Of a stretch of 64,000 nt of DNA, positions 1 to 64,000 are shown piece by piece. Made by a program: the position numbers and the translations under genes. The stretch lies in assembly GCA_035772405.1 (NCBI GenBank), contig JAYKKM010000337.1:1872501-1936500 (forward strand), in the 5' to 3' direction. Under the pieces are notes generated by a model that did not search any database, was not told where the DNA came from, and saw only the letters and a list, made by a program, of their open reading frames with translations. Source of the DNA: Chrysogorgia sp. JL179-B06 (lineage: Eukaryota > Cnidaria > Anthozoa > Scleralcyonacea > Chrysogorgiidae). The first letter of the stretch is position 1; each line of letters opens with the position of its first letter.

Positions 1-244
1 CAGCATGCAAATCTATGAAACATCAAACCCTAACCCATTCGAAACCTCTATTTTTCTCCTTCTTGATTTTTACGACTCCTGTAGAAACTTATAGGCTACC
101 TAGAGTAGAGTATAGATTGGACTTTAGCCCTTTCGATGTGATAGTTGACTCAAGCTTTATACTCCAAATATAGGAAGAACTGAATGCGAGCTGGTTTGTC
201 TACTCGGCCCGAGAGTTTTCGCGTTGCTATATATAAAACTCAAA
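1..244. other. Unassigned AT-rich sequence
   Basis: No coding signal, RNA or repeat structure recognised before the first tandem array. Confidence 0.4.
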
Positions 245-835
245 TGGAACTAGAAGATAGTAATATGATGTAAAAGATTGATTTGTTTTCGCCAAGAGTT
301 TATCGAGAAAGCCCTTGGATTTTGTAGAAAGGAAAAAAATACAATCGCACGTAGAATTCTCGGCTGTTTCGATTTGTCTTGCATCGTTGTGGCTGCATAA
401 TGGTTTCACTCATTGCTTAGTTAACTACCTAAGGGAAGATAGTAATATGATGTAAAAGATTGATTTGTTTTCGCCGAGAGTTTATCGAGAAAGCCCTTGG
501 ATTTTGTAGAAAGGAAAAAAATACAATCGCACGTCGATGATGAGGTGTAATTCTAGGCTGTTTCCATTTGTCTTGCATCATTGTGGCTTGCATAATGGTT
601 TCACTCATTGCTTAGTTAACTACGTAAGGGAAGATAGTAATATGATGTAAAAGATTGATTTGTTTTCGCCGAGAGTTTATCGAGAAAGCCCTTGGGTTTT
701 GTAGAAAGAAAAAATATACAATCGCACGTCGATGATGAGGTGTAATTCTCGGCTGTTTCCATTTGTCTTGCATCACTCTGCCTCTGGCTTGCATAATTGT
801 TTCACTCATTGCTTAGTTAACTACCTCAAGGGAAG
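245..835. repeat. Tandem repeat, about 3 copies of a 182-195 bp unit
   Basis: Three head-to-tail copies begin near 253, 435 and 630, each starting GAAGATAGTAATATGATG and ending TTAGTTAACTACCTAAGGG. Copies 2 and 3 carry a short GTCGATGATGAGGTGTAATTC segment that copy 1 lacks, so the length difference is one indel. Short ORFs on the minus strand here simply repeat with the unit and are not genes. Confidence 0.9.
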
Positions 836-1107
836 AGGTTTTTGTCTTGTCTACATAGACTGCAATTTCTAACTGAGTTCTGTTTGGATTTTCATAGCTT
901 ATAAATTGTCTAAAGCGATTGAGGTTTCTCCAAGTGGACTGTGATGAAGATAGTTTGAAATATCTATACATGAGTTGTTTATTATCTACCGACAATGGAC
1001 GAATTTATCGATGAAACGTTGCACTTAGAATAATTTTTTTTAAATACAACCAAGGTAATGATAAAAAGATTAATAGCAAGGATATTTTACGAGTGTAGAA
1101 ATGTTCT

Positions 1108-1210
1108 AACTCAACCGAGTCAGCTGCGAAAAATGCAACTCCAACGGACCAAGGCCTTTGTCGACTCACGACCTCGCGAATCTAGTGTGGCGCTTTGACT
1201 ATACCAACAT
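1108..1210 (-). mobile_element. SINE fragment related to the Ala-tRNA-like SINE at 33400-33520
   Basis: The minus strand shares with the element at 33400-33520 the segment GTTGCATTTTTCGCA plus its flanks and a degraded tRNA-like part (CACTAG..TCGC.GGGTCG). Only the distal half is present, and the A box is not convincing. Confidence 0.45.
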
Positions 1211-1478
1211 GATATCGAGTATATAAATGCCAATTCGTATAACAAGGTAGTAATGGGCTTTTCCGAGATGCCATGTCGTCCAATAGTACAGTTTTCGTCT
1301 ATATTATTATATATAACTGGGAGATTCAATTCATTTATGCATATAAACTGATAAAATTCCTTTCTTGAATATACAGTTTTTGGTGGCGTGGAATTTCTAG
1401 ACAGTATTTTACACGTTATATTCTGTGAAGGTCTTCTGTTTGGTTTATAAATTTTTAAGGTATATACAATATATATAC

Positions 1479-1845
1479 ATCAAGGTTGTATCTTGTGCTT
1501 TAAACCCCGCATATATAAGGCAACAGTTTGTAACCGCTTGTGCCATTATGATGTCGTATATATATATACTGTATATTCACGCATTTATGTGGTGTCGCGT
1601 TCTTAAACATCTTGCTATTTATTTACAAAGAATCCATGCAAATCTAGAGTTTATTACAAAGCTATACTTATGCATCAAGGTTTCCACATAATATGGCCAC
1701 AGTTTGTGAACGCTTGTGCTATTATGATGTCGTATACATGTCATATCCACGCATTTATGTGGTGTCGCATTCTTAAACATCTCGCTATTTATTTACAAAG
1801 AATCCATGCAATCTAGAGTTTATTACAAAGCTATACTTATTCAAG
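1479..1845. repeat. Direct tandem duplication of a ~175 bp unit
   Basis: Two adjacent copies (about 1479-1674 and 1673-1845) share TTATGATGTCGTATA, CACGCATTTATGTGGTGTCGC and TTTACAAAGAATCCATGCA. They differ by small indels and by a longer TATA run in copy 1. The 88-codon ORF spanning copy 1 is AT-rich and not convincing. Confidence 0.85.
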
Positions 1846-3051
1846 TCCAGGGTTGTCAAAGCAAGCAATAGTCACCACGATTTGTTACAGTACAGCGAAA
1901 TATCAAATGGCTACACCGCAGTCGGACCAGCACACCGAAGCCGTAGGATGACATACGTATATATAGCAGTGTATATTGCCATTGTAACTCCAACTATACT
2001 AGCCTTTTTTATTTAAGCTATTTTATGTTCACATTTTATGTTCACATTTAGCATTTTTAGCATCTTATGATGGGCAGGAGCTATATATATTCGGCTAGTT
2101 ATATATACGTTTTAGTACACCGTTCATCTTCTTGCAGTTCCTCACGCATGCGAGCCCGGCAGGCATGTTTAACTCAAACAATATATTGCTTTCCAACTCC
2201 GTTCTTATCCTCACACCTTACAAATAAAACTCTACAATCATAAAATGATTCCAAACAACGGAATTACAGTATTACTTTGCCTTGTGTGATTCTAGCGTGA
2301 CAAATAGTTGACGAATATACATACCAAAACACCGTTCACGCGCCATTTTATATACCTCGGCTGCTCCAGTCTGTATTTCTACCGTTCTGTAATTGCGACT
2401 CGATTATCTCGCTCAACTGGCAGTCGTCTTTCGACATACACCGAATCGTACATCTATTAAATACTGGGAAACATTCGATGTAAAAGCTAGCAGTGTAGCT
2501 TTGAGAAGCCTCCAAGCTTTGTTGTTATGATGTAAAATGGATACAGAGAGAGAGAGAGCACACAATAGACTATACAACAAACCGAATTTTATTTATTTGA
2601 AACTGAATCACTTGCACCCATTTAGCCACATTAAAATATTGTTATACAGATAGTGTCAGTACTGGATTTTCCCTTAAATAATGTATTTATCAATATATAT
2701 GTTTGAAGTATTTACAAGCTTGTCCTTATCTTGAGCAAGTAGTTGCAACGAAGTGTGTATACATATGAAACGTTAACTGGCACATGCAAAACCATTGTAA
2801 TAATTACGACTAGTTTAACTAATCTAAACCCCCTATATATACTGTTCATAACACCACTGCAAAGTTCTCGATACTCGATTCCTTTACATATGTATTTATA
2901 TATAGATATATACATATATATTCATCTTATATTAAATTTTTACAAGTCTTATTTATCTACAACGTTGCCCCTTCGGTTCCAATGTTGTTGCGCTCACCGA
3001 CTTCAGCTCGTCAGGCTCCTGTCTTTGTTGGCTCATATTTGAACTTGTTTT
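1846..3051. other. Non-coding, 3' side of BH3 gene 1
   Basis: AT-rich sequence with a short GA run near 2546-2560 and TATA-rich stretches near 2880-2925. On the minus strand, CAAATAAATAAAAT (rc of about 2587-2601) would be a possible polyadenylation signal for the gene at 3052-3264. No other coding signal seen. Confidence 0.4.
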
Positions 3052-3264
3052 TTAAGCAGTGCTATTAAGGACAGCCAACATGGCTAAAGTCAATGCTATT
3101 CCCAAAGCAGCCATTCCAAAATAGTCGCATCTCCGGGCTCTTTCGTTGTTCAACTTATCCCCTATGTCAGCCAGGCTATGACCAATCTCTACGACGTTAA
3201 TATGCGTTGAGACGTCGTCGCTTGTATCGCCTTGTCGATCTTCTTTCTTTAAAAGGCACATCAT
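3052..3264 (-). CDS. Small tail-anchored BH3-only-like protein (copy 1)
   Basis: This 70-residue ORF is likely a pro-apoptotic BH3-only protein that binds the groove of Bcl-2-family proteins at the mitochondrial outer membrane. The BH3 core is LADIGDKL at residues 31-38, with hydrophobic anchors I27, L31, I34 and L38 and the signature G35-D36. This is the same spacing as in the family (h1-xxx-h2-xx-h3-GD-x-h4). Residues 48-66 form a hydrophobic transmembrane helix rich in A, L, G and M, with only a short uncharged tail (NSTA). The start is the first of two tandem ATGs, and a TATA-like run (TATATAATA) lies just upstream on the minus strand. If that region is an intron end instead, the true N terminus may differ. 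It has the same architecture as the genes at 31942 and 51223, which makes chance unlikely. Function is inferred from motif and topology only. Confidence 0.72.
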   Translation of the reverse strand: MMCLLKKEDRQGDTSDDVSTHINVVEIGHSLADIGDKLNNERARRCDYFGMAALGIALTLAMLAVLNSTA

Positions 3265-4650
3265 TTCCCAGGTATTATATACTGTATAGTCTTTGGAGTC
3301 CGTATACCAACGTGTTTAGACGGGTATATATCCGCTGTACTATGTCAAGGACTCGAGAGAGCTGTCCGTATAGTCTCAACTCGCTCGTATATATGCTGTT
3401 GCGTGGTATTGACAATTCGAGAGCTATCGGCGAATCGGTCGGGAACCTAACTCTCTTCGGTTACAAGCGGTCTTGGTAATCCAACTCCTTGATTCCTGAA
3501 GAATTTTCACGAATTTCTTTCGGCGCGTTGGCGAGCCGTCTGGCTTCTGCTTCTGTTGTGGTAGTACCACTGCCCTATAGCTTGTCGAGGTCTTTGTTGT
3601 TAGAGAGATATTTATATAGTGTATACAGCGATATCTCATGGACAGCAGTCTCAGGCAGTGTTTTCAGGCAACTCTCGACGAATCAGCGAACGCATTCTCT
3701 GACGAATAATACAATACGACGGAAACCTATAAATAGAGAAGTCCTGAGAAAAGCAAATGTTTGATACAGGGACAATCTTAACAGCACGCGTTTAGAACGT
3801 GTCAAGGTAATAAACAATTTTTACACGAAGACACGAGAAAACGGAAACTACCAGTCGGTCTACTTTATCAATCAAACGCTCGCATGGTTTGAGGGAACGT
3901 GTTTGGGCATGCATTTCTAGTGTTGTGCAACACTTGTGGGGTGACATGACGGAGTGTTTTTCCAACAATAGTGCTTTTTAAGATTTTCCTGTGTTCAGGA
4001 TGAAACAATAACAAAACAAATACGAGACAATATTTATCCGTGAATATATAGGCTTTTGGTTTTATACTGGGGACATTAAGAGACCAAGACTCAAGACCTC
4101 ATTGTCTGCGATGATGCCGACTCGTTATGCTATTTGGATCATGTCATGCAACGACGGTTCGCCTTAAGCGAACGAGAGTTTCCGTGGTTAGGTACGGAGT
4201 TTGTGTTTATATCATTGAAAGGAATTAGGGATTACTGACGTATGGACGTTCTTGATCAAATAAGGTCTCTTTCTTTGAACTTCAATTTAATTTTGCATCC
4301 AAAACAAATGCTTCGTTATTTACCGGAGAATTTAAGTCGCCGTTCTATAGGCACGGAGAATATTTGAACGTTCGAGCAGACGACCTATAGTGAGCCGTCA
4401 AAAATCCCGCGTTCGTTAGGTTTTAATAACGTTGAAAACTGACTAATTTCAAGCCTCTGTGAGCCAGTAATCACATTCACTGTTCATTATAAATACTATG
4501 TTTATCTTTGGTTAATATTCTGAGACGAAGTTCAAGCTATTTATAATAATAACAAAATGCACAACGTCGTTAAATGTGTGTGTGTCAGTGAAATACAGGA
4601 ATGGATCTTATATACACATCGCGTGTACTACCGAAATTATACTGCCTATA
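3265..4650. other. Upstream region of BH3 gene 1, no other gene seen
   Basis: No repeat family is recognised here. Short ORFs on both strands (3207-3479, 3424-3639, 3489-3764) overlap one another and show no domain. The stretch 3480-3560 is relatively GC-rich and could hold the promoter or first exon of the minus-strand gene at 3052-3264, but no core promoter can be proved. Confidence 0.35.
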
Positions 4651-4795
4651 ATTTTACTCTGATGAAGGGCTCCGCTCGAAACGTCAGTATCTCGTCACAA
4701 AATTCTTGGCAGTTTACCACCTTTTCACTTTGCTATATATTCAAAATACTGTCTACGCAGCACTCTACTTTTTTACTACTATATATATATATACG
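4650..4795 (+). mobile_element. Penelope-like element end (family B) with hammerhead-like core
   Basis: CTGATGA at 4659-4665 and GAAACGTC at 4678-4685 bracket a short possible stem (GGGC/GCTC). This matches the CUGANGA...GAAAC core of hammerhead ribozymes known from Penelope-like retroelements. The downstream segment (TTCTTGGCAGTTTACCACC, then CTACGCAGCACTCTAC) recurs at 8607-8700 and 35728-35812. One extra base sits between CTGATGA and the stem, so cleavage activity is uncertain. Confidence 0.6.
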
Positions 4796-5202
4796 TATAT
4801 ACATATGCCAATATGGTGTTTGACGACATTTTGTGATAATAAGCAAGCGTATTATATATATTTTTGGCCAAATGTTTTTTTAAGTTTGCATGCAAAGTTT
4901 GGCGTCTAGCCTCGAGGTGTGATATTTTGAAATCCTAATAGTTTCGACTGTATTCGCCTGTCGTGACCATTTGCATCGTCGGGATCTCAGATATAAATGG
5001 CTAATCAATGGTAATTAGTTGCGTGAGCGAGTTGGTGTGCGGTTTGGGAAATGATGATTTTTTATGAGAACGGGAAATGAGCCTGGCAGAGCATTAATGC
5101 GGTGGCCTGTTTTTTCCGTTTGCGATGATAAGTATGGTATATATATATATAGTGCCTTCTGTGTAGGAAGTGTACATATATCAATAGAACCAGTACATCA
5201 TT

Positions 5203-5322
5203 GTGACCTTCGCTTTCCATCTGAGTCTCGGTAGCTCAATGGTTAGAGCATCTCACTGGCAATCAGAAGGTTACAGGTTCGATTCCTGTCCGGGACTCAG
5301 AAACATTTTCCGAGACTGAGGA
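5203..5322 (+). mobile_element. tRNA-derived SINE
   Basis: A tRNA-like head at 5228-5299 has a 7-bp acceptor stem (GTCTCGG/CCGGGAC), an A box (TAGCTCAATGGTTAGAG) and a B box (GGTTCGATTCC). The anticodon loop CTGGCAA would give GGC, with one mismatch in the anticodon stem. Flanks (CTCTCCATCTGAG before, ACTGAGGATATGAGCTTGA after) recur with the head at 45770-45945 and 56215-56325, and partly at 6985-7105. A dispersed SINE therefore fits better than a functional tRNA gene. Confidence 0.7.
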
Positions 5323-5746
5323 TATGAGCTTGATAATTCTCCTGTAGTTTGTTGACAACTTTGTTTCGAAGTCACGTTTCAATTATCGCGGCTATGTGGC
5401 CTTGGAAACAAACGAATGGCAATGTATATATGGAAACACTCGAACACAAGTGACTTTGACGCGTTTCACTGCAGTGTGTTCCTCGTTACATTTTGGTGTG
5501 TGTGCGGGGGTTACGCAAAGATAAAATCTCGCTGAGTATTTATCAAATGCTGTGCAAGTGTGTGGAATTTATAGCATTGTAGCGTGCAGATCAGGACATT
5601 TTCTCTTATGCCATCTGTATACGAAACGATGTGCTCTTGTTTTTGTCATCTTGAGGACGTGTCCAAGCCAAGGGCAACGACGTATTCTACATGTCAACAT
5701 TTAGCCGAACGAATCATGATCGCGAATTATGTCACGTATTACCAAT

Positions 5747-5779
5747 TACATTATATATATATATATATATATATATATC
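5747..5779. repeat. (TA)n microsatellite
   Basis: Uninterrupted alternating TA of roughly 30 bases. Confidence 0.9.
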
Positions 5780-5929
5780 TGCCATTATGACGATAGTGAG
5801 AACACTTCATAGCCGGGCTTTATAATGATTTCGAGATGTATGGATTGTTTTATTGACGTTGAATGCTTAATACAATGACGTATTAACAACTTTACAAGGT
5901 CAGTGGTGTTCTGCTGAAATAGGTATACG

Positions 5930-6325
5930 AGGTCAAAGCTTTTGAGAGAAGGCCTTTCGTCACAGAGTCTCGTTTCCATTTCACTGTCTGACGAAGGGCC
6001 TTCGCTCGAAGCGTTACACCTCCTCCACACATGTCTATGAGCTGGGAGACGCAGGTTCATATCCTGGGTCGGACCTCCACTCAGGGTCTTAAAAATAATT
6101 GAGGAGAAAGTACTGCCTTTGCAATAATATCAGCAAAGTAGGCCCTCGGAATCCCTATCAATTGGGCTTCTAGCCTGTTGGGGTATTCCGTTCACCTAAA
6201 AGAGTGATAAATCTAATAAACTAAACTAAACAACACTATTTCGGTAGTACACCAACATTGTATTTTTATTTGTGTTTTTCCACTGTCTACACAGTACAAC
6301 ACTTTTACATATTAATAACATCAAC
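5930..6325 (+). mobile_element. Penelope-like element end (family A), split by an inserted repeat
   Basis: A degraded hammerhead-like core starts at 5988 (CTGACGA) and ends GAAGCGTT (GAAA changed to GAAG). It is followed by the family-A sequence to about 6031. The tail of the same family (CTATTTCGG.AGTACACCAAC..., then CTACACAGTACAACAC) resumes at about 6236 and runs to 6320. Between them lies a 200-bp unrelated repeat. A reversed partial copy (5945-5970) precedes the core, giving a local inverted pair. Confidence 0.65.
6032..6232 (-). mobile_element. Dispersed repeat R1 inserted in the PLE end
   Basis: It shares with 24578-24765, 35054-35245 and 57490-57641 the segments TCACTCTTTTAGGTGAACGG, GGGCCTACGATTTAAGGTCG, GCAGCACTTTCTCCTCAATT and a GGTCCGACCCAGGA-type end, read on the minus strand. 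On the plus strand it ends in an A-rich tail (TCTAATAAACTAAAC), which suggests a retrotransposed 3' end. In one related copy (34984-35211, minus) the reading frame continues into a GRRKRGRPRTSYL-like segment reminiscent of retroelement C termini. Confidence 0.6.
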
Positions 6326-6381
6326 TTACGATCTTGCAGGTATATATATACATGGCCTTGGGGAATGTCAATTAATAATTC

Positions 6382-6592
6382 AGGGAGTTTGGATTTTTTG
6401 GCATCGATGGAGGATTGTTTATTTTTGCAACTGGACGCGCTGGTTTAATAAATGGAGCCTTGTACGGCGATTTAAAATCCCCGAGTAATTATCAACAATG
6501 TTGGAAAAATATAAACATATGTATAAAGGATTGCTGTCTGTATGGTTTGAAAAAGACACGGGAACTGGCTCGCAGGAATGTCGTCGGTTTAG
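6382..6592 (+). CDS. Candidate coding exon, function unknown
   Basis: An open frame follows a possible acceptor (AATTCAG) and ends at a strong donor (TTTAG|GTGAGT, GT at 6593). The peptide is of mixed composition, contains GFFGIDGGLFIFATGRAG and a cysteine set CWKNINICIKDCC, and lacks the low-complexity look of neighbouring random ORFs. No ATG is in frame near the 5' end, so it would be an internal exon. I do not recognise the family and no partner exon was found nearby. The polypyrimidine tract before the acceptor is poor, so this may be chance. Confidence 0.25.
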
Positions 6593-6769
6593 GTGAGTGG
6601 GTATTTTTTGTTTAATATTATCTATGTTGATTGTTGAACCATTGATGCCCTTTCAACCTTTTATGCCTCAGAAGTGATCAACATCTATCTTCTCCTAATA
6701 ATATCAATAGTTAACCATGCCATAGAGGTAATGAGAATAAAGGAAATGATCACGAAAGATAAACTGACA

Positions 6770-6883
6770 TTTAGTTAAGTTAGGTATAGTTGCAGCTTGA
6801 TGTTTGTAAAGTTGTAAATGTTTACAACTTTACAACTAAAGGTTTACAAACATCAAGCTGCAACTACCTAACTTAACTAACAA
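6770..6883. repeat. Near-perfect inverted repeat (hairpin)
   Basis: The arms GTTAAGTTAGGTATAGTTGC... (6774-6811) and the reverse complement at 6843-6880 pair over about 37 bases with one or two mismatches. An inner palindrome (GTTGTAAATGTTTACAAC) fills the loop. It looks like a small foldback element or the remnant of a MITE. Confidence 0.8.
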
Positions 6884-6984
6884 CATTTGACTGGAAATTG
6901 ACTGTCACAACACGACTTGTAGTCCAACAAGTATTTGTGATAACGGCAAGACTCGTCGCAGGTTTAAATACCGTATTTAACCTT

Positions 6985-7105
6985 GCTCTGCCATCTGAGT
7001 TCCAGTGGCTCAATGGTTAGATCGTCTGTCTAGCATGTCTAGCATTGTTACTAGCCTGCGAGCTATACGGGTTCGAGTCCTGTCTCGTGCTCAGAGTTTT
7101 TCTGA
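6985..7105 (+). mobile_element. Diverged tRNA-derived SINE
   Basis: It has the same GCTCTGCCATCTGAG start as the SINE at 5203, an A box (GTGGCTCAATGGTTAGA) and a B box (GGTTCGAGTCC). The anticodon arm carries an extra duplicated GTCTAGCATGTCTAGCAT, which destroys tRNA folding. It ends GTGCTCAGAGTTTTTCTGAG. Confidence 0.6.
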
Positions 7106-7164
7106 GTATTGATAACTTAACCATAGTTATGACTTAACACAGCTTGCATAGCAAAACCTTTACA

Positions 7165-7500
7165 ACTTTATATATATATATATTTTATATATTTATTTAT
7201 ATTTTATTTATTTTTTTGCCCATATTGAAGTATTACAATAGAAAAATTATTACATTGATTATGAAATTGATTGGGCTAGGGGCCAACTAGAAACCTATAA
7301 GGCTTTTTAAATAAGACCCCTAGTGTAAGTTATATATTTTAATTATTACATAGTCAGTTCGATAAAATGTGTATAGTTTAAAGGATAAAGATAATTATTT
7401 ATATTTGCAAAGTAAGAATAAGATAAAGAAGAAAAGATAAAGAAGAAAAGATAAATATAAACTGACATGTTTTTAAAACAACTTCTCCCAACTTTTGTAC
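7165..7500. other. AT-rich stretch with purine-rich short repeats
   Basis: A long TA/TTTATT-rich tract is followed near 7415-7455 by three near-copies of AAGATAAAGAAGAA. No gene seen. Confidence 0.5.
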
Positions 7501-7526
7501 TATAAGAAATGTTTGAAGACAAATAA

Positions 7527-7960
7527 TAATAATAATAATAAAACTTTATTTAATGAGGCTAACACATGACAGCAAAATGCTGATAAACTTGTGGCCCTCC
7601 TACAATTTCTAATTACAATTATAATAGAATGATAATTAATCTAACTATGATAAATATTAAAACTAAATATTAAAAATGCTATTTTACATATATAGGTTAG
7701 GTATTAAAAATTAGTGTTTCAAAGTTATCAATATGTTCATATTTAGTTAAAAAGTAAGAGCGTATTGCTTTATTAAAACTATTAAAAGACTCAGACTTCT
7801 TAAATTTAAACACATCTACCGGTTTGGTTCAATATGAACAAGGAGAATATATATGTTGATAATGGGTCTTAAAGGGTTAGGCAACACTGTCCATGAGTGA
7901 ACCATGATGAGCGGCCCCGAGCCGTTCAATTTAGACAATTTAGACAATTTAAAAATAGCA
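7527..7960 (-). mobile_element. Probable retroelement 3' end with (AAT)n tail
   Basis: Read on the minus strand, this AT-rich region ends ...GCCTCATTAAATAAAGTTTT followed by (ATT)n. That is an AATAAA-type signal with the microsatellite tail typical of non-LTR retrotransposon 3' ends elsewhere in this window. No intact coding is left. Confidence 0.4.
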
Positions 7961-8569
7961 TATTCAGACATCGAACTATACTCAATCGAAGTTTAATTAG
8001 CTCCGGTCGTTAATTCGCTCAGCTGTGGGCCTCTTGCTTGTCGTGGGGAACACAGAGTCTCATCGATTGTCAACTGGTGCAGACAGAAAATAATTCCACA
8101 CAATTGTACGGCTTCGCTAAACTTTTTTATAAGTCCTAATTCGACAACTATGGTATTGTACCCCCATATCTTTTTAACAGATCTTGCTTGATATGTCGCG
8201 TCGTGTGATTTCGATCGGGAAATTATTTCAAGGTATATTTTGGGATAATAGTAGACTTGGGATGTAATATGCTGGTGTTACAACCGAACTTTTCATTTCA
8301 AAAACCCAAGCATTATCATATATATCAAATCTTAGTTGAAACACGCTAATATTTGTACAAGTAAAACATTTTTTACTTAATAAATGACCAACAGCTGGCT
8401 AGAAGACAAAGTTTTTAGATTGGAGTTGTCCGGAAACATAATTATGTAGAACTAAAGAACATTAACCACAGGGTCCAGGGTTCAGTTTAAAAGAAGCAAT
8501 ATATTTATGATTTGTTATCAACACTGACTCAACAGCGAAATATCACATCCAAGGCTGCAATACACTACA

Positions 8570-8700
8570 CTACGCAATGTATATATTCCTCTATAATGGT
8601 CTTACTCTGATGAAGGGCTCCGCTCGAAACGTCAATATCTCGTCACTAAATTCTTGGCAGTTTACCACCTTTTCACTTTGCTATTATATATTCCTCTATA
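8570..8700 (+). mobile_element. Penelope-like element end (family B) with hammerhead-like core
   Basis: CTGATGA is at 8607-8613 and GAAACGTC at 8626-8633. The 80 bases that follow match the copy at 4650-4795 almost exactly. Upstream, ACTACACTACGCAATG resembles the family tail, as expected if two units were once tandem. Confidence 0.6.
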
Positions 8701-10705
8701 ATCTATATAACCTCAATTATATTAAAACCTTTCTATATGTTCACAATTATCCAAAAGCTATATGATTTGTTACAACACTCAACAGCGAAAGATTACCACA
8801 CTCAAATACAAGACTGAAAATGTGCGAAACCGTCACCTAATTGTCTGGAGCAATTTGAAAATCATTTCTAAGCGGTATTGCGAGATGAAAACTTTGGTAT
8901 CGTGCCTTGGTATCGTGTCAACACAAATGAAATGCCGATACTTTTCAGCTTTAATTTATTTAATTAGCAGTCCAGATTCATTTTATTCTATAAAGTAGAT
9001 GTTCTTTGTCGACTCCTCTCTGGAAAGTTTCGGAATTATGCGACGCTTGTTAATTATGAAATCCGTCTGTCGTCAATAAATTCAAAAGAAAAAAACCCAT
9101 AACATAACAGTGCTGGTTTTGACAGTTGCAACCGCTCGCAATTGAATTTATTTCCACTTCATCTTTTGAGCAATTAGTTTGTTCTTTTGTTTAATGTCAT
9201 GCCGGTCAAAATGACCGGCAAGGCGAGAGTTTGACCGGACAGCGCCTCAATAAGGCCCTTACTATACCTTAGCCTTTCTCTGTTTACAATTATCGAGAAG
9301 CATAATGATATATAGCTAAAGAAAGGTTACTAATCTAACAAAAACGCCAGATCATATACACCATTTATGGCCTGGGTATCTCCAAGGCCCCTCGCTTGGT
9401 TATCCGCACTGTGTCTCAACAGGGCTTCATTATTTTTTATTCGATTTAATGACCTTGTCGACACAAACGTGCTCTCGTAATAAATCATGTTCATCCAATT
9501 ATAGTACATGTACCACCACCAACGTTTCAATTTTAAACTCGTATTCTCCCACGAACAATCGTTCTAAGTTTAAAGCTATTTAACGTCACGATTTATGTAT
9601 GAGACTTGAACATCTCTGGACCACACGTACTTCAAGTTCTTCTAGCTGAGTTAATCTCATGATATATAGCATTGATAATTCCAAAACTTGATGGCGTGAA
9701 CTGGTTCAAAAATCCCGGCGATCAATTTAAATTATAGCAATAATGTGAGTTTGAAGTCATGACAGTCGAGCATAACAAAACCACATTACAATGAATGTCT
9801 ACTATAAGACTCGTTTTAGACGAAATTTGCCATGTTTTTCAAGCAAAACAAAGCACTTTTTGGGACGCCAGTTTCTTCGCAAGAAAACGAGAAAGATTTA
9901 AACAAAGATCAACACAGTCTACTTCGACGCTCGGTCGTGGCTTAGGCTGTTTTATTAAGCGATAAAATCATTTCAAATGTCTTTTAACTATATCCACGGT
10001 GATACATGCTTGCGTATGTTTACCGTAAAAAATACTCGCGTATTTTTGCTAATGTTTTCTTGAAAACATAAGCTAAAATAAGATTCGCCATTAGGCTATG
10101 TGCCAAATCTTGCAGAGTGAAAATAAACCTTAGAAATTGGTCGAAACACATTTCCTGTCACCTTGTCAACTTGACAATGGCCTAAGATATTGCTTTGACA
10201 TCAGGCTGATTATTGAGGCTACTTGATATAGAAATAACCGACCATCTACAGACTGTAGACTTTTTACGAGCGCAATGTGTTATCTGTGGCGAAATTTGGG
10301 AATGTTTTAGACTATGAAACCTCTAGGCTCTAGCCTAGGCAGAATGAAGCGTGTGAAAGTTCTTCTTCCTGGCTAAAACGGAGACAAAGGCGATCAGATG
10401 AGATAAAGGTCGCCGTTCTGTCGCTATCTTGGACTAAGAAACATTTACTGAGGATATGAGCTTGTCTCTGTATCTTAATCTGTCTTCTCCAAGCTCTCAT
10501 ATACACTAAAGCAATATATATATATATTGATGTCTAGAATGGACTATAACGAAGTATAAATATATATTTTTATATATATTCAGTGGAAACGTTGTAGCCA
10601 TTAGTCACCTGAAGATTATGTTAAGCAGGAAACACTGAATGACAAGCTGTATATGTATTAGATCATTTCAAATATATTATATCAAGCAGGCTCTATACAA
10701 CCTTG
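8701..10705. other. No gene recognised
   Basis: AT-rich unique-looking sequence. A short palindrome GCCGGTCAAAATGACCGGC is at 9201-9219. A SINE tail fragment (AAACATTTACTGAGGATATGAGC) lies at about 10440-10465, and short TA runs at 10516 and 10560. Confidence 0.4.
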
Positions 10706-10709
10706 TATT

Positions 10710-11154
10710 GGGACCGCTCATTATTTATGGTCAGTGTGGCGGACGAAGAGAAATAGATTTGGGCTTGAAAAAACAATTTTACCCAACCAAATTAAGATCA
10801 GAAATTTAACCGACCCAATTCCCAATAAAGGCCAATTCCCAGCATATCGTCGATACAAGTTTTAATACTGTAACTGTCAGATTATTAGCTCCCTATACAG
10901 AGCAGGAATCCAAGGAAAACAAAGAGAGGAATACGACAAAAGCCAATGATGACTAAGGAGAACTGGAGATCAGATAACATAATTTTAAATGATGAACTCT
11001 TAATTTTTTTATGTAAATAGTCATGAAAATCTTGCTATCCAACCCTTCAGAGAAGTCATTATTTTTTACCCAACCATTTAGGACTTAGAATTTTCAGTTA
11101 CCCAACCATTTTCTCTTCGTCCCCCACCCCGGCCATAAATAATGATTGGTCCCT
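10710..11154 (+). mobile_element. MITE with ~23 bp terminal inverted repeats (copy 1)
   Basis: The left end GGGACCGCTCATTATTTATGG and the right end CCATAAATAATGATTGGTCCC are near-perfect inverted repeats. The interior (CCCAACCAAATTAAGATC..., GTATACAGAGCAGGAATCC-like segment, AACCCTTCAGAGAAG) recurs inverted at 12625-13103. It is non-coding and non-autonomous, of unknown superfamily. It abuts the TCTA array. Confidence 0.75.
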
Positions 11155-11161
11155 TACCGAG

Positions 11162-11886
<725 letters not shown>

Positions 11887-12624
11887 ATATACAAACATGG
11901 CTTCACTAACGTGACACAAACATGGCTTCGCTCACGTAATTTTTCTCCAACGCGACTGACCATCCGCCCCCTTTGGATGGTGTGCAGATGTTTCCTTAAT
12001 TTCTTTTAGTCGAATGACCAGTGACATATAGTGATATCTGAAGTTCTTAAGAACCACTAAGTGCATTAACTCATCATCAATTCAACAAGCTTTTTTGCAG
12101 CTAACATGGACGATTATAATTTTCGCATGACATGGTAAGTTTATATTAAGGATTAGAATGATGTTAATGCTTTTCTATTTACTTAACCACCCAAGTTAAA
12201 TATAGAAATGGCAAACCTGATTATGGCCTACAGTTCATGATTTTCGATGTCTTTTGCAGTTGCAAGTTTTTGACACTTTTAGTTTGTTTGACGTGCTAGT
12301 AATTCAGATAATTGGTAGCTATCTGCAGTGTACATTTTTATACTAATAATAGTTTTAAAAACATTTTGTTATATTGTTAGAAGGCATATTTGCCGATGTC
12401 CATATTTGCCGAAGTATTTTTCGATGGTTGTAATTGTGGAGTAGATTGGGGAAAGGATTGTCGTAATTGTAGAATTTTTCAGTAGAATACTCTGTTGTAC
12501 AAAACAGTACTATACAAAACACCTATTTATATATTGTAGTTGAAGTATGTAGTTAGTTAAGTAGGTATATTTCTGTGAGCAATTACGAATGGTTTGTCGA
12601 AAATGTTATCGAGATTTTCTGGCA

Positions 12625-13103
12625 GACGAAACCAAATTGGTTGGGTAACTGAAAATTCTAAGATATCATGTTGGGTAAAAAATCACTTCTCTGAAGGGTT
12701 GGGTCGCCAAAAATGTATGACTATTTACATAAAAAAATTAAGAGTTCATCATTTAAAATTGGAATCTCATCATCAGTTCTCCTTAGCCATCATTGCACAT
12801 TAGCTTTTATTATTGTATTCCTCTCCTTGTTTTCCTTGGATTCCTGCTCTGTATATGGAGATAATAATCTGAAAGTTACAGTAGGATCTGTCTGTGTATC
12901 TATTTTGGGTTTGTTATTAAAACGTCTATCGACGATATGCTGGGAATTGGGCTTCATCTAATTTTTTTCTTCTTGGGTTGGGTAAAAGATTTTCTTTACC
13001 CATAAATGGTTGCGATGGTTTAATTTCTGATTTTAATTTGGTTGGATAACCAAATCTATTTCTCTTCAGCCCCCACCTCAACCATAAATAATGAGCAGTC
13101 CCT
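12625..13103 (-). mobile_element. MITE copy 2, inverted relative to the one at 10710
   Basis: It shares GTTGGGTAACTGAAAATTCT, CCTTGGATTCCTGCTCTGTAT and the end ACCATAAATAATGAGCAGTCCC with copy 1, in reverse orientation. The left end is truncated, because the outermost terminal repeat is missing near 12625. The ORFs 12594-12803 and 12713-12961 fall inside it and are not genes. Confidence 0.75.
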
Positions 13104-13445
13104 TACCTTGACAATATGAAGAGGCCATTACACTGGTGAATGAGTTGTGAAAGATCTTATCATTAATTCTCAGTCATGGGTCTATGATATGCGTTTTGAC
13201 ATTCGTGGGATTAGATTATGTTATTTGACCTTGATGTAGGCTTAGCTGCATATGAACTTAATGTGCGAACTTAGTGTTAATTAGCCAAAGGCAAAGGAAA
13301 GATTGTAGTCAATTTTAACAGATTCCTTTTAACCTATCAGATTTGGGAAATCTCTTAGAGGTTATTATCTAGTTGAAGTTTAATTGTGTGGCAGTTGACG
13401 ACTAGATGTATTGTCTAAACCAACAGTCATTTTTATTTTACGTTG

Positions 13446-13560
13446 GACCCTCTTTCAATACATTCGCTCAAAACGTTAGACCTCTTACACACTATTTCGG
13501 CTGCAGTACACAAACCTTTTGGAGTATTTAATTTGTATTTCTATACACTCAGCACCTTCG
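13446..13560 (+). mobile_element. Penelope-like element end (family A), decayed
   Basis: Contains ...TTCGCTCAAAACGTTAGACC and the family tail CACTATTTCGGCTGCAGTACAC, then TTTGTATTTCTATACACTCAGCACC. The CTGANGA half is lost. Confidence 0.55.
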
Positions 13561-13879
13561 TATAATCTTTTCTTGCTCCTTGTGTCTGTAAATGTGCTTT
13601 ATTGGCAAAAGAAAGTGTCTGATTGTTTTCTTACCAAAGCTGGATGCTTTAAGCTTTGGGGGGCGATTTAAGTTTCTTTGTTTACACTCTTATGTGCAGG
13701 ACTCTTGTGGATGTTGACTGACTTATCGAGTGATGATCTTAACGAAGGGTGCACATCAACGTTGTTTGTTTAAAGTGAAGCGCTGTTCTTTAATTAACGC
13801 AGGAGGATTTGTGGTGAGCCATGTTGGCTTGTTGTATTATAGGGGAAATAGAAAAACACAGACAACAAAATATGTTTTG

Positions 13880-13925
13880 ACGTTTCACTCTCTGACGAAG
13901 GGCCTTCGCCGGGAATGTTGGAGCG
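13880..13925 (+). mobile_element. Fragment of a PLE family-A hammerhead-like core
   Basis: CACTCTCTGACGAAGGGCC is at 13886-13904 with CTGACGA at 13892. The GAAA box is degraded (GGGAATG), so it is a dead copy. Confidence 0.5.
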
Positions 13926-14670
13926 GTTCTCGATTTGTATTCTTACATTATTAAATATATAGTCCGTTCTGTTTATAATTAAAGATTTAGTGACCGAACG
14001 GGAGGAAAGAGCGAGCGAAGTCTAGGTGGAAAGACCAAAGGCAGGATAATGTTGCCGTAAAGACTGACCAAACAAGGTTAATAAGGTTTTTATTAGATGG
14101 ATCTTTTAGATGTCTGACATTTCCCCAATTTTTTCGCGATTTTTTAAAATTTTTCAGTTGCTGGACAGGTCTTTACGGGTTTCTATAGACAGCTCAGGAT
14201 CAGATTGCAGAAAAGCTGCACACTAAGCTCATGAACGAAGCTATGTAATAAGTTATTCTTAATTCGTAGTCTTTTTAAATAATTTTAAAACTATTCATAA
14301 TTTTTTAATGTCATATCTCTGTCATCTCCTTATAACTAGCCTGCGTCCATTTTATCACGCTGACGAAGGTCATAATATCTTGATTGAGACATACTGTACG
14401 TCTATATATATATAACGTTTATTGAAGAAAAAATACCTGGCTGCAACTATTGAGTTTATAAAAGATGGTTTCTTCGTCACCTAGTGTAAATACCAAATAT
14501 TACCATTAATATGGGTATATTATATAGGTTAGTATCTCGATCAATTATAGCCGTGACAGGTTTTCTGTAAAACAAAGCGATGGTGTCAAGAAATGCAGCC
14601 GAAAGCCTTCTCGTTCGTATAATTGAATTCGTAGCCACTGTCCTGGAACATATAATCTTCTAAATGAAAT

Positions 14671-15027
14671 TACAGTCGACTCCTGATAACTCGAACCCTC
14701 GCTAACCCTAACCCAAACTCGAACCAAAATCGATTTCCCTTGGATTTCCGTCATACATTAGCGACCTTTAGATTGAGTACGAGTACGAGTACGAAGACGA
14801 ACTTTTCTGCGCAGTGGAGAAACAACAATGGAAAAGAACCATGCGCAATGGTAAACTCATCTTCGTACTCGTCTTCGTCCTCAAATCTAAAGGTCTCTAT
14901 TTACTGTAATGTCACCCTCCCGCTAACTCGAAGCAATTTTCGTTTCCCTTCAGGTGATTTTCTACATAATTTTACCCTCGTTAACTCGAACCGAAGACGT
15001 GACAAGTCAAAAAATACAGTACTGTAG
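14671..15027 (+). mobile_element. pogo/Tigger-like non-autonomous DNA element
   Basis: The left end TACAGTCGACTCCTGATAACT followed by CTCGAACCCTCGCTAAC resembles pogo/Tigger-type terminal repeats, and the right side has inverted-sense-like CTCGTTAACTCGAACC and ends ATACAGTACTGTA. No transposase is present. The interior is interrupted by a separate hairpin at 14763-14895. The right terminus is diverged, so the limits are approximate. Confidence 0.45.
14763..14895. mobile_element. Foldback element nested in the pogo-like element
   Basis: The arms GACCTTTAGATT...GTACGAGTACGAAGACGA and TCGTCTTCGT...AAATCTAAAGGTC are inverted over about 40 bases around a 45-base loop. The left arm has an extra GTACGA unit. 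The flanking pogo-like sequence resumes on both sides. Confidence 0.65.
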
Positions 15028-16158
15028 TCCCGAAAAAAATGAATTTATTTTCTATTCTGTCTTGCATTACAAAAAATGTGTTAGTCCAAGTTCAGATTTC
15101 GCTGCTTAGTATCTTCATCAAGCTTTGTCGCTTAACTCCTTAAAACGACACTGTGTTAATAATGACACTGTATGAATAGAAATATTAAAATTAAAATGAC
15201 ACTATGAATAGAATATTCAGGATTATAAAGTAAACAAAATACTTCTCACAGGACTGATGAAATTTCTGTGTATAGAGTCGTGTAATTATGGAAATCTATC
15301 TTCAAGTGCGAGATAAGCTTGGTAATGTTTTGATGAAATACTTTGTAAGAAACAGCTTACTTTATACTGGGAGGTATTTATTAAAATATATATATAATGA
15401 TAAAGTGTATTATAATAGATTAAAAAAGAGGAAATAAATAGTTATTTAAGTTATAAAGATAATAAATAATATATAAAGCTACGAAGACCTAGTAAAGACC
15501 ATTGTTTTCGCTTCGATTCTGTTTGAGAATAACTCCTCTTTTCCCTCAACTTTCATTGTATGCTAGACTCATATATTGTCCAAGCTTTTTGCATTGAAGT
15601 GACCAGATTTATATTGAAATCATTTTATAATTGCTATGGATTAAGAAGATTTGATGTAACACTTCCTCACCTTCCTATTGTCCCTGTTGTGTTATCGACA
15701 GATTATAAGCATTTCTGTTTGTTGTATAATCGCAAATCTTCGCTGGGGAAGATTGTATAGTAATTGGTTTATGTTATGTGGTGGATTAGGTTTCGGGAAA
15801 TACCTACCTAAAAATGGCTACGTAGAATGAATGTGGTCAGGGTTAGTCCTTGGTTTGTTTGTGATTGATTCTATTGTTTTATTGTCTTAATCAACCATTT
15901 ACAAAACTTGTTCATATTTCTGTTATCAACAGGAACCCCACTTTTGACATCTTCGCTTTATGCCACCCAGTTTACCGGAGCCATATAAGCTGGTACTAAT
16001 TATGTCTGTGGCTCCCAATTCCCACCGAGTGTATGCATGTAGTCTATACTCATATACTTGTGTTTCAATGTTATTTAATGTATTGTTTGTGGATCGTGAG
16101 GCTACATGGTATAGTCAAGTTGTCCGGGTGATATTGAGCTTTATGATAATGAAAACTT
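15028..16158. other. No gene recognised
   Basis: AT-rich sequence with short near-repeats of GACACTGT-ATGAATAGAA around 15150-15215. The ORF 15560-15760 shows no domain. Confidence 0.35.
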
Positions 16159-16591
16159 AGTGCCCATAACCTCAAAAAATTTTATTGTCTTATTTGCAAG
16201 AACTTTTAAAATGATAAAGTAACTTCTTTTAAGGATTTTCGTTTCTTCGTTTTCTTTTTGAGATACATCAATTTGTTTGATATGCAAAGTCCGAAATTTA
16301 CATGCATAATGATTATTGGAGAAATGTGTGTATCTCTTCATTCTCGAACGAAATCCTTTAAAATCGAGAAGTTTGGTGTTGTGGGAGAAACACGCACACG
16401 TGTTATTCACACTTTAGTGTTTTTATTTCATGAATGCAAAGATATATAACATTCTCTGATAACTCATTATGCATGTGTGACGTAAATTCCGGACATTTGC
16501 ATATCAAACAAACTGATATATCTCAAAAAGAAAGCGAAGAAACGAAAATCTTCAAAAGAAGTTACTTCATAATTTTGAGGTCAGGGGCACT
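16159..16591. mobile_element. Foldback MITE, AGTGCCC termini (copy 1)
   Basis: It begins AGTGCCCATAACCTCAAAAA and ends TTTTGAGGTCAGGGGCACT. Long inverted arms (AAAGTAACTTCTTTT...GATTTTCGTTTCTTCG against the reverse complement near 16510-16575) surround a unique core (AATCGAGAAGTTTGGTGTTG). A second copy at 44963-45411 is nearly identical over most of its length. The right arm here lacks a ~28-bp segment that copy 2 retains. Confidence 0.8.
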
Positions 16592-17004
16592 TTGAAACTT
16601 GACCCGCAAATCGTATATAATACGGCAACAAATCTGTTTAGTACAAATTCACGTTTTTTGTAACACGGATCAGTTCTTTATTTTTGGATAAGAAAAGACA
16701 CGTTAATCCCTATTATGTGTTAAGTGAATTGTATTAAATGTTTTGATAGTGGTTAAGGTGTTGAGCTGATGATTATAGCCCGGAAAACGCCTCTAGTGTA
16801 TAAACACTTGGCCTGATTTGTTCAAGAAGCTTATGTCGTGATGCTTATCTCGCAATCAACAAAGCCATCCATCCATACATGTCTTGTTTTATTTTATAAT
16901 TAGGTTACCTGCCAGGTAGCGAGTGCTGCTTGCTGATGACCGTGTATTTGTTAAGAAGTTTTTGGGCCACCGTAGTGTCGTGTTACAAAACATACGACGG
17001 CGAT

Positions 17005-17150
17005 TAACAGAATTGTTCCTCTCTGGAATTCTGTTTGTAAAATAGCACCACCCAATAGTCGCTGCAGTCTTGCAACATTCAAAAGATTTTTACTCAATAC
17101 TTATTTATCATTACTAACATCTATTTTTGACGTCGATATGACTTGTACAT
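17005..17150 (+). mobile_element. LINE reverse-transcriptase C-terminal fragment
   Basis: From about 17008 the frame reads NRIVPLWNSVCKIAPP..., then SLATFKRFLLNTYLSLLTS and FDVDM. This is the LWNSLP...FK..L pattern typical of the extreme C terminus of CR1/jockey-group reverse transcriptases. The same peptide pattern is encoded on the minus strand inside 41781-42500. An upstream stop shows truncation. Confidence 0.65.
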
Positions 17151-17232
17151 GGTCATTATACCGTAACTGATCCTGTCAGTCACTGATAATTTTCTAATGT
17201 ACCAACTGCTTGGATTCCACGGAGCATCGTTG

Positions 17233-17350
17233 TATAATAATAATAATAAAGACGTATTAGGAGCATTATACAATAGTCTCAATGCTCTTACAACAATATA
17301 TTCTTAATGTTACTTATAAAACTAATTACAGTTTCATTATAAGATAAAGC
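17233..17350 (-). mobile_element. LINE 3' end with (ATT)n tail, inverted
   Basis: The reverse complement of this stretch is nearly identical to 39587-39695 (GTAAGAGCATTGAGACTATT, ATAATGCTCCTAATACGTC, then TTA repeats). It is the 3' terminus of a LINE family inserted in the opposite direction to the fragment just before it. A diverged copy is at 46868-46955. Confidence 0.75.
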
Positions 17351-17844
17351 CTACTACATATATATTACCACTATGGACAAAAAACTATCAATTAAAACTA
17401 TTAATTCCGTAACAAGGCCACTAGGTTCTCCTCAGTATGACGAATCGCGCGAAGAACCAACCAAACAAAAAGGATAACGTGGATTGTTCGGAGCAAAATC
17501 ATGGCGCGTGTCTACAGCGAGTACAGTTCAATGAGTTTTATTCCAAGTTAATTACTGCACGCACGCGCGCAGATCAAATTGAAGCACGCGCACTGTCGTC
17601 TGCATACGTAGCGTGCTTCGTTTGCTTGCGTGTGAAGACCAACCGTTTTTGCGCGAGCTTGAAAAACAAACGTTAAAAATCTCGTTGTATGTGTGCAGCT
17701 TCAACCTCGTTCTTTTGAATTCCACTCAGTCTTATTCATTTTGTTCTTTCAGTGGAGTTCGGAATAATGGGGCTGCGCGTGTGTGTTGGTGCATCGTGAA
17801 TTCCGAGCAGTTGGTCTATGACTTTATGTGTTTTTTATTTCAAC

Positions 17845-17945
17845 GGGAAGGCGCCTCGCATGGGTCCTCGAGTCCCGTTCGCGCTCTTTCCGTTTGGGTA
17901 TTTTTTGTATTTACATTAATATTTAATAAAATCGATCAAAACTAA
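17845..17945 (+). mobile_element. LINE 3' untranslated end
   Basis: GCCTCGCATGGG, CCCGTTCGCGC and CCGTTTGGGTATTTT, followed by ATTTAATAAAATCG, match the reverse complement of 41781-41880, which is the 3' end of a LINE on the minus strand. The short ORFs at 17437-17945 lie in the GC-richer sequence just upstream and show no domain. Confidence 0.55.
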
Positions 17946-18260
17946 AACGATGGAATAGATATTAATGGCTAACTCGACTAAAAAAACAATACGGGAATAC
18001 GAGCGGCAGTCAAAATCAGTTGATCAAATAGAAAATTTACATCCATTGATCAAGATAATTTACTGCATGCATATGAAGCTCCAATAATTTCCCTGAATGA
18101 AGACAGAATTAAAATTGACAACAACTCATACTTACAGAAGCATTTATTAAATAAATAAATAAACTCACCTCACTAAACGCTCTATTGTATCCGAGCAAAC
18201 CACAGGCACAGCCGAATATTCAAACACGTGCAGTGAAAGAAAGATCATGCATCGGCCCAT

Positions 18261-18312
18261 TGCATTGTGGTTGCGCGCAGAACGTTATTCGTATGCGCAC
18301 AACCACAATGCA
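18261..18312. repeat. GC-rich short hairpin
   Basis: TGCATTGTGGTTGCGC (18261-18276) is inverted at 18295-18312 (GCGCACAACCACAATGCA), with an 18-base loop. It may be the centre of a small MITE. Confidence 0.75.
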
Positions 18313-18544
18313 GTGCGCTTGGAAATATTTGAAAAACTGCCCCACTAATTAGGCTCAATGGCTTCCAGTCGAGGTTGCAGTAGCCTGCATGCAGCCCGCA
18401 AATTCGGGTTATAAGAGGCTAAGGATATACTATAGTTTATTAACAGGCACAACAGACGTGTGACTTCACACTTGTTTAGCCAGCTCGAACGTGGCCGAGT
18501 CGAAGGTATGTCAAAGGCGCCACAGGCTGCCACCATACGACCCA

Positions 18545-18795
18545 TGTCTGACCACGGAGCACAGCTAAAATCTAAGTGTTGATTTTACTGAGGGAGAAAA
18601 ACCGGAGACCCCGGAGGAAAACCCTCAAAGCACAGGAGAGATAAACTAATAACTCTACTCACATGAGAGTCCAAGCTCGCGAATCAACACAAGGTTATTC
18701 CCAGCTGGTCACCCATCCAAGTACTAACCCCGCGGTCCGACCGTGCTTGACTTAGCGGTGAGCAGCACACGCCACTCGTGCTCCCGAACATGACA
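18545..18795 (-). mobile_element. 5S rRNA-derived SINE
   Basis: The minus strand of 18693-18790 contains the 3' half of 5S rRNA: GCTAAG, GGTCGGACC, then TTAGTACTTGGATGGGTGAC and GCTGGGAAT, which is the A-box/C-box internal promoter region used by TFIIIA and Pol III. The 5' third does not match 5S, and the sequence runs on into a body with GGGTTTTCCTCCGGGG and TCTCCGGTTTTTCTCCCTC. It is therefore a SINE3-like element or pseudogene rather than a working 5S gene. The GTTTTCC/CTCCGG body is, from memory, a motif frequent in marine invertebrate repeats. Confidence 0.65.
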
Positions 18796-19014
18796 ATTTC
18801 AATACTCACCAGATCTGGCCTTATTTTAATCTGTCCTGCTCAGTTACATGAATTCTACTGCCTTTGTCAACATTTAAGACCCTCATAATTCATGTTCTTT
18901 CAAATCTATTTGCCAAACATGTAATACTGTTCGCCGAGACTTACACACAGCATTGCCTGCTTCTTTTAGGGTAGTTTCAAGTTCTATTTCTTTTTACCTA
19001 GTTATGTTCTATGA

Positions 19015-19172
19015 GCTCGCAGTAATTGGCTGTTACGCTGTTGTGGTTACCCTGGCATAGTTTGTTGTTTGTGTATATAGGTATACAGTCTTTACTTTTG
19101 TTTATTTCTTAATATTTATTGCACCTATTTAGTAAGCTATGGCGAAGTCATTAATAAAGACATCGTAATACA
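19015..19172 (+). mobile_element. LINE 3' tail
   Basis: GCAGTAATTGGCTGTTACGC, TGTTGTGGTTACCCTGGC, then TATGGCGAAGTCATTAATAAA match the 3' ends at 26915-26999 and 54604-54705. Upstream coding is not recognisable. Confidence 0.55.
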
Positions 19173-20574
19173 TTCACTTTACTTTGTGTACTCAATCTTG
19201 GCTTGACGGCATTGTTTCTCCGAGTTAGGAAAAATTCTATCCCATACACTTAGCATTGCATCGAATTCATCGACTTAAGATCCACACTGTTTCCACTGCA
19301 CTAGATTTGTTACTTGATTTATTGGAGTTACATGAATCTCTCATTTAAAAAATATATCTATCTTGATACAAGCCTCACAATAAGATGTCGACTCTTAACA
19401 TTCATACTGTTTCCACTGATATACAACTGCTTTACGGGATTTCAATCTCTCATTTTTTTTTAAAAATATTTATCCTCATACATATTATCTCGAGTTTATT
19501 TTTTAATAAGATGTCGAGTATATTCGAGTTTAGATTTAGCGAGTAAAGATCTTGTAAATAAATAAAGTACTCTTACCTTTCGTAAACGCCTGCCGTTATT
19601 GTGAACACGAGTTCGCTGTCAGTAAAAACGTCTGGGAGTTCGGCACAAATAGTACTGGTCTTATAACTTGTGAACTCTTTATGTACATATATGTATATAT
19701 AATGTATATTAATATATATCTCACTGTGAGTGTCCTATAATAATGATTTTTGTTACACTTTAGCATTGTATGTTTTTAACTCGACAGCTACGATGGCTAA
19801 ATTGTTACGCTATATCCCGATTGTTGAATTCGAATTAAAAATCTAATTTCACTGTCTTACCAACAGCGGAGACTCGTGTAATAGCGGAGTCTTTCTCTCA
19901 AACGACACACTGAAACCCTACGACACCAGATCTGATGTAGTGATAATGATTCTCACGGATCTTTCCGGAAGGATTAAATACGACGGAATAGAGTCGTGCA
20001 GAGCTGGCCATGTATACATATCGAAGGACCCCTTGTTGCGATGTATATTTTCTAACAAGCTCTGGCGATGGACTTGCGTTTTTTTTACGACTGTCTTCAA
20101 GAAGTCGAAGAATAGAGGACTGTAGGGAACTTATATAACATGAGAAAGAAATGTTAGTTTTTGTTTCGCGAGGAATTAAGCCATTCGTGGTTCCCTCGTA
20201 TTGTCAACCCTCGCATTGTCAGTATTTAACTTGAATGTCACGACACTTTAATATGAATGTCTGCATATTAGAATTTCGTTTATTTTTATGCAATTTCAAG
20301 CTTGACATTCAAGTGTATAATGTCGAACGCCTATTCCGGTGATTGGCTCAGATGTGATCTGGAATCATTGCAAACTGGAATTGACATACGAATAATTACA
20401 TCAATTTATCAAGGCTTGCACAAGTAATATGTTGATATTTGCATAGTCGTAGGAACAGGGGAGGAGGGGGGATTAGGGGTGTCTAGCAACTTTGATGAGA
20501 TGTGCCCTTTTTAAACATGAAAAATGGCCTTTTTGAACAAAGAATATATAGACAATATATATATATATATATAT
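19173..20574. other. No gene recognised
   Basis: AT-rich sequence with a short duplication of AAGATGTCGA... (19382 and 19508) and TATA runs near 19685-19720. The overlapping short ORFs at 19918-20125 show no domain. Confidence 0.35.
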
Positions 20575-20672
20575 ATTTGTGAAATAAAACGTGTTGTGCT
20601 GCGTAGGCAGTGTAGAAATACAAATCAAATATCTAAAAAGGTTGGTGTACTGCCGAAATAGCGCCTTCGTCA
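20575..20672 (-). mobile_element. Penelope-like element end (family A), minus copy of a palindromic pair
   Basis: The minus strand carries the family-A tail CTATTTCGGCAGTACACCAAC, ATATTTGATTTGTATTTCTACAC, GCCTACGCAGCACAACACG and TTTTATTTCAC, preceded by the first half of the core (CTGACGAAGGCG). It faces a plus-strand copy at 20697-20812. Confidence 0.7.
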
Positions 20673-20696
20673 GAGAATCCTTTGAAATGTCTTTCA

Positions 20697-20812
20697 CTCT
20701 CTCTGACGAAGGGCCTTCGCTCGAAACGTTAGACTACTTACACGCTATTTCGGCAGTGCATGCCACCAACCTTTATAGGTATTTGATTTATATTTGTAAA
20801 AGCTTTACAGCC
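20697..20812 (+). mobile_element. Penelope-like element end (family A) with intact hammerhead-like core
   Basis: CTGACGA is at 20703-20709, a possible stem GGGC/GCTC with a CTTC loop follows, and GAAACGTT is at 20723-20730. The tail follows (CGCTATTTCGGCAGTGCATG, ACCAACC, ATTTGATTTATATTTGTA). Together with 20575-20672 it makes an inverted repeat with about 55-base arms. Confidence 0.7.
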
Positions 20813-21822
20813 AACCTAAAATGATCTTACAACCAACAATCTAGTGCAGCGTTAGTCATACTATCTTTTTGTTTTGGTTGAATAGACGTTGAAGGCTAAA
20901 AATTAACAAAATCGTGCTCAACTTTAAAGTATTTCAGATGTCGTATCGTTGACTCTACCATCTGATGAATAGTTCCTAAGTTCCAGCTCATCTCTCCCCT
21001 GGTGATCACTAGTGAGATAATCGCGGCGATCCCCGTCAGGAAATCACAAAGCTTCTAGTGTATACGTCTTTTGATTAGCGCTTAAATTTTCGTGTGCTGT
21101 TTTTTAAATGAACGCTCCTTATAATTTAAATTTAATCAATATGCTGTTTTTATTATAAAACCCGACACGCGCATTTCACTTTGCGTTATGTTGATCTTCT
21201 CCAGACTATTTCGACCAACGTTTCAGAGTTTTCGATATATATTAGTTTTTTTACATTGCCTATGGCTATACACAGCGTGACATTCTTCCATCGCTCGAAC
21301 TAGTTTTCCAGCAATACGGGCGAGCTGGAAGCGATGATTAGCATGCTATTGGGATATCTTTCTTATCGAGATCTACCGAAGGAAGTTATATCGATTTTGG
21401 GTAATTAAAATCAGGATATTGCGCCAGATCAGTGCGGATCTACGTTTGCGTGCTGTGCTATTTCAACGTACGTTGACACTCTATTGTTTGGCTTTTTTAT
21501 GAATTAAATTGTCAGGCAACCTCTCTTTCGCAAATCCCACGACTGCTTTACTATGTGGGTGATAAGATTCGCGTGTTGAAAGATTAATGTCAGCCGCGTT
21601 TTTTGGGTTCATTTTGTTTTCAGAAATAAGCTTGGTTTGTTTTCACTTTTTCCTTTTTCCGGATTAACTGGCGGCGGTGACGAGTGTTTCTGTTACCGTG
21701 GAAACAATGTTACGTTTCTTGGGTTCTAATCATGTGCAGCTGCAGCTGTTTGTTAATTGTATGACGCAATATTTTTTAAATATTTTTTAAATATCTTTTA
21801 GCTTGTATTTGACTGCGCGGAC

Positions 21823-22225
21823 GAGAAGGTCTTCATTGCTGGCTTGAGACACCAGCTTCTGAATAATAATGCTTCGGCAATTTACCACTATTTTTATGCC
21901 TTTTATATATGAGTTCAGAGGTTTTGTGAGCTAGTTTGTAGGCTTTATATTGCTTTGTTTTCTCGTTCAGAGAAGGTCTTCATTGCTGGCTTGAGACACC
22001 AGCTTCTGAATAATAATGCTCGGGGATTTTAAGACTATTTTTATGCCTTTTATATATGAGTTCAGAGGCTTTTTGGACTTGAGTTTGTAGGCTTTATACT
22101 GCTTCGTTTTCTCGTTCAGAGAGGGTCTTCATTGCTGGCTTGTAACAGCAGCTTCTGATTAACAATGCTTCGGTAATTTACCATGGGGTGGGTTAGTTTG
22201 TGCGCTTTATTCTGCTTCGTTTTCG
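21823..22225. repeat. Tandem repeat, ~147 bp unit, 2.7 copies
   Basis: Copies start at 21823, 21970 and 22119 with GAGAAGGTCTTCATTGCTGG and contain CACCAGCTTCTGAATAATAA and TATATATGAGTTCAGAGG. The third is truncated. Confidence 0.9.
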
Positions 22226-23496
22226 TCATTGCTAAAGTAAATACCCTTTCATATTTTTTTTACTTTTATTGTTTCTATAATCAGTTTTAAAGGTATTAAT
22301 CGTTTTAACATAGTGAAATTATATACGAGACGCTACACGCGATCCTATTCAATTACTTAATTATTTGACAATCGTAGCTGGAATTTAATGGTTTCTGCCG
22401 GGGTTCTTTATTGAAATGAGTTGGGGGCCGCTTTTTTTACAGTTTTGATTGAAGGCACTATTTAGTATTTCAGCAACACACCAAGCCTTCAGTATTTTCG
22501 ATTTTTAGCCATTGCAGCAACGCGAGCTGACGCGTGAAAGCTCTACTTGTGTACATCGTGTGGCTGGCTAGCTATATGTATAGTTTAAGCTCAGCTGGTC
22601 TAGCGAAATTTACGCTATACGTAAAAGCTACGCTTGTGGGGCCACATGTCATCGCTGGAAATTATTAAATGTCGTTGTTCTAGGCAACTCGTGCCTCTTG
22701 GGCATATAAAAAGATAATATCTTATCTCTTATATGTTATTTACTATATTTCTTGACCGATATTATACTAATCTATCTGACGTCTCAAACACTTTTAGCAA
22801 CCCTTCGAACTGTCCGTGGGGCAAACAGAAACTACCTAGCCATTGTGTTGTTTTAAGTAAAAAAAAGAAACCCCAACGTGCCAACTCATAGTAGTGCTAT
22901 CGCTAGCCACTTTACTCTTTGAAAAATGGCCAAGTAGACGTATTGTTGGTGAATGATGATAGCCGGATGTGTATAATGACATTCTTGCTAGTTAGAGCGG
23001 CGCTCTCCTGGAAAATAGGCAATTTGTCCCAGGCTAATTTGATAGCCATTTTCATGCCAAATTTCAAGCGGCTTGTTTGTGAATTGCGTCAAACAAGTCA
23101 ACGAGTCACAACAGACCTTGGCTGACGTAAGGTCACTTGCGTGTTTGCTGATACCACGAAATCGCGTGCTCAGCAGGGGTACTTTTCTTTTGTCTTTTAT
23201 GTACGTTTGTGTAGTGTTGCTCTAACCTGTTGTTTAACATTACACGAACACATAGTGTGTGGACCTGAACGCATATTCTATCGTCTTGTTCAGATTGGTG
23301 ATTTTGAAGAAAGGAGTTGTTATTACAGGTAAGGTAATATATTGAGGTGGTTTTGATAGACGTATCTGAAGCTGGCTTTTAATCCGACAAGTCAATGTGT
23401 TACATGATTAGTGGTTTATGGGCTGAGGCTCTGAGTCTGAGTTGACCCTGCGCTCTTGGCTCAGGAGTTGACTGTGTATTTTAGAGCAGCTGGAAT
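22226..23496. other. No gene recognised
   Basis: Mixed sequence with modest GC. The ORFs 22919-23125 and 23141-23332 are short and show no known domain. A donor-like ACAG|GTAAGG follows at about 23328, but no exon can be defended. Confidence 0.3.
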
Positions 23497-23690
23497 AAGA
23501 ATGTGTTGTGGTGCGTAGGAAGACTAGGAAGTATTACTAATGAGTTAAAAACTCAAGGTTGGTCCGTTGGTGCACTGTTGAGTCGTTGACATGAGTGAAT
23601 CATAGCGATAGCCCTTCGATATGTCGTTTGGAGCCGACGTTCCTTCGAAGAAGATATGTGGAGCGAAGGCCCTTCGTCAGAGAATGAAAC
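23497..23690 (-). mobile_element. Penelope-like element end (family A), decayed
   Basis: The minus strand has CATTCTCTGACGAAGGGCC and TTCGCTC but lacks the GAAAC box. It is followed by diverged forms of the CACCAACC tail and the CCTACGCACCACAACACA terminus. Confidence 0.5.
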
Positions 23691-24364
23691 GTATAGAAAG
23701 TTCAGTGTTTTTAATTAAAATGTAGACTTAGCTATTGTTTTGGATTATTAATTTCATTCGGGGCATATATTCCGTGCGTGATGATCTATCTGTCGGTAAA
23801 CGCTCCTACGAGTTCTCTAGTATCATGACGTAAGTGGTGATGAACATTTTAAGTGTTTTTCTTTTCATGTATTCCGCGCGATGATTTGCGAGCGGTTTCT
23901 CGGCTTTTGCGCACTAGCTAACTATTCGTCTATACTTCGTTAGTGTTTTCTTGCCTTGAATGTCTTACCTGAGGTATCTTGGTGGCGCACTTGTTTCGCG
24001 TCTGCCTTTTCCTGTCCACTGGTTTAAAACGCCGAACCTATTAATGTAAATGTCAAAAATGAGCATTAACAAATGGTTTTGCTAATAAGTATATATGAGA
24101 TAGATCGAGAGATAGATGAGAAACCTGTTAACTCGGTTACCAAACTTATTGACCTGCAATAGCGATTTTAATAGCAAACTGTAAACATATAGCCAATGTG
24201 ACTAAACATATATTGCCTCTTTGGTGTATATATGCAGATATGATGTAACCTAAACCAGCATTGTAATCGGTGCTCTTTCGTCTATGTGAGTCGATGAAGT
24301 CATCCCAGAATGCGTTGAGGCTGGTTGCCAAGGTTGAGTACCTCATGATCGAAAACTCTGAGAG

Positions 24365-24470
24365 GTTGACGTACTAGCGAAATAGTGTGTATAAACTAAC
24401 TTTTTAGGGTATTTGATTTGTTTTTCAACACTGTATACACCTTGAATAACACTTTTATGCTTCGTGATCT
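24365..24470. mobile_element. PLE family-A fragments in mixed orientation
   Basis: TACTAGCGAAATAGTGTGTA is the tail in reverse. It is followed directly by a forward fragment TTTTTAGGGTATTTGATTTG and CACTGTATACACC. Confidence 0.4.
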
Positions 24471-24577
24471 GTATGAGCTGTGTGAGTATGAGTTATTTAT
24501 ATAGTCGATCACGCATGATAACATTGCTCTATTTATCCAAACCAGAGGCTCATGTTTTAAGCACTCGACTATTCAGT

Positions 24578-24765
24578 TTATCACTCTTAGGTGAACGGAA
24601 ACCCAACTGATAGGGATTCCGAGGGCCTACGATTTAAGGTCGTTTTTCCGAGAAGACCCGCGAAAGTCTTACCATTTGCTGGTGTTATTGCAAAGGCAGC
24701 ACTTTCTCCTCAATTATTTTATGACCATGAATAGTGGTCCGACCCAGGATTGAACATGCAGCATG
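24578..24765 (+). mobile_element. Dispersed repeat R1
   Basis: TTATCACTCTTAGGTGAACG, GGGCCTACGATTTAAGGTCG, GAAAGTCTTACCATTTGCTGG, GCAGCACTTTCTCCTCAATT and TGGTCCGACCCAGGATTGAAC, as in the other R1 copies. No coding is preserved. Confidence 0.6.
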
Positions 24766-25539
24766 ATCTCCAAGGTCATCGACATTAAACCTAGAGTATT
24801 TTGCTCAAAGTAAACTAAGTTTGTTTTCCCTTTAAGTTCACGAAGTCCACGATGTCTATGGGCCGAGGTCATTTCCCTGACGACGTTTGTTATTGTGAAG
24901 ATAAATCTTGCATGATCAGCACATTTACGGCATTAATTATTAACGATATGCTGTCAAAACGTATATCTATAGCCGATGCAGGTAGCGTAACATCACCACA
25001 TCGATTTTCCATATTATAATGCATCTTTTTCGGACACACCAGTTACGAAATCACTATAAATATATACAAAGAATCACATGAAAATCCATGTGTTTTATTT
25101 ATATTAGCCATTTTCGCCTTTCGTGTGTCGCTTGGGAAACAATTAAGTTCATTAGAAATTCATGGCTTCCATGCAATAAGAATTGTTATTCAACTTAAGC
25201 AAATCACTGTCATGAATTCCTAATACTCCATATAGTTTCGACTTCCCGCTTTTTGTAATGTTCTTCCTGTCTTGGCTGGGGTTTTCCCATTGACTGGCGA
25301 ATGCTTAAAAACATGTCTCAACTCATATTGTATTTTTCGATTGGGTATTCCCCTCTGATGTTGTGTTTTTTGTTATGGTCACGCTGTTTGCTATCATTGC
25401 AATTTGCAAGTCACCCATGAGTCACTTCTATATTTTCCATGCACCCCCGGAAATAAGCCCATTTGAGGAAATGTGGCCAAATCAAATAAGACTTTGGGCT
25501 TAATTAAACGAGTATATGTAGAGACATCACTGATACATT

Positions 25540-26025
25540 AACCAGGAATGTCGTTTATTGCTCCTTGGTAAGATCTAGGTTAGAATATCGATGTAACATC
25601 TGATCACCTTATACCAATAAACATCTCCTCCTCAATCGAAAACGTCCAACGCAGAGCAACAAAATTTCTGCTAAATTATCCTATTGGTGAGATGTCGTAC
25701 ACCCAAAGATTAATCAAGCTGAACCCTCTACCACTCCAACACCGACGTGAAATCAGTGACTTGATACTGTTATTCAAATGTGAAAATAATCTTGTATCTA
25801 TTGATACCAGTCAGTACTTCGACATTCGTGCTCCTCGTTATAACACACGTAACTCCGATATAAATAACTTGTTTCCAAAAATTAATCACAAACAGGTCTA
25901 TTCCGTAATTCATATTCACCTAGATCAGCGAAAATGTGGAATGGTCTTCCTCCACACATTAAATCATGTAACACTCGATAAGTTTTAGCATTCTTGAGGA
26001 AGACCATAGACTGGAAGATCCAATT
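25540..26025 (+). mobile_element. LINE reverse-transcriptase C-terminal remnant
   Basis: In broken frames it reads ...RSRLEYRCN, then IENVQRRATKFLLNYP, followed by an open stretch (25692-25988) with YTQRLIKLNPLPLQHRREIS and DLILLFKCENN. This is the thumb/C-terminal pattern (LEY...QRRATKF...RL..L.LLPL..RR) of CR1/jockey-group LINEs. The 5' part is lost. Confidence 0.7.
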
Positions 26026-26029
26026 ATAC

Positions 26030-26165
26030 TAAGGCTCCAAGGATCCGCTAAGATTTAACGCGGCGTTATCCGAGACGATGGGAAAGTTTACATTTTCCTT
26101 ATATGTTATTGCAAAAACAGCACTTTCTCCTGACCTTGTCTATCAGCAGAAAGATCTAGTTTCGA
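26030..26165 (+). mobile_element. R1 fragment between two LINE remnants
   Basis: CGGCGTTATCCGAGACGATGG and TTATTGCAAAAACAGCACTT, then TCTCC, match the internal part of R1. Confidence 0.45.
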
Positions 26166-26329
26166 CTCAGGTGCATTAGGAACAATACACTATGCTGAGT
26201 GGTTGACAAATTTACGAGATATAAACCTTCATGAAAGGCCTAGAAACATCGGTGTTTACCAGCTATCAATAGTTCACTTACGTAATTTTCACTTCTGCAT
26301 GATACTCGACCTATCGCGTAGACGACCTA

Positions 26330-26999
26330 GCACGTTTATCTCCCTGTCTTCAGTTACCCCTTTAAGATCCAGATCAACATCGCGCAGTCAATCGAGCTTA
26401 TCAAACGCGGAACAGAGCGCATCCAACGCCGAGCATCAAAATTTATCTTGAAGCTACCATTTATGTGCGAAGAATCCTACAGAGACAGACTCGCGTTTCA
26501 ATAAAACTACACTAACCACTTTCCTTCTGGCACGAGTATCTTGACTTACTGTTCTTCTGTAAGGCCATCAATGGCATTGTACCTATATATCAAGCGATAT
26601 CCTACCCGAACGTCTTGTTCCCTACTAGATCCTCCGCAAATGTCAATGCAATCTCATTCCGTAAATGTAAAACAACTACTTTCAATCGCTCATTCCTTAT
26701 TAGAACAACTAGGACTTGGAACTCTCTCCCTGAACACTTAAGGCTAGATCATTTAAACTTTAAAAAATTTAAGAAGTCACTATTAGACTATTATGATAAT
26801 GCTCTATTATCCTGTTACAATGTTGACGATCCTCGAACTTGGAAAACTGTCTGCCTAAAGTGCAACACATCGCGAAGCCTCACTTATTAGTTATTGTTTT
26901 ATTTTTGTAAGGGCCCACTCATGCAATTGGTGTTTAACTGTTGTGGTGACCCTGTTTCTTCTATATGTATTTTTAAGAGGCGAAGCTAAATAAATAAAA
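26330..26999 (+). mobile_element. LINE C-terminal remnant with 3' end
   Basis: Frames carry ERIQRRASKFILKLPF..., and 26615-26890 reads ...FNRSFLIRTTRTWNSLPEHL..., ending VCLKCNTSRSLTY, a typical LINE C terminus. It continues into the 3' UTR (GCAATTGGTGTTTAACTG, TTGTGGTGACCCTG, GGCGAAGCTAAATAAATAAA). Several frameshifts separate the pieces, so the element is dead. The 3' UTR family is shared with 19015 and 54604. Confidence 0.75.
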
Positions 27000-29900
27000 T
27001 ATACAAATTCTCCTTATTGCAGGTCTCCATATATTTCTTATTAGTACTAGTTGGGAGAACTTGTTCCCGTTACTTCTATGCTTCGTCAACCATTGATACT
27101 AGAAGAAGTTGGGTGTTGGTTACTCCTGAGGTATAAATATAGGGATGACTGGATCCTTAGCTGCTATATCTTTTGACTTCAGTTCTTTGGAAGAGGCACA
27201 ATCTCATGAGTCATGTATTTAAAGAGGAACTGAAACCTAAGTCGTGTATTTATAAAGAGAAACAACCTCACGATGTATTTGTAGAGTTTAAAATACAAAT
27301 TGACTTTTGTTTCTTACTCATCAAGCGTTTTATCCGTGAACGCTACATAATAAATCATCACTCGAAATATTCCCTGTAAATATTTGCAGATAGTGGCGGT
27401 ATTTTGTTATCACCAGGTAAATACTGTTGGTTGTGCTACGCGAATGTGAACTATTGCACAATTCAGGAATTGTCTCAGCTTGGGTCTGTGGAGGCACGCG
27501 CTTACTGCCGAAAACCGTCTTCTGCATGAGCCACATTCTTTTAATTCTCTCTCCTTGGTCTTGTCCCCACGCAAAACGATTTGAAAACAAGAAAATGGCT
27601 AGCCTACGCATCGAGACGCGTTTCTAGAAAATAGCGTGACATTATCAGTGTTGCCATAGCTCATGCACTAATACTGAAAATCCTCTTTCTTTTTAAGAAA
27701 AAAACTAAGGAAATGTTGTCACATTCATTCGATTTTCTCTTTTAACTCTCTCCCACGCGTTGTTCGATAAAACACTTTTAGTAATATCGTGGTTTCACGT
27801 TAATGTCCAAACTCCAAAGTGTTATATACGCTTGTCCGTACCATCAGTTAATGCTAAAATTATTGCTTTGCCCATAACCTTTATACATCTGCTTGTTTTC
27901 CGGCAATTAATACTGGTTCATAAGTACTTTCGAGTCTAAGTTTTATATAGTAATTAATTTGTTTTCCTCTTTTGCGCAGTTAGTTGAGCGTTGTAAACGC
28001 TTCTGTTCTCTGTGGTATTATTTTCAGTTATTCTACATGCATGGCCTTGGGTATTCAATCATTTTCTATCCGAGTGTTCTTTTGACGCTTCTCGGGTTTC
28101 TGAAGAGTGTATGAATCCGGCCGTTGTACCGAACTCAAAACACTTTCAGTCTTCGTACATTACCCCCCAACTTGCTATATACATAATGGGTGTATATATT
28201 AGTGTTATGAGACTATGAGTAGGGATGGCATTTCTGGTCTCGTGCGTTGTTGCCACAAAAGGCCCTTTATCTTGAAGACTGACGCGGGGCACTCACCTCC
28301 AGGCACCTTTATAGTTTCGATTTGAACGGTTCTTGTAAGTTTAGGAAAAGCAATTAAATATAGCGTCTACCATCCGGTTGCTGTTTAGAAATATTGCATG
28401 CCATTCGTGCTTTAACCTTGTTCAACCGGCAGGCAGGCCGTTATTGGAGGTGACTGAATTATAGAAGTTGACGCAATAGCTGTCTGTGTCGCTCGTGCCA
28501 AAGCGCACGGTTCTAGATCATTCCAACTCAAGGACTCTTTACTTTAGAACAATAGCGGCTTTCTTGAAATGTCTCGATTGTTCTACGAACCACTGGACAC
28601 AATGATCTGTCTGTTTGTCTCTGTAATGATGCCAAAACACTAGCTTGTTAGTAAAATATTTTGGCAATGACAATAACAATATTCTACATCTTGAAACATC
28701 GAGGCTAGTCCGGCCTAGTCCAAATTTGAGTTTATGTGACGATGAAATTTGCACGTGCTAAAGGTCTTCACAAAAGATGATACCATTGTTAATTTGGATG
28801 TAATTCTTTATATTAGATGGCTCGGAGCTTTTTGTGTGTTTAGTTGCACAACAGCGTTGGTTTAACCATGTTGTATTTAGTGTCAATGCAGGTATATAGA
28901 AATACGAATCGAAAATACTGAGGGACGGTGTACTACCGCAGTATTAAATAGGAGCTATAACATTTTGAAAGCAAAAAAAATATATCCGAGTGCAGAATAA
29001 TGAAAGGAAGTCTTCCTGGAGACCCCACAAAGACCTGAGAAAACTAATAACTTTTGCCCTTCGGCCGCAATTATCATGTTCTTTGCTGATCTATCAGATA
29101 AGCTAGCATTAATCGTTGTTTACAATTTTTAATCTTACATCTATCTTTATCACTTCTGTTTTCCTCCAAGATCATTTGGGCTTTCCGTGTATTTTTTCCA
29201 ATTCAGATGCGATTATCTGTAACTGTGTGTGTCCATTGTATATAATATATATATGTCATCATTAGACATCAGAATCACGGCCGGAACATCTCGATGGCTT
29301 TTATAATTGTCCCGAAATCTCTCTCCTTTCTCTGTATTTCTTATCAGTATTCAGATCGGTTTTTAACCAGCGTTTACAAGATTCATTGCGATTCAAGGAG
29401 TGATAATTCTCGCCGTATAGCTAAATGTTTATGAACGGAAGACGAAATGGTTTCTGATTTAAGTAACAGCGGCTTTATTTGTTTCTAGTACAGTATAATA
29501 CTCGTGTAAGGAAATTTGGCATTTATCGTAACTGTTGTGCGTGATTTTGTTGAATATGGAGACGCAAAACATGTTTTCTGAGACACGAGAGGCGGTGCCT
29601 TCTGAAAGTCTATTCAATCCTAAACAATGCCGCTATGCCACTAAATTAGTAACTATTGTATATATAAGATTGTTTTCATGACCCAATACTGTGCTCGCAA
29701 CACTCTCGTTGGCTTTGCTATTCCTATTATGCTTTCTCGTCACATGCCTTCTTAGTTCTTAGAAAGCATGGATTCTTAGAATGAGTCAGGTGAAACCCGG
29801 TATTTGGTTTGTAGTCACTTGTTGGCTGAGCAAGATTCGATAAAACCCTTATTGAAAATTAATTATGTATCGCATATACATAGGAAGTCACCGGGTTGTC

Positions 29901-30739
29901 CAATTCTGTTTGTTTTAAAATTAAAATTGCTTGCTCATCACCTTCTTCAACTGAATCGGAGGATCCAATGAATAACCTTATAAGGTTGGTTTTTCATGTA
30001 CATCTGTTTAGAGTGTGCTTACGTTTTTGCCTCTTGCTCGCGTGATCGGCAATGGGTCGATGGCCTGTTTCTATGCGGTCCAATCATATTATATAAACAA
30101 AACACAGGGAGCCAATGGGAGAGAACTATTGTCTTATCCTTGGCGACGTTATAAAAGCTGTAGCCAGCGCAGACGTCACGACAATGCCAATAAGACGGTG
30201 AGCTGTGTGTGTGTATTGCCAGGAAAGAAGGCGGGGAAAGAATTTAGAAGGAGGCAGCTACATCAATTAAAACGTTTAAGGTACATATATATTGCTGTTT
30301 ATATCCAAACAATATCTTGTTGATGATGATATCGGAGTATACAGGAGGATAGAAATTGATTAACAGCCCGTCACGCAACAACACTGCTTCGCCGGGGAAA
30401 GGGTATAGAGTTTGACTGCTTCAGCGTTTCCTGGTAGCAGTGTTGTATAAAGACGTTAACCAGTTGCTTGAGATATATCTGGGACTGTGTGATCTTTTGG
30501 AAGCTTTAGCCCGTTGGCGGATGTCACATCATGGCTGTCTCCGCCATGTTCTTGATATCTTGGCCAGTGTTGGTCTACAGTAATGAAGGAAGAGTCAATG
30601 CCACGGGTCACAAGGTGACAAACGCTGTTGTGTCACACTGTCACCCCGAGTAGCTCTGTTGGAATATAGTTTAAATGTGTATTACAGTCTAATCGCGTGG
30701 GCCGGCTTATCGTTTGGCCCGAAGGCTGCCGGTATATTC
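27000..30739. other. 3.7 kb with no recognisable gene or repeat
   Basis: Many short ORFs on both strands overlap one another without domain signature (for example 27330-27611 minus, 28539-28754 minus, 30015-30323 plus). The sequence lacks the dispersed families seen elsewhere and is therefore a reasonable place to look for unannotated exons or regulatory DNA between the paralogues. Confidence 0.35.
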
Positions 30740-31160
30740 GGCTAGCGACGGTTATCCACATGCACGGTGGCGACCAGCTTTCGTTTTGTTTTTCCCAAAT
30801 CATTTAAAGTACGTTTGTCTTGTTTAGACACAAGGGCGCCTCGTGTTTTCGTTGCAACAATAACACATCCTATCACTGACGTCGCCTTTCTCAAGCTGTG
30901 TACTGAACAAGGCAGCTTGTTTGGCGCCGTTCCTGACAACTCTGACGGCACACGGAGCCAGAATGACTCGTGGTTGAGTCTCGTTACGTTCGTTAGTTTT
31001 CGCAAACCGCTTGTCATAGTTTTCCATTTTGGCGGGAAATTTCCCGCCATACGGTCAATTGCGTCATCACTTGTCTTTCACCACTGTACCTGTATTTTAA
31101 ATAAACATAATTTTGTGTTGAGATATCGTGTATTTAGACATGTATTTGTTGTAGTTTAGC
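30740..31160. promoter_or_regulatory. GC-richer block upstream of BH3 gene 2
   Basis: This stands out from the AT-rich surroundings. It contains a CRE-like TGACGTC (30878-30884) and the E2F-type palindrome at 31030-31049. A 130-codon plus ORF (30767-31159) and two minus ORFs overlap here, which is expected of GC-richer sequence, and none shows a domain. A distal promoter or unmethylated region is a possible reading. Confidence 0.35.
31030..31049. promoter_or_regulatory. Perfect 20-bp palindromic double E2F-type site
   Basis: TGGCGGGAAATTTCCCGCCA is self-complementary and, with the preceding TT, gives the E2F/DP consensus TTTGGCGGGAAA on one strand and an overlapping site on the other. It lies about 0.9 kb upstream of the ATG at 31942. 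Binding is inferred from the consensus only. Confidence 0.5.
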
Positions 31161-31941
31161 TTTCTGGGGGAGATAATGCGTGTTGAATCAGTGATTTGAG
31201 AGAAACAATGTCATTTTCATTGAAACGGTGTTTGGTAATTGTATTATTGTGCATGCACGGGCTTGTCCATTGTATTTTCCGTTTTAATTATCGGTTTATC
31301 TACTATAAATATGCGGTGTAAAGTTGACAGATCCTTGAAAATATTTGACACTATGGATTACAGATTAGTCCATTGTTTTTTCAAAGCGATTACTCCATGC
31401 TGTGGGCAGAATTTCTTCCATGGCTTTTATCAGGCTAGAAGGATTTTTGAATAACAAATTGTGTTTGGACAGATGGTATCAGGAGACAGCATGTCTACAA
31501 GTGGTTGAACTTATTTTCGCGAGAAGCTTTAAATTACGATTGTTCTTCCGATGAGCGAGGTTTTAAGCGATATTAGATTTGTAATTAGAGGCGGAGCTCT
31601 AGGAGTGATTAGGTGATTGTCCTTTCAGCGTGTAGGCGCCACGGGAGACATGATTTGAAAGCTGATAAAATCTGTTTGCGTTGCTACATAGTCGGTTGCT
31701 AAACACTCGATTACAGTGTGTTGTGTGTGGGTTGTGTATTGGCATTAAAAGTTCAACTTGTCTTGTTTTAGTTGACTTGCTAAAGAACACGGATTCGCAG
31801 TGTTTGTGTAAAGAGAGATCTTGATTTATTGTGGAAATACCTAATTTGGAGTTGAGTAACACCGAAGCATATACGCGTATATATATGGTGGTTTGTCATA
31901 CAACAAACAGCGTTATACTGACTCAAAGTCACTGTACGGAA

Positions 31942-32169
31942 ATGGAGGTAAATGATCACGAAGACGCCGTGGCGAACTACTACCAGGAGATTGGCAGAGG
32001 ACTTGCAAACCTTGGAGATGTTTTGAACGAGCGCAGGGAAGAAGAAAATCTTTTTGATTACGAAGAAACAATGAGACTATCGAGTTTTGCTTCACTTGGA
32101 CTCGCCACAGGACTTGTATTGTTCGTCACGTTTCAATTTCTTCACAGGAGATACATACGTAGCCAGTGA
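31942..32169 (+). CDS. Small tail-anchored BH3-only-like protein (copy 2)
   Basis: A 75-residue protein, likely a BH3-only regulator of Bcl-2-family proteins at the outer mitochondrial or ER membrane. The BH3 core is LANLGDVL at residues 21-28, with anchors I17, L21, L24 and L28 and G25-D26. An acidic/basic linker (NERREEENLFDYEE) follows, then a helix of about 20 hydrophobic residues (46-67) and a basic tail HRRYIRSQ, the arrangement expected of mitochondrial tail anchors. The frame is open upstream to 31831, but only through a non-ATG codon and an ATG at 31885. The ATG at 31942 has the better context (GGAAATGG) and gives the same length as the two paralogues. A pyrimidine-rich acceptor (GTCTTGTTTTAG) near 31770 suggests a spliced 5' UTR. 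AT-rich 3' sequence with AATAATAA lies near 32400. Confidence 0.75.
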   Translation: MEVNDHEDAVANYYQEIGRGLANLGDVLNERREEENLFDYEETMRLSSFASLGLATGLVLFVTFQFLHRRYIRSQ

Positions 32170-33399
32170 CCATATGATTAATTTTGCCTTGGACATTATA
32201 CTCCATAAAGAAGATACGTTCGCCTTTGACTAACACTTCGCCGGTTTATGACTGAATGATTTTTTAAATCTCATTGTTCAAACACTCGCTCTTTGTATAT
32301 TTACATTGCAATAACTTAACACGGTTGGTTTGTCGCAAATAACTCGCATGTCCTTATATGACGTTAAATATTTTCTTGTATATATATATATATGTATTAA
32401 AATAATAATGCACACATACACTCATGTATAAGACTATGATATATTATCATTTGCATGGTGTATTACAAGGTTCGTAACTATATAAAGGGTTGTAGAAATA
32501 ACTATTGTTTAGAAAGTATACTAATATTGTGTGCATAGCTTATTAATATATATTATATACTTACGATACTGAGGGATTTTGTATTGTAGAACGCTAGAAT
32601 AATTGAAAAGAATGTTGTATACCTGTACCTGTATTTATTGTTGAGCTGAAGTGGATTGAGAACCGTTTTTGCGTGTAGAAAAGACATATATTGGTTTAGT
32701 TAAGAGGCGTTCGTATATATCTAGGGCTATTGTTATTCATGAATATTTGAAAAGACGACTTGAACTTCTTCAGGCTTTCATAATAGCTGGATTAACTTTC
32801 AAAAAATCCCACGCATGCAACGAACTCTTACACCCCATTTGGCCCATTAGCACGAGAGAAAAAGTATCCAGATTCTCAGTGAATATCCACGTTCTTTCAT
32901 AGCCAGATTTGTTTAGCTGCATTTTACACGAGAAAATGACAAATTCCAGACAGTTTTACGATGAATATATACGTATATTCTTTTGAATCCGAAATCTATA
33001 ATATGAGTATTTTGAATCTGAACACTCGCGGATCCGAAGAAATGACTTTTGGGAACTACCTCTGTCCCTGGGATCAATCCAGATACTTTTGTTACTTGTT
33101 TTACTGCATTTATCACCGTATAGTTATTCCTAAATATCTCTGAATTCACTTGTTAAACACGGACAAGGCTAAAGTCCGTTCACCATTTTGCTCGGCGCTA
33201 GCGAAATATTTCCACAATGACATCATCATTTTTTCAGTTGTCGACCAATGAAAACGAAACTGAAATTATGTCATCGGCGAAATGTTTCTCTAGCGGCGAA
33301 CGAAATGGTGAAGTTGAAAACAGGCTCAAAGGAGATGACTTAAAAGGACCTTCCAGGAAAATTTCGAGTGTTGGATATACATACATTTTAAGACCAAAC
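32170..33399. other. 3' flank of BH3 gene 2, no other gene seen
   Basis: AT-rich sequence with a TA run at 32380-32393. Short ORFs at 32669-32902, 32913-33149 and 33217-33474 have no domain, and the last one runs into a SINE. Confidence 0.35.
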
Positions 33400-33520
33400 C
33401 GCGACCAGTTGCGAAAAATGCAACTTCAAGGCCTTCAGGCTGGAATTGAATCCGCCGCGACCCTGCGATGCTAGTGCAGTGCTCTGACCACTGAGCTATA
33501 CGGAGGCCGTTGCCGAGAGC
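33400..33520 (-). mobile_element. Ala-tRNA-derived SINE
   Basis: The minus strand has CGTATAGCTCAGTGGTCAGAG (A box), an anticodon arm CTGCA-CTAGCAT-CGCAG (AGC, alanine) and GGATTCAATTCC (B box). A SINE body with GTTGCATTTTTCGCAACTGG follows. Mismatches in the acceptor stem and the trailing body argue against a functional tRNA. The body recurs at 1108-1210, and a shared downstream segment (TTTTAAGACCAAACGGGGACCAG) recurs near 33680-33702. Confidence 0.65.
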
Positions 33521-35053
33521 CTAGTCGCGAGTTCTGTATATATAGTGGTGGTAATGCCGGGATAAGATTCATGGTATATTATAAGCAATATTTGGCATTT
33601 CACTCGATTAAACTACATGTTCTAAGGATTTATGGTGAAGGAAAATTTTGAGTGTTGGAATAATAAGAATATATGCATTTTAAGACCAAACGGGGACCAG
33701 TATAGGCAGTTCTTGCTGTCATGAATAGCTGCATTAACTTTCCGAGTCCTTATAAAAGGCCATGCCAAACGCGGAATGCTGTAATATTCATTACTCTATT
33801 CCAGTTTTTGTTGTTCGACAGTTTTAATTTCATAATTAGTTAAAGGATTAATATACATATGCGTTAATTTTAAGCGGATATTTTGGCGTCTTAAAATAAA
33901 GCAATCAAAGGAATATGTCATCTTTACTGTTATAAATATTAGTATTAACAAGCTGTTTTTAAAATGCAAATCATTATAGCTTTTCCCCTTTGTGGAGAAC
34001 TTGTAAATAATTTAAACCTAATCTTGATTGTATTGTGACTGGTTCTTGACAGTTTTATACAAATGAAAACACTCCGTCGGATTTTGCAAATTTGTTATCT
34101 AAAATTGGACACCGGTTATCAGTTAAGAATGTGTCAGTCAAATTGCTGCTCTGAAGATTGCGAATTTCTAGCGGATAATGAGGGGGGGGGGGGGGGGGGG
34201 GGAGATGGCTTTTTGTTTTGTTTCGTTTTGATTATACATGAGCTGTCAAGGTTGAAATTAATTTTGAAACAATATTGGACACGAAGCAAATAGGAAACAG
34301 TTATAACTGTCTTGTTGATCCGAGTGATTTCCAACATTCATCTTGGTTGAGATTGTTTTTAATTTAGTTTGAAGGCTGCTTATGTGATATATAAACTGTG
34401 TTATGATGTTGTGTAGGAAGTGTTGAGTGAACTATATACAATATACACTAGGTGACAATTCGCGGGGATAAGTCCCTTATTGAGGTCACAGTACGGACAA
34501 TATAACAACACCCTTTGATTAGTTAAATCTAATTTTATCGCGGGGACTCTTTTATTCGCTGTTGGGGCGGAATTTTGTCCCTGCGATATGTCGCCTAAAT
34601 TCAAATCAACTTGAATTCATGCGACAAGTCGCGGGGAAGATGGCGGAGATTTGTCAATGTGACATTTGACAATTTGTCATGTCCCCTTTATGTATCCAAA
34701 CACTGCGATTGACATGTTGGCCACGGATCATTCTTTCATCTTTCATCTGGATCGCAGACGACCACACTTGAAACCAAAGTAAAGAATTAAACATAATTAA
34801 AATAATGAGACATAGAAATTAAAAACTTAAAATATTAAAAGTTTTGCTGAACCAAGATTTAGAATAGCGACATTGGTTTCCTCGTCCGTCCTGTAGGGCT
34901 GCATGCAATAAACTTCCTCCAGGTAACTTGGTCGTTGGCCAGACTTGATATTTGACTTGGTTGTAGAAGGTGATCATAGTCACCTAAAAGGTCCTGTACT
35001 CCTGTATATACATTAGATAGGATGTACGTGGTCTTCCTCTCTTTCTTCTGCCA
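33521..35053. other. No gene recognised
   Basis: AT-rich sequence containing the G21 run at 34182-34202 and, near 34870-35050 on the minus strand, a possible retroelement C-terminal stretch adjoining the R1 copy (GRRKRGRPRTSYL, later DQVTWRKFIAC). Confidence 0.4.
34182..34202. repeat. Homopolymer of 21 G
   Basis: An uninterrupted run of 21 guanines in AT-rich DNA. It can form G-quadruplexes and is prone to length error. Confidence 0.95.
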
Positions 35054-35245
35054 TGTGAGGAGAAAGAAATTTGAGGAGAAAGTGCTGCTTTTCTAATAAT
35101 ACCAGCAAATGGTAAGACTTTCGGATCTTCTCGGATAACGTACGACCTTAAATCGTAGGCCCTCGGAACCCCTATAATTGGGCTTCTAGCCTGTTGGGGT
35201 ATTCCGTTCACCTAAAAGAGTGATAAATCTAATAAAACTAAATTA
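35054..35245 (-). mobile_element. Dispersed repeat R1
   Basis: It matches 6032-6232, including CTATAATTGGGCTTCTAGCC, TGTTGGGGTATTCCGTTCAC and the tail TAAATCTAATAAAACTAAA on the plus strand. The minus-strand ORF 34984-35211 runs through it (PRAYDLRSYVIREDPKVLPF...) and into the GRPRTSYL segment, so R1 may derive from the C-terminal coding and 3' UTR of a retroelement. Confidence 0.6.
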
Positions 35246-35727
35246 TTTGCTGTCAAGGTTAGCTTTCGTTGCTCATAAACTCTCTCGCTTTACTGGGACA
35301 TTCCTGAACATAGTCGAAATCGGTTAGATTTATTTAGATTTGATTTCATAAAGAACTCTGCGATTGGTGGCATTTTGAATTTTCTGATGATACAACGCGA
35401 ACGTGCAAGATGGCCTTTTCTAGAAAATTGAAAGTTTTTCAACCTAATTTATGATACTTAATGCTAATTTATATTAACATTATGTGTCTTTTTCGGGAAA
35501 TTTAAAAGCACTAGTAATGTTTATTGGGCTTTCAGAAAATGTATAGCTTTCGTAACAGTTATGGTTATTTCAAGAGATATCAACAGAACAAAGAGGTGGT
35601 GCAATTTTGGATGTTTTTCAGCCGGACAGGAAAGAGTTAAATTGTTAAACTACGCTTACAAAGAAAGTTTGTCTTTGACAAACGTTAATTTTAGACTATT
35701 TTTGACCAATCGAAGTATAAAGTCACT

Positions 35728-35812
35728 AAATTCTTGGCAGTTTACCACCTTTTCACTTTGCTATATATTCAAAACACTGTCTACGCAGCACTCTACTTTT
35801 ATAAAGATGAGA
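35728..35812 (+). mobile_element. PLE family-B tail without the core
   Basis: TCACTAAATTCTTGGCAGTTT and ACCACCTTTTCACTTTGC, then CTGTCTACGCAGCACTCTAC, match 4690-4780. The CTGATGA...GAAAC part is absent, so this copy is 5' truncated. Confidence 0.6.
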
Positions 35813-35881
35813 GCCCAGCTCAATATACGTATATGTATTGCCATAATAATATGGAAACAAGTCAAGTTTTAAAACATTTTT

Positions 35882-35913
35882 ACTGTTTCGTTGCGAACTT
35901 ACAACATCTTCAG
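35882..35913 (-). ncRNA. Hammerhead-like core (PLE family C, copy 1)
   Basis: The minus strand reads CTGAAGA, then T, a 4-bp stem GTTG/CAAC with an 8-base loop, then GAAAC. It lies about 100 bases downstream of the PLE coding end at 36010-36249 on the same strand, where hammerhead motifs of Penelope-like elements are expected. Confidence 0.5.
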
Positions 35914-36009
35914 AGTGATATTAATTACATGTGTGAAAACTAACTATATATAAGTCTATATTAATACAAAAGAGAATAATTAATTAGACGGCTAACCAAT
36001 GAGGTAACG

Positions 36010-36249
36010 AGGTGACAAACAGAAGGTGACATAAATAACAGCACACAGTTCTCATTGAGAGACGGTTTGAATTTAGAAATCAGTAAACTCTCTCGAATGA
36101 GGAGTTCAAAGTTGGAAGAAGAACTAGAAGAACAAATAATAGAAAAATCATCAGGTGTGATGGATAAAATGAGTATGAGACTGGATAGCAGAAAGGGAAG
36201 TGGTTGCTCGTTTCTTTCCGGTCAAAGGCGATACCCCCATGTGTTCTGA
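36010..36249 (-). pseudogene. Penelope-like element, GIY-YIG endonuclease C-terminal remnant
   Basis: On the minus strand one frame reads ...PDDFSIICSSSSSN, then FELLIRESLLISKFKPSLNEN. This is the conserved end of the GIY-YIG endonuclease of Penelope-like retroelements (a pattern L-R/K-ES-L-LI-x-K-x-KP-x-LN). The plus-strand ORF 36055-36249 is a shadow of it. The reverse transcriptase is absent, so the copy is strongly 5' truncated. The paralogous copy is at 37650-37952. Confidence 0.65.
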
Positions 36250-36794
36250 GATTCGCGTATGTAAATGTCGCCCAGTTTGGCCCAGATTATTTTTGACTGT
36301 TGGACTTGGAACCCTGCGCTGCATGACTTTGATCTTGGTTAATATTGTATGTTGACCTTTACCTTTTTGATTTAAGCCACGTCGCTTGCAATTCGGAAAT
36401 TATTGCTCGTTGGCTTGTGTATAACAGCATGACACACACTGCTGGAACGTCGTATATATATATCACACACACGCGTGACTTTGAAATTGTAATTGGCACC
36501 ATCCCAATGAAATTAAACTTTTTTTTTATAAATAACCCAACAGAGGACGCTGTCTGTGTGAGTCGACGGGTGTCACGGCGTGATTTTGTTTTGAGAATAT
36601 GTATAATCTCTGAACGATAAGTCATTGTCGTATTTTGTTTGAATATCTATTAACAATCCGGAAAACATCTCGGTGTCATATGCCACGGTCAGGAAATTAA
36701 CCTGGGAGTATAATTAGAGTATATCTTAGCATTATGAGGTCCACTCTGGCATATTTTGTGCACCTGTATGGCAAGCGATCCCGTAGTTGTAGCC

Positions 36795-36925
36795 AGATCT
36801 TTGAATGATGAAGGGCCATCGCTCGAAACGTTAGACTACTTACAAGCTATTTCGGCAGTACACCAACCTTTTTAGATATTTGATTTGTATTTCTACACTA
36901 CCTACAGCACAACACGTTTTATTAG
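36795..36925 (+). mobile_element. Penelope-like element end (family A)
   Basis: ATGATGA (core C mutated to A) at 36804, GGGCCATCGCTCGAAACG through 36831, then the tail GCTATTTCGGCAGTACACC, GATATTTGATTTGTATTTC and CTACAGCACAACACGTTTT. It is the most complete tail among family-A copies. Confidence 0.65.
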
Positions 36926-37532
36926 TCGACGGGAACAGATCTATAAGGACTATATACCTTTGAATTTCCTTCTAACAAGAGTGAGAAGTATAGAGATAAA
37001 TATTTTTTAAGCATATGTAATATTGTATAATATTTTAATACCTAGTTAGTTATAATGCTCGACAATTCAGTTATATTACCAGAAAGTATTAATTAACGGT
37101 ATTATTAGCACTATATTGTCAACCGGAAATATATTAAATCTGTACCCGTTTATATAATTGTGCTAAATAGAGCCGTGCACGCTTTCGACCGAGATCCCGG
37201 CGTGTCCCTGGTCGCACGCTCTGTACCGCTGTTTCCAATCACTTAATTCATTGTTTCCGACGAGCTGTCAAACAATGGAAACATGTCCAGGCAAGTCTTG
37301 AGTTTAATTACCAATTACGTCATATGAAATATACTCATGCGTACACAAATAATATACGCACTCGCGTAGAGAATTCTAGAAAGTTCCACAGCTTTCCAGT
37401 ATACCACACCACTGCCAAGTTTTGAGAAACTTGGAATATCAGCTTATGAGTTATGTCACGAAACCAGCATATTATTTTCATAAAAGCCATTGAGTCGGAC
37501 ACGAGAGTAAAATCATAATATTTAATAAAGTT

Positions 37533-37567
37533 CTAACGTTTCGTTGTTATTATCACAACATCTTCAG
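37533..37567 (-). ncRNA. Hammerhead-like core (PLE family C, copy 2)
   Basis: The minus strand reads CTGAAGA, T, a 5-bp stem GTTGT/ACAAC with a 7-base loop, then GAAACGTT. It is located about 85 bases after the end of the PLE frame at 37650 on the same strand. Confidence 0.55.
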
Positions 37568-37649
37568 AGAATAATTTACATGAGTGTAGTGAGACTTGCA
37601 TGCAATAACCAATCAGAGAGAGTTACTATAATAAAAGTGACAGACAGAA

Positions 37650-37952
37650 AGTAAGATTATAAAAGAAAGAGTGGCACAGAACCAATATTGCCATTTAGAG
37701 AAGGTTTATAAGATTGCGAATGAGTAAGCTTTCGCGTAGAAGAAGTTCAGACTCAAAAGAGCAAGAAGAAATTATTTTAAAATCGTCAAATGAGATAGGG
37801 TGTGAGATTCGACATCTTCCCAAGTGAGAACAAAGCTTACAGAAAAGCTTGTCTCGGGCCTCGGTTGATTTTAAAGCCGAGACAGACACTCGCAGCGAGC
37901 AAGCTCTTGTGAGAAGGTTGAAATTGTTCTTATAGGACAAAGAAGTATCCAC
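37650..37952 (-). pseudogene. Penelope-like element, GIY-YIG endonuclease C-terminal remnant
   Basis: The minus frame ends ...ISFDDFKIISS, then FESELLLRESLLIRNLINLL and NGNIGSVPLFLL before a stop. This is homologous in pattern to the copy at 36010-36249 (ES-LLI, then a short basic/hydrophobic run and N). A partially overlapping minus ORF (37871-38284) contains a hydrophobic segment and may be non-PLE sequence. No reverse transcriptase motif is present. The plus strand shows a mirrored SKLSRRRSS-type ORF that is only a shadow. Confidence 0.65.
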
Positions 37953-38284
37953 TCTCTTTGTTTAACATGAATAATTATTTTGTTTTGAAGTGTTATCGCC
38001 GGTTTAGGTTCCTCCGGTCGCAGATAAAGTCTTAAGTTCTCTATCGGAGAAGTCGGAGAGTTCCGGTTCCCTATACTCTTGAAAACACAATAATAGCTCG
38101 TATTCCATAAATAAACTAACCGTAAAGTATAACCGAGCGAGCTTACTTTACCTGTAAAAGTGATGTAATACTTAAAAACAAGCATTGTGAACATTACGTA
38201 GGCGAGAAAAACAACTCCAAAATAGACAGAAAAGATATAAAATGCTGAGCGAAGCTTTTTTGGTCGTTTACACTCGTCACACAC

Positions 38285-39399
38285 TATTTATGCATGCACA
38301 CACGCTTACACCAACTGTACAAACTGTTGTGATGAACTTTGAACTGTGTTATTGTTCCCATTTTCTTGTTTTTAAGCACTAACCAAGATATGACCCAGCG
38401 GAATTTCCGCTATAAGTAATTATAAGAGAAGTGTGTGCATGTCGTAGAGAAGTTTGTGATGTAGCGAATTATATAACTCGATAATTTTGGATCGCAGTAT
38501 AAATGCTAAAAATCAACATTATCCACTCTTGCCCATATTTGTACACTCCTGGTTAACATGACATTCCGTTGGGCTTTTTTAATGATCTATTTTTAACGAT
38601 TGGGATAAACATATGGAGCTAAATTCGGATTGAATGTTTAGATATAGTGCAAACAACACTTCACGCGAAAACACCTGTCGACTGTTTTGAATTATTTTAC
38701 TGTATACAGGTTGATGTGTCTGTCTCGTGCTATTGAGTGACCAGGTTTGGGACCGCAACGACCTCAGGAAAGACATTATACTGTTGATTAACGTGGTCCT
38801 GTATTTGCTAATTCCCAACTGAAGTCTGAAGAATTACATCAACGTAAGTAAATAGTACATTTCACATTCTTATGTCTGCTAATTTCATGTATATAAAAGC
38901 ATACAGCGAGCGAGGAATTGACTGGTGTCTGTATAAACCAGACATTCAAACCGAATATGTGGTTTTACGAAAGGTATACAAACCTCGCTTTCAGTTTCAA
39001 TATTATTTTTTGTTTTGTTTTAAGACTTCGGAAATCCTTCACTGTGAATATATATTATGAATACACTCCGTGGCTAAGCTGTGCTGTGCTGTAGTTTTAA
39101 TCTTTTAAATCCAAATTCTTGACAACGAAAGTATTTACTTAGTTCTGCAACTCGACATCAAGTTCACTCACAATATGAATGCGACTTGTTGGTTTACACT
39201 GCTTGACAGATACCTTGTAATGCATGAGCTACTAGCTTTGGTATTCTCTGCAGTCATTGACTTTCTTAGTCCCTTCGTTTGGTATCTTCTTCCTGTAACT
39301 GCGGAGACATATGGATCGATAACCAATACGTCATATAGTCTCATCGAGTTGTGTTATCATCTGACCGAAATCTGCTACTTGAGCCAAAATCCAAAACGG
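38285..39399. other. No gene recognised
   Basis: AT-rich. Short ORFs (38579-38818 minus, 38872-39060 and 39175-39402 plus) lack domains. The last one ends at the start of a LINE remnant and may contain degraded upstream LINE sequence. Confidence 0.35.
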
Positions 39400-39695
39400 T
39401 GACTCATGGAGACAGAACATTCTCAATTGCCGCACCAAAACTGTGGAGTTACCACAGGAAATTGGAAGCATTGATATTTTAAGTAGTTTTAAGTCAACAC
39501 TGAAGACTTTTATTATTTTAAATTAATAGTTTTTTGTTCATATATTATAGTGCATGAGGTAATATATGTAGTAAGCTTTATCTTATAATGAAACTGTAAT
39601 TAGTTTTATAAGTAACATTAAGAATATATTGTTGTAAGAGCATTGAGACTATTGTATAATGCTCCTAATACGTCTTTATTATTATTATTATTTAG
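39400..39695 (+). mobile_element. LINE C-terminal remnant with complete 3' end
   Basis: From 39405 the frame reads GDRTFSIAAPKLW. After a one-base shift it continues PQEIGSIDILSSFKSTLKTF and then IILN-stop, the classic LWNSLP...FK..LKT C terminus. The 3' UTR with GTAAGAGCATTGAGACTATT and ATAATGCTCCTAATACGTC ends in (TTA)n. The 3' part is nearly identical to the inverted copy at 17233-17350. Confidence 0.75.
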
Positions 39696-39784
39696 ATATA
39701 TAGATGCCAAAAGGCTGAATTGCGTAATTTACAATAGTATAAAAGATAAAATTAAAATATATAGTTTAATATCTACATTAGTCA

Positions 39785-40175
39785 TTAAGAATATATGAAT
39801 AGATAAAAGAAGCGCGTGAATAAAGAAAATAATAGATTAAGCTTAAAAAGGTATATACACGTTACTGATCTACAGAACGGTATAAATATTCTCTTAAAAC
39901 GGTCTGTGCGTGTCCGCTGAAGATTGAAGGTGCGTTTACGAGTTAGGTTATATTTGGCCACATGTCTGGTTGGAAGTAATTTATGTAGTTTATGCGAGGG
40001 ATCAGATACAATTGAATCCAATAGCTTGCTGCACTGCTGTTTAGATAGAGCCCCCTTTAGATAGAGCCAATCCAAGTCATTGTTCAATCATGCAATACTC
40101 TTCGTGTGGCTAATACACGATGAAGGAACCTCTTTCAAGACATGCAACTACGACTGTACTTAGTACCGGAACTGA
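39785..40175 (-). pseudogene. LINE reverse-transcriptase C-terminal remnant
   Basis: The minus ORF contains SDPSHKLHKLLPTRHV, then YNLTRKRTFNLQ and RTDRFKRIFIPFCRS. This LHxLLP...YNLR...TxRFKxSFIP pattern is found before the final helix of many CR1/jockey-group enzymes. It is truncated at both ends. The TTTATTCA-rich sequence follows in the 3' direction. Confidence 0.55.
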
Positions 40176-40759
40176 CATCGTTAATCAAGCTTCATGTATA
40201 TCCGTCGATGCCGTAGGTATCATTATAGAACTTCACTGAAAATCTAGAATATCTAAGAACAACTGAGCACACTTAACTTATTTCCTGTTCGGGTAGTGTG
40301 CCAGGACATGCCCCCTGAACCCACGCATTGTGCAGAATAATTGTCTTTTTGTCCGCGCCAAATTGGAACGCAGTGTGATAAACTGTTTTTAAGTTTATAA
40401 TTTGTATAGCTTAGTATCTTACTAATTGGAAAACACATCACTTTAATGTAACACAACCTCTTCTTAAGCGCGGATAACCTCTCTTAAGCAGAAGCAGACA
40501 CCCATCTTAATGCTCCTAAAACCACATAGCTTTCTATTGTATCTGATGAACTGATTTTGAAGCTTGCATATTTGCATAATGTAAATTGACGAGAGATCAT
40601 TAGAAGCTCCGAGTTTGCAAGCAAATCAAACTGTGACGCTCGCGAAATAGGTTTAGTGTCTGGCCAATATAGTTTCTTTGTTAACATTAAATGCATAAAA
40701 TCTTTAACCTAATTTGACGTCTCATATTAGGCTTCTCTCACTGGATAATTTGAGCCAAC
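40176..40759. other. No gene recognised
   Basis: The minus ORFs 40253-40456 and 40484-40696 overlap no known domain. The base composition is like that of its surroundings. Confidence 0.3.
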
Positions 40760-40921
40760 GGCGGCCATTACTAAGGGACCAAAGTCGCAGTAAATCTGTA
40801 GGTAGGCCATGTCTTCTGGTCCTCTTTATAGTAAAATTATTTTATTTTGTCGATGGTAAGAGCACATAATCCAACAAAAAAACCTCATAGGATCCTCAGT
40901 TGGTCCCTTAGTAATGGCGGA
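40760..40921. mobile_element. Small MITE, ~21 bp terminal inverted repeats
   Basis: The left GGCGGCCATTACTAAGGGACC and the right GGTCCCTTAGTAATGGCGG are inverted. The interior is AT-rich and non-coding. Confidence 0.75.
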
Positions 40922-40977
40922 CTTCCGGCTTTTTTTGAACAATAGTTGCTCGATCCAGTCTTCTTTCGAGATCAGTG

Positions 40978-41008
40978 TCCTAAAACGTCTTTATTATTAT
41001 TATTATTA
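40978..41008 (+). repeat. LINE tail fragment with (TTA)n
   Basis: TAAAACGTCTTTATTATTATT matches the terminal bases of the LINE 3' ends at 39680 and 46930. Confidence 0.5.
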
Positions 41009-41074
41009 AGTTCCTAATAATGAAGGGGATAACCTGTCTTTTCTGAAATACATGTACTTGTGTAGTATTGGTTT

Positions 41075-41112
41075 GACGTTTCGAGTGAAGGCCCTTCGTC
41101 AGAGAGTGAAAT
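41075..41112 (-). ncRNA. Hammerhead-like core (PLE family A)
   Basis: The minus strand reads CACTCTCTGACGA, GGGC-CTTC-ACTC as the possible stem, then GAAACGTC. Both conserved boxes are intact, but the family tail does not follow clearly. Confidence 0.5.
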
Positions 41113-41780
41113 GTAAAGTGTCATGGTAGCAGTTTTGTCTTGTTGAATTATTGTAAAATTTCAAGTTCATTTGCGTGACCGATTGTGGAGTATATTTATG
41201 TCAGCTACGTGATATGAAGAAGAGGTCTTTGTTTATGCTTGTTCTTTATGATAAGTATGTATACGTGATATGTTTGTTGCTGTGGCTACCGGCAGCAACA
41301 TGTAGTGTAGGTTGTTTTTATCGGTGGGGGTTAGTGATGTGGTTAAAAAGAATATAAAACTAATTGTCCCTAACGTACACCATTGTTGGTTGTTTTGTAA
41401 ATGACACGCAAGCTTATTGTGTTGGGCGTGTCGTTATACACTCGGAGTGATTCAGCAGTTTGCAATGCCAATATATTGCAACGGTTGTGGTTTGGAGTTG
41501 ATCTCGTGGTTTAAAACAATACGCGTGACAAGTTTCATTTTCATTTTGTCTTCATTGGAATAACCGACAGTTTCTGTTGAGATCAGTTTCATTGAGTGGA
41601 AAATGAAACAACAACGTTGAATCTCAAAACACAGTGAATATATATATGCAGTGGATAATAATACAATTGTCATGGCTTTGCAAACGTTGTTTGCTATAAT
41701 GTTAACTTTACTATTCACTGTAGTTCAGACGAAGGGCCTTCGCTCGAAACGTTAGACCTCCGGACCTACACATTATTTTT

Positions 41781-42500
41781 TTAAATAATTTTATTGGGAA
41801 AATTAAATAAAACTACATACAAGTATATAAACCCAAACGGGAAACGTGCGAACGGGTCTTAATAGCCCATGCGAGGCACCCCCCCTTTATATACAAATAT
41901 ACATAAAAAACAATGACATAAGAAAAACTAATTAATATCTGTGACAAGGGTAGTCACGAACAAGAGATGCAAGTACAGTGACATGTCTAAAACAATAACA
42001 TAAAAAAAACTAATTAATATCTGACAAGGGCAGTCACGAACAAGAGATCAGGTACGTGACATGTCTAAAACAATGACATAAGAAAAACTAATTAATATCT
42101 GACAAGGGCAGTCACGAACAAGAGATCAAGTACATGATATGTCTAAAACAATGACATAAGAAAAACTAATTAATATCTAACAAGGGCAGTCACGAACAAG
42201 AGATGCAAGTACATGATATGTCTACATCAAAAACTGAAGTAAGTAAGGACGAATAAGTGCGACGAAGAAAGTTCTTAAAACTAGATAATGTCAGGAAGCT
42301 AGTAGGTGAAGCTGTCTTGCACACTGAGTTCCATAAATGAACAGTCCAGTTGAAGTATGAGCCCTTGACTTGTTTTACATAACGGAACTTTAAGTATAAG
42401 ATTAGGATTTAAAGTAAGTAGTGTACGGTCGTGATTAATAAGACTAACATGGTTTGATATGTTCAAATCTATGTGACCATAGAGTGCCTTGGTCACATAG
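41781..42500 (-). mobile_element. 5'-truncated LINE 3' end nested in the PLE end
   Basis: On the minus strand from about 42360 the frame reads YFNWTVHLWNSVCKTASP, then LSSFKNFLRRTYSSLLTS and FDVDIS. It shares the LWNSVCK...FK.FL..TY.SLLTS.FDVD pattern with 17005-17150. The 3' UTR contains four tandem copies of a ~77-82 bp unit (41910-42220), and the terminus (GCCTCGCATGGGC, CCCGTTTGGG, AATAAAATTATTT) matches 17845-17945. The minus ORF 42299-42496 is the out-of-frame shadow. It is truncated at its 5' end near 42500. Confidence 0.7.
41908..42222. repeat. Four tandem ~77-82 bp units in a LINE 3' UTR
   Basis: Each unit holds AAAAACTAATTAATATCTG, CAAGGGCAGTCACGAACAAG and AGAGAT..AAGTAC.TGA. Copies start near 41910, 41993, 42070 and 42148. 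They differ by a few substitutions and 2-5 bp indels. Confidence 0.9.
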
Positions 42501-42582
42501 ATTTATTTCGGTAATACACCACCTTTTGGAGTATCCGATTTAATAAGTAGAAAAATACTTGCGTGTCTCTGTGCTGTGATTA

Positions 42583-44136
42583 ATGTTACTATATGGGCCT
42601 ATGTTAACACATGTGATCAACATGTCAGCCTCCTTCCCATCGCTGAAGCGTTTTCCTCAATTAAAATTTGATAAAGTGTCTGAACTTTTCATTTTCTCTC
42701 AACTTCGATCTCTTAAGAGTGGGAAAGCTGTGGGTTTGGATAATATCTCGCCTCGTCTCTTTAAAGATGCTGCGGACATCATCACTAATCCATTAACTCA
42801 GATTGTCAACGCATCTTTGAGTCAGGCCACGCTACCAGCGGACTGGAAAGCAGCGAGAGTAATACCCTTGTACAAGGCCGGCAAGGCAAATCAAGTAGGT
42901 AACTACCGCCCCATTTCCATCTTACCTGTGATCTCCAAGCTGATCGAGAGAGCGGTTCAAGTACAGCTCGTCAAGCACTTAAGTGAGCATAATATTTTGA
43001 GCCCTTTTCAGTGTGGATTTAGAAAGGCACACTCCACTGAAACTGCTGCTATCTCACTAACAGATACAATCAAGCGTAATATTGATCAAGGAATGTTAAC
43101 CGGAGCTGTTTTTATCGATCTGAGTAAAGCGTTCGATACGGTTGATCATATTCTTCTCCTACAAAAACTACGCTACTATGGTATTGAAAATTTAGAACTT
43201 GAGTGGTTCGAAGATTATCTGTCAAACCGGAAGCAGGTCGTTGGCTACCAAAATGTTATGTCTGATTTTCAGTCAGTCACATCTGGCGTACCGCAGGGTT
43301 CTATTCTTGGACCTTTGCTGTTCATATTACTAGTAAACGATTTGCCCTCTACGGTAGTTCACTGTAATTTGTTAATGTATGCTGACGACACGGTTCTTTA
43401 CTACTCAGCTAAGGATGTTAACGTCATTGAGAAAAAAATGAATGAGGATCTTGGTTTAATTGGAAACTGGCTTAGAAAAAACTCCTTGTTTATTAACAAA
43501 GAAAAAACTGAATGCTTACTGTTTGGAACTCCAGGAAAATTATCGAATATTGAAAGCTTTCACGTTAGTATAAATGATTATGTTATCAAGCGTGTGTCGA
43601 AATTTAAGTATCTCGGTATATATCTTGACGAATGTCTTAGTTGGAAAGATCACATAAAGTCTATTGTGTCGAAGGCTGGTAAAAGGATAGGGATGTTACG
43701 ACGATTGAGATACAATTTAACCACTCACAGTGCAAATGTTGTATACACCTCGTTTATTCGTCCGGTTTTGGAATATGGTGATACCGTGTGGACTTGTTGT
43801 GGGAAAGGAAATGCTCAAGAGTTAGAAAGATTACAAAATCGTGCTGCGAGGACTGTAACCAAATGTAGCAATAGCGATTCAGCTCTGTCCAATCTAAAGT
43901 GGGCTAATCTCGAATGTAGACGCGAACGTCATGTTTTTAAACTTGTTAACAAGTCTTTGAGAGGCCAGTGTCCTCAGTTCTTAAAAAATTATTTTACTTT
44001 TAATAAAGACATTGTGCGGCGAGTAACTAGGCAGAGTAACTTGTTACACTTGCCAAAAGTCAGAACAGAAACTGCAAAGCGTTCTTTTTATTATTATGGA
44101 TGCATTGTTTATAATAAACTTAGTTCTTCCAATTAG
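42583..44136 (+). CDS. Non-LTR retrotransposon reverse transcriptase (5'-truncated LINE)
   Basis: A 517-codon uninterrupted frame encodes the reverse transcriptase of a CR1/L2/jockey-group LINE, which copies its own RNA at a nicked chromosomal target. Visible motifs in order: GKAVGLDNISP (47-57), NYRPIS (108-113), the motif A aspartate in VFIDLSKAFDTVDH (176-189), GVPQGSILGPLLF (235-247), the catalytic YADD (266-269), KYLG in the thumb region, and LEYGDTVW with LQNRAARTVT toward the C terminus. The upstream endonuclease and ORF1 are missing and the frame starts within the palm, so the copy is 5' truncated and the ATG is only the first in frame. The C terminus stops early (YNKLSSSN) where LPxxIR would be expected. 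Absence of internal stops indicates a fairly recent insertion. It cannot move alone. Confidence 0.9.
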   Translation: MLLYGPMLTHVINMSASFPSLKRFPQLKFDKVSELFIFSQLRSLKSGKAVGLDNISPRLFKDAADIITNPLTQIVNASLSQATLPADWKAARVIPLYKAGKANQVGNYRPISILPVISKLIERAVQVQLVKHLSEHNILSPFQCGFRKAHSTETAAISLTDTIKRNIDQGMLTGAVFIDLSKAFDTVDHILLLQKLRYYGIENLELEWFEDYLSNRKQVVGYQNVMSDFQSVTSGVPQGSILGPLLFILLVNDLPSTVVHCNLLMYADDTVLYYSAKDVNVIEKKMNEDLGLIGNWLRKNSLFINKEKTECLLFGTPGKLSNIESFHVSINDYVIKRVSKFKYLGIYLDECLSWKDHIKSIVSKAGKRIGMLRRLRYNLTTHSANVVYTSFIRPVLEYGDTVWTCCGKGNAQELERLQNRAARTVTKCSNSDSALSNLKWANLECRRERHVFKLVNKSLRGQCPQFLKNYFTFNKDIVRRVTRQSNLLHLPKVRTETAKRSFYYYGCIVYNKLSSSN

Positions 44137-44297
44137 GACAATTATAGTGGAACTTTTAACGTTTAGTTTTTTAACTTGTTAAATAGCTTAGTAGTGTATA
44201 TGTATATACTTTTAAATTTTAGGGCTCCCATTGATAACAGTAATTTTTATTACTGATGGGGCTACCCTATGGAAATAAAAGATTTCATTCATTCACA
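44137..44297 (+). mobile_element. 3' UTR and terminus of the LINE at 42583
   Basis: Contains GGGCTCCCATTGATAACAG, GATGGGGCTACCCTATGGAA and an AATAAA signal (44274-44279). It ends in ATTCATTCATTCA, the short tandem tail common in CR1/L2-like LINEs. Confidence 0.75.
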
Positions 44298-44552
44298 TTA
44301 CGTTATACGAAAAACAAAAACAAGAAGAAAAACAAAGTATCAGGAAATAAAGTATCAGAAAAACAAAGTATCCAATTGTCATTGAAACTTGCTTGATTAA
44401 TGGCATGTTCCTATCTAAGAATGACGTCATTTCTACTGGAAAAATACGTAAGGATATTTTAGCATACGTTCCATATTTCACTTAGCCAGTGAATCAAATA
44501 TTAAGTTTGTCTCATTTAAAAGAACTCTTAAAACAATGAGGAATAACAATAT

Positions 44553-44886
44553 ACAGCTTTTCCATATTTCACTTACTTCTTGAGATATTTAGACTAAGGT
44601 GATATTCAAATGAGATAATCTATGATGTAGCAAGTTGTACACAACATTGGAAAATCCTGTATATCTAAAAGATTATTGAACGAAATCACTTGAAGCTTGT
44701 CTTTAATGTTTTGTTTCGTGAGCTGTAGCAATTACAAAGTTTTGAGTGATTTCTTTTAATAATATTGGAAAGATATACATGATTTTCTAATGTTGTGTAC
44801 AACTTGCTATACGTCATAGATAAGCTAATTTAAATATCACATAAGTCTAAATATTTCAAGAGCTGAGTGAAATATGGAAGAGCTGT
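44553..44886. mobile_element. Long foldback element
   Basis: The left arm (CAGCTTTTCCATATTTCACTT, TATTTAGACTAAGGTGATATT, AGCAAGTTGTACACAACATT) is inverted at 44740-44886 (AATGTTGTGTACAACTTGCT, AAGTCTAAATATTTCAAG, GTGAAATATGGAAGAGCTG). The arms are about 145 bases with about 10-15% mismatches. No ORF. Confidence 0.8.
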
Positions 44887-44962
44887 AGAAGAAAGCTGCT
44901 AAGTTCTCAAAAGAACTGGATATAATATGGAAAAGCTAGAGAAATAAGAGAACTTCAATGTG

Positions 44963-45411
44963 TGTCTTATTTGGAAGAACTTCTAAAATGATAAAGTAAC
45001 TTCTTTTGAAGATTTTCGTTTCTTTGCTTTCTTTTTGAGATATATCAGTTTGTTTGATATGTAAATGTCTGGAATTTCGTCACACATGCATAATGACTTA
45101 TTGGAGAAATGTGTGTATCTCTTTCATTCTCGAACGAAATCCTTTAAAATCGAGAAGTTTGGTGTTGTGGGAGAAACGCACACACGTGTTATTCACACTT
45201 TAGTGTTTTTATTTGATGAACGCAAAGATATATAACATTCTCTGATAACTCATTACGCATGTGTGACGTAAATTCCGGACATTTGCGTATCAAACAAACT
45301 GATATATCTCAAAAAGAAAGCGAAGAAACGAAAATCTTCAAAAGAAGTTACTTTATCATTTTAAAGGTTCTTCCAAATAAGACAATAAAAAATGTTGAGG
45401 TTTGGGGCACT
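44963..45411. mobile_element. Foldback MITE, AGTGCCC family (copy 2)
   Basis: Nearly identical to 16159-16591, including the core AATCGAGAAGTTTGGTGTTG and GTTATTCACACTTTAGTG. The right end is complete (CAATAAAAAATGTTGAGG, TTTGGGGCACT), but the outermost left AGTGCCC part is missing. Confidence 0.8.
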
Positions 45412-45769
45412 TAAGGACTCACGTAGGACGCATCGTACGAAACGTTGACCATGAATATACGTAAGTACTCTTACTCAAGTATTTTTGACACATTGAAGTT
45501 CTCGTGCTAGTAAAGATGCCAAAAGCTCAAGCTCTAACGCTTTACTCAATTTATTAAAAACGCTTTACTCAAGCTCTACTCAATTTATACTCTGTATTAT
45601 TACATTGTTTTCAAGTTGAAATAAAGCAATTGTGAACTTTGCTCATAGCCATATTTCATCCCATAAATGTGGAAGTTTTTTGTGTTCCTCAATACACATT
45701 GCCCAATAAACAGAGCTGAGGATAGGTGCAGCACACTAATATACTTTAGGTGATACGTGCAGGACGATC

Positions 45770-45945
45770 GTCAAGCTCATATCCTCAGAAAAATGATTCT
45801 GAGTCCCGTACAGGAATCGAACCTGTAACCTTCTGAGCTACCGAGACTCAGATGGAGAGCGAAGGTTACAATGATGTACTGGTTCGATTGATATAGTTAC
45901 AGGTTCGATTCCTGTACGGGACTCAGAATCATTTTTCTGAGGATG
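45770..45945. mobile_element. Two tRNA-derived SINE copies in tail-to-tail palindrome
   Basis: The minus-strand copy (45770-45870) retains TCTCCATCTGAGTCTCGGTAG but has lost the anticodon arm (GCTC joined to AGAAGGTTACAGG). The plus-strand piece (45888-45945) starts inside the B-box arm (GTTACAGGTTCGATTCCTGT) and runs through CTCAGAATCATTTTTCTGAGGA. The shared ~50 bases are identical and inverted. Confidence 0.75.
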
Positions 45946-46272
45946 ACGATCGTCCACGTATATCGTCTGTCTACTCCGAGCTCTCCCACGTTCACTACAA
46001 CATTGTGTATATTAACGCACTAATACTTTAATTAAATAATCAGAGAAGAAGAATGAGACAGATCGATTGTTTGTCAACGCCTGCCTCTGCGGTCAATTGC
46101 CATCACGCTAGCGAGATCAATTAAACTATAATGATTTCCGGGATTACGATTTTATCGTCTATCTATCTCTCGTCATTGTTTCATGAATCTGAACACTTCC
46201 TGATTACCATCAAAACTGCAGGGTCGTTTCATGAGCGACGCGTCGTATGATATCCTGGAATAAAATGGTTAG

Positions 46273-46453
46273 AGACCTCTTTCATAATGGCGGCCAGTTT
46301 AAATATTCTTGTACATGCATGCAAATTAGCCTTTCTGGCCTCGTTACAAAGCGAAGATTCTTTGGAATTACAGACACACGAACGAGGTCAGAAAGGCTAA
46401 TTTAAATGAATATAAAAGAATATTTAATTTGGGTGCCATTATGAAAGAGGTCT
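46273..46453. mobile_element. Hairpin MITE, 20 bp terminal repeats
   Basis: AGACCTCTTTCATAATGGCG (46273-46292) is inverted at 46435-46453. The inner arms TAGCCTTTCTGGCCTCGTT and AACGAGGTCAGAAAGGCTA also pair, so the whole 181 bp can fold on itself. Confidence 0.8.
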
Positions 46454-46867
46454 AGAGGGTTAGTCATTGGTTTATTCTTTTAATCAATCAATCACAAAAT
46501 GAGTTTTTCGACCCATTTTTCGTTACGGTTGGCATCTTGATATCACACCATGTTTTCTGTAAGCTTCTATTATGTTCTTTCTGACTTTTCTGTGTGACGC
46601 GTGATAGCTTGCATGCGAAGGTGCGCCTGCGGTAACACTATTTTGGATTTCTTAATTGGATTTCGTTCTCAAAGAAGTTGCTTTGCCAAATAGGAAACAT
46701 CAATTTAGCGGAATATTCTTTTATACAGCGGAACATTCTATTTTATTCTATATATATATTCTATTATATTCTATATATATATATATATTTGCACACGAAC
46801 AGTGTAATGGGCAGGACTTGGCGACGACGATCTTCCTGCATAAAAGCTCGGGGATATACAGCGTTTA

Positions 46868-46955
46868 AGTAACTTTGAGAATGTATTAATATTGCAAGTG
46901 CATTGAGATGACTGTATAATGCTCCCAAAACGTTATTATTATTATTATTATTAAT
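46868..46955 (+). mobile_element. LINE 3' end with (ATT)n tail
   Basis: AGTAACTTTGAGAATGTATTA, TGCATTGAGATGACTGTATA and ATGCTCCCAAAACG, then ATT repeats. It is a diverged member of the family at 39587-39695. Confidence 0.6.
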
Positions 46956-47454
46956 ATTCGTTTCGAACTGAGAGTGAAATGTTTAATATACATCCAATAT
47001 GGTCGTTTAATATTTGTCGAAGTAATCAAAACAACATAAATTTTTAATGTATATCATTTAGTTAAAATTATTTAATCGGTATATAAAATATCAGATATAA
47101 AAAATGATAGAATTAACTATAATTACGATTCAAGGTATTTTGACTGACTGGCCCATAGATATGTATATACGGGTAGAATATTGTATAATATATATATGTG
47201 TAAACAAGTATAGCTATAAAATACCTTTTATCTGAATGCATTCGATAATTTATTTATCACCAATCACATATACTTAAAACACAAGAACGTTCATTTCCAA
47301 TGTGTATAAGCAACATAATTCATAGAATATGGAAGTATTTTCAGACGAAATCACGATGGAAGTTGCTCTATAGACATTTTTAGAAAAATGTTTGTTGAAC
47401 TGCTGTCACAGAACAAGTCGTCACATTTAATTTTTGTTTTTAAAAGAAAAATTA

Positions 47455-47840
47455 AGTTACTCAGATGAAGCTTGTCCAAGGGACTGAGGGACTTCTTAAG
47501 AAGAGGTTGTGATGTAATCGACCTAAGTTTTGGGAGTGAGTTCCAAAGTTTCGGTGCAGCAGCTGAAAACGACCTGTCCTCCAGAGTCGGTAGTGTTCTC
47601 TGTTTGATCTCAGGCCGTAACTATAGGTTTAGATTTAACAAGGGCTAGGTCTGAAATATACTTAGGAGCTAGTTGCAATAAAAGAGGCGTAATATATGGC
47701 AACATCTGTGCGCCTGTTCAACCAATCTTGCCGCAGAGTTTTGTACTCGTTGGAGCTTGGATATAGTTGAGAATTGTGAAGGCCATACAGCAAGCTGTTG
47801 TCATGCAATTGTCTAAACGGCTTGTACAAGGGCATGTATG
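47455..47840 (-). pseudogene. LINE reverse-transcriptase C-terminal remnant
   Basis: On the minus strand, broken frames give LQAPTSTKLCGKIG..., ITPLLLQLAPKYISDLALVK, then after a shift DRSFSAAAPKLWNSLPKLRS and ITSQPLLKKSLSPLDK. This order (LQ...AAR, L.P.YI.DL, RSFS.AAPKLWNSLP) is that of CR1/L2-group C termini. Stops and frameshifts show decay. Confidence 0.65.
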
Positions 47841-47937
47841 TATTAGTAGAGTTTTTCGTGCCACTAGTGGCGTTTATTGTGTTTTGTTTTTTTCACATCA
47901 TAATGCAGTTATTTGATGTTTTAGATTGACAAGAGTT

Positions 47938-49003
47938 GAAAATGGGCTAACATTTGGCCGATATCGGTATAAAAACACAACATGGGTACAATACACAATT
48001 TATTGGCTATATATGGTATTAAATGAAAGATACATTCATGTAGATTATGATAAAACATGAATTGTATACCAGTTAGCAGCTAGTTAATAATTTAATAGCT
48101 TACATAATAAGTACATATATGATCAGGAACCGATGGGAAAACAGTGATATATCAACCAAAACTAGTTCTAATGATACGAAACTTGGTAAAACATCTAACC
48201 AAAGACAGATCTGTGTTCTATAGTAAAATCAGGGGTTATGGTGAGATATTTAAAAAATCAAATTTTCTAAAATTCACAAATAGGTCGTGGTTCGGTACTT
48301 ACCGTGGAGATAAGTTTATGATTTTACTACAGAACACAGATCTGTCTTTGGTTAGATGTTTCACCAAGTTTGGTATCATTAGAACTAGTTTTGGTTGATA
48401 TATCACTGTTTTCCCATCGGTACCTGATCATATGTACTCATTATGTAAGCTATTAAATGATTAAAGTGCCACTACGATGAAAATAGCATAGCATAGAATA
48501 GTATTTCAGGGTCGAAAGTGATCATCGAAAAATTGTATTTTGAAGTAAGTATTTTAAGCTCTGAAATCACTATTATTTAGGCCACCATTACTAAAAACGT
48601 GTTCCAAGTGAGCCCGCAATTTCAAAAGGTAATTTGTTTATGACGTCAGATTCTCAATGCTACGCCTGAATTTCAGTCGAGGTTACTTGTTTTCTTGTTT
48701 TCTTCGAGAAGTAGATGAAATGTTTAGCCTTTCAGACGAAGAATTTGAAAAAACGACCTTGATTTACTTGAAGAATTAGCCATGTGGAGTCTTCGCGTTG
48801 AGAATCTGACGTCGATAGGTAAAAATTTGATCGTAGTGGCACTTTAACTAGCTGCTAACTGGTATACACTCATCAACTGGTATCAATTCATGTTTTATCA
48901 TAATCTACATGAATGAGCTTTCATTTAATACCATATATAGCCAATAAATTGTGTATTGTACCATTGTTTTTATACATATCGGCCAAATTGTAGCCCATTT
49001 TCA
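47938..49003. mobile_element. Large foldback element interrupted by a MITE
   Basis: The left arm 47938-48231 pairs with the right arm 48319-48460 plus 48848-49003. Examples are AAAGACAGATCTGTGTTCTA against its complement, GATATATCAACCAAAACTAG, TTGGCTATATATGGTATTAA and AAATGGGCTA. The arms are about 295 bases and nearly identical. The right arm is split by the 379-bp element at 48465-48843. No transposase is encoded. Confidence 0.85.
48465..48843. mobile_element. MITE with AGTGCC termini and TTAA target duplication
   Basis: It starts AGTGCCACTACGATGAAAAT and ends AATTTGATCGTAGTGGCACT, flanked by TTAA at 48461-48464 and 48844-48847. The intact opposite arm of the host palindrome shows the empty site with a single TTAA, which proves the boundaries. 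TTAA duplication is a hallmark of piggyBac-type transposition, though other families can share it. The interior has no transposase. Confidence 0.85.
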
Positions 49004-49486
49004 CGTATTTGCCCCTCTAAAAATTGGTGAACAACCTTGCGTGACCTAAACTGGTTGCTTCGTTTCGAAACCCTGATTGGCATCACGTTTTCGACTTCAA
49101 ATTCAATACGAAAGCATATCGTCGACTTGAACATGACGTTTGTAATTGGTTTCAGTTAACTTCTTGAAAAGCCAGGCCACAGTTAATTTGGCGCCACGGA
49201 GCGCTGCTGTGAGCTCTCTGACGTCAATCTGACGTCAACTCTGGTTTGTTATTGCGGCGTTTTCATTTTCTCCCGCTGAATAACTCTTACGCACCGCAGA
49301 TGTTCGTCACCTTTGTGAAATATCTCTGCTATAACCAACCGAACCCAGGGAAACTTGCTTAAAATCGGAAAGCTAGCTTCACTATAATTATAGCGTATTG
49401 TAAGGCGGAGCTTGAGAATCAATTTTGGAAGCTATTCTTTTTGTGTTTTATTTTTGGCGTTAAATTGTGTCATTTCCTTGACGTCA
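48642..49486. promoter_or_regulatory. Cluster of perfect CRE palindromes
   Basis: TGACGTCA occurs at 48642-48649 (inside the MITE), 49219-49226, 49230-49237 and 49479-49486, with a TTTGGCGCCA E2F-like site near 49189. The pair at 49219/49230 is spaced 11 bp start to start, about one helical turn. It lies 1.7-2.6 kb upstream of the BH3 gene at 51223. CREB/ATF binding is inferred from consensus. Confidence 0.35.
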
Positions 49487-49489
49487 CAG

Positions 49490-50585
49490 GTGATATTTAT
49501 AAGTACTTGCTGCACTGGTTATTCACTCGAAACTTTTATGTGAATAGTCAAAGTGGCATTTGGAGTCGCTCCGAAGAAACACTACACCGAAGTATATTTT
49601 CTCATACTTGGTTCACTTCTTTGTGGACATACAATACATTGCTACCTCTATATCATTGTCAAACCAAGCTTGCAAGAAGGTAAGAATATGGATTACATGA
49701 AATCTTCTTCAACATTTAGCTACGTGCCATGTCGTATTTAGGCAGACGCCATTCTCAGTTGCAATATGGACGTGGTGCACAATGACATAAGTGATTATTA
49801 CGCACCTATTTTCGGTCATAAAATTTAGGATTGTCGAAAGCTCGAAGCTTTTCCGTGAATTTCCATGACTTGTCGGTATTTTGCGACCAGTTTGCTTTCC
49901 CCTAGTTCTTGCTTTCACTGTAGTTATTTTAAAGCCATTGGTAAACATACGATATTAAAATGCAAAATCGTATTTTTATGTAACAGCTTCGAGGTGAAAT
50001 TTAAGCTTTGGTTTTAATTTGTTCCGACAATTATCGCCTTTAGTTATCCAAAATGTTTATCAATCTGGAGTGTTGTGATGCTATACATGTTGCGCGAATG
50101 TTGCGGGGGAAACGGGTGGCCTATAATAAGGGGAGAAACAGGGTTAGAGCAACGTTGTTCATGTATTAATGACATAGCAAACAATGGGCTTAAATCCGCA
50201 TCTATATATCACCTTAATGACAATGCTCTACAGCAATACATTTTTAAAGTTATTTATACTACTACATATATAACTAATACATGTATAACTAATACAGCTA
50301 GAATAACTACACTAAAACTATTAATTTGTAAAAACGAAAGTCTTATAAGTCCTGACTGACTGACATATCATGACGCAGTTTAATATGTTGTACGAATGTA
50401 CGGTATAGTTATAATATATGTTGATATCATACTAGTAAATATAGCTACATATGATTTAATGATACGTGACCATGACAGACTATACGGCTTACTGTGATTG
50501 GTTAAGATCAATTTGAAGAAAAACATATTCGCTTGATTGAACTTCATTCTATTGCTGTCACGTTTTGGTTTGTCGACCGCAGTAA
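49490..50585. other. No gene recognised
   Basis: The overlapping short ORFs 49441-49683, 49553-49741 and 50075-50359 show no domain. A short ATACATGTATAACTAATAC duplication lies near 50268-50300. Confidence 0.35.
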
Positions 50586-50825
50586 GGCTAAAATAGATCA
50601 CTCAAAAGGACCTTCCATTTTCAAGTACTAGTCTTAGCGGAATCCTAATCCTAACCTTGATCCTAACCTTAATCCTAACCTTGATCCTAACCTTAATCCT
50701 AACCCTAATCCTAACCCTAACCTTGATCCTAACCTTAAACCTAACCCTAACCGCTAACCTTAATCTAATCAAAAATAAAGACCAAACAAAACCAGAAAGG
50801 TCCTTTTGAGTGATCCGTTTTAGCC
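50586..50825. mobile_element. Element with 29 bp TIRs and a telomere-like core
   Basis: The left repeat at 50586-50614 and the right repeat at 50797-50825 match inverted at 27 of 29 positions (GATCACTCAAAAGGACCTT is shared). Between them, 50640-50760 is a degenerate array of CCTAAC/CCTAAT/CCTTGAT units close to the metazoan telomere repeat. No ORF. A MITE that carries or has captured telomeric sequence is the likely explanation. Confidence 0.75.
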
Positions 50826-51222
50826 ATATCCAATAAGCGAGCTATTTAAGTATCTGTGAAGTGCAAAGTATTCAGCGGCTTTACAATACAGTGGTGTTAC
50901 TCAGCAACAGAACTTAACTCATCAGTGGCGTTTTCAGATTGAGGACGGCGTAAAATTATTTATTCTCTTAATCTCTTTACAGCTATTAACTAAGTTTCAA
51001 AGCAATCTATTTAGCTCGGTCGTTATTTTAACATCTTCTCTTTTTTTGTTGACAGACTTCTGTGGTCTGTGGAACACGAACTTGAATACTTTCCATTGGA
51101 AACGGTTAGGCCAAGCCTTGCACTGCCAGTTCAAAAAAGAGTTGTCCGTGTGCTCAACTCCATCCAACGAGAGGAAACTGAAACACAAACTTATATTTCC
51201 AGTACATCTTTAATTTACACCC

Positions 51223-51447
51223 ATGGATGCTCCGTCAATTCAAGCTTTAAACCACGATGAAGCCGTGGTTTATGTTGCCAAAACACTTGCACAGCTCGGC
51301 GACGAACTCGATAAGCACGACGCATATCGTTATCGGCGCTATGGCAACCACGTCGTCAGAGCCAACTTGATATGTGTCAGTTTCACCATTGTGTTAGCAG
51401 TCTCTGCTTATTGTTTCAATGGAAGAGTGGCCAGGATCCCGTCATAG
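51223..51447 (+). CDS. Small tail-anchored BH3-only-like protein (copy 3)
   Basis: A 74-residue protein, likely a BH3-only apoptosis regulator. The BH3 core is LAQLGDEL at residues 22-29, with anchors V18, L22, L25 and L29 and G26-D27. The linker is rich in Tyr and Arg (AYRYRRYG). A hydrophobic helix spans about 47-65, followed by a short basic tail (NGRVARIPS), consistent with a mitochondrial tail anchor. The ATG has a strong context (CCCATGG). A good splice acceptor (TTTTTTTGTTGACAG) ends near 51055, and the 5' leader contains an out-of-frame ORF (51069-51260) that overlaps the start, so upstream-ORF control is possible. Length and layout match copies 1 and 2; sequence outside the BH3 core is much less conserved. 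Confidence 0.75.
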   Translation: MDAPSIQALNHDEAVVYVAKTLAQLGDELDKHDAYRYRRYGNHVVRANLICVSFTIVLAVSAYCFNGRVARIPS

Positions 51448-51779
51448 TCAACCGTGTGACGTTTAGGGATGTTTTTATTGCTAAGGTTTCAAACTACTTA
51501 GCGAAGGCTATAGGGAACTGATACCTGCCGCCGGGGGTCGGAGATTTACCCGGTGTGCAAACCTCCGGTACGGTGATTCGAATTGGTCGCGCTGCGAAAT
51601 CATGATGTAAACGATAATTCTTTTCAATTTTGGAGGGAGAATTTACTTAAATAATGAATGGTTGATCATAATAATGATGTATTTGATGTATATAATTGTT
51701 GTGTATACATATATACTAATAACATTATTTATTTGTCTGAAGAAGTATTTTCAATTATATTCATGAAAAGTGTCAATCT

Positions 51780-51994
51780 CAGGGTCTTCCTGAGCAAAAT
51801 CATAATATATATTGTCAGCCGAAAATTTCATCTTCATTACGCTTTTCGCTATCAAAGTTACCGGATGTGATGTCACAAGAGGCAACAAAAATGCCTCTTG
51901 TGACATCACATCCGATAACTTCAACAGCAAAAAAGTCCATGAAGATGAACTTTTCGGCTGACAAGATATATAATGATTTTTCTCAGGAAGACCC
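51780..51994. mobile_element. Foldback element with perfect inner hairpin
   Basis: GGGTCTTCCTGAG...ATTGTCAGCCGAAAATTTCA is inverted in the second half. The centre GTGATGTCACAAGAGGCA-ACAAAAA-TGCCTCTTGTGACATCAC is perfect. The two overlapping ORFs here are only its two strands. Confidence 0.8.
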
Positions 51995-52116
51995 AAATAT
52001 TGCGAATATGTAAAATCCACAAACGTGAGATAGCCACTTTAAATTTTGTGAGAAAAGTTGTTGCGTATTTAATTCATGTTACAAATTAAAGAATGTATAC
52101 AGGCCGGAGTTAAAGT

Positions 52117-52340
52117 GCCTGTAACTGGGGTATTTTATAAATTTGTAACATTTGAATTTTGTGGAAAAATGTAAATTTCATCTTCATAGACTTTTTTGCC
52201 TAAAGTTGACGAAAGTGTCAACTTTAACAGCAAAAAAGTCTATGAAGACGAAATTTTCATTACATTACATCAAGATATATTAAGTTTTTCCGGCGAATTC
52301 AAAGATTACAAATATATAAAATCAAGCAATCTGATGAATC
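52117..52340. mobile_element. Related foldback element
   Basis: It begins AAAGTGCCTGTAACTGGGG. The central arms (52174-52210 and 52216-52255) read TTTCATCTTCATAGACTTTT and its complement around AGTTGACGAAAGTGTCAACT. The motif TTCATCTTCAT.GACTTTTTTGC is shared with the element at 51780-51994. Confidence 0.7.
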
Positions 52341-52980
52341 TGATAAAATATACAGCCGCCATCTTTTTCGGTTTCTAGAAGAAGAAATAAACTTACTTGA
52401 AGTATTATACAGATTACATTTTATACTGATTACATGTACCGCGGGCTACATTGACAATTTTCAAATCAAACTTCTTTAAAGCACTTTAATAAAGTGAAGA
52501 CTTCTCGTCAAATCATTCCTTTTAATTTGGTTATATTACTTCAAGTTTAATTTAATATGCCAGTTTATGGTAACGTTGGACTCCAGAAAGACATTAGTAG
52601 ACTTATTATGGAGTTAAACATGTGTCATCTTGTCATCCAAGGACGCTGAAGCGCCTGATTAAACAAAACTGAACAGGTAACTAGGTAAGTCAGTGACAAA
52701 TCATAAATACAGTAATTAATGTGTTCTAAAATGCTTTAAATTGGTAAATAAAACTTAGTTAGAGGCTAGTAATGTATCAGTCAATTCTAGATGTGCCCAT
52801 CCCAACCGCTTCGACTATTCCTTGAATTTTCTAATCAGCAGATTTATTTATTATGAACATGCAAGTCAATTAAGCAATCTGTTGTGACATTAAATAATAT
52901 TTTGGCCTGGAAGCAGGTGCTTAGATCCAATTTAATTGGTATCTAACGATCTAAGGCCAAGTAAAACAAATTAGTTGGTT

Positions 52981-53287
52981 AGGCCACATTAAAAATTACT
53001 TGTTTAGCATCCACCCATTCCAAATTTTCCAGGTCGGGAGGGAGGTTTTTTATTTATTTTTTTGTATTTCAAACCGACTGACAAAGCAAACCGGATTTAC
53101 AATTTCAGTTACACTTTTGTCTGATCATGTTTCATTGAGGTACCTGACACAATCAGTGGAGACTGTCAATGCTCAAATGGACAGTAAAACATGAGTAATA
53201 AAAAGAAAAAAAGAAAAAGAAAATTGAGGTTGGGACATTTCCCAGGTCGGGCGGGGATGCTAAACAAGTAATTTTTTTATGTGGCCT
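52981..53287. mobile_element. MITE with ~33 bp terminal inverted repeats
   Basis: Left AGGCCACATTAAAAATTACT plus TGTTTAGCATCC; right GGATGCTAAACAAGTAATTT plus TATGTGGCCT. A sub-terminal CAGGTCGGGAGGG/CAGGTCGGGCGGG pair is direct. A related right end (GTCGGGCAGGGATGCTAACC) appears at about 53767-53790. Confidence 0.75.
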
Positions 53288-53355
53288 TAGCATCCTTTTC
53301 TCAAAAAATTTATGGTAGGTGGGTGGTTTTTATTTTTACTTTTATTTTTATGTAC

Positions 53356-53492
53356 CTTAGTGTGAGGGTACCTAGTGTGAGGGAGCATACCTAGGGTGAG
53401 GGAGCATACCTAGGGTGAGGGAGCATACCTAGGGTGAGGGAGCATATACCTAGGGTGAGGGAGCATACCTAGGGTGAGGGAGCATACCTATG
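53356..53492. repeat. Minisatellite, ~20 bp unit, about 7 copies
   Basis: The unit CCTAGGGTGAGGGAGCATA is repeated head to tail; the first copies read CTTAGTGTGAGGG and one copy has an extra TA. Confidence 0.95.
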
Positions 53493-53876
53493 GCAGCTTA
53501 TCGCTCCACCGTGTTCACAACTATTAGACCAAGCCACTGGCATTGCTATTTCTGATCTTTAATTTGATTTCATAGGAAATAAACTGCAACAATTCTAAGA
53601 GAACCAAGTCTTAACACTGAATATCCATTGTAGACAAATGTTAAAGTATACCAAACGGTTCGGAACAGCTCGTCAAGCTTGTAAGATGCGCACTTCCGCT
53701 CGAAATTCAGCAAAATATTTTACATTTGGATAAAATAAAAAATATCATGGTCAGGACGTTTCCTATGGTCGGGCAGGGATGCTAACCAACTATTTATTTT
53801 ACTTGATCTAATTGGTATCCAACGCTGCTACGTCTATAACAACTAGCAACTCTTGAACATGAACATTCTTAAAACT

Positions 53877-54590
53877 ACCGTATATCACGGCGTACAAGTC
53901 GACCAGGCACATAAGTCGACGCCCTAATTTTTGGGCAAAAAATTGTGATTTTTATGATACCCTGTGTATAAGTCGAGTCCCCAAATTAAATAGTTACTGG
54001 TAGCAGACACAGAGTAATATTTACGGAAATTTTAATAGCGTAATACAACGAATCTTTAAAAAATAAAATGGAAGTATTTTATGGAAACAAATAAATACGC
54101 TTTTCATCGATCCTATGGCTATTGTATTTACAACTTATTCTATAATAGTATGCTAGTCTTATAAAGCAGAATGGATATTACAAACAAAGATTAAATTATA
54201 TATATATGGTATCCACTTGGCTAGCTGGTATCCACTTGGCTAGTTTCGGCCAGTGGCAATTCGATCCACTATCAGAACGAGCTTTTCGTTAACGCCATAC
54301 TTATATCCAGCATACGTCCAGCAGCAGAGACTGCAGAGTTATTTGAGTTTTTGGCAAAGTCTACTCTATAACCTTTAATTTGAAACTTGTTTCGTACTTT
54401 CTTCGTTTTAACAGCATGTCGATGTTGTATATTTACTATTTATGCTAGCAGGAGTAATATTTACACGTGTCGATTTTACCCATTTCCTGACCCATAGAGA
54501 GGACTAACAGTTTATCCATTCTATGATTGCATGACCCTTCGTATAAGTCGAGGTCGGATTTTTGACATCAATTTTTGGTACTGGTATTTA
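53877..54590. mobile_element. Possible DNA transposon remnant with GTCGA-rich ends
   Basis: The left part ACCGTATATCACGGCGTACAAG, CATAAGTCGACGCCC and GTATAAGTCGAG is partly echoed at the right (CGTATAAGTCGAGGTCGG, ATTTTTG). The TATAAGTCGA motif at both ends suggests degenerate terminal repeats. A direct duplication of GGTATCCACTTGGCTAG lies at 54208-54242. No transposase frame. Confidence 0.4.
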
Positions 54591-54603
54591 ATTTTTACTT
54601 TAA

Positions 54604-54705
54604 TTTAATTAATTCTAGGACTGCAATAATTGGCGTACGCTGTTGCGGCAACCCTGCCACTTTCATTATGTAACTATAGAGTTGGCGAAGCATAATAAAT
54701 TTTTT
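54604..54705 (+). mobile_element. LINE 3' tail with poly(T)-interrupted end
   Basis: GGACTGCAATAATTGGCGTAC, TGTTGCGGCAACCCTG and GGCGAAGCATAATAAA match the 3' ends at 26915-26999 and 19015-19172. Confidence 0.55.
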
Positions 54706-55009
54706 TTTTGCCCAGGGGTGGGGCCTTGGCACACTACGTCTTTCCTCAGGGTATACACACTACGTCTTTCCTCAGCGTCTTTCCTGGGGTATAGCAATTT
54801 CTCCCAAAACTGAATTGTCTAATGCCTGATCCGACTGGAATTGACTGATACATAAACTCAGGCTTTGTCACCTAAAATTACCTAGGCGTGCGATTTTTGC
54901 TCAAGTTGTGTTCCCCCATTGTTTCACCTCTGACACAAAGACATTTCACCCCAATGTGAAGTTGTTTCAGCAAAGTGTTTCTTGTGGGGATGTACAGGGG
55001 TATATAGAG

Positions 55010-55310
55010 AGATATACAGTAGAGTCAGAGATAGTGAGACAGATAGAGAGAGATAGATATAGAGAGATATAGATGGAGAGATATATAGATATAGATATAT
55101 ATAGATATATAGATATAGAGAGAGATAGATAGATAGATACTAGCTAGATTGAGAGAGAGATAGAGATATATATATATATAGATATATAGATATAGAGATA
55201 GATAGATAGATAGATACTAGCTAGATTGAGAGAGAGATAGAGAGAGATATAGATAGAGAGATACAGTAGAGAGATACAGTAGAGAGAGATAGAGATAGAT
55301 AGAGAGATAT
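55010..55310. repeat. GAGA/GATA microsatellite
   Basis: A degenerate array of AGAGATAGAGAGATAGATAG with an internal duplication of TAGATACTAGCTAGATTGAG (55134 and 55210). Confidence 0.9.
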
Positions 55311-55559
55311 TTGAATTTCACCTTTACGGTATTTGAATACGGTTATTTCAATAAGTTACAAATTAAACTTCTTTACATGAAAGCCGTATTATTAAAAATA
55401 ATTAGAAAAATTGCTATCTAACAGCAATTATTTCAACACTTAATACAACAATAAATATTTTTACAATTTTGAATTAAAAAAAAAAATTTAGAAAAATAAA
55501 TATTGAATAAGCTGACTGTTTCCGTGTATGCAGATAGTTTATTTTTGAATTGATGTTTA

Positions 55560-55954
55560 TTCGGCAAGAGCTTGAGCTCATTTGGAAGTGAGTTCCAAAG
55601 TTTTGCCCCTCTATAGGAAAAACTTTTCTTACAATACAGTACTTTGTTTTTGGAATACGAGTAATAATTAAATTATCATCACTTTATCATCACATATATC
55701 TATCATCACATATACCTACAGTATATGAGTTAATTTCATCCACCAATGATATTATTCATAATAACACATATCCTTTTACTTCTTCTGACAAACAGTCGAT
55801 CCCAGTTTAATTGATTTAATATATCGCTTGACCTGACATCATATCCTTGAAAAGTAATGATGCGAGCCACACGATTTTGCAGTTTTTGTAATTTGCTGGA
55901 AAGGCCCTTATTCAAATTTGCCCATACGGCATCACAATAATCAAATATTGGCAA
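55560..55954 (-). pseudogene. LINE reverse-transcriptase C-terminal remnant
   Basis: The minus ORF 55736-55954 reads PIFDYCDAVWANLNKGLSSK, LQKLQNRVARIITF, then ILNQLNWDRLFVRRSKRICV. This is the YCD.VW...LQ.LQNRAARII...L.W..L..RR..R pattern of a CR1/jockey-group thumb. Further 3', after a gap, FSYRGAKLWNSLPNELK is encoded near 55570-55620. It is interrupted and dead. Confidence 0.75.
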
Positions 55955-55970
55955 GATAAGTGAATTGGAA

Positions 55971-56096
55971 ATGGAGTCAGAGATAGAGAGATACTACAGT
56001 AGATAAATTGAGAGAGAGAGCCAGAGATAGAGAGAGATAGAGAGATAGAGATACATGTACTATAGAGATCAGATATAGATAGAGAGAGAGAGAGAT
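55971..56096. repeat. GAGA-rich microsatellite
   Basis: Degenerate GAGATAGAGA repeats similar to 55010-55310, on the far side of the LINE remnant. The minus ORF 55912-56130 (SLSLSIS) is this repeat. Confidence 0.9.
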
Positions 56097-56214
56097 AAAC
56101 AACTAATAAAATTAAATTGTAATCAAACACAAAAATGTCTGTAAATCTTTTATGATCGTGTATAAATTATATTAAATGTGACATTTGGTATATGGCAGTA
56201 CATAATTATAACCT

Positions 56215-56325
56215 TTGCTCTCCATCTGAGTCTTGGTAGCTCAATGGTAAGAGTGTCTCACCAGCAATAAGATGGTTACAGGTTTCGACTCTATCCAGGC
56301 CTCTGAGGATTTGGGCTTGATGATC
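56215..56325 (+). mobile_element. Diverged tRNA-derived SINE
   Basis: TTTGCTCTCCATCTGAGTCTT, GGTAGCTCAATGGTAAGAG (A box), GGTTACAGGTTTCGACTC (B box with an inserted T) and CTCTGAGGATTTGGGCTTGA. Same family as 5203-5322. Confidence 0.65.
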
Positions 56326-56739
56326 GTATTGTCCAAAAATAGGAAAGTTGATGTGAAATTTCTATGGGTCATATAAGAATAAATTCAGGGGTGTCGCCAA
56401 GGGGGACTCGGGGGGACAAGTTTTCTTCAAGACTGATTTCTAGTTCTTCTAAATCCGGAGAGAAATGCTTGGAGGGTGGTGTGTGTTAGGTCCACATGAT
56501 ACTTTGGATTAGGATTAAAGTTTGTGACTTAATTTTAGGGTTTGCACTGCCATAAATGTAGTTTCACTTCTGCTGGAAAGCAAGCTATTCTGCCTGTGTG
56601 GTCTCCAAGCCATTCTGCCTGTGTGGTCTCCAAGCCATTTCACCAATTATGCAGCAATCTGCGATGAGGTATGGTGATCACTGAATAAATTGGTATATAC
56701 TTCATGGTAACATTACATATAGTCATACTTATGATTCAT

Positions 56740-57105
56740 AGTGATATACTTAATGATTCATATGCTTCATGTGATTTCCTGTGATTTGTATGAGTGATTC
56801 ATATGATTCCTGTGATTCGTATATGGGTCATGGGATTCGTATGGGTCGTATGGGTATGACCCCTACGAATCCCCATGACTCCTACGAATCCCCATGACTC
56901 CTACGAATCCCCAACCCTACGAATCCCCATGACCCTACGAATCCGCATGACCCCTACGAATCCCTATGATCCCTACGAATCCCCATGACCCCTACGAATC
57001 CACATGACCCCTACGAATCCCCATGACCCCTACGAATCCACATGACCCTACGAATACACATGACCCCTACGAATACACATGACCCCTACGAATACACATT
57101 TAACC
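56740..57105. repeat. Minisatellite with an internal strand switch
   Basis: The C-rich part (56857-57101) repeats GACCCCTACGAATCCCCAT about 13 times, and the part before it (56811-56856) carries the reverse complement (GGGATTCGTATGGGTC...). The array therefore reverses direction at about 56856. Upstream GATTCATAT repeats form a diverged start. Confidence 0.9.
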
Positions 57106-57489
57106 CCCACTAAACCTCCCTCGGCTTTTGGGTACATTTAATCACTAATCAACCTCAATGCCATGCTATTACTTTTAATAATTTTGCCCTGGATTTAGGA
57201 AAAAATGCCCTCATTAGCCAATAATTTTTGAGTAATTTTGCCCATCAACTAGTTGTTAGGTTATCTTATTCCTTGGAGATAAATTAGAAATATGCTAAGA
57301 AAGAACATATCTTGTTTCTGACAGGGAATTTTGCTGTATGGAGTGGACTATTTTCAACATTTGAGTGTTGTCTGATAGAATTAAGAGAAAAGAAGATCCC
57401 TGGATTTAAATTGGCAGTGGAGCTCTGACAGGAGCTAACTTCTAGCAGATTGAGGTAACCTTGATGAACTTGTATGTATGTTGACAATT

Positions 57490-57641
57490 GTAATCGTTCG
57501 ACTATACAGTTTATCACTCCTAGGTGAACGGAAAACCGAACTGATAGGGATTTTGAGGGCCTACGATTTAAGGTCGTTTTCTTTGAAGACCCGAAAGTCT
57601 TACTTGCCACTAGTTTCTCCTCAATTATTTTTAAGACCCTG
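57490..57641 (+). mobile_element. Dispersed repeat R1
   Basis: TTATCACTCCTAGGTGAACGG, GAGGGCCTACGATTTAAGGTC, CCGAAAGTCTTAC and TTTCTCCTCAATTATTTTTA. The middle (CATTTGCTGG...GCAGCAC) is deleted here. Confidence 0.6.
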
Positions 57642-57652
57642 TTATTAAACTT

Positions 57653-58190
57653 TAAAGTGTACCTATAACCCCGAAAATGACAATGCTATGTTTGAAAGGG
57701 CACTTAAAATGATGAAGAATGGTGCTAACAGTTCTTCGATATCTATTTTTGTTCTTGAGGTATTCAGTTATATATGATATGTTAATGAAGAACAGGATGA
57801 CGTCATAGCAGGCAAACAACATTGTTGCCATTCTAAAATTTGTGTATATCTTCAAAGTTATCCAACGAAATTACTTGAAACTTTGCACATGGATACATAC
57901 CACCAAACTAAAGAACATGATTCAAGTTATGTTGTCACCATAGTTACAGATTAGCTTCTACACCTCCTAGTCTCTAAAACAAAATAATTTGTTTTCTCTC
58001 AAATGTAGAACATGTTGAGATTGGCAATTCTCGATAACTTTTGCAATAACTTTTCCAATGCAATACCCAAGTTTGAAATCGAAAACGTTGCTTGCGACGA
58101 CAGAAAATGAAGATTTCTGATACACAAATTTTAGAATTGCAACAATGTTGTTTGCCTGCTATGACATCACCATGTGCCAATTTAATCATT
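57653..58190. mobile_element. Foldback element next to the satellite
   Basis: Arms about 57795-57862 and 58100-58170 are inverted (CATAGCAGGCAAACAACATT against AATGTTGTTTGCCTGCTATG). The left end TTTAAAGTGTACCTATAACCCC resembles the AGTGCC-ended elements at 48465 and 52117. Two minus ORFs (57652-57855, 57974-58189) are products of the arms. Confidence 0.65.
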
Positions 58191-61100
58191 TTAATATCTA
58201 AGTCATTATTTAGGCTATATTTTCATATGTTAAGCTTATTTTGACAAGTTATAAATGGTCGAAAATCGTCAAAAAGTTAAGGTTAACCCCTTTACTTTTT
58301 GTCCAAATTTGGCCATTGTTGCCCAATTTTTGGATGTCAGAAAATGACTAAATTTACGCGAGTTTCTGCTCATATTAATATCTAAGGCATTATTTAGGCT
58401 ATATTTTCATATGTTAAGCTTATTTTGACAAGTTATAAATGGTCGAAAATCGTCAAAAAGTTAAGGTTAACCCCTTTACTTTTTGTCCAAATTTGGCCAT
58501 TTTTGCCCAATTTTTTGGATGTGAGAAAATGACTAAATTTACGCGAGTTTCTGCTCATATTAATATCTAAGGCATTATTTAGGCTATATTTTCATATTTT
58601 AAGCTTATTTTGACAAGTTAAAAATGGTCGAAAATCGTCAAAAAGTTAAGGTTAACCCCTTTACTTTTTGTCCAAATTTGGCAATTTTTGCCACATTTTT
58701 GGATATAAAAAAATGACAAAATTTACGCTAGTTTCTGCTCATATCAATATCTAAGGCATTATTTAGGCTATATTTTCATATTTTAAGCTTATTTTGACAA
58801 GTTAAAAATGGTCGAAAATCGTCAAAAAGTTAAGGTTAACCCCTTTACTTTTTGTCCAAATTTGGCCATTTTTGCCACATTTTTGGATGTCAAAAAATGA
58901 CTAAATTTTCGCTAGTTTCTGCTCATATTAATATCTAAGGCATTATTTAGGCTATATTTTCATATTTTAAGCTTATTTTGACAAGTTAAAAATAGTCGAA
59001 AATCGTCAAAAAGTTAAGGTTAACCCCTTTACTTTTTGTCCAAATTTGTCCATTTTTTTGGATGTCAAAAAATGACTAAATTTAGGCTAGTTTCTGCTCA
59101 TATTAATATCTAAGGCATTATTAAGGCTATATTTTCATATTTTAAGCTTATTTTGACAAGTTAAAAATGGTCGAAAATCGTCAAAAAGTTAAGGTTAACC
59201 CCTTTACTTTTTGTCCAAATTTTGCCATTTTTGCCACATTTTTGGATATAAAAAAATGACAAAATTTACGCTAGTTTCTGCTCATATTAGTATCTAAGGC
59301 ATTATTTAGGCTATATTTTCATATTTTAAGCTTGTTTTGACAAGTTAAAAATGGTCGAAAATCGTCAAAAAGTTAAGGTTAACCCCTTTACTTTTTGTCC
59401 AAATTTGGCCATTTTTGGCGAATTTTTGGATGTCAAAAAATGACTAAATTTAAATTAGTTTCTGCTCATATTAATATCTAAGGCATTATTTAGGCTATAT
59501 TTTCATATTTTAAGCTTATTTTGACAAGTTGAAAATGGTCGAAAAAAGTTAAGGTTAACCCCTTTACTTTTTGTCCAAATTTGGCCATTTTTGCCACATT
59601 TTTGGATGTCAAAAAATGACTAAATTTACGCTAGTTTCTGCTCATATTAATATCTAAGGCATTATTTAAGCTATGTTTTCATATTTTAAGCTTATTTTGA
59701 GAAGTTAAAAATGGTCGAAAATCGTCAAAAAGTTAAGGTTAACCCCTTTACTTTTTGTCCAAATTTGGCCATTTTTGCCACATTTTTGGATGTCAAAAAA
59801 TGACTAAATTTTACGCTAGTTTCTGCTCATATTAATATCTAAGGCATTATTTAGGCTATATTTTCATATTTTAAGCTTATTTTGAGAAGTTAAAAATGGT
59901 CGAAAATCGTCAAAAAGTTAAGGTTAACCTCTTTACTTTTTGTCCAAATTTGGGGCATTTTTGCCAAATTTTTGGATGTCCAAAAATGACTAAATTTACG
60001 GTGGTTTTCTGCTCATATTAATATCTAAGGCATTATTTAGGCTATATTTTCATATTTTAAGCTTATTTTGACAAGTTAAAAATGGTCGAAAATCGTCAAA
60101 AAGTTAAGGTTAACCCCTTTACTTTTTGTCCAAATTTGGCCATTTTTGCCACATTTTGGATGTCCAAAAATGAATAAATTTACGCTAGTTTCTGCTCATA
60201 TTAATATCTAAGGCATTATTTAGGCTATATTTTCATATTCTAAGCTTATTTTGACAAGTTAAAAATGGTCGAAAATCGTCAAAAAGTTAAGGTTAACCCC
60301 TTTACTTTTTGTCCAAATTTGGCCATTTTTGCCACATTTTTGGATGTCAAAAAATGACTACATTTTCGCTAGTTTCTGCTCATATTAATATCTAAGGCAT
60401 TATTTAGGCTATATTTTCATATTTTAAGCTTATTTTGACAAGTTAAAATAGTCGAAAATCGTCAAAAAGTTAAGGTTAACCCCTTTACTTTTTGTCCAAA
60501 TTTGGCAATTTTTGCCACATTTTTGGATATAAAAAAATGACAAAATTTACGCTAGTTTCTGCTCATATCAATATCTAAGGCATTATTTAGGCTATATTTT
60601 CATATTTTAAGCTTATTTTGACAAGTTAAAAATGGTCGAAAATCGTCAAAAAGTTAAGGTTAACCCCTTTACTTTTTGTCCAAATTTGGCCATTTTTGCC
60701 ACATTTTTGGATGTCAAAAAATGACTAAATTTTCGCTAGTTTCTGCTCATATTAATATCTAAGGCATTATTTAGGCTATATTTTCATATTTTAAGCTTAT
60801 TTTGACAAGTTAAAATAGTCGAAAATCGTCAAAAAGTTAAGGTTAACCCCTTTACTTTTTGTCCAAATTTGTCCATTTTTGCCAAATTTTTGGATGTCAA
60901 AAAATGACTAAATTTACGCTAGTTTCTGCTCATATTAATATCTAAGGCATTATTTAGGCTATATTTTCATATTTTAAGCTTATTTTGACAAGTTAAAATG
61001 GTCGAAAATCGTCAAAAAGTTAAGGTTAACCCCTTTACTTTTTGTCCAAATTTGGCCATTTTTGCCACATTTTTGGATATAAAAAAATGACAAAATTTAC

Positions 61101-64000
61101 GCTAGTTTCTGCTCATATTAGTATCTAAGGCATTATTTAGGCTATATTTTCATATTTTAAGCTTGTTTGGACAAGTTAAAAATGGTCGAAAATCGTCAAA
61201 AAGTTAAGGTTAACCCCTTTACTTTTTGTCCAAATTTGGCCATTTTTGCCACATTTTTGGATGTCAAAAAATGACTAAATTTACGCTAGTTTCTGCTCAT
61301 ATTAATATCTAAGGCATTATTTAAGCTATGTTTTCAATTTTAAGCTTATTTTGAGAAGTTAAAAATGGTCGAAAATCGTCAAAAAGTTAAGGTTAACCCC
61401 TTTACTTTTTGTCCAAATTTGGCCATTTTTGCCACATTTTTGGATGTCAAAAAATGACTAAATTTACGCTAGTTTCTGCTCATATTAATATCTAAGGCAT
61501 TATTTAGGCTATATTTTCATATTTTAAGCTTATTTTGAGAAGTTAAAAATGGTCGAAAATCGTCAAAAAGTTAAGGTTAACCCCTTTACTTTTTGTCCAA
61601 ATTTGGGCATTTTTGCCAAATTTTTGGATGTCCAAAAAATGACTAATTTTACGGTGGTTTCTGCTCATATTAATATCTAAGGCATTATTTAGGCTATATT
61701 TTCATATTTTAAGCTTATTTTGACAAGTTAAAAATGGTCGAAAATCGTCAAAAAGTTAAGGTTAACCCCTTTACTTTTTGTCCAAATTTGGCCATTTTTG
61801 CCACATTTTGGATGTCCAAAAATGAATAAATTTACGCTAGTTTCTGCTCATATTAATATCTAAGGCATTATTTAGGCTATATTTTCATATTCTAAGCTTA
61901 TTTTGACAAGTTAAAAAATGGTCGAAAATCGTCAAAAAGTTAAGGTTAACCCCTTTACTTTTTGTCCAAATTTGGCCATTTTTGCCACATTTTTGGATGT
62001 CAAAAAATGACTAAATTTTCGCTAGTTTCTGCTCATATTAATATCTAAGGCATTATTTAGGCTATATTTTCATATTTTAAGCTTATTTTGATAAGTTAAA
62101 AATGGTCGAAAATCGTCAAAAAGTTAAGGTTAACCCCTTTACTTTTTGTCCAAATTTGGCCATTTTTGCCACATTTTTGGATATAAAAAAATGACAAAAT
62201 TTACGCTAGTTTCTGCTCATATTAGTATCTAAGGCATTATTTAGGCTATATTTTCATATTTTAAGCTTGTTTTGACAAGTTAAAAATGGTCGAAAATCGT
62301 CAAAAAGTTAAGGTTAACCCCTTTACTTTTTGTCCAAATTTGGCCATTTTTGGCGAATTTTTGGATGTCAAAAAATGACTAAATTTAAATTAGTTTCTGC
62401 TCATATTAATATCTAAGGCATTATTTAGGCTATATTTTCATATTTTAAGCTTATTTTGACAAGTTGGAAAATGGTCGAAAATCGTCAAAAAGTTAAGGTT
62501 AACCCCTTTACTTTTTGTCCAAAATTTGGCCATTTTTGCCACATTTTTGGATGTCAAAACATGACTAAATTTACGCTAGTTTCTGCTCATATTAATATCT
62601 AAGGCATTATTTAAGCTATGTTTTCATATTTTAAGCTTATTTTTGAGAAGTTAAAAATGGTCGAAAATCGTCAAAAAGTTAAGGTTAACCCCTTTACTTT
62701 TTGTCCAAATTTGGCCATTTTTGCCACATTTTTGGATGTCAAAAAATGACTAAATTTACGCTAGTTTCTGCTCATATTAATATCTAAGGCATTATTTAGG
62801 CTATATTTTCATATTTTAAAGCTTATTTTGAGAAGTTAAAAATGGTCGAAAATCGTCAAAAAGTTAAGGTTAACCCCTTTACTTTTTGTCCAAATTTGGG
62901 CATTTTTGCCAAATTTTTGGATGTCCAAAAATGACTAAATTTACGGTGGTTTCTGCTCATATTAATATCTAAGGCATTATTTAGGCTATATTTTCATATT
63001 TTAAGCTTATTTTGACAAGTTAAAAATGGTCGAAAATCGTCCAAAAAGTTAAGGTTAACCCCTTTACTTTTTGTCCAAATTTGGCCATTTTTGCCACATT
63101 TTGGATGTCCAAAAATGAATAAATTTACACTAGTTTCTGCTCATATTAATATCTAAGGCATTATTTAGGCTATATTTTCATATTCTAAGCTTATTTTGAC
63201 AAGTTAAAAATGGTCGAAAATCGTCAAAAAGTTAAGGTTAACCCCTTTACTTTTTGTCCAAATTTGGCCATTTTTGCCACATTTTTGGATGTCAAAAAAT
63301 GACTAAATTTTCGCTAGTTTCTGCTCATATTAATATCTAAGGCATTATTTAGGCTATATTTTCATATTTTAAGCTTATTTTGATAAGTTAAAAATGGTCG
63401 AAAATCGTCAAAAAGTTAAGGTTAACCCCTTTACTTTTTTGTCCAAATTTGGCCATTTTTGCCACATTTTTGGATGTCAAAAAATGACTAAATTTTCGCT
63501 AGTTTTCTGCTCATATGTATATCTAAGGCATTATTTAGGCTATATTTTCATATTTTAAGCTTATTTTGATAAGTTTAAAAATGGTCGAAAATCGTCAAAA
63601 AGTTAAGGTTAACCCCTTTACTTTTTGTGCAAATTTGTCCATTTTTGCCAAATTTTTGGATGTAAAAAAATGACTAAATTTACGCTAGTTTCTGCTCATA
63701 TTAATATCTAAGGCATTATTTAGGCTATATATTCATATTTTAAGCTTATTTTGACAAGTTAAAAATGGTCGAAAATCGTCAAAAAGTTAAGGTTAACCCC
63801 TTTACTTTTTGTCCAAATTTGGCCATTTTTGCCACATTTTTGGATGTAAAAAAATGACTAAATTTACGGTAGTTTCTGCTCATATTAATATCTAAGGCAT
63901 TATTTAGGCTATATATTCATATTTTAAGCTTATTTTGACAAGTTAAAAATGGTCGAAAATCGTCAAAAGGTTAAGGTTAACCCCTTTACTTTTTGTCCAA
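58191..64000. repeat. ~184 bp satellite with higher-order repeat organisation
   Basis: About 31-32 head-to-tail monomers, each with TCTAAGGCATTATTTAGGC, TTTTAAGCTTATTTTGACAAG, AAATCGTCAAAAAGTTAAGG, TTAACCCCTTTACTTTTTGT and TGCTCATATTAATA. GGTTAACCCC starts at 58281, 58465, 58650, 58834 and 59018, giving a period of 184. Sequence variants recur in fixed order every ~1.83 kb (10 monomers). The array continues beyond the window. No coding. Confidence 0.97.

Follow-up and report, generated by a model that had tools for sequence, protein, structure and literature searches.

A dispersed local cluster of probable BH3-only genes with a Bcl-2 gene near one end

Introduction

Do three very short open reading frames (ORFs) in a 64-kb stretch of DNA, hereafter called the window, encode BH3-only members of the Bcl-2 family, and do they belong to a larger group? 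BH3-only genes initiate mitochondrial cell death. In animals other than vertebrates and a few model species, their shortness and divergence make them easy to overlook. According to the available part of a 2014 review, Acropora had yet to yield any BH3-only member (PMC4083563), and the accessible text of a 2016 coral study describes the characterisation of the BH3-only repertoire as particularly important and likely challenging (PMC4715348). The relationships among BH3-only genes of different animals are unsettled, as stated in the part of PMC8998228 that was available. The analysis below leads to the reading, with a probability of roughly 0.87, that all three ORFs encode BH3-only proteins of the Bcl-2 family and belong to a group of at least eight such genes scattered over the same region, with a Bcl-2 gene of the pro-survival type near one end. 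This reading is directly supported by the motif, the helix, the cluster, the Bcl-2 partners in the genome and the conservation of ORF 3.

Results and discussion

Anatomy of the three ORFs

The preliminary description reported three ORFs, each with a BH3 motif followed by a C-terminal membrane helix. All three were confirmed, with both elements in each, as listed here (window coordinates).

3052..3264, minus strand: BH3-only-like gene 1 (P0001, 70 aa), a single open frame
3151..3186, minus strand: gene 1 BH3 core IGHSLADIGDKL, residues 27-38
3067..3123, minus strand: gene 1 predicted C-terminal transmembrane helix, residues 48-66, hydropathy 2.13
31942..32169, plus strand: BH3-only-like gene 2 (P0002, 75 aa)
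31990..32025, plus strand: gene 2 BH3 core IGRGLANLGDVL, residues 17-28
32086..32142, plus strand: gene 2 predicted C-terminal transmembrane helix, residues 49-67, hydropathy 1.88
51223..51447, plus strand: BH3-only-like gene 3 (P0003, 74 aa)
51274..51309, plus strand: gene 3 BH3 core VAKTLAQLGDEL, residues 18-29
51361..51417, plus strand: gene 3 predicted C-terminal transmembrane helix, residues 47-65, hydropathy 2.01

The helix score is the best 19-residue hydropathy C-terminal of the BH3 motif. After the helix, gene 2 ends in the tail HRRYIRSQ (net charge +3) and gene 3 in NGRVARIPS. An in-frame stop precedes the first ATG in all three ORFs, at 9 nt upstream in ORF 3, and gene 2 has an alternative in-frame ATG at 31885, 19 codons further upstream, which would give a protein of 94 aa. 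In an AlphaFold2 model of gene 3, helices are predicted at residues 11-37 and 42-70, with a mean pLDDT of 65. The window also contains many repeats. A reverse transcriptase used as a query gave 29 pattern matches in bacterial and archaeal genome contigs, none of them confirmed, and in a large protein set 7973 of the 8000 candidates scored reached E 0.001 or lower.

Among the 165 ATG-initiated ORFs of at least 40 aa in the 64 kb, the BH3 motif occurs in three, and in each it is followed by a helix. Against these three, 2500 dinucleotide shuffles of the window gave a mean of 0.0012 ORFs with motif and helix for the motif as first described, 0.0032 for a regular expression with a small residue after h1 and 0.0088 for a broad BH3 expression. 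One such ORF was present in 3, 8 and 22 of the 2500 shuffles, respectively, and two were never present in one shuffle under any of the three definitions. The earlier judgement that a chance origin is implausible is thus borne out.

A larger cluster around the window

Scanning of a 324-kb stretch around the window revealed at least eight BH3 ORFs with 10 BH3 motifs, spanning 158 kb; two of the eight carry two motifs each. The four-point hydrophobic spacing and the GD pair are present in all 10 motifs kept, and a small residue, which BH3-only membership requires, precedes the invariant Asp in the 10 motifs of the eight ORFs. Five ORFs lie on the plus and three on the minus strand, and in all eight an ATG ahead of the BH3, the BH3 itself and the stop share one open frame. 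The earlier proposal, in which minimal genes for putative BH3-only death ligands form a diverged cluster, has the best support; the cluster is larger than described and has a Bcl-2 gene inside it. Tail anchoring, also part of that proposal, holds as a prediction for the three ORFs of the window and is not general in the cluster: a membrane helix is clear in three ORFs, marginal in two (1.38 and 1.54) and lacking in three. A C-terminal membrane anchor is common among BH3-only proteins, though not universal.

A matrix built from the window's three ORFs alone picked up four ORFs beyond the window with scores of at least 16 bits, compared with a shuffle expectation of 0.025 on average and 1 at most (200 shuffles; in this leave-one-out scan non-ACGT letters were replaced). 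A tblastn search of 264 kb placed BH3 ORFs at the head of the non-self matches: they take the top four places for ORF 1, the top two for ORF 2 and the top one for ORF 3, at E values of 0.015-0.18. Inside the window alone, the top two non-self matches of ORF 3 were not BH3 ORFs, the third being ORF 1 (E 0.19). The flanking DNA of the three window loci matched only itself among the matches listed.

The surroundings were also scanned with a regular expression in which two motif positions were left free; the 13 rows given are only those with a hydrophobic stretch above 1.3 after the motif or a frame above 100 aa. In the 10 rows outside the window's three ORFs, three later discarded rows included, the residue after h2 is Ala in six and the one after h1 is G, A or S in eight. 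The three discarded rows (49363-49683, -46069 to -45557 and -91280 to -90933) were put down to chance, since two have no G before the Asp and none has Ala after h2; their motifs are absent among the matches of at least 9 bits in the unfiltered matrix scan. A tandem-repeat ORF at 164408-164914 (window coordinates), together with overlapping frames, was rejected as repetitive and as having GE instead of GD; these frames score 10.4-13.0 bits, and up to 15.5 bits with a twelve-motif matrix. One further candidate is kept outside the count of eight.

100323-100574: possible ninth member, 83 aa, LALGQELALAGDEL, 11.8 bits

Relatives and database matches

Public data contain a relative of ORF 3, P0124, with 67% identity (51 of 76 columns) and the BH3 core VAKKLAQIGDDV. 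The two share start, frame, BH3, helix and a nearly identical tail; they begin and end at the same residues, and the length changes between them preserve the reading frame. For ORFs 1 and 2, no orthologues were found in protein searches with P0002 and with a three-ORF profile. The P0002 search returned one candidate and none at E <=10, and the three-ORF profile gave 59 pattern matches in viral contigs, of which none was confirmed. When the 781-Mb genome was searched at the protein level, each window ORF found its own gene only, apart from one additional weak match of ORF 3 that has an internal stop (E 2.16).

These data bear on whether each ORF might be just the BH3 exon of a larger spliced gene, or all of them exons of a single long gene, rather than complete mini-genes. 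A donor-like GTRAG lies within 300 nt downstream of four of the eight cluster ORFs and inside one, the tail helices absent from three ORFs could sit on another exon, and a 3' splice-like sequence upstream of ORF 3 was seen by eye, although it is absent from the pattern scan. Such an arrangement is nevertheless unlikely given the use of both strands, the stop just upstream of ORF 3 and the identical end points of P0124; in addition, cnidarian BH3-only genes are reported as intronless (PMC8998228, in the legend of Figure 5). The cluster could instead be a set of decayed BH3-only copies of which few or none still function, as the extreme divergence, the missing tail helices and the repeats of the window might suggest. 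With all eight frames open, an ATG ahead of each BH3 and ORF 3 conserved in P0124 through frame-preserving length changes, we consider this decidedly improbable.

In an HMM search, suggested earlier as a check, Pfam BID matched weakly in five of the 12 proteins scanned (P0003, g1, g3, g8 and P0124) and EGL-1 once, in the cluster ORF g1 (E 0.24), at E values of 0.0065-0.27 overall, none of which reaches the cut-off. The same Pfam scan gave no Bcl-2 (PF00452) or BH4 match in any of the eight cluster ORFs. Against the PDB, P0001 had two matches up to E 10, one being the Bik BH3 peptide (E 0.47), and P0002 alone retrieved no BH3 chain. BH3 chains made up 19 of 20 matches in profile search A1, 22 of 27 in A2 and, for a ten-motif profile (A5), 58 of 60 among the matches listed, compared with none of 10 for a permuted-column control; this evidence is partly circular, because the motifs were picked by the BH3 pattern. 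A designed coiled coil ranks first with both three-row profiles (A1 and A2). The best matches of the ten-motif profile are Bik (E 6.7e-5), Bak (E 6.1e-4) and Bid (E 0.0063).

Head-to-head pairs with Bcl-2 genes

Ten Bcl-2 exons in the genome exceed the Pfam cut-off, two of which (L030 and L031) have a clear BH3 of their own. One of the ten lies inside the BH3 cluster, near one end and head-to-head with a BH3 ORF, and has a BH4 above the Pfam cut-off. Two further Bcl-2 genes outside the cluster, L029 and L036, each adjoin a divergent BH3 ORF, with cluster-matrix scores of 13.9 and 14.4, respectively, among the 10 loci scanned. With the threshold placed at the smaller score (13.9), shuffles of these two loci averaged 0.0075 such ORFs, and none of 2000 contained two. 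Neither of these BH3 ORFs has a clear membrane helix. Three of the 10 Bcl-2 exons are thus in a divergent pair with a BH3 ORF, the two start codons lying about 0.5, 0.8 and 2.0 kb apart. For the two Bcl-2 proteins compared, the closest PDB chain is Hydra Bcl-2-like 4, a hint of a cnidarian host.

This linkage at three places, together with the GD pair and hydrophobic spacing kept in every cluster motif, makes it very unlikely that the ORFs encode membrane-anchored helical proteins of other function that converged on an L-x-x-x-G-D pattern, even though BH3 is a short linear motif, BH3 binding is here predicted from sequence and weak matches to unrelated helical families occur. Random ORFs in a repeat-rich region with a coincidental motif and hydrophobic stretch can practically be dismissed: the motif is short and was picked post hoc, and both the tandem-repeat ORF and the three discarded rows show that false matches arise, but three ORFs were observed against 0.0012-0.0088 in shuffled windows, the three-ORF matrix led to further BH3 ORFs outside, BH3 ORFs adjoin other Bcl-2 genes and ORF 3 has a conserved relative.

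Proposed mechanism

For the BH3-only reading, we infer a mechanism from the anatomy of the ORFs and the known pathway, and with it the expression, binding, localisation and killing by the cluster proteins. A BH3-only protein would be produced on demand and, in the case of ORFs 1-3, its tail helix would hold it in the outer membrane of mitochondria. Folded as an amphipathic helix, the BH3 segment would dock with its four hydrophobic residues and invariant Asp in the groove of a pro-survival Bcl-2 protein. By this docking, Bax/Bak-like effectors encoded by the same genome may be freed or activated, and the membrane would be permeabilised, leading to cell death. The paralogues have retained the BH3 core while the rest of their sequence has diverged, as would be expected if separate stress inputs feed one switch.

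Taken jointly, the data allow a tentative further reading, which we regard as possible and somewhat less than an even bet: killer and protector genes are physically coupled, the pairs are co-regulated modules, and one pair seeded a local BH3-only nursery. This nursery would comprise at least eight fast-evolving BH3-only genes, two of which could use their double motifs to bridge or engage two Bcl-2 molecules.

Comparison with known systems

Bid and Bak are folded proteins, whereas the cluster ORFs have no Pfam Bcl-2 match. The likeness of vertebrate Bik, Bid and Bak to the cluster ORFs is limited to the BH3 segment and is not put forward as orthology between genes. The Caenorhabditis elegans protein EGL-1 is BH3-only, as the cluster ORFs probably are; the match of g1 to it lies below the cut-off and concerns the motif only. 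The original paper on the Hydra proteins HyBH3-only 1-4 is reportedly that of Lasi et al. from 2010. These four BH3-only proteins are also listed in PMC10192318, the available part of which mentions no cluster, double BH3 or Bcl-2 pairing for them, the comparison being one by description only. As far as that description extends, Hydra and the present genome both combine BH3-only members, here probable ones, with numerous multidomain Bcl-2 genes. Each cluster ORF reads as a single frame in the genomic sequence; the figure legend in PMC8998228 gives cnidarian BH3-only genes as lacking introns.

BH3-only genes are an already known kind. The cluster, the double-BH3 ORFs and the head-to-head pairs appear to be new: no report of a BH3-only gene cluster, a double-BH3 BH3-only protein or a Bcl-2/BH3-only head-to-head pair was found among the titles and opening lines of abstracts listed from open-licence PubMed Central, which is weak evidence of novelty. 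One paper listed there mentions BH3-like motifs, in the plural, for nesprin-2 (PMC12134178).

Conclusions

The Bcl-2-linked cluster provides a search rule, namely to seek small BH3 ORFs beside Bcl-2 genes. With this rule, the coral BH3-only repertoire and the kinship of BH3-only genes can be put to the test in the genomes of other animals. Should the pairing prove to be conserved, it may point to the birthplace of BH3-only genes, next to a Bcl-2 gene or derived from one. In the case of a coral or a comparable animal as host, the cluster genes would be candidate agents of cell death during bleaching and the loss of tissue.

Three BH3-only-like ORFs and the surrounding cluster

The three ORFs proposed in the preliminary description are present as described and, judged by their sequences, are very probably BH3-only genes:

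3052-3264 (-), ORF 1 (P0001)
31942-32169 (+), ORF 2 (P0002)
51223-51447 (+), ORF 3 (P0003)

They are the only ATG-initiated ORFs of at least 40 aa in the window with the claimed BH3 motif, and in all three it is followed by a strongly hydrophobic 19-residue stretch, in line with the claimed C-terminal helix. The tail after this stretch is basic in ORFs 2 and 3, with ORF 3 also having basic residues ahead of it, and short and uncharged in ORF 1. A chance origin, already argued to be improbable, is indeed unlikely: in 2500 dinucleotide shuffles of the window, ORFs with motif and helix occurred on average 0.0012, 0.0088 and 0.0032 times for three motif versions, against three in the real sequence, and never twice in one shuffle (0/2500). 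The original motif was chosen after seeing the ORFs; a broad BH3 version, requiring neither G before Asp nor I/L at h3, agrees. In a protein search of the 781-Mb assembly (522 contigs; window at G000:C337:1872501-1936500), the sole match of each ORF at a meaningful score was its own gene.

The scan was extended by 130 kb per side to 324 kb (contig position = 1872500 + coordinate; negative values lie left of the window). Five further BH3 ORFs (stop to stop) and one candidate were found:

-65041 to -64712 (-), g1, BH3 IGRALANIGDNF
-32633 to -32247 (+), g2, BH3 IAARLANIGDDL
-26537 to -26172 (+), g3, two BH3 motifs, LARMLTEVGDHL and VSGKLALMGDRL
-20943 to -20608 (+), g4, BH3 VGSTLASIGDRL
92358 to 93050 (-), g8, two BH3 motifs, IGTRLAKVGDDL and YAAQLAALGDYL
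100323-100574, candidate BH3 ORF right of the window, possible ninth member

The local cluster claimed earlier is thus larger, with eight ORFs and ten BH3 motifs spanning 158 kb on both strands. Using a position score matrix trained on these ten motifs, whose own scores are inflated because the same ten trained it, they are the sole matches of at least 14 bits in the 324 kb; the outermost 65 kb of the left flank and 100 kb of the right flank contain none. Sixty shuffles of the 324 kb gave a mean of 0.03 such matches, and the same sequence read backwards a top score of 12.1 bits. A tandem-repeat ORF in the right flank (164408-164914; L025:408-914) with WEVGRTLGKLGEHLGSW-like units scores on the BH3 matrix without the Asp and was rejected as a look-alike.

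A matrix built from ORFs 1-3 only gave four matches of at least 16 bits in the 260 kb outside the window, namely g1, g2, g4 and the first g8 motif, compared to a mean of 0.025 (maximum 1) in 200 shuffles. At 12 bits or more, nine real matches stand against a shuffle mean of 0.56; the additional matches in this range are one g3 motif, the candidate ninth member and three false matches. Left-out motifs scored 10.1-36.6 bits. The weakest were the second g8 motif (10.1) and the first g3 motif (14.2), and the case for double-BH3 ORFs is accordingly carried less by score than by position and pattern. The BH3 regular expression used on the 324 kb put no constraint on the residues that follow h1 and h2. 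In the ten rows listed outside ORFs 1-3, Ala follows h2 in six and G, A or S follows h1 in eight; for the kept rows among them, these counts are 6/7 and 7/7. Over 264 kb, the first four non-self tblastn matches of ORF 1 were g2, g4, ORF 2 and ORF 3 (E 0.015-0.18), the first two of ORF 2 were g2 and ORF 1, and the first of ORF 3 was g4. Within the window alone, the best two non-self matches of ORF 3 were not BH3 ORFs, and ORF 1 came third.

Profile searches and conservation

Searched singly against the PDB, P0001 matched a Bik BH3 peptide (E 0.47) and P0003 a Bid BH3 peptide (E 1.2, ranked under three unrelated chains), while P0002 matched no BH3 chain. With a three-ORF profile, 19 of the 20 sequences at E <=10 were BH3 peptides or BH3-bearing proteins; the top match was a designed coiled coil, which again led when the profile was trimmed (22/27 Bcl-2-related). 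The ten-motif profile retrieved 58 Bcl-2-related sequences in the best 60 of 61 matches, four of these 58 being designed Bcl-xL or Mcl-1 binders, with Bik the best among the PDB matches listed (E 6.7e-5). After its columns were permuted, 0/10 matches were Bcl-2-related. Partly circular because the input sequences were picked by a BH3 pattern, these tests show a predicted motif that is specifically BH3 rather than a general helix.

The proposed HMM check gave weak matches, with BID and EGL-1 below cut-off. Among the 12 proteins scanned, Pfam BID was among the weak matches of P0003, g1, g3, g8 and P0124 (a relative of ORF 3), and EGL-1 among those of g1; g3 and g2 also weakly match unrelated families. 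No Pfam match was obtained for P0001, P0002, g4, the possible ninth member or two ORFs adjoining other Bcl-2 genes.

P0124 (75 aa, E 4.8e-10) is the sole relative from the three-ORF profile search, which yielded 31 candidates out of 5.8 billion proteins; its gene sits on a 1046-base contig. It aligns end to end with ORF 3 (51/76 columns identical), length differences being whole codons, and retains the tail, the membrane helix and the BH3 (VAKKLAQIGDDV). When ORF 3 was modelled together with P0124 in AlphaFold2, helices were predicted at 11-37 (BH3) and 42-70 (anchor) with a mean pLDDT of 65 and a pTM of 0.33, weakly consistent with the BH3 and anchor layout.

Other elements in the window

42583-44136 (+), 517-aa open reading frame for a reverse transcriptase (Pfam RVT_1, E 6e-38), read as part of a LINE-type element; relatives reach 93% identity among the public matches listed
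58186-64000, satellite array of about 32 copies of a 184-base unit (95% matches), running to the window end
5225-5298 (+), tRNA-Ala (GGC) gene; the surrounding 111 nt recur 51 kb away at 56196-56306 (79% identity), possibly as a tRNA-derived short element
50642-50763, interstitial stretch of telomere-like CCTAAC units about 0.5 kb 5' of ORF 3
51774-52002 and 48117-48433, two inverted repeats with closely spaced arms (111 nt, 85%, 7 nt apart, and 115 nt, 97%, 87 nt apart), one about 0.3 kb 3' of ORF 3
11164-11884, long, degenerate TATC array giving a spurious 242-aa ORF

Bcl-2 partners and head-to-head pairs

At least ten Bcl-2 exons lie above the cut-off of the Pfam Bcl-2 model, a lower bound for the genome. 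Their own BH3 is clear in L030 (20.4 bits) and L031 (21.3 bits), which look Bax/Bak-like in sequence, and weaker in L037 (9.1). The two Bcl-2 proteins compared have Hydra Bcl-2-like 4 as nearest solved chain by sequence, which points to a cnidarian host without proving it; PMC8998228 assigns chain 6WH0 to Hydra and 6YLD to Trichoplax. One exon, L032 (C337:1809935-1810231; coordinate about -62.6 kb), falls inside the cluster. The protein it encodes has a BH4 above the Pfam cut-off and no BH3 match of at least 7 bits in the matrix scan, and is therefore pro-survival in type. L032 and g1 are divergent, with about 2.0 kb from ATG to ATG.

The cluster matrix was also run on the 3.3-kb loci of all ten exons. 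Two BH3 ORFs, absent from its training, were found on other contigs, outside the Bcl-2 frame:

L029:333-683 (-), KEVGQILRKLGDNLERIG, 13.9 bits
L036:511-945 (-), TVIGQILRSVGDKLENYR, 14.4 bits

Both lie 5' of the Bcl-2 gene on the opposite strand (head-to-head). The ATG-to-ATG distance is about 0.5 kb for L036; for L029 it is about 0.8 kb if the BH3 frame is taken to start at its second Met, and 0.7 kb if at its first. Shuffling these two loci gave a mean of 0.0075 matches at 13.9 bits or more (one match in 15/2000, two in 0/2000). Both ORFs lack a membrane helix and gave no Pfam match. In the remaining seven loci, the 1.5 kb on each side of the match contains no comparable ORF reaching that score.

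Possible mode of action and known BH3-only genes

ORFs 1-3 combine the BH3 pattern with an anchor helix, and the genome holds Bcl-2 partners with and without a BH3. Following established Bcl-2 biology, the tail of ORFs 1-3 would insert in the outer mitochondrial membrane and the BH3 segment would bind the Bcl-2 groove, releasing Bax/Bak-like effectors for membrane permeabilisation. Vertebrate Bad acts from the cytosol, and by analogy the anchorless members could do so as well. A double-motif protein (g3, g8) could engage two Bcl-2 molecules.

According to the sections available of each paper, HyBH3-only 1-4 are listed in PMC10192318, no BH3-only members had been identified in Acropora (PMC4083563), and the BH3-only repertoire is important but hard to characterise (PMC4715348). 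Those sections of the three papers make no mention of BH3-only clustering or of pairing with Bcl-2 genes. The finding goes beyond the preliminary description in three respects: a larger cluster, ORFs with two motifs, and linkage to Bcl-2 genes. BH3-only genes are already known, while their organisation in a cluster and their linkage to Bcl-2 genes appear to be new.
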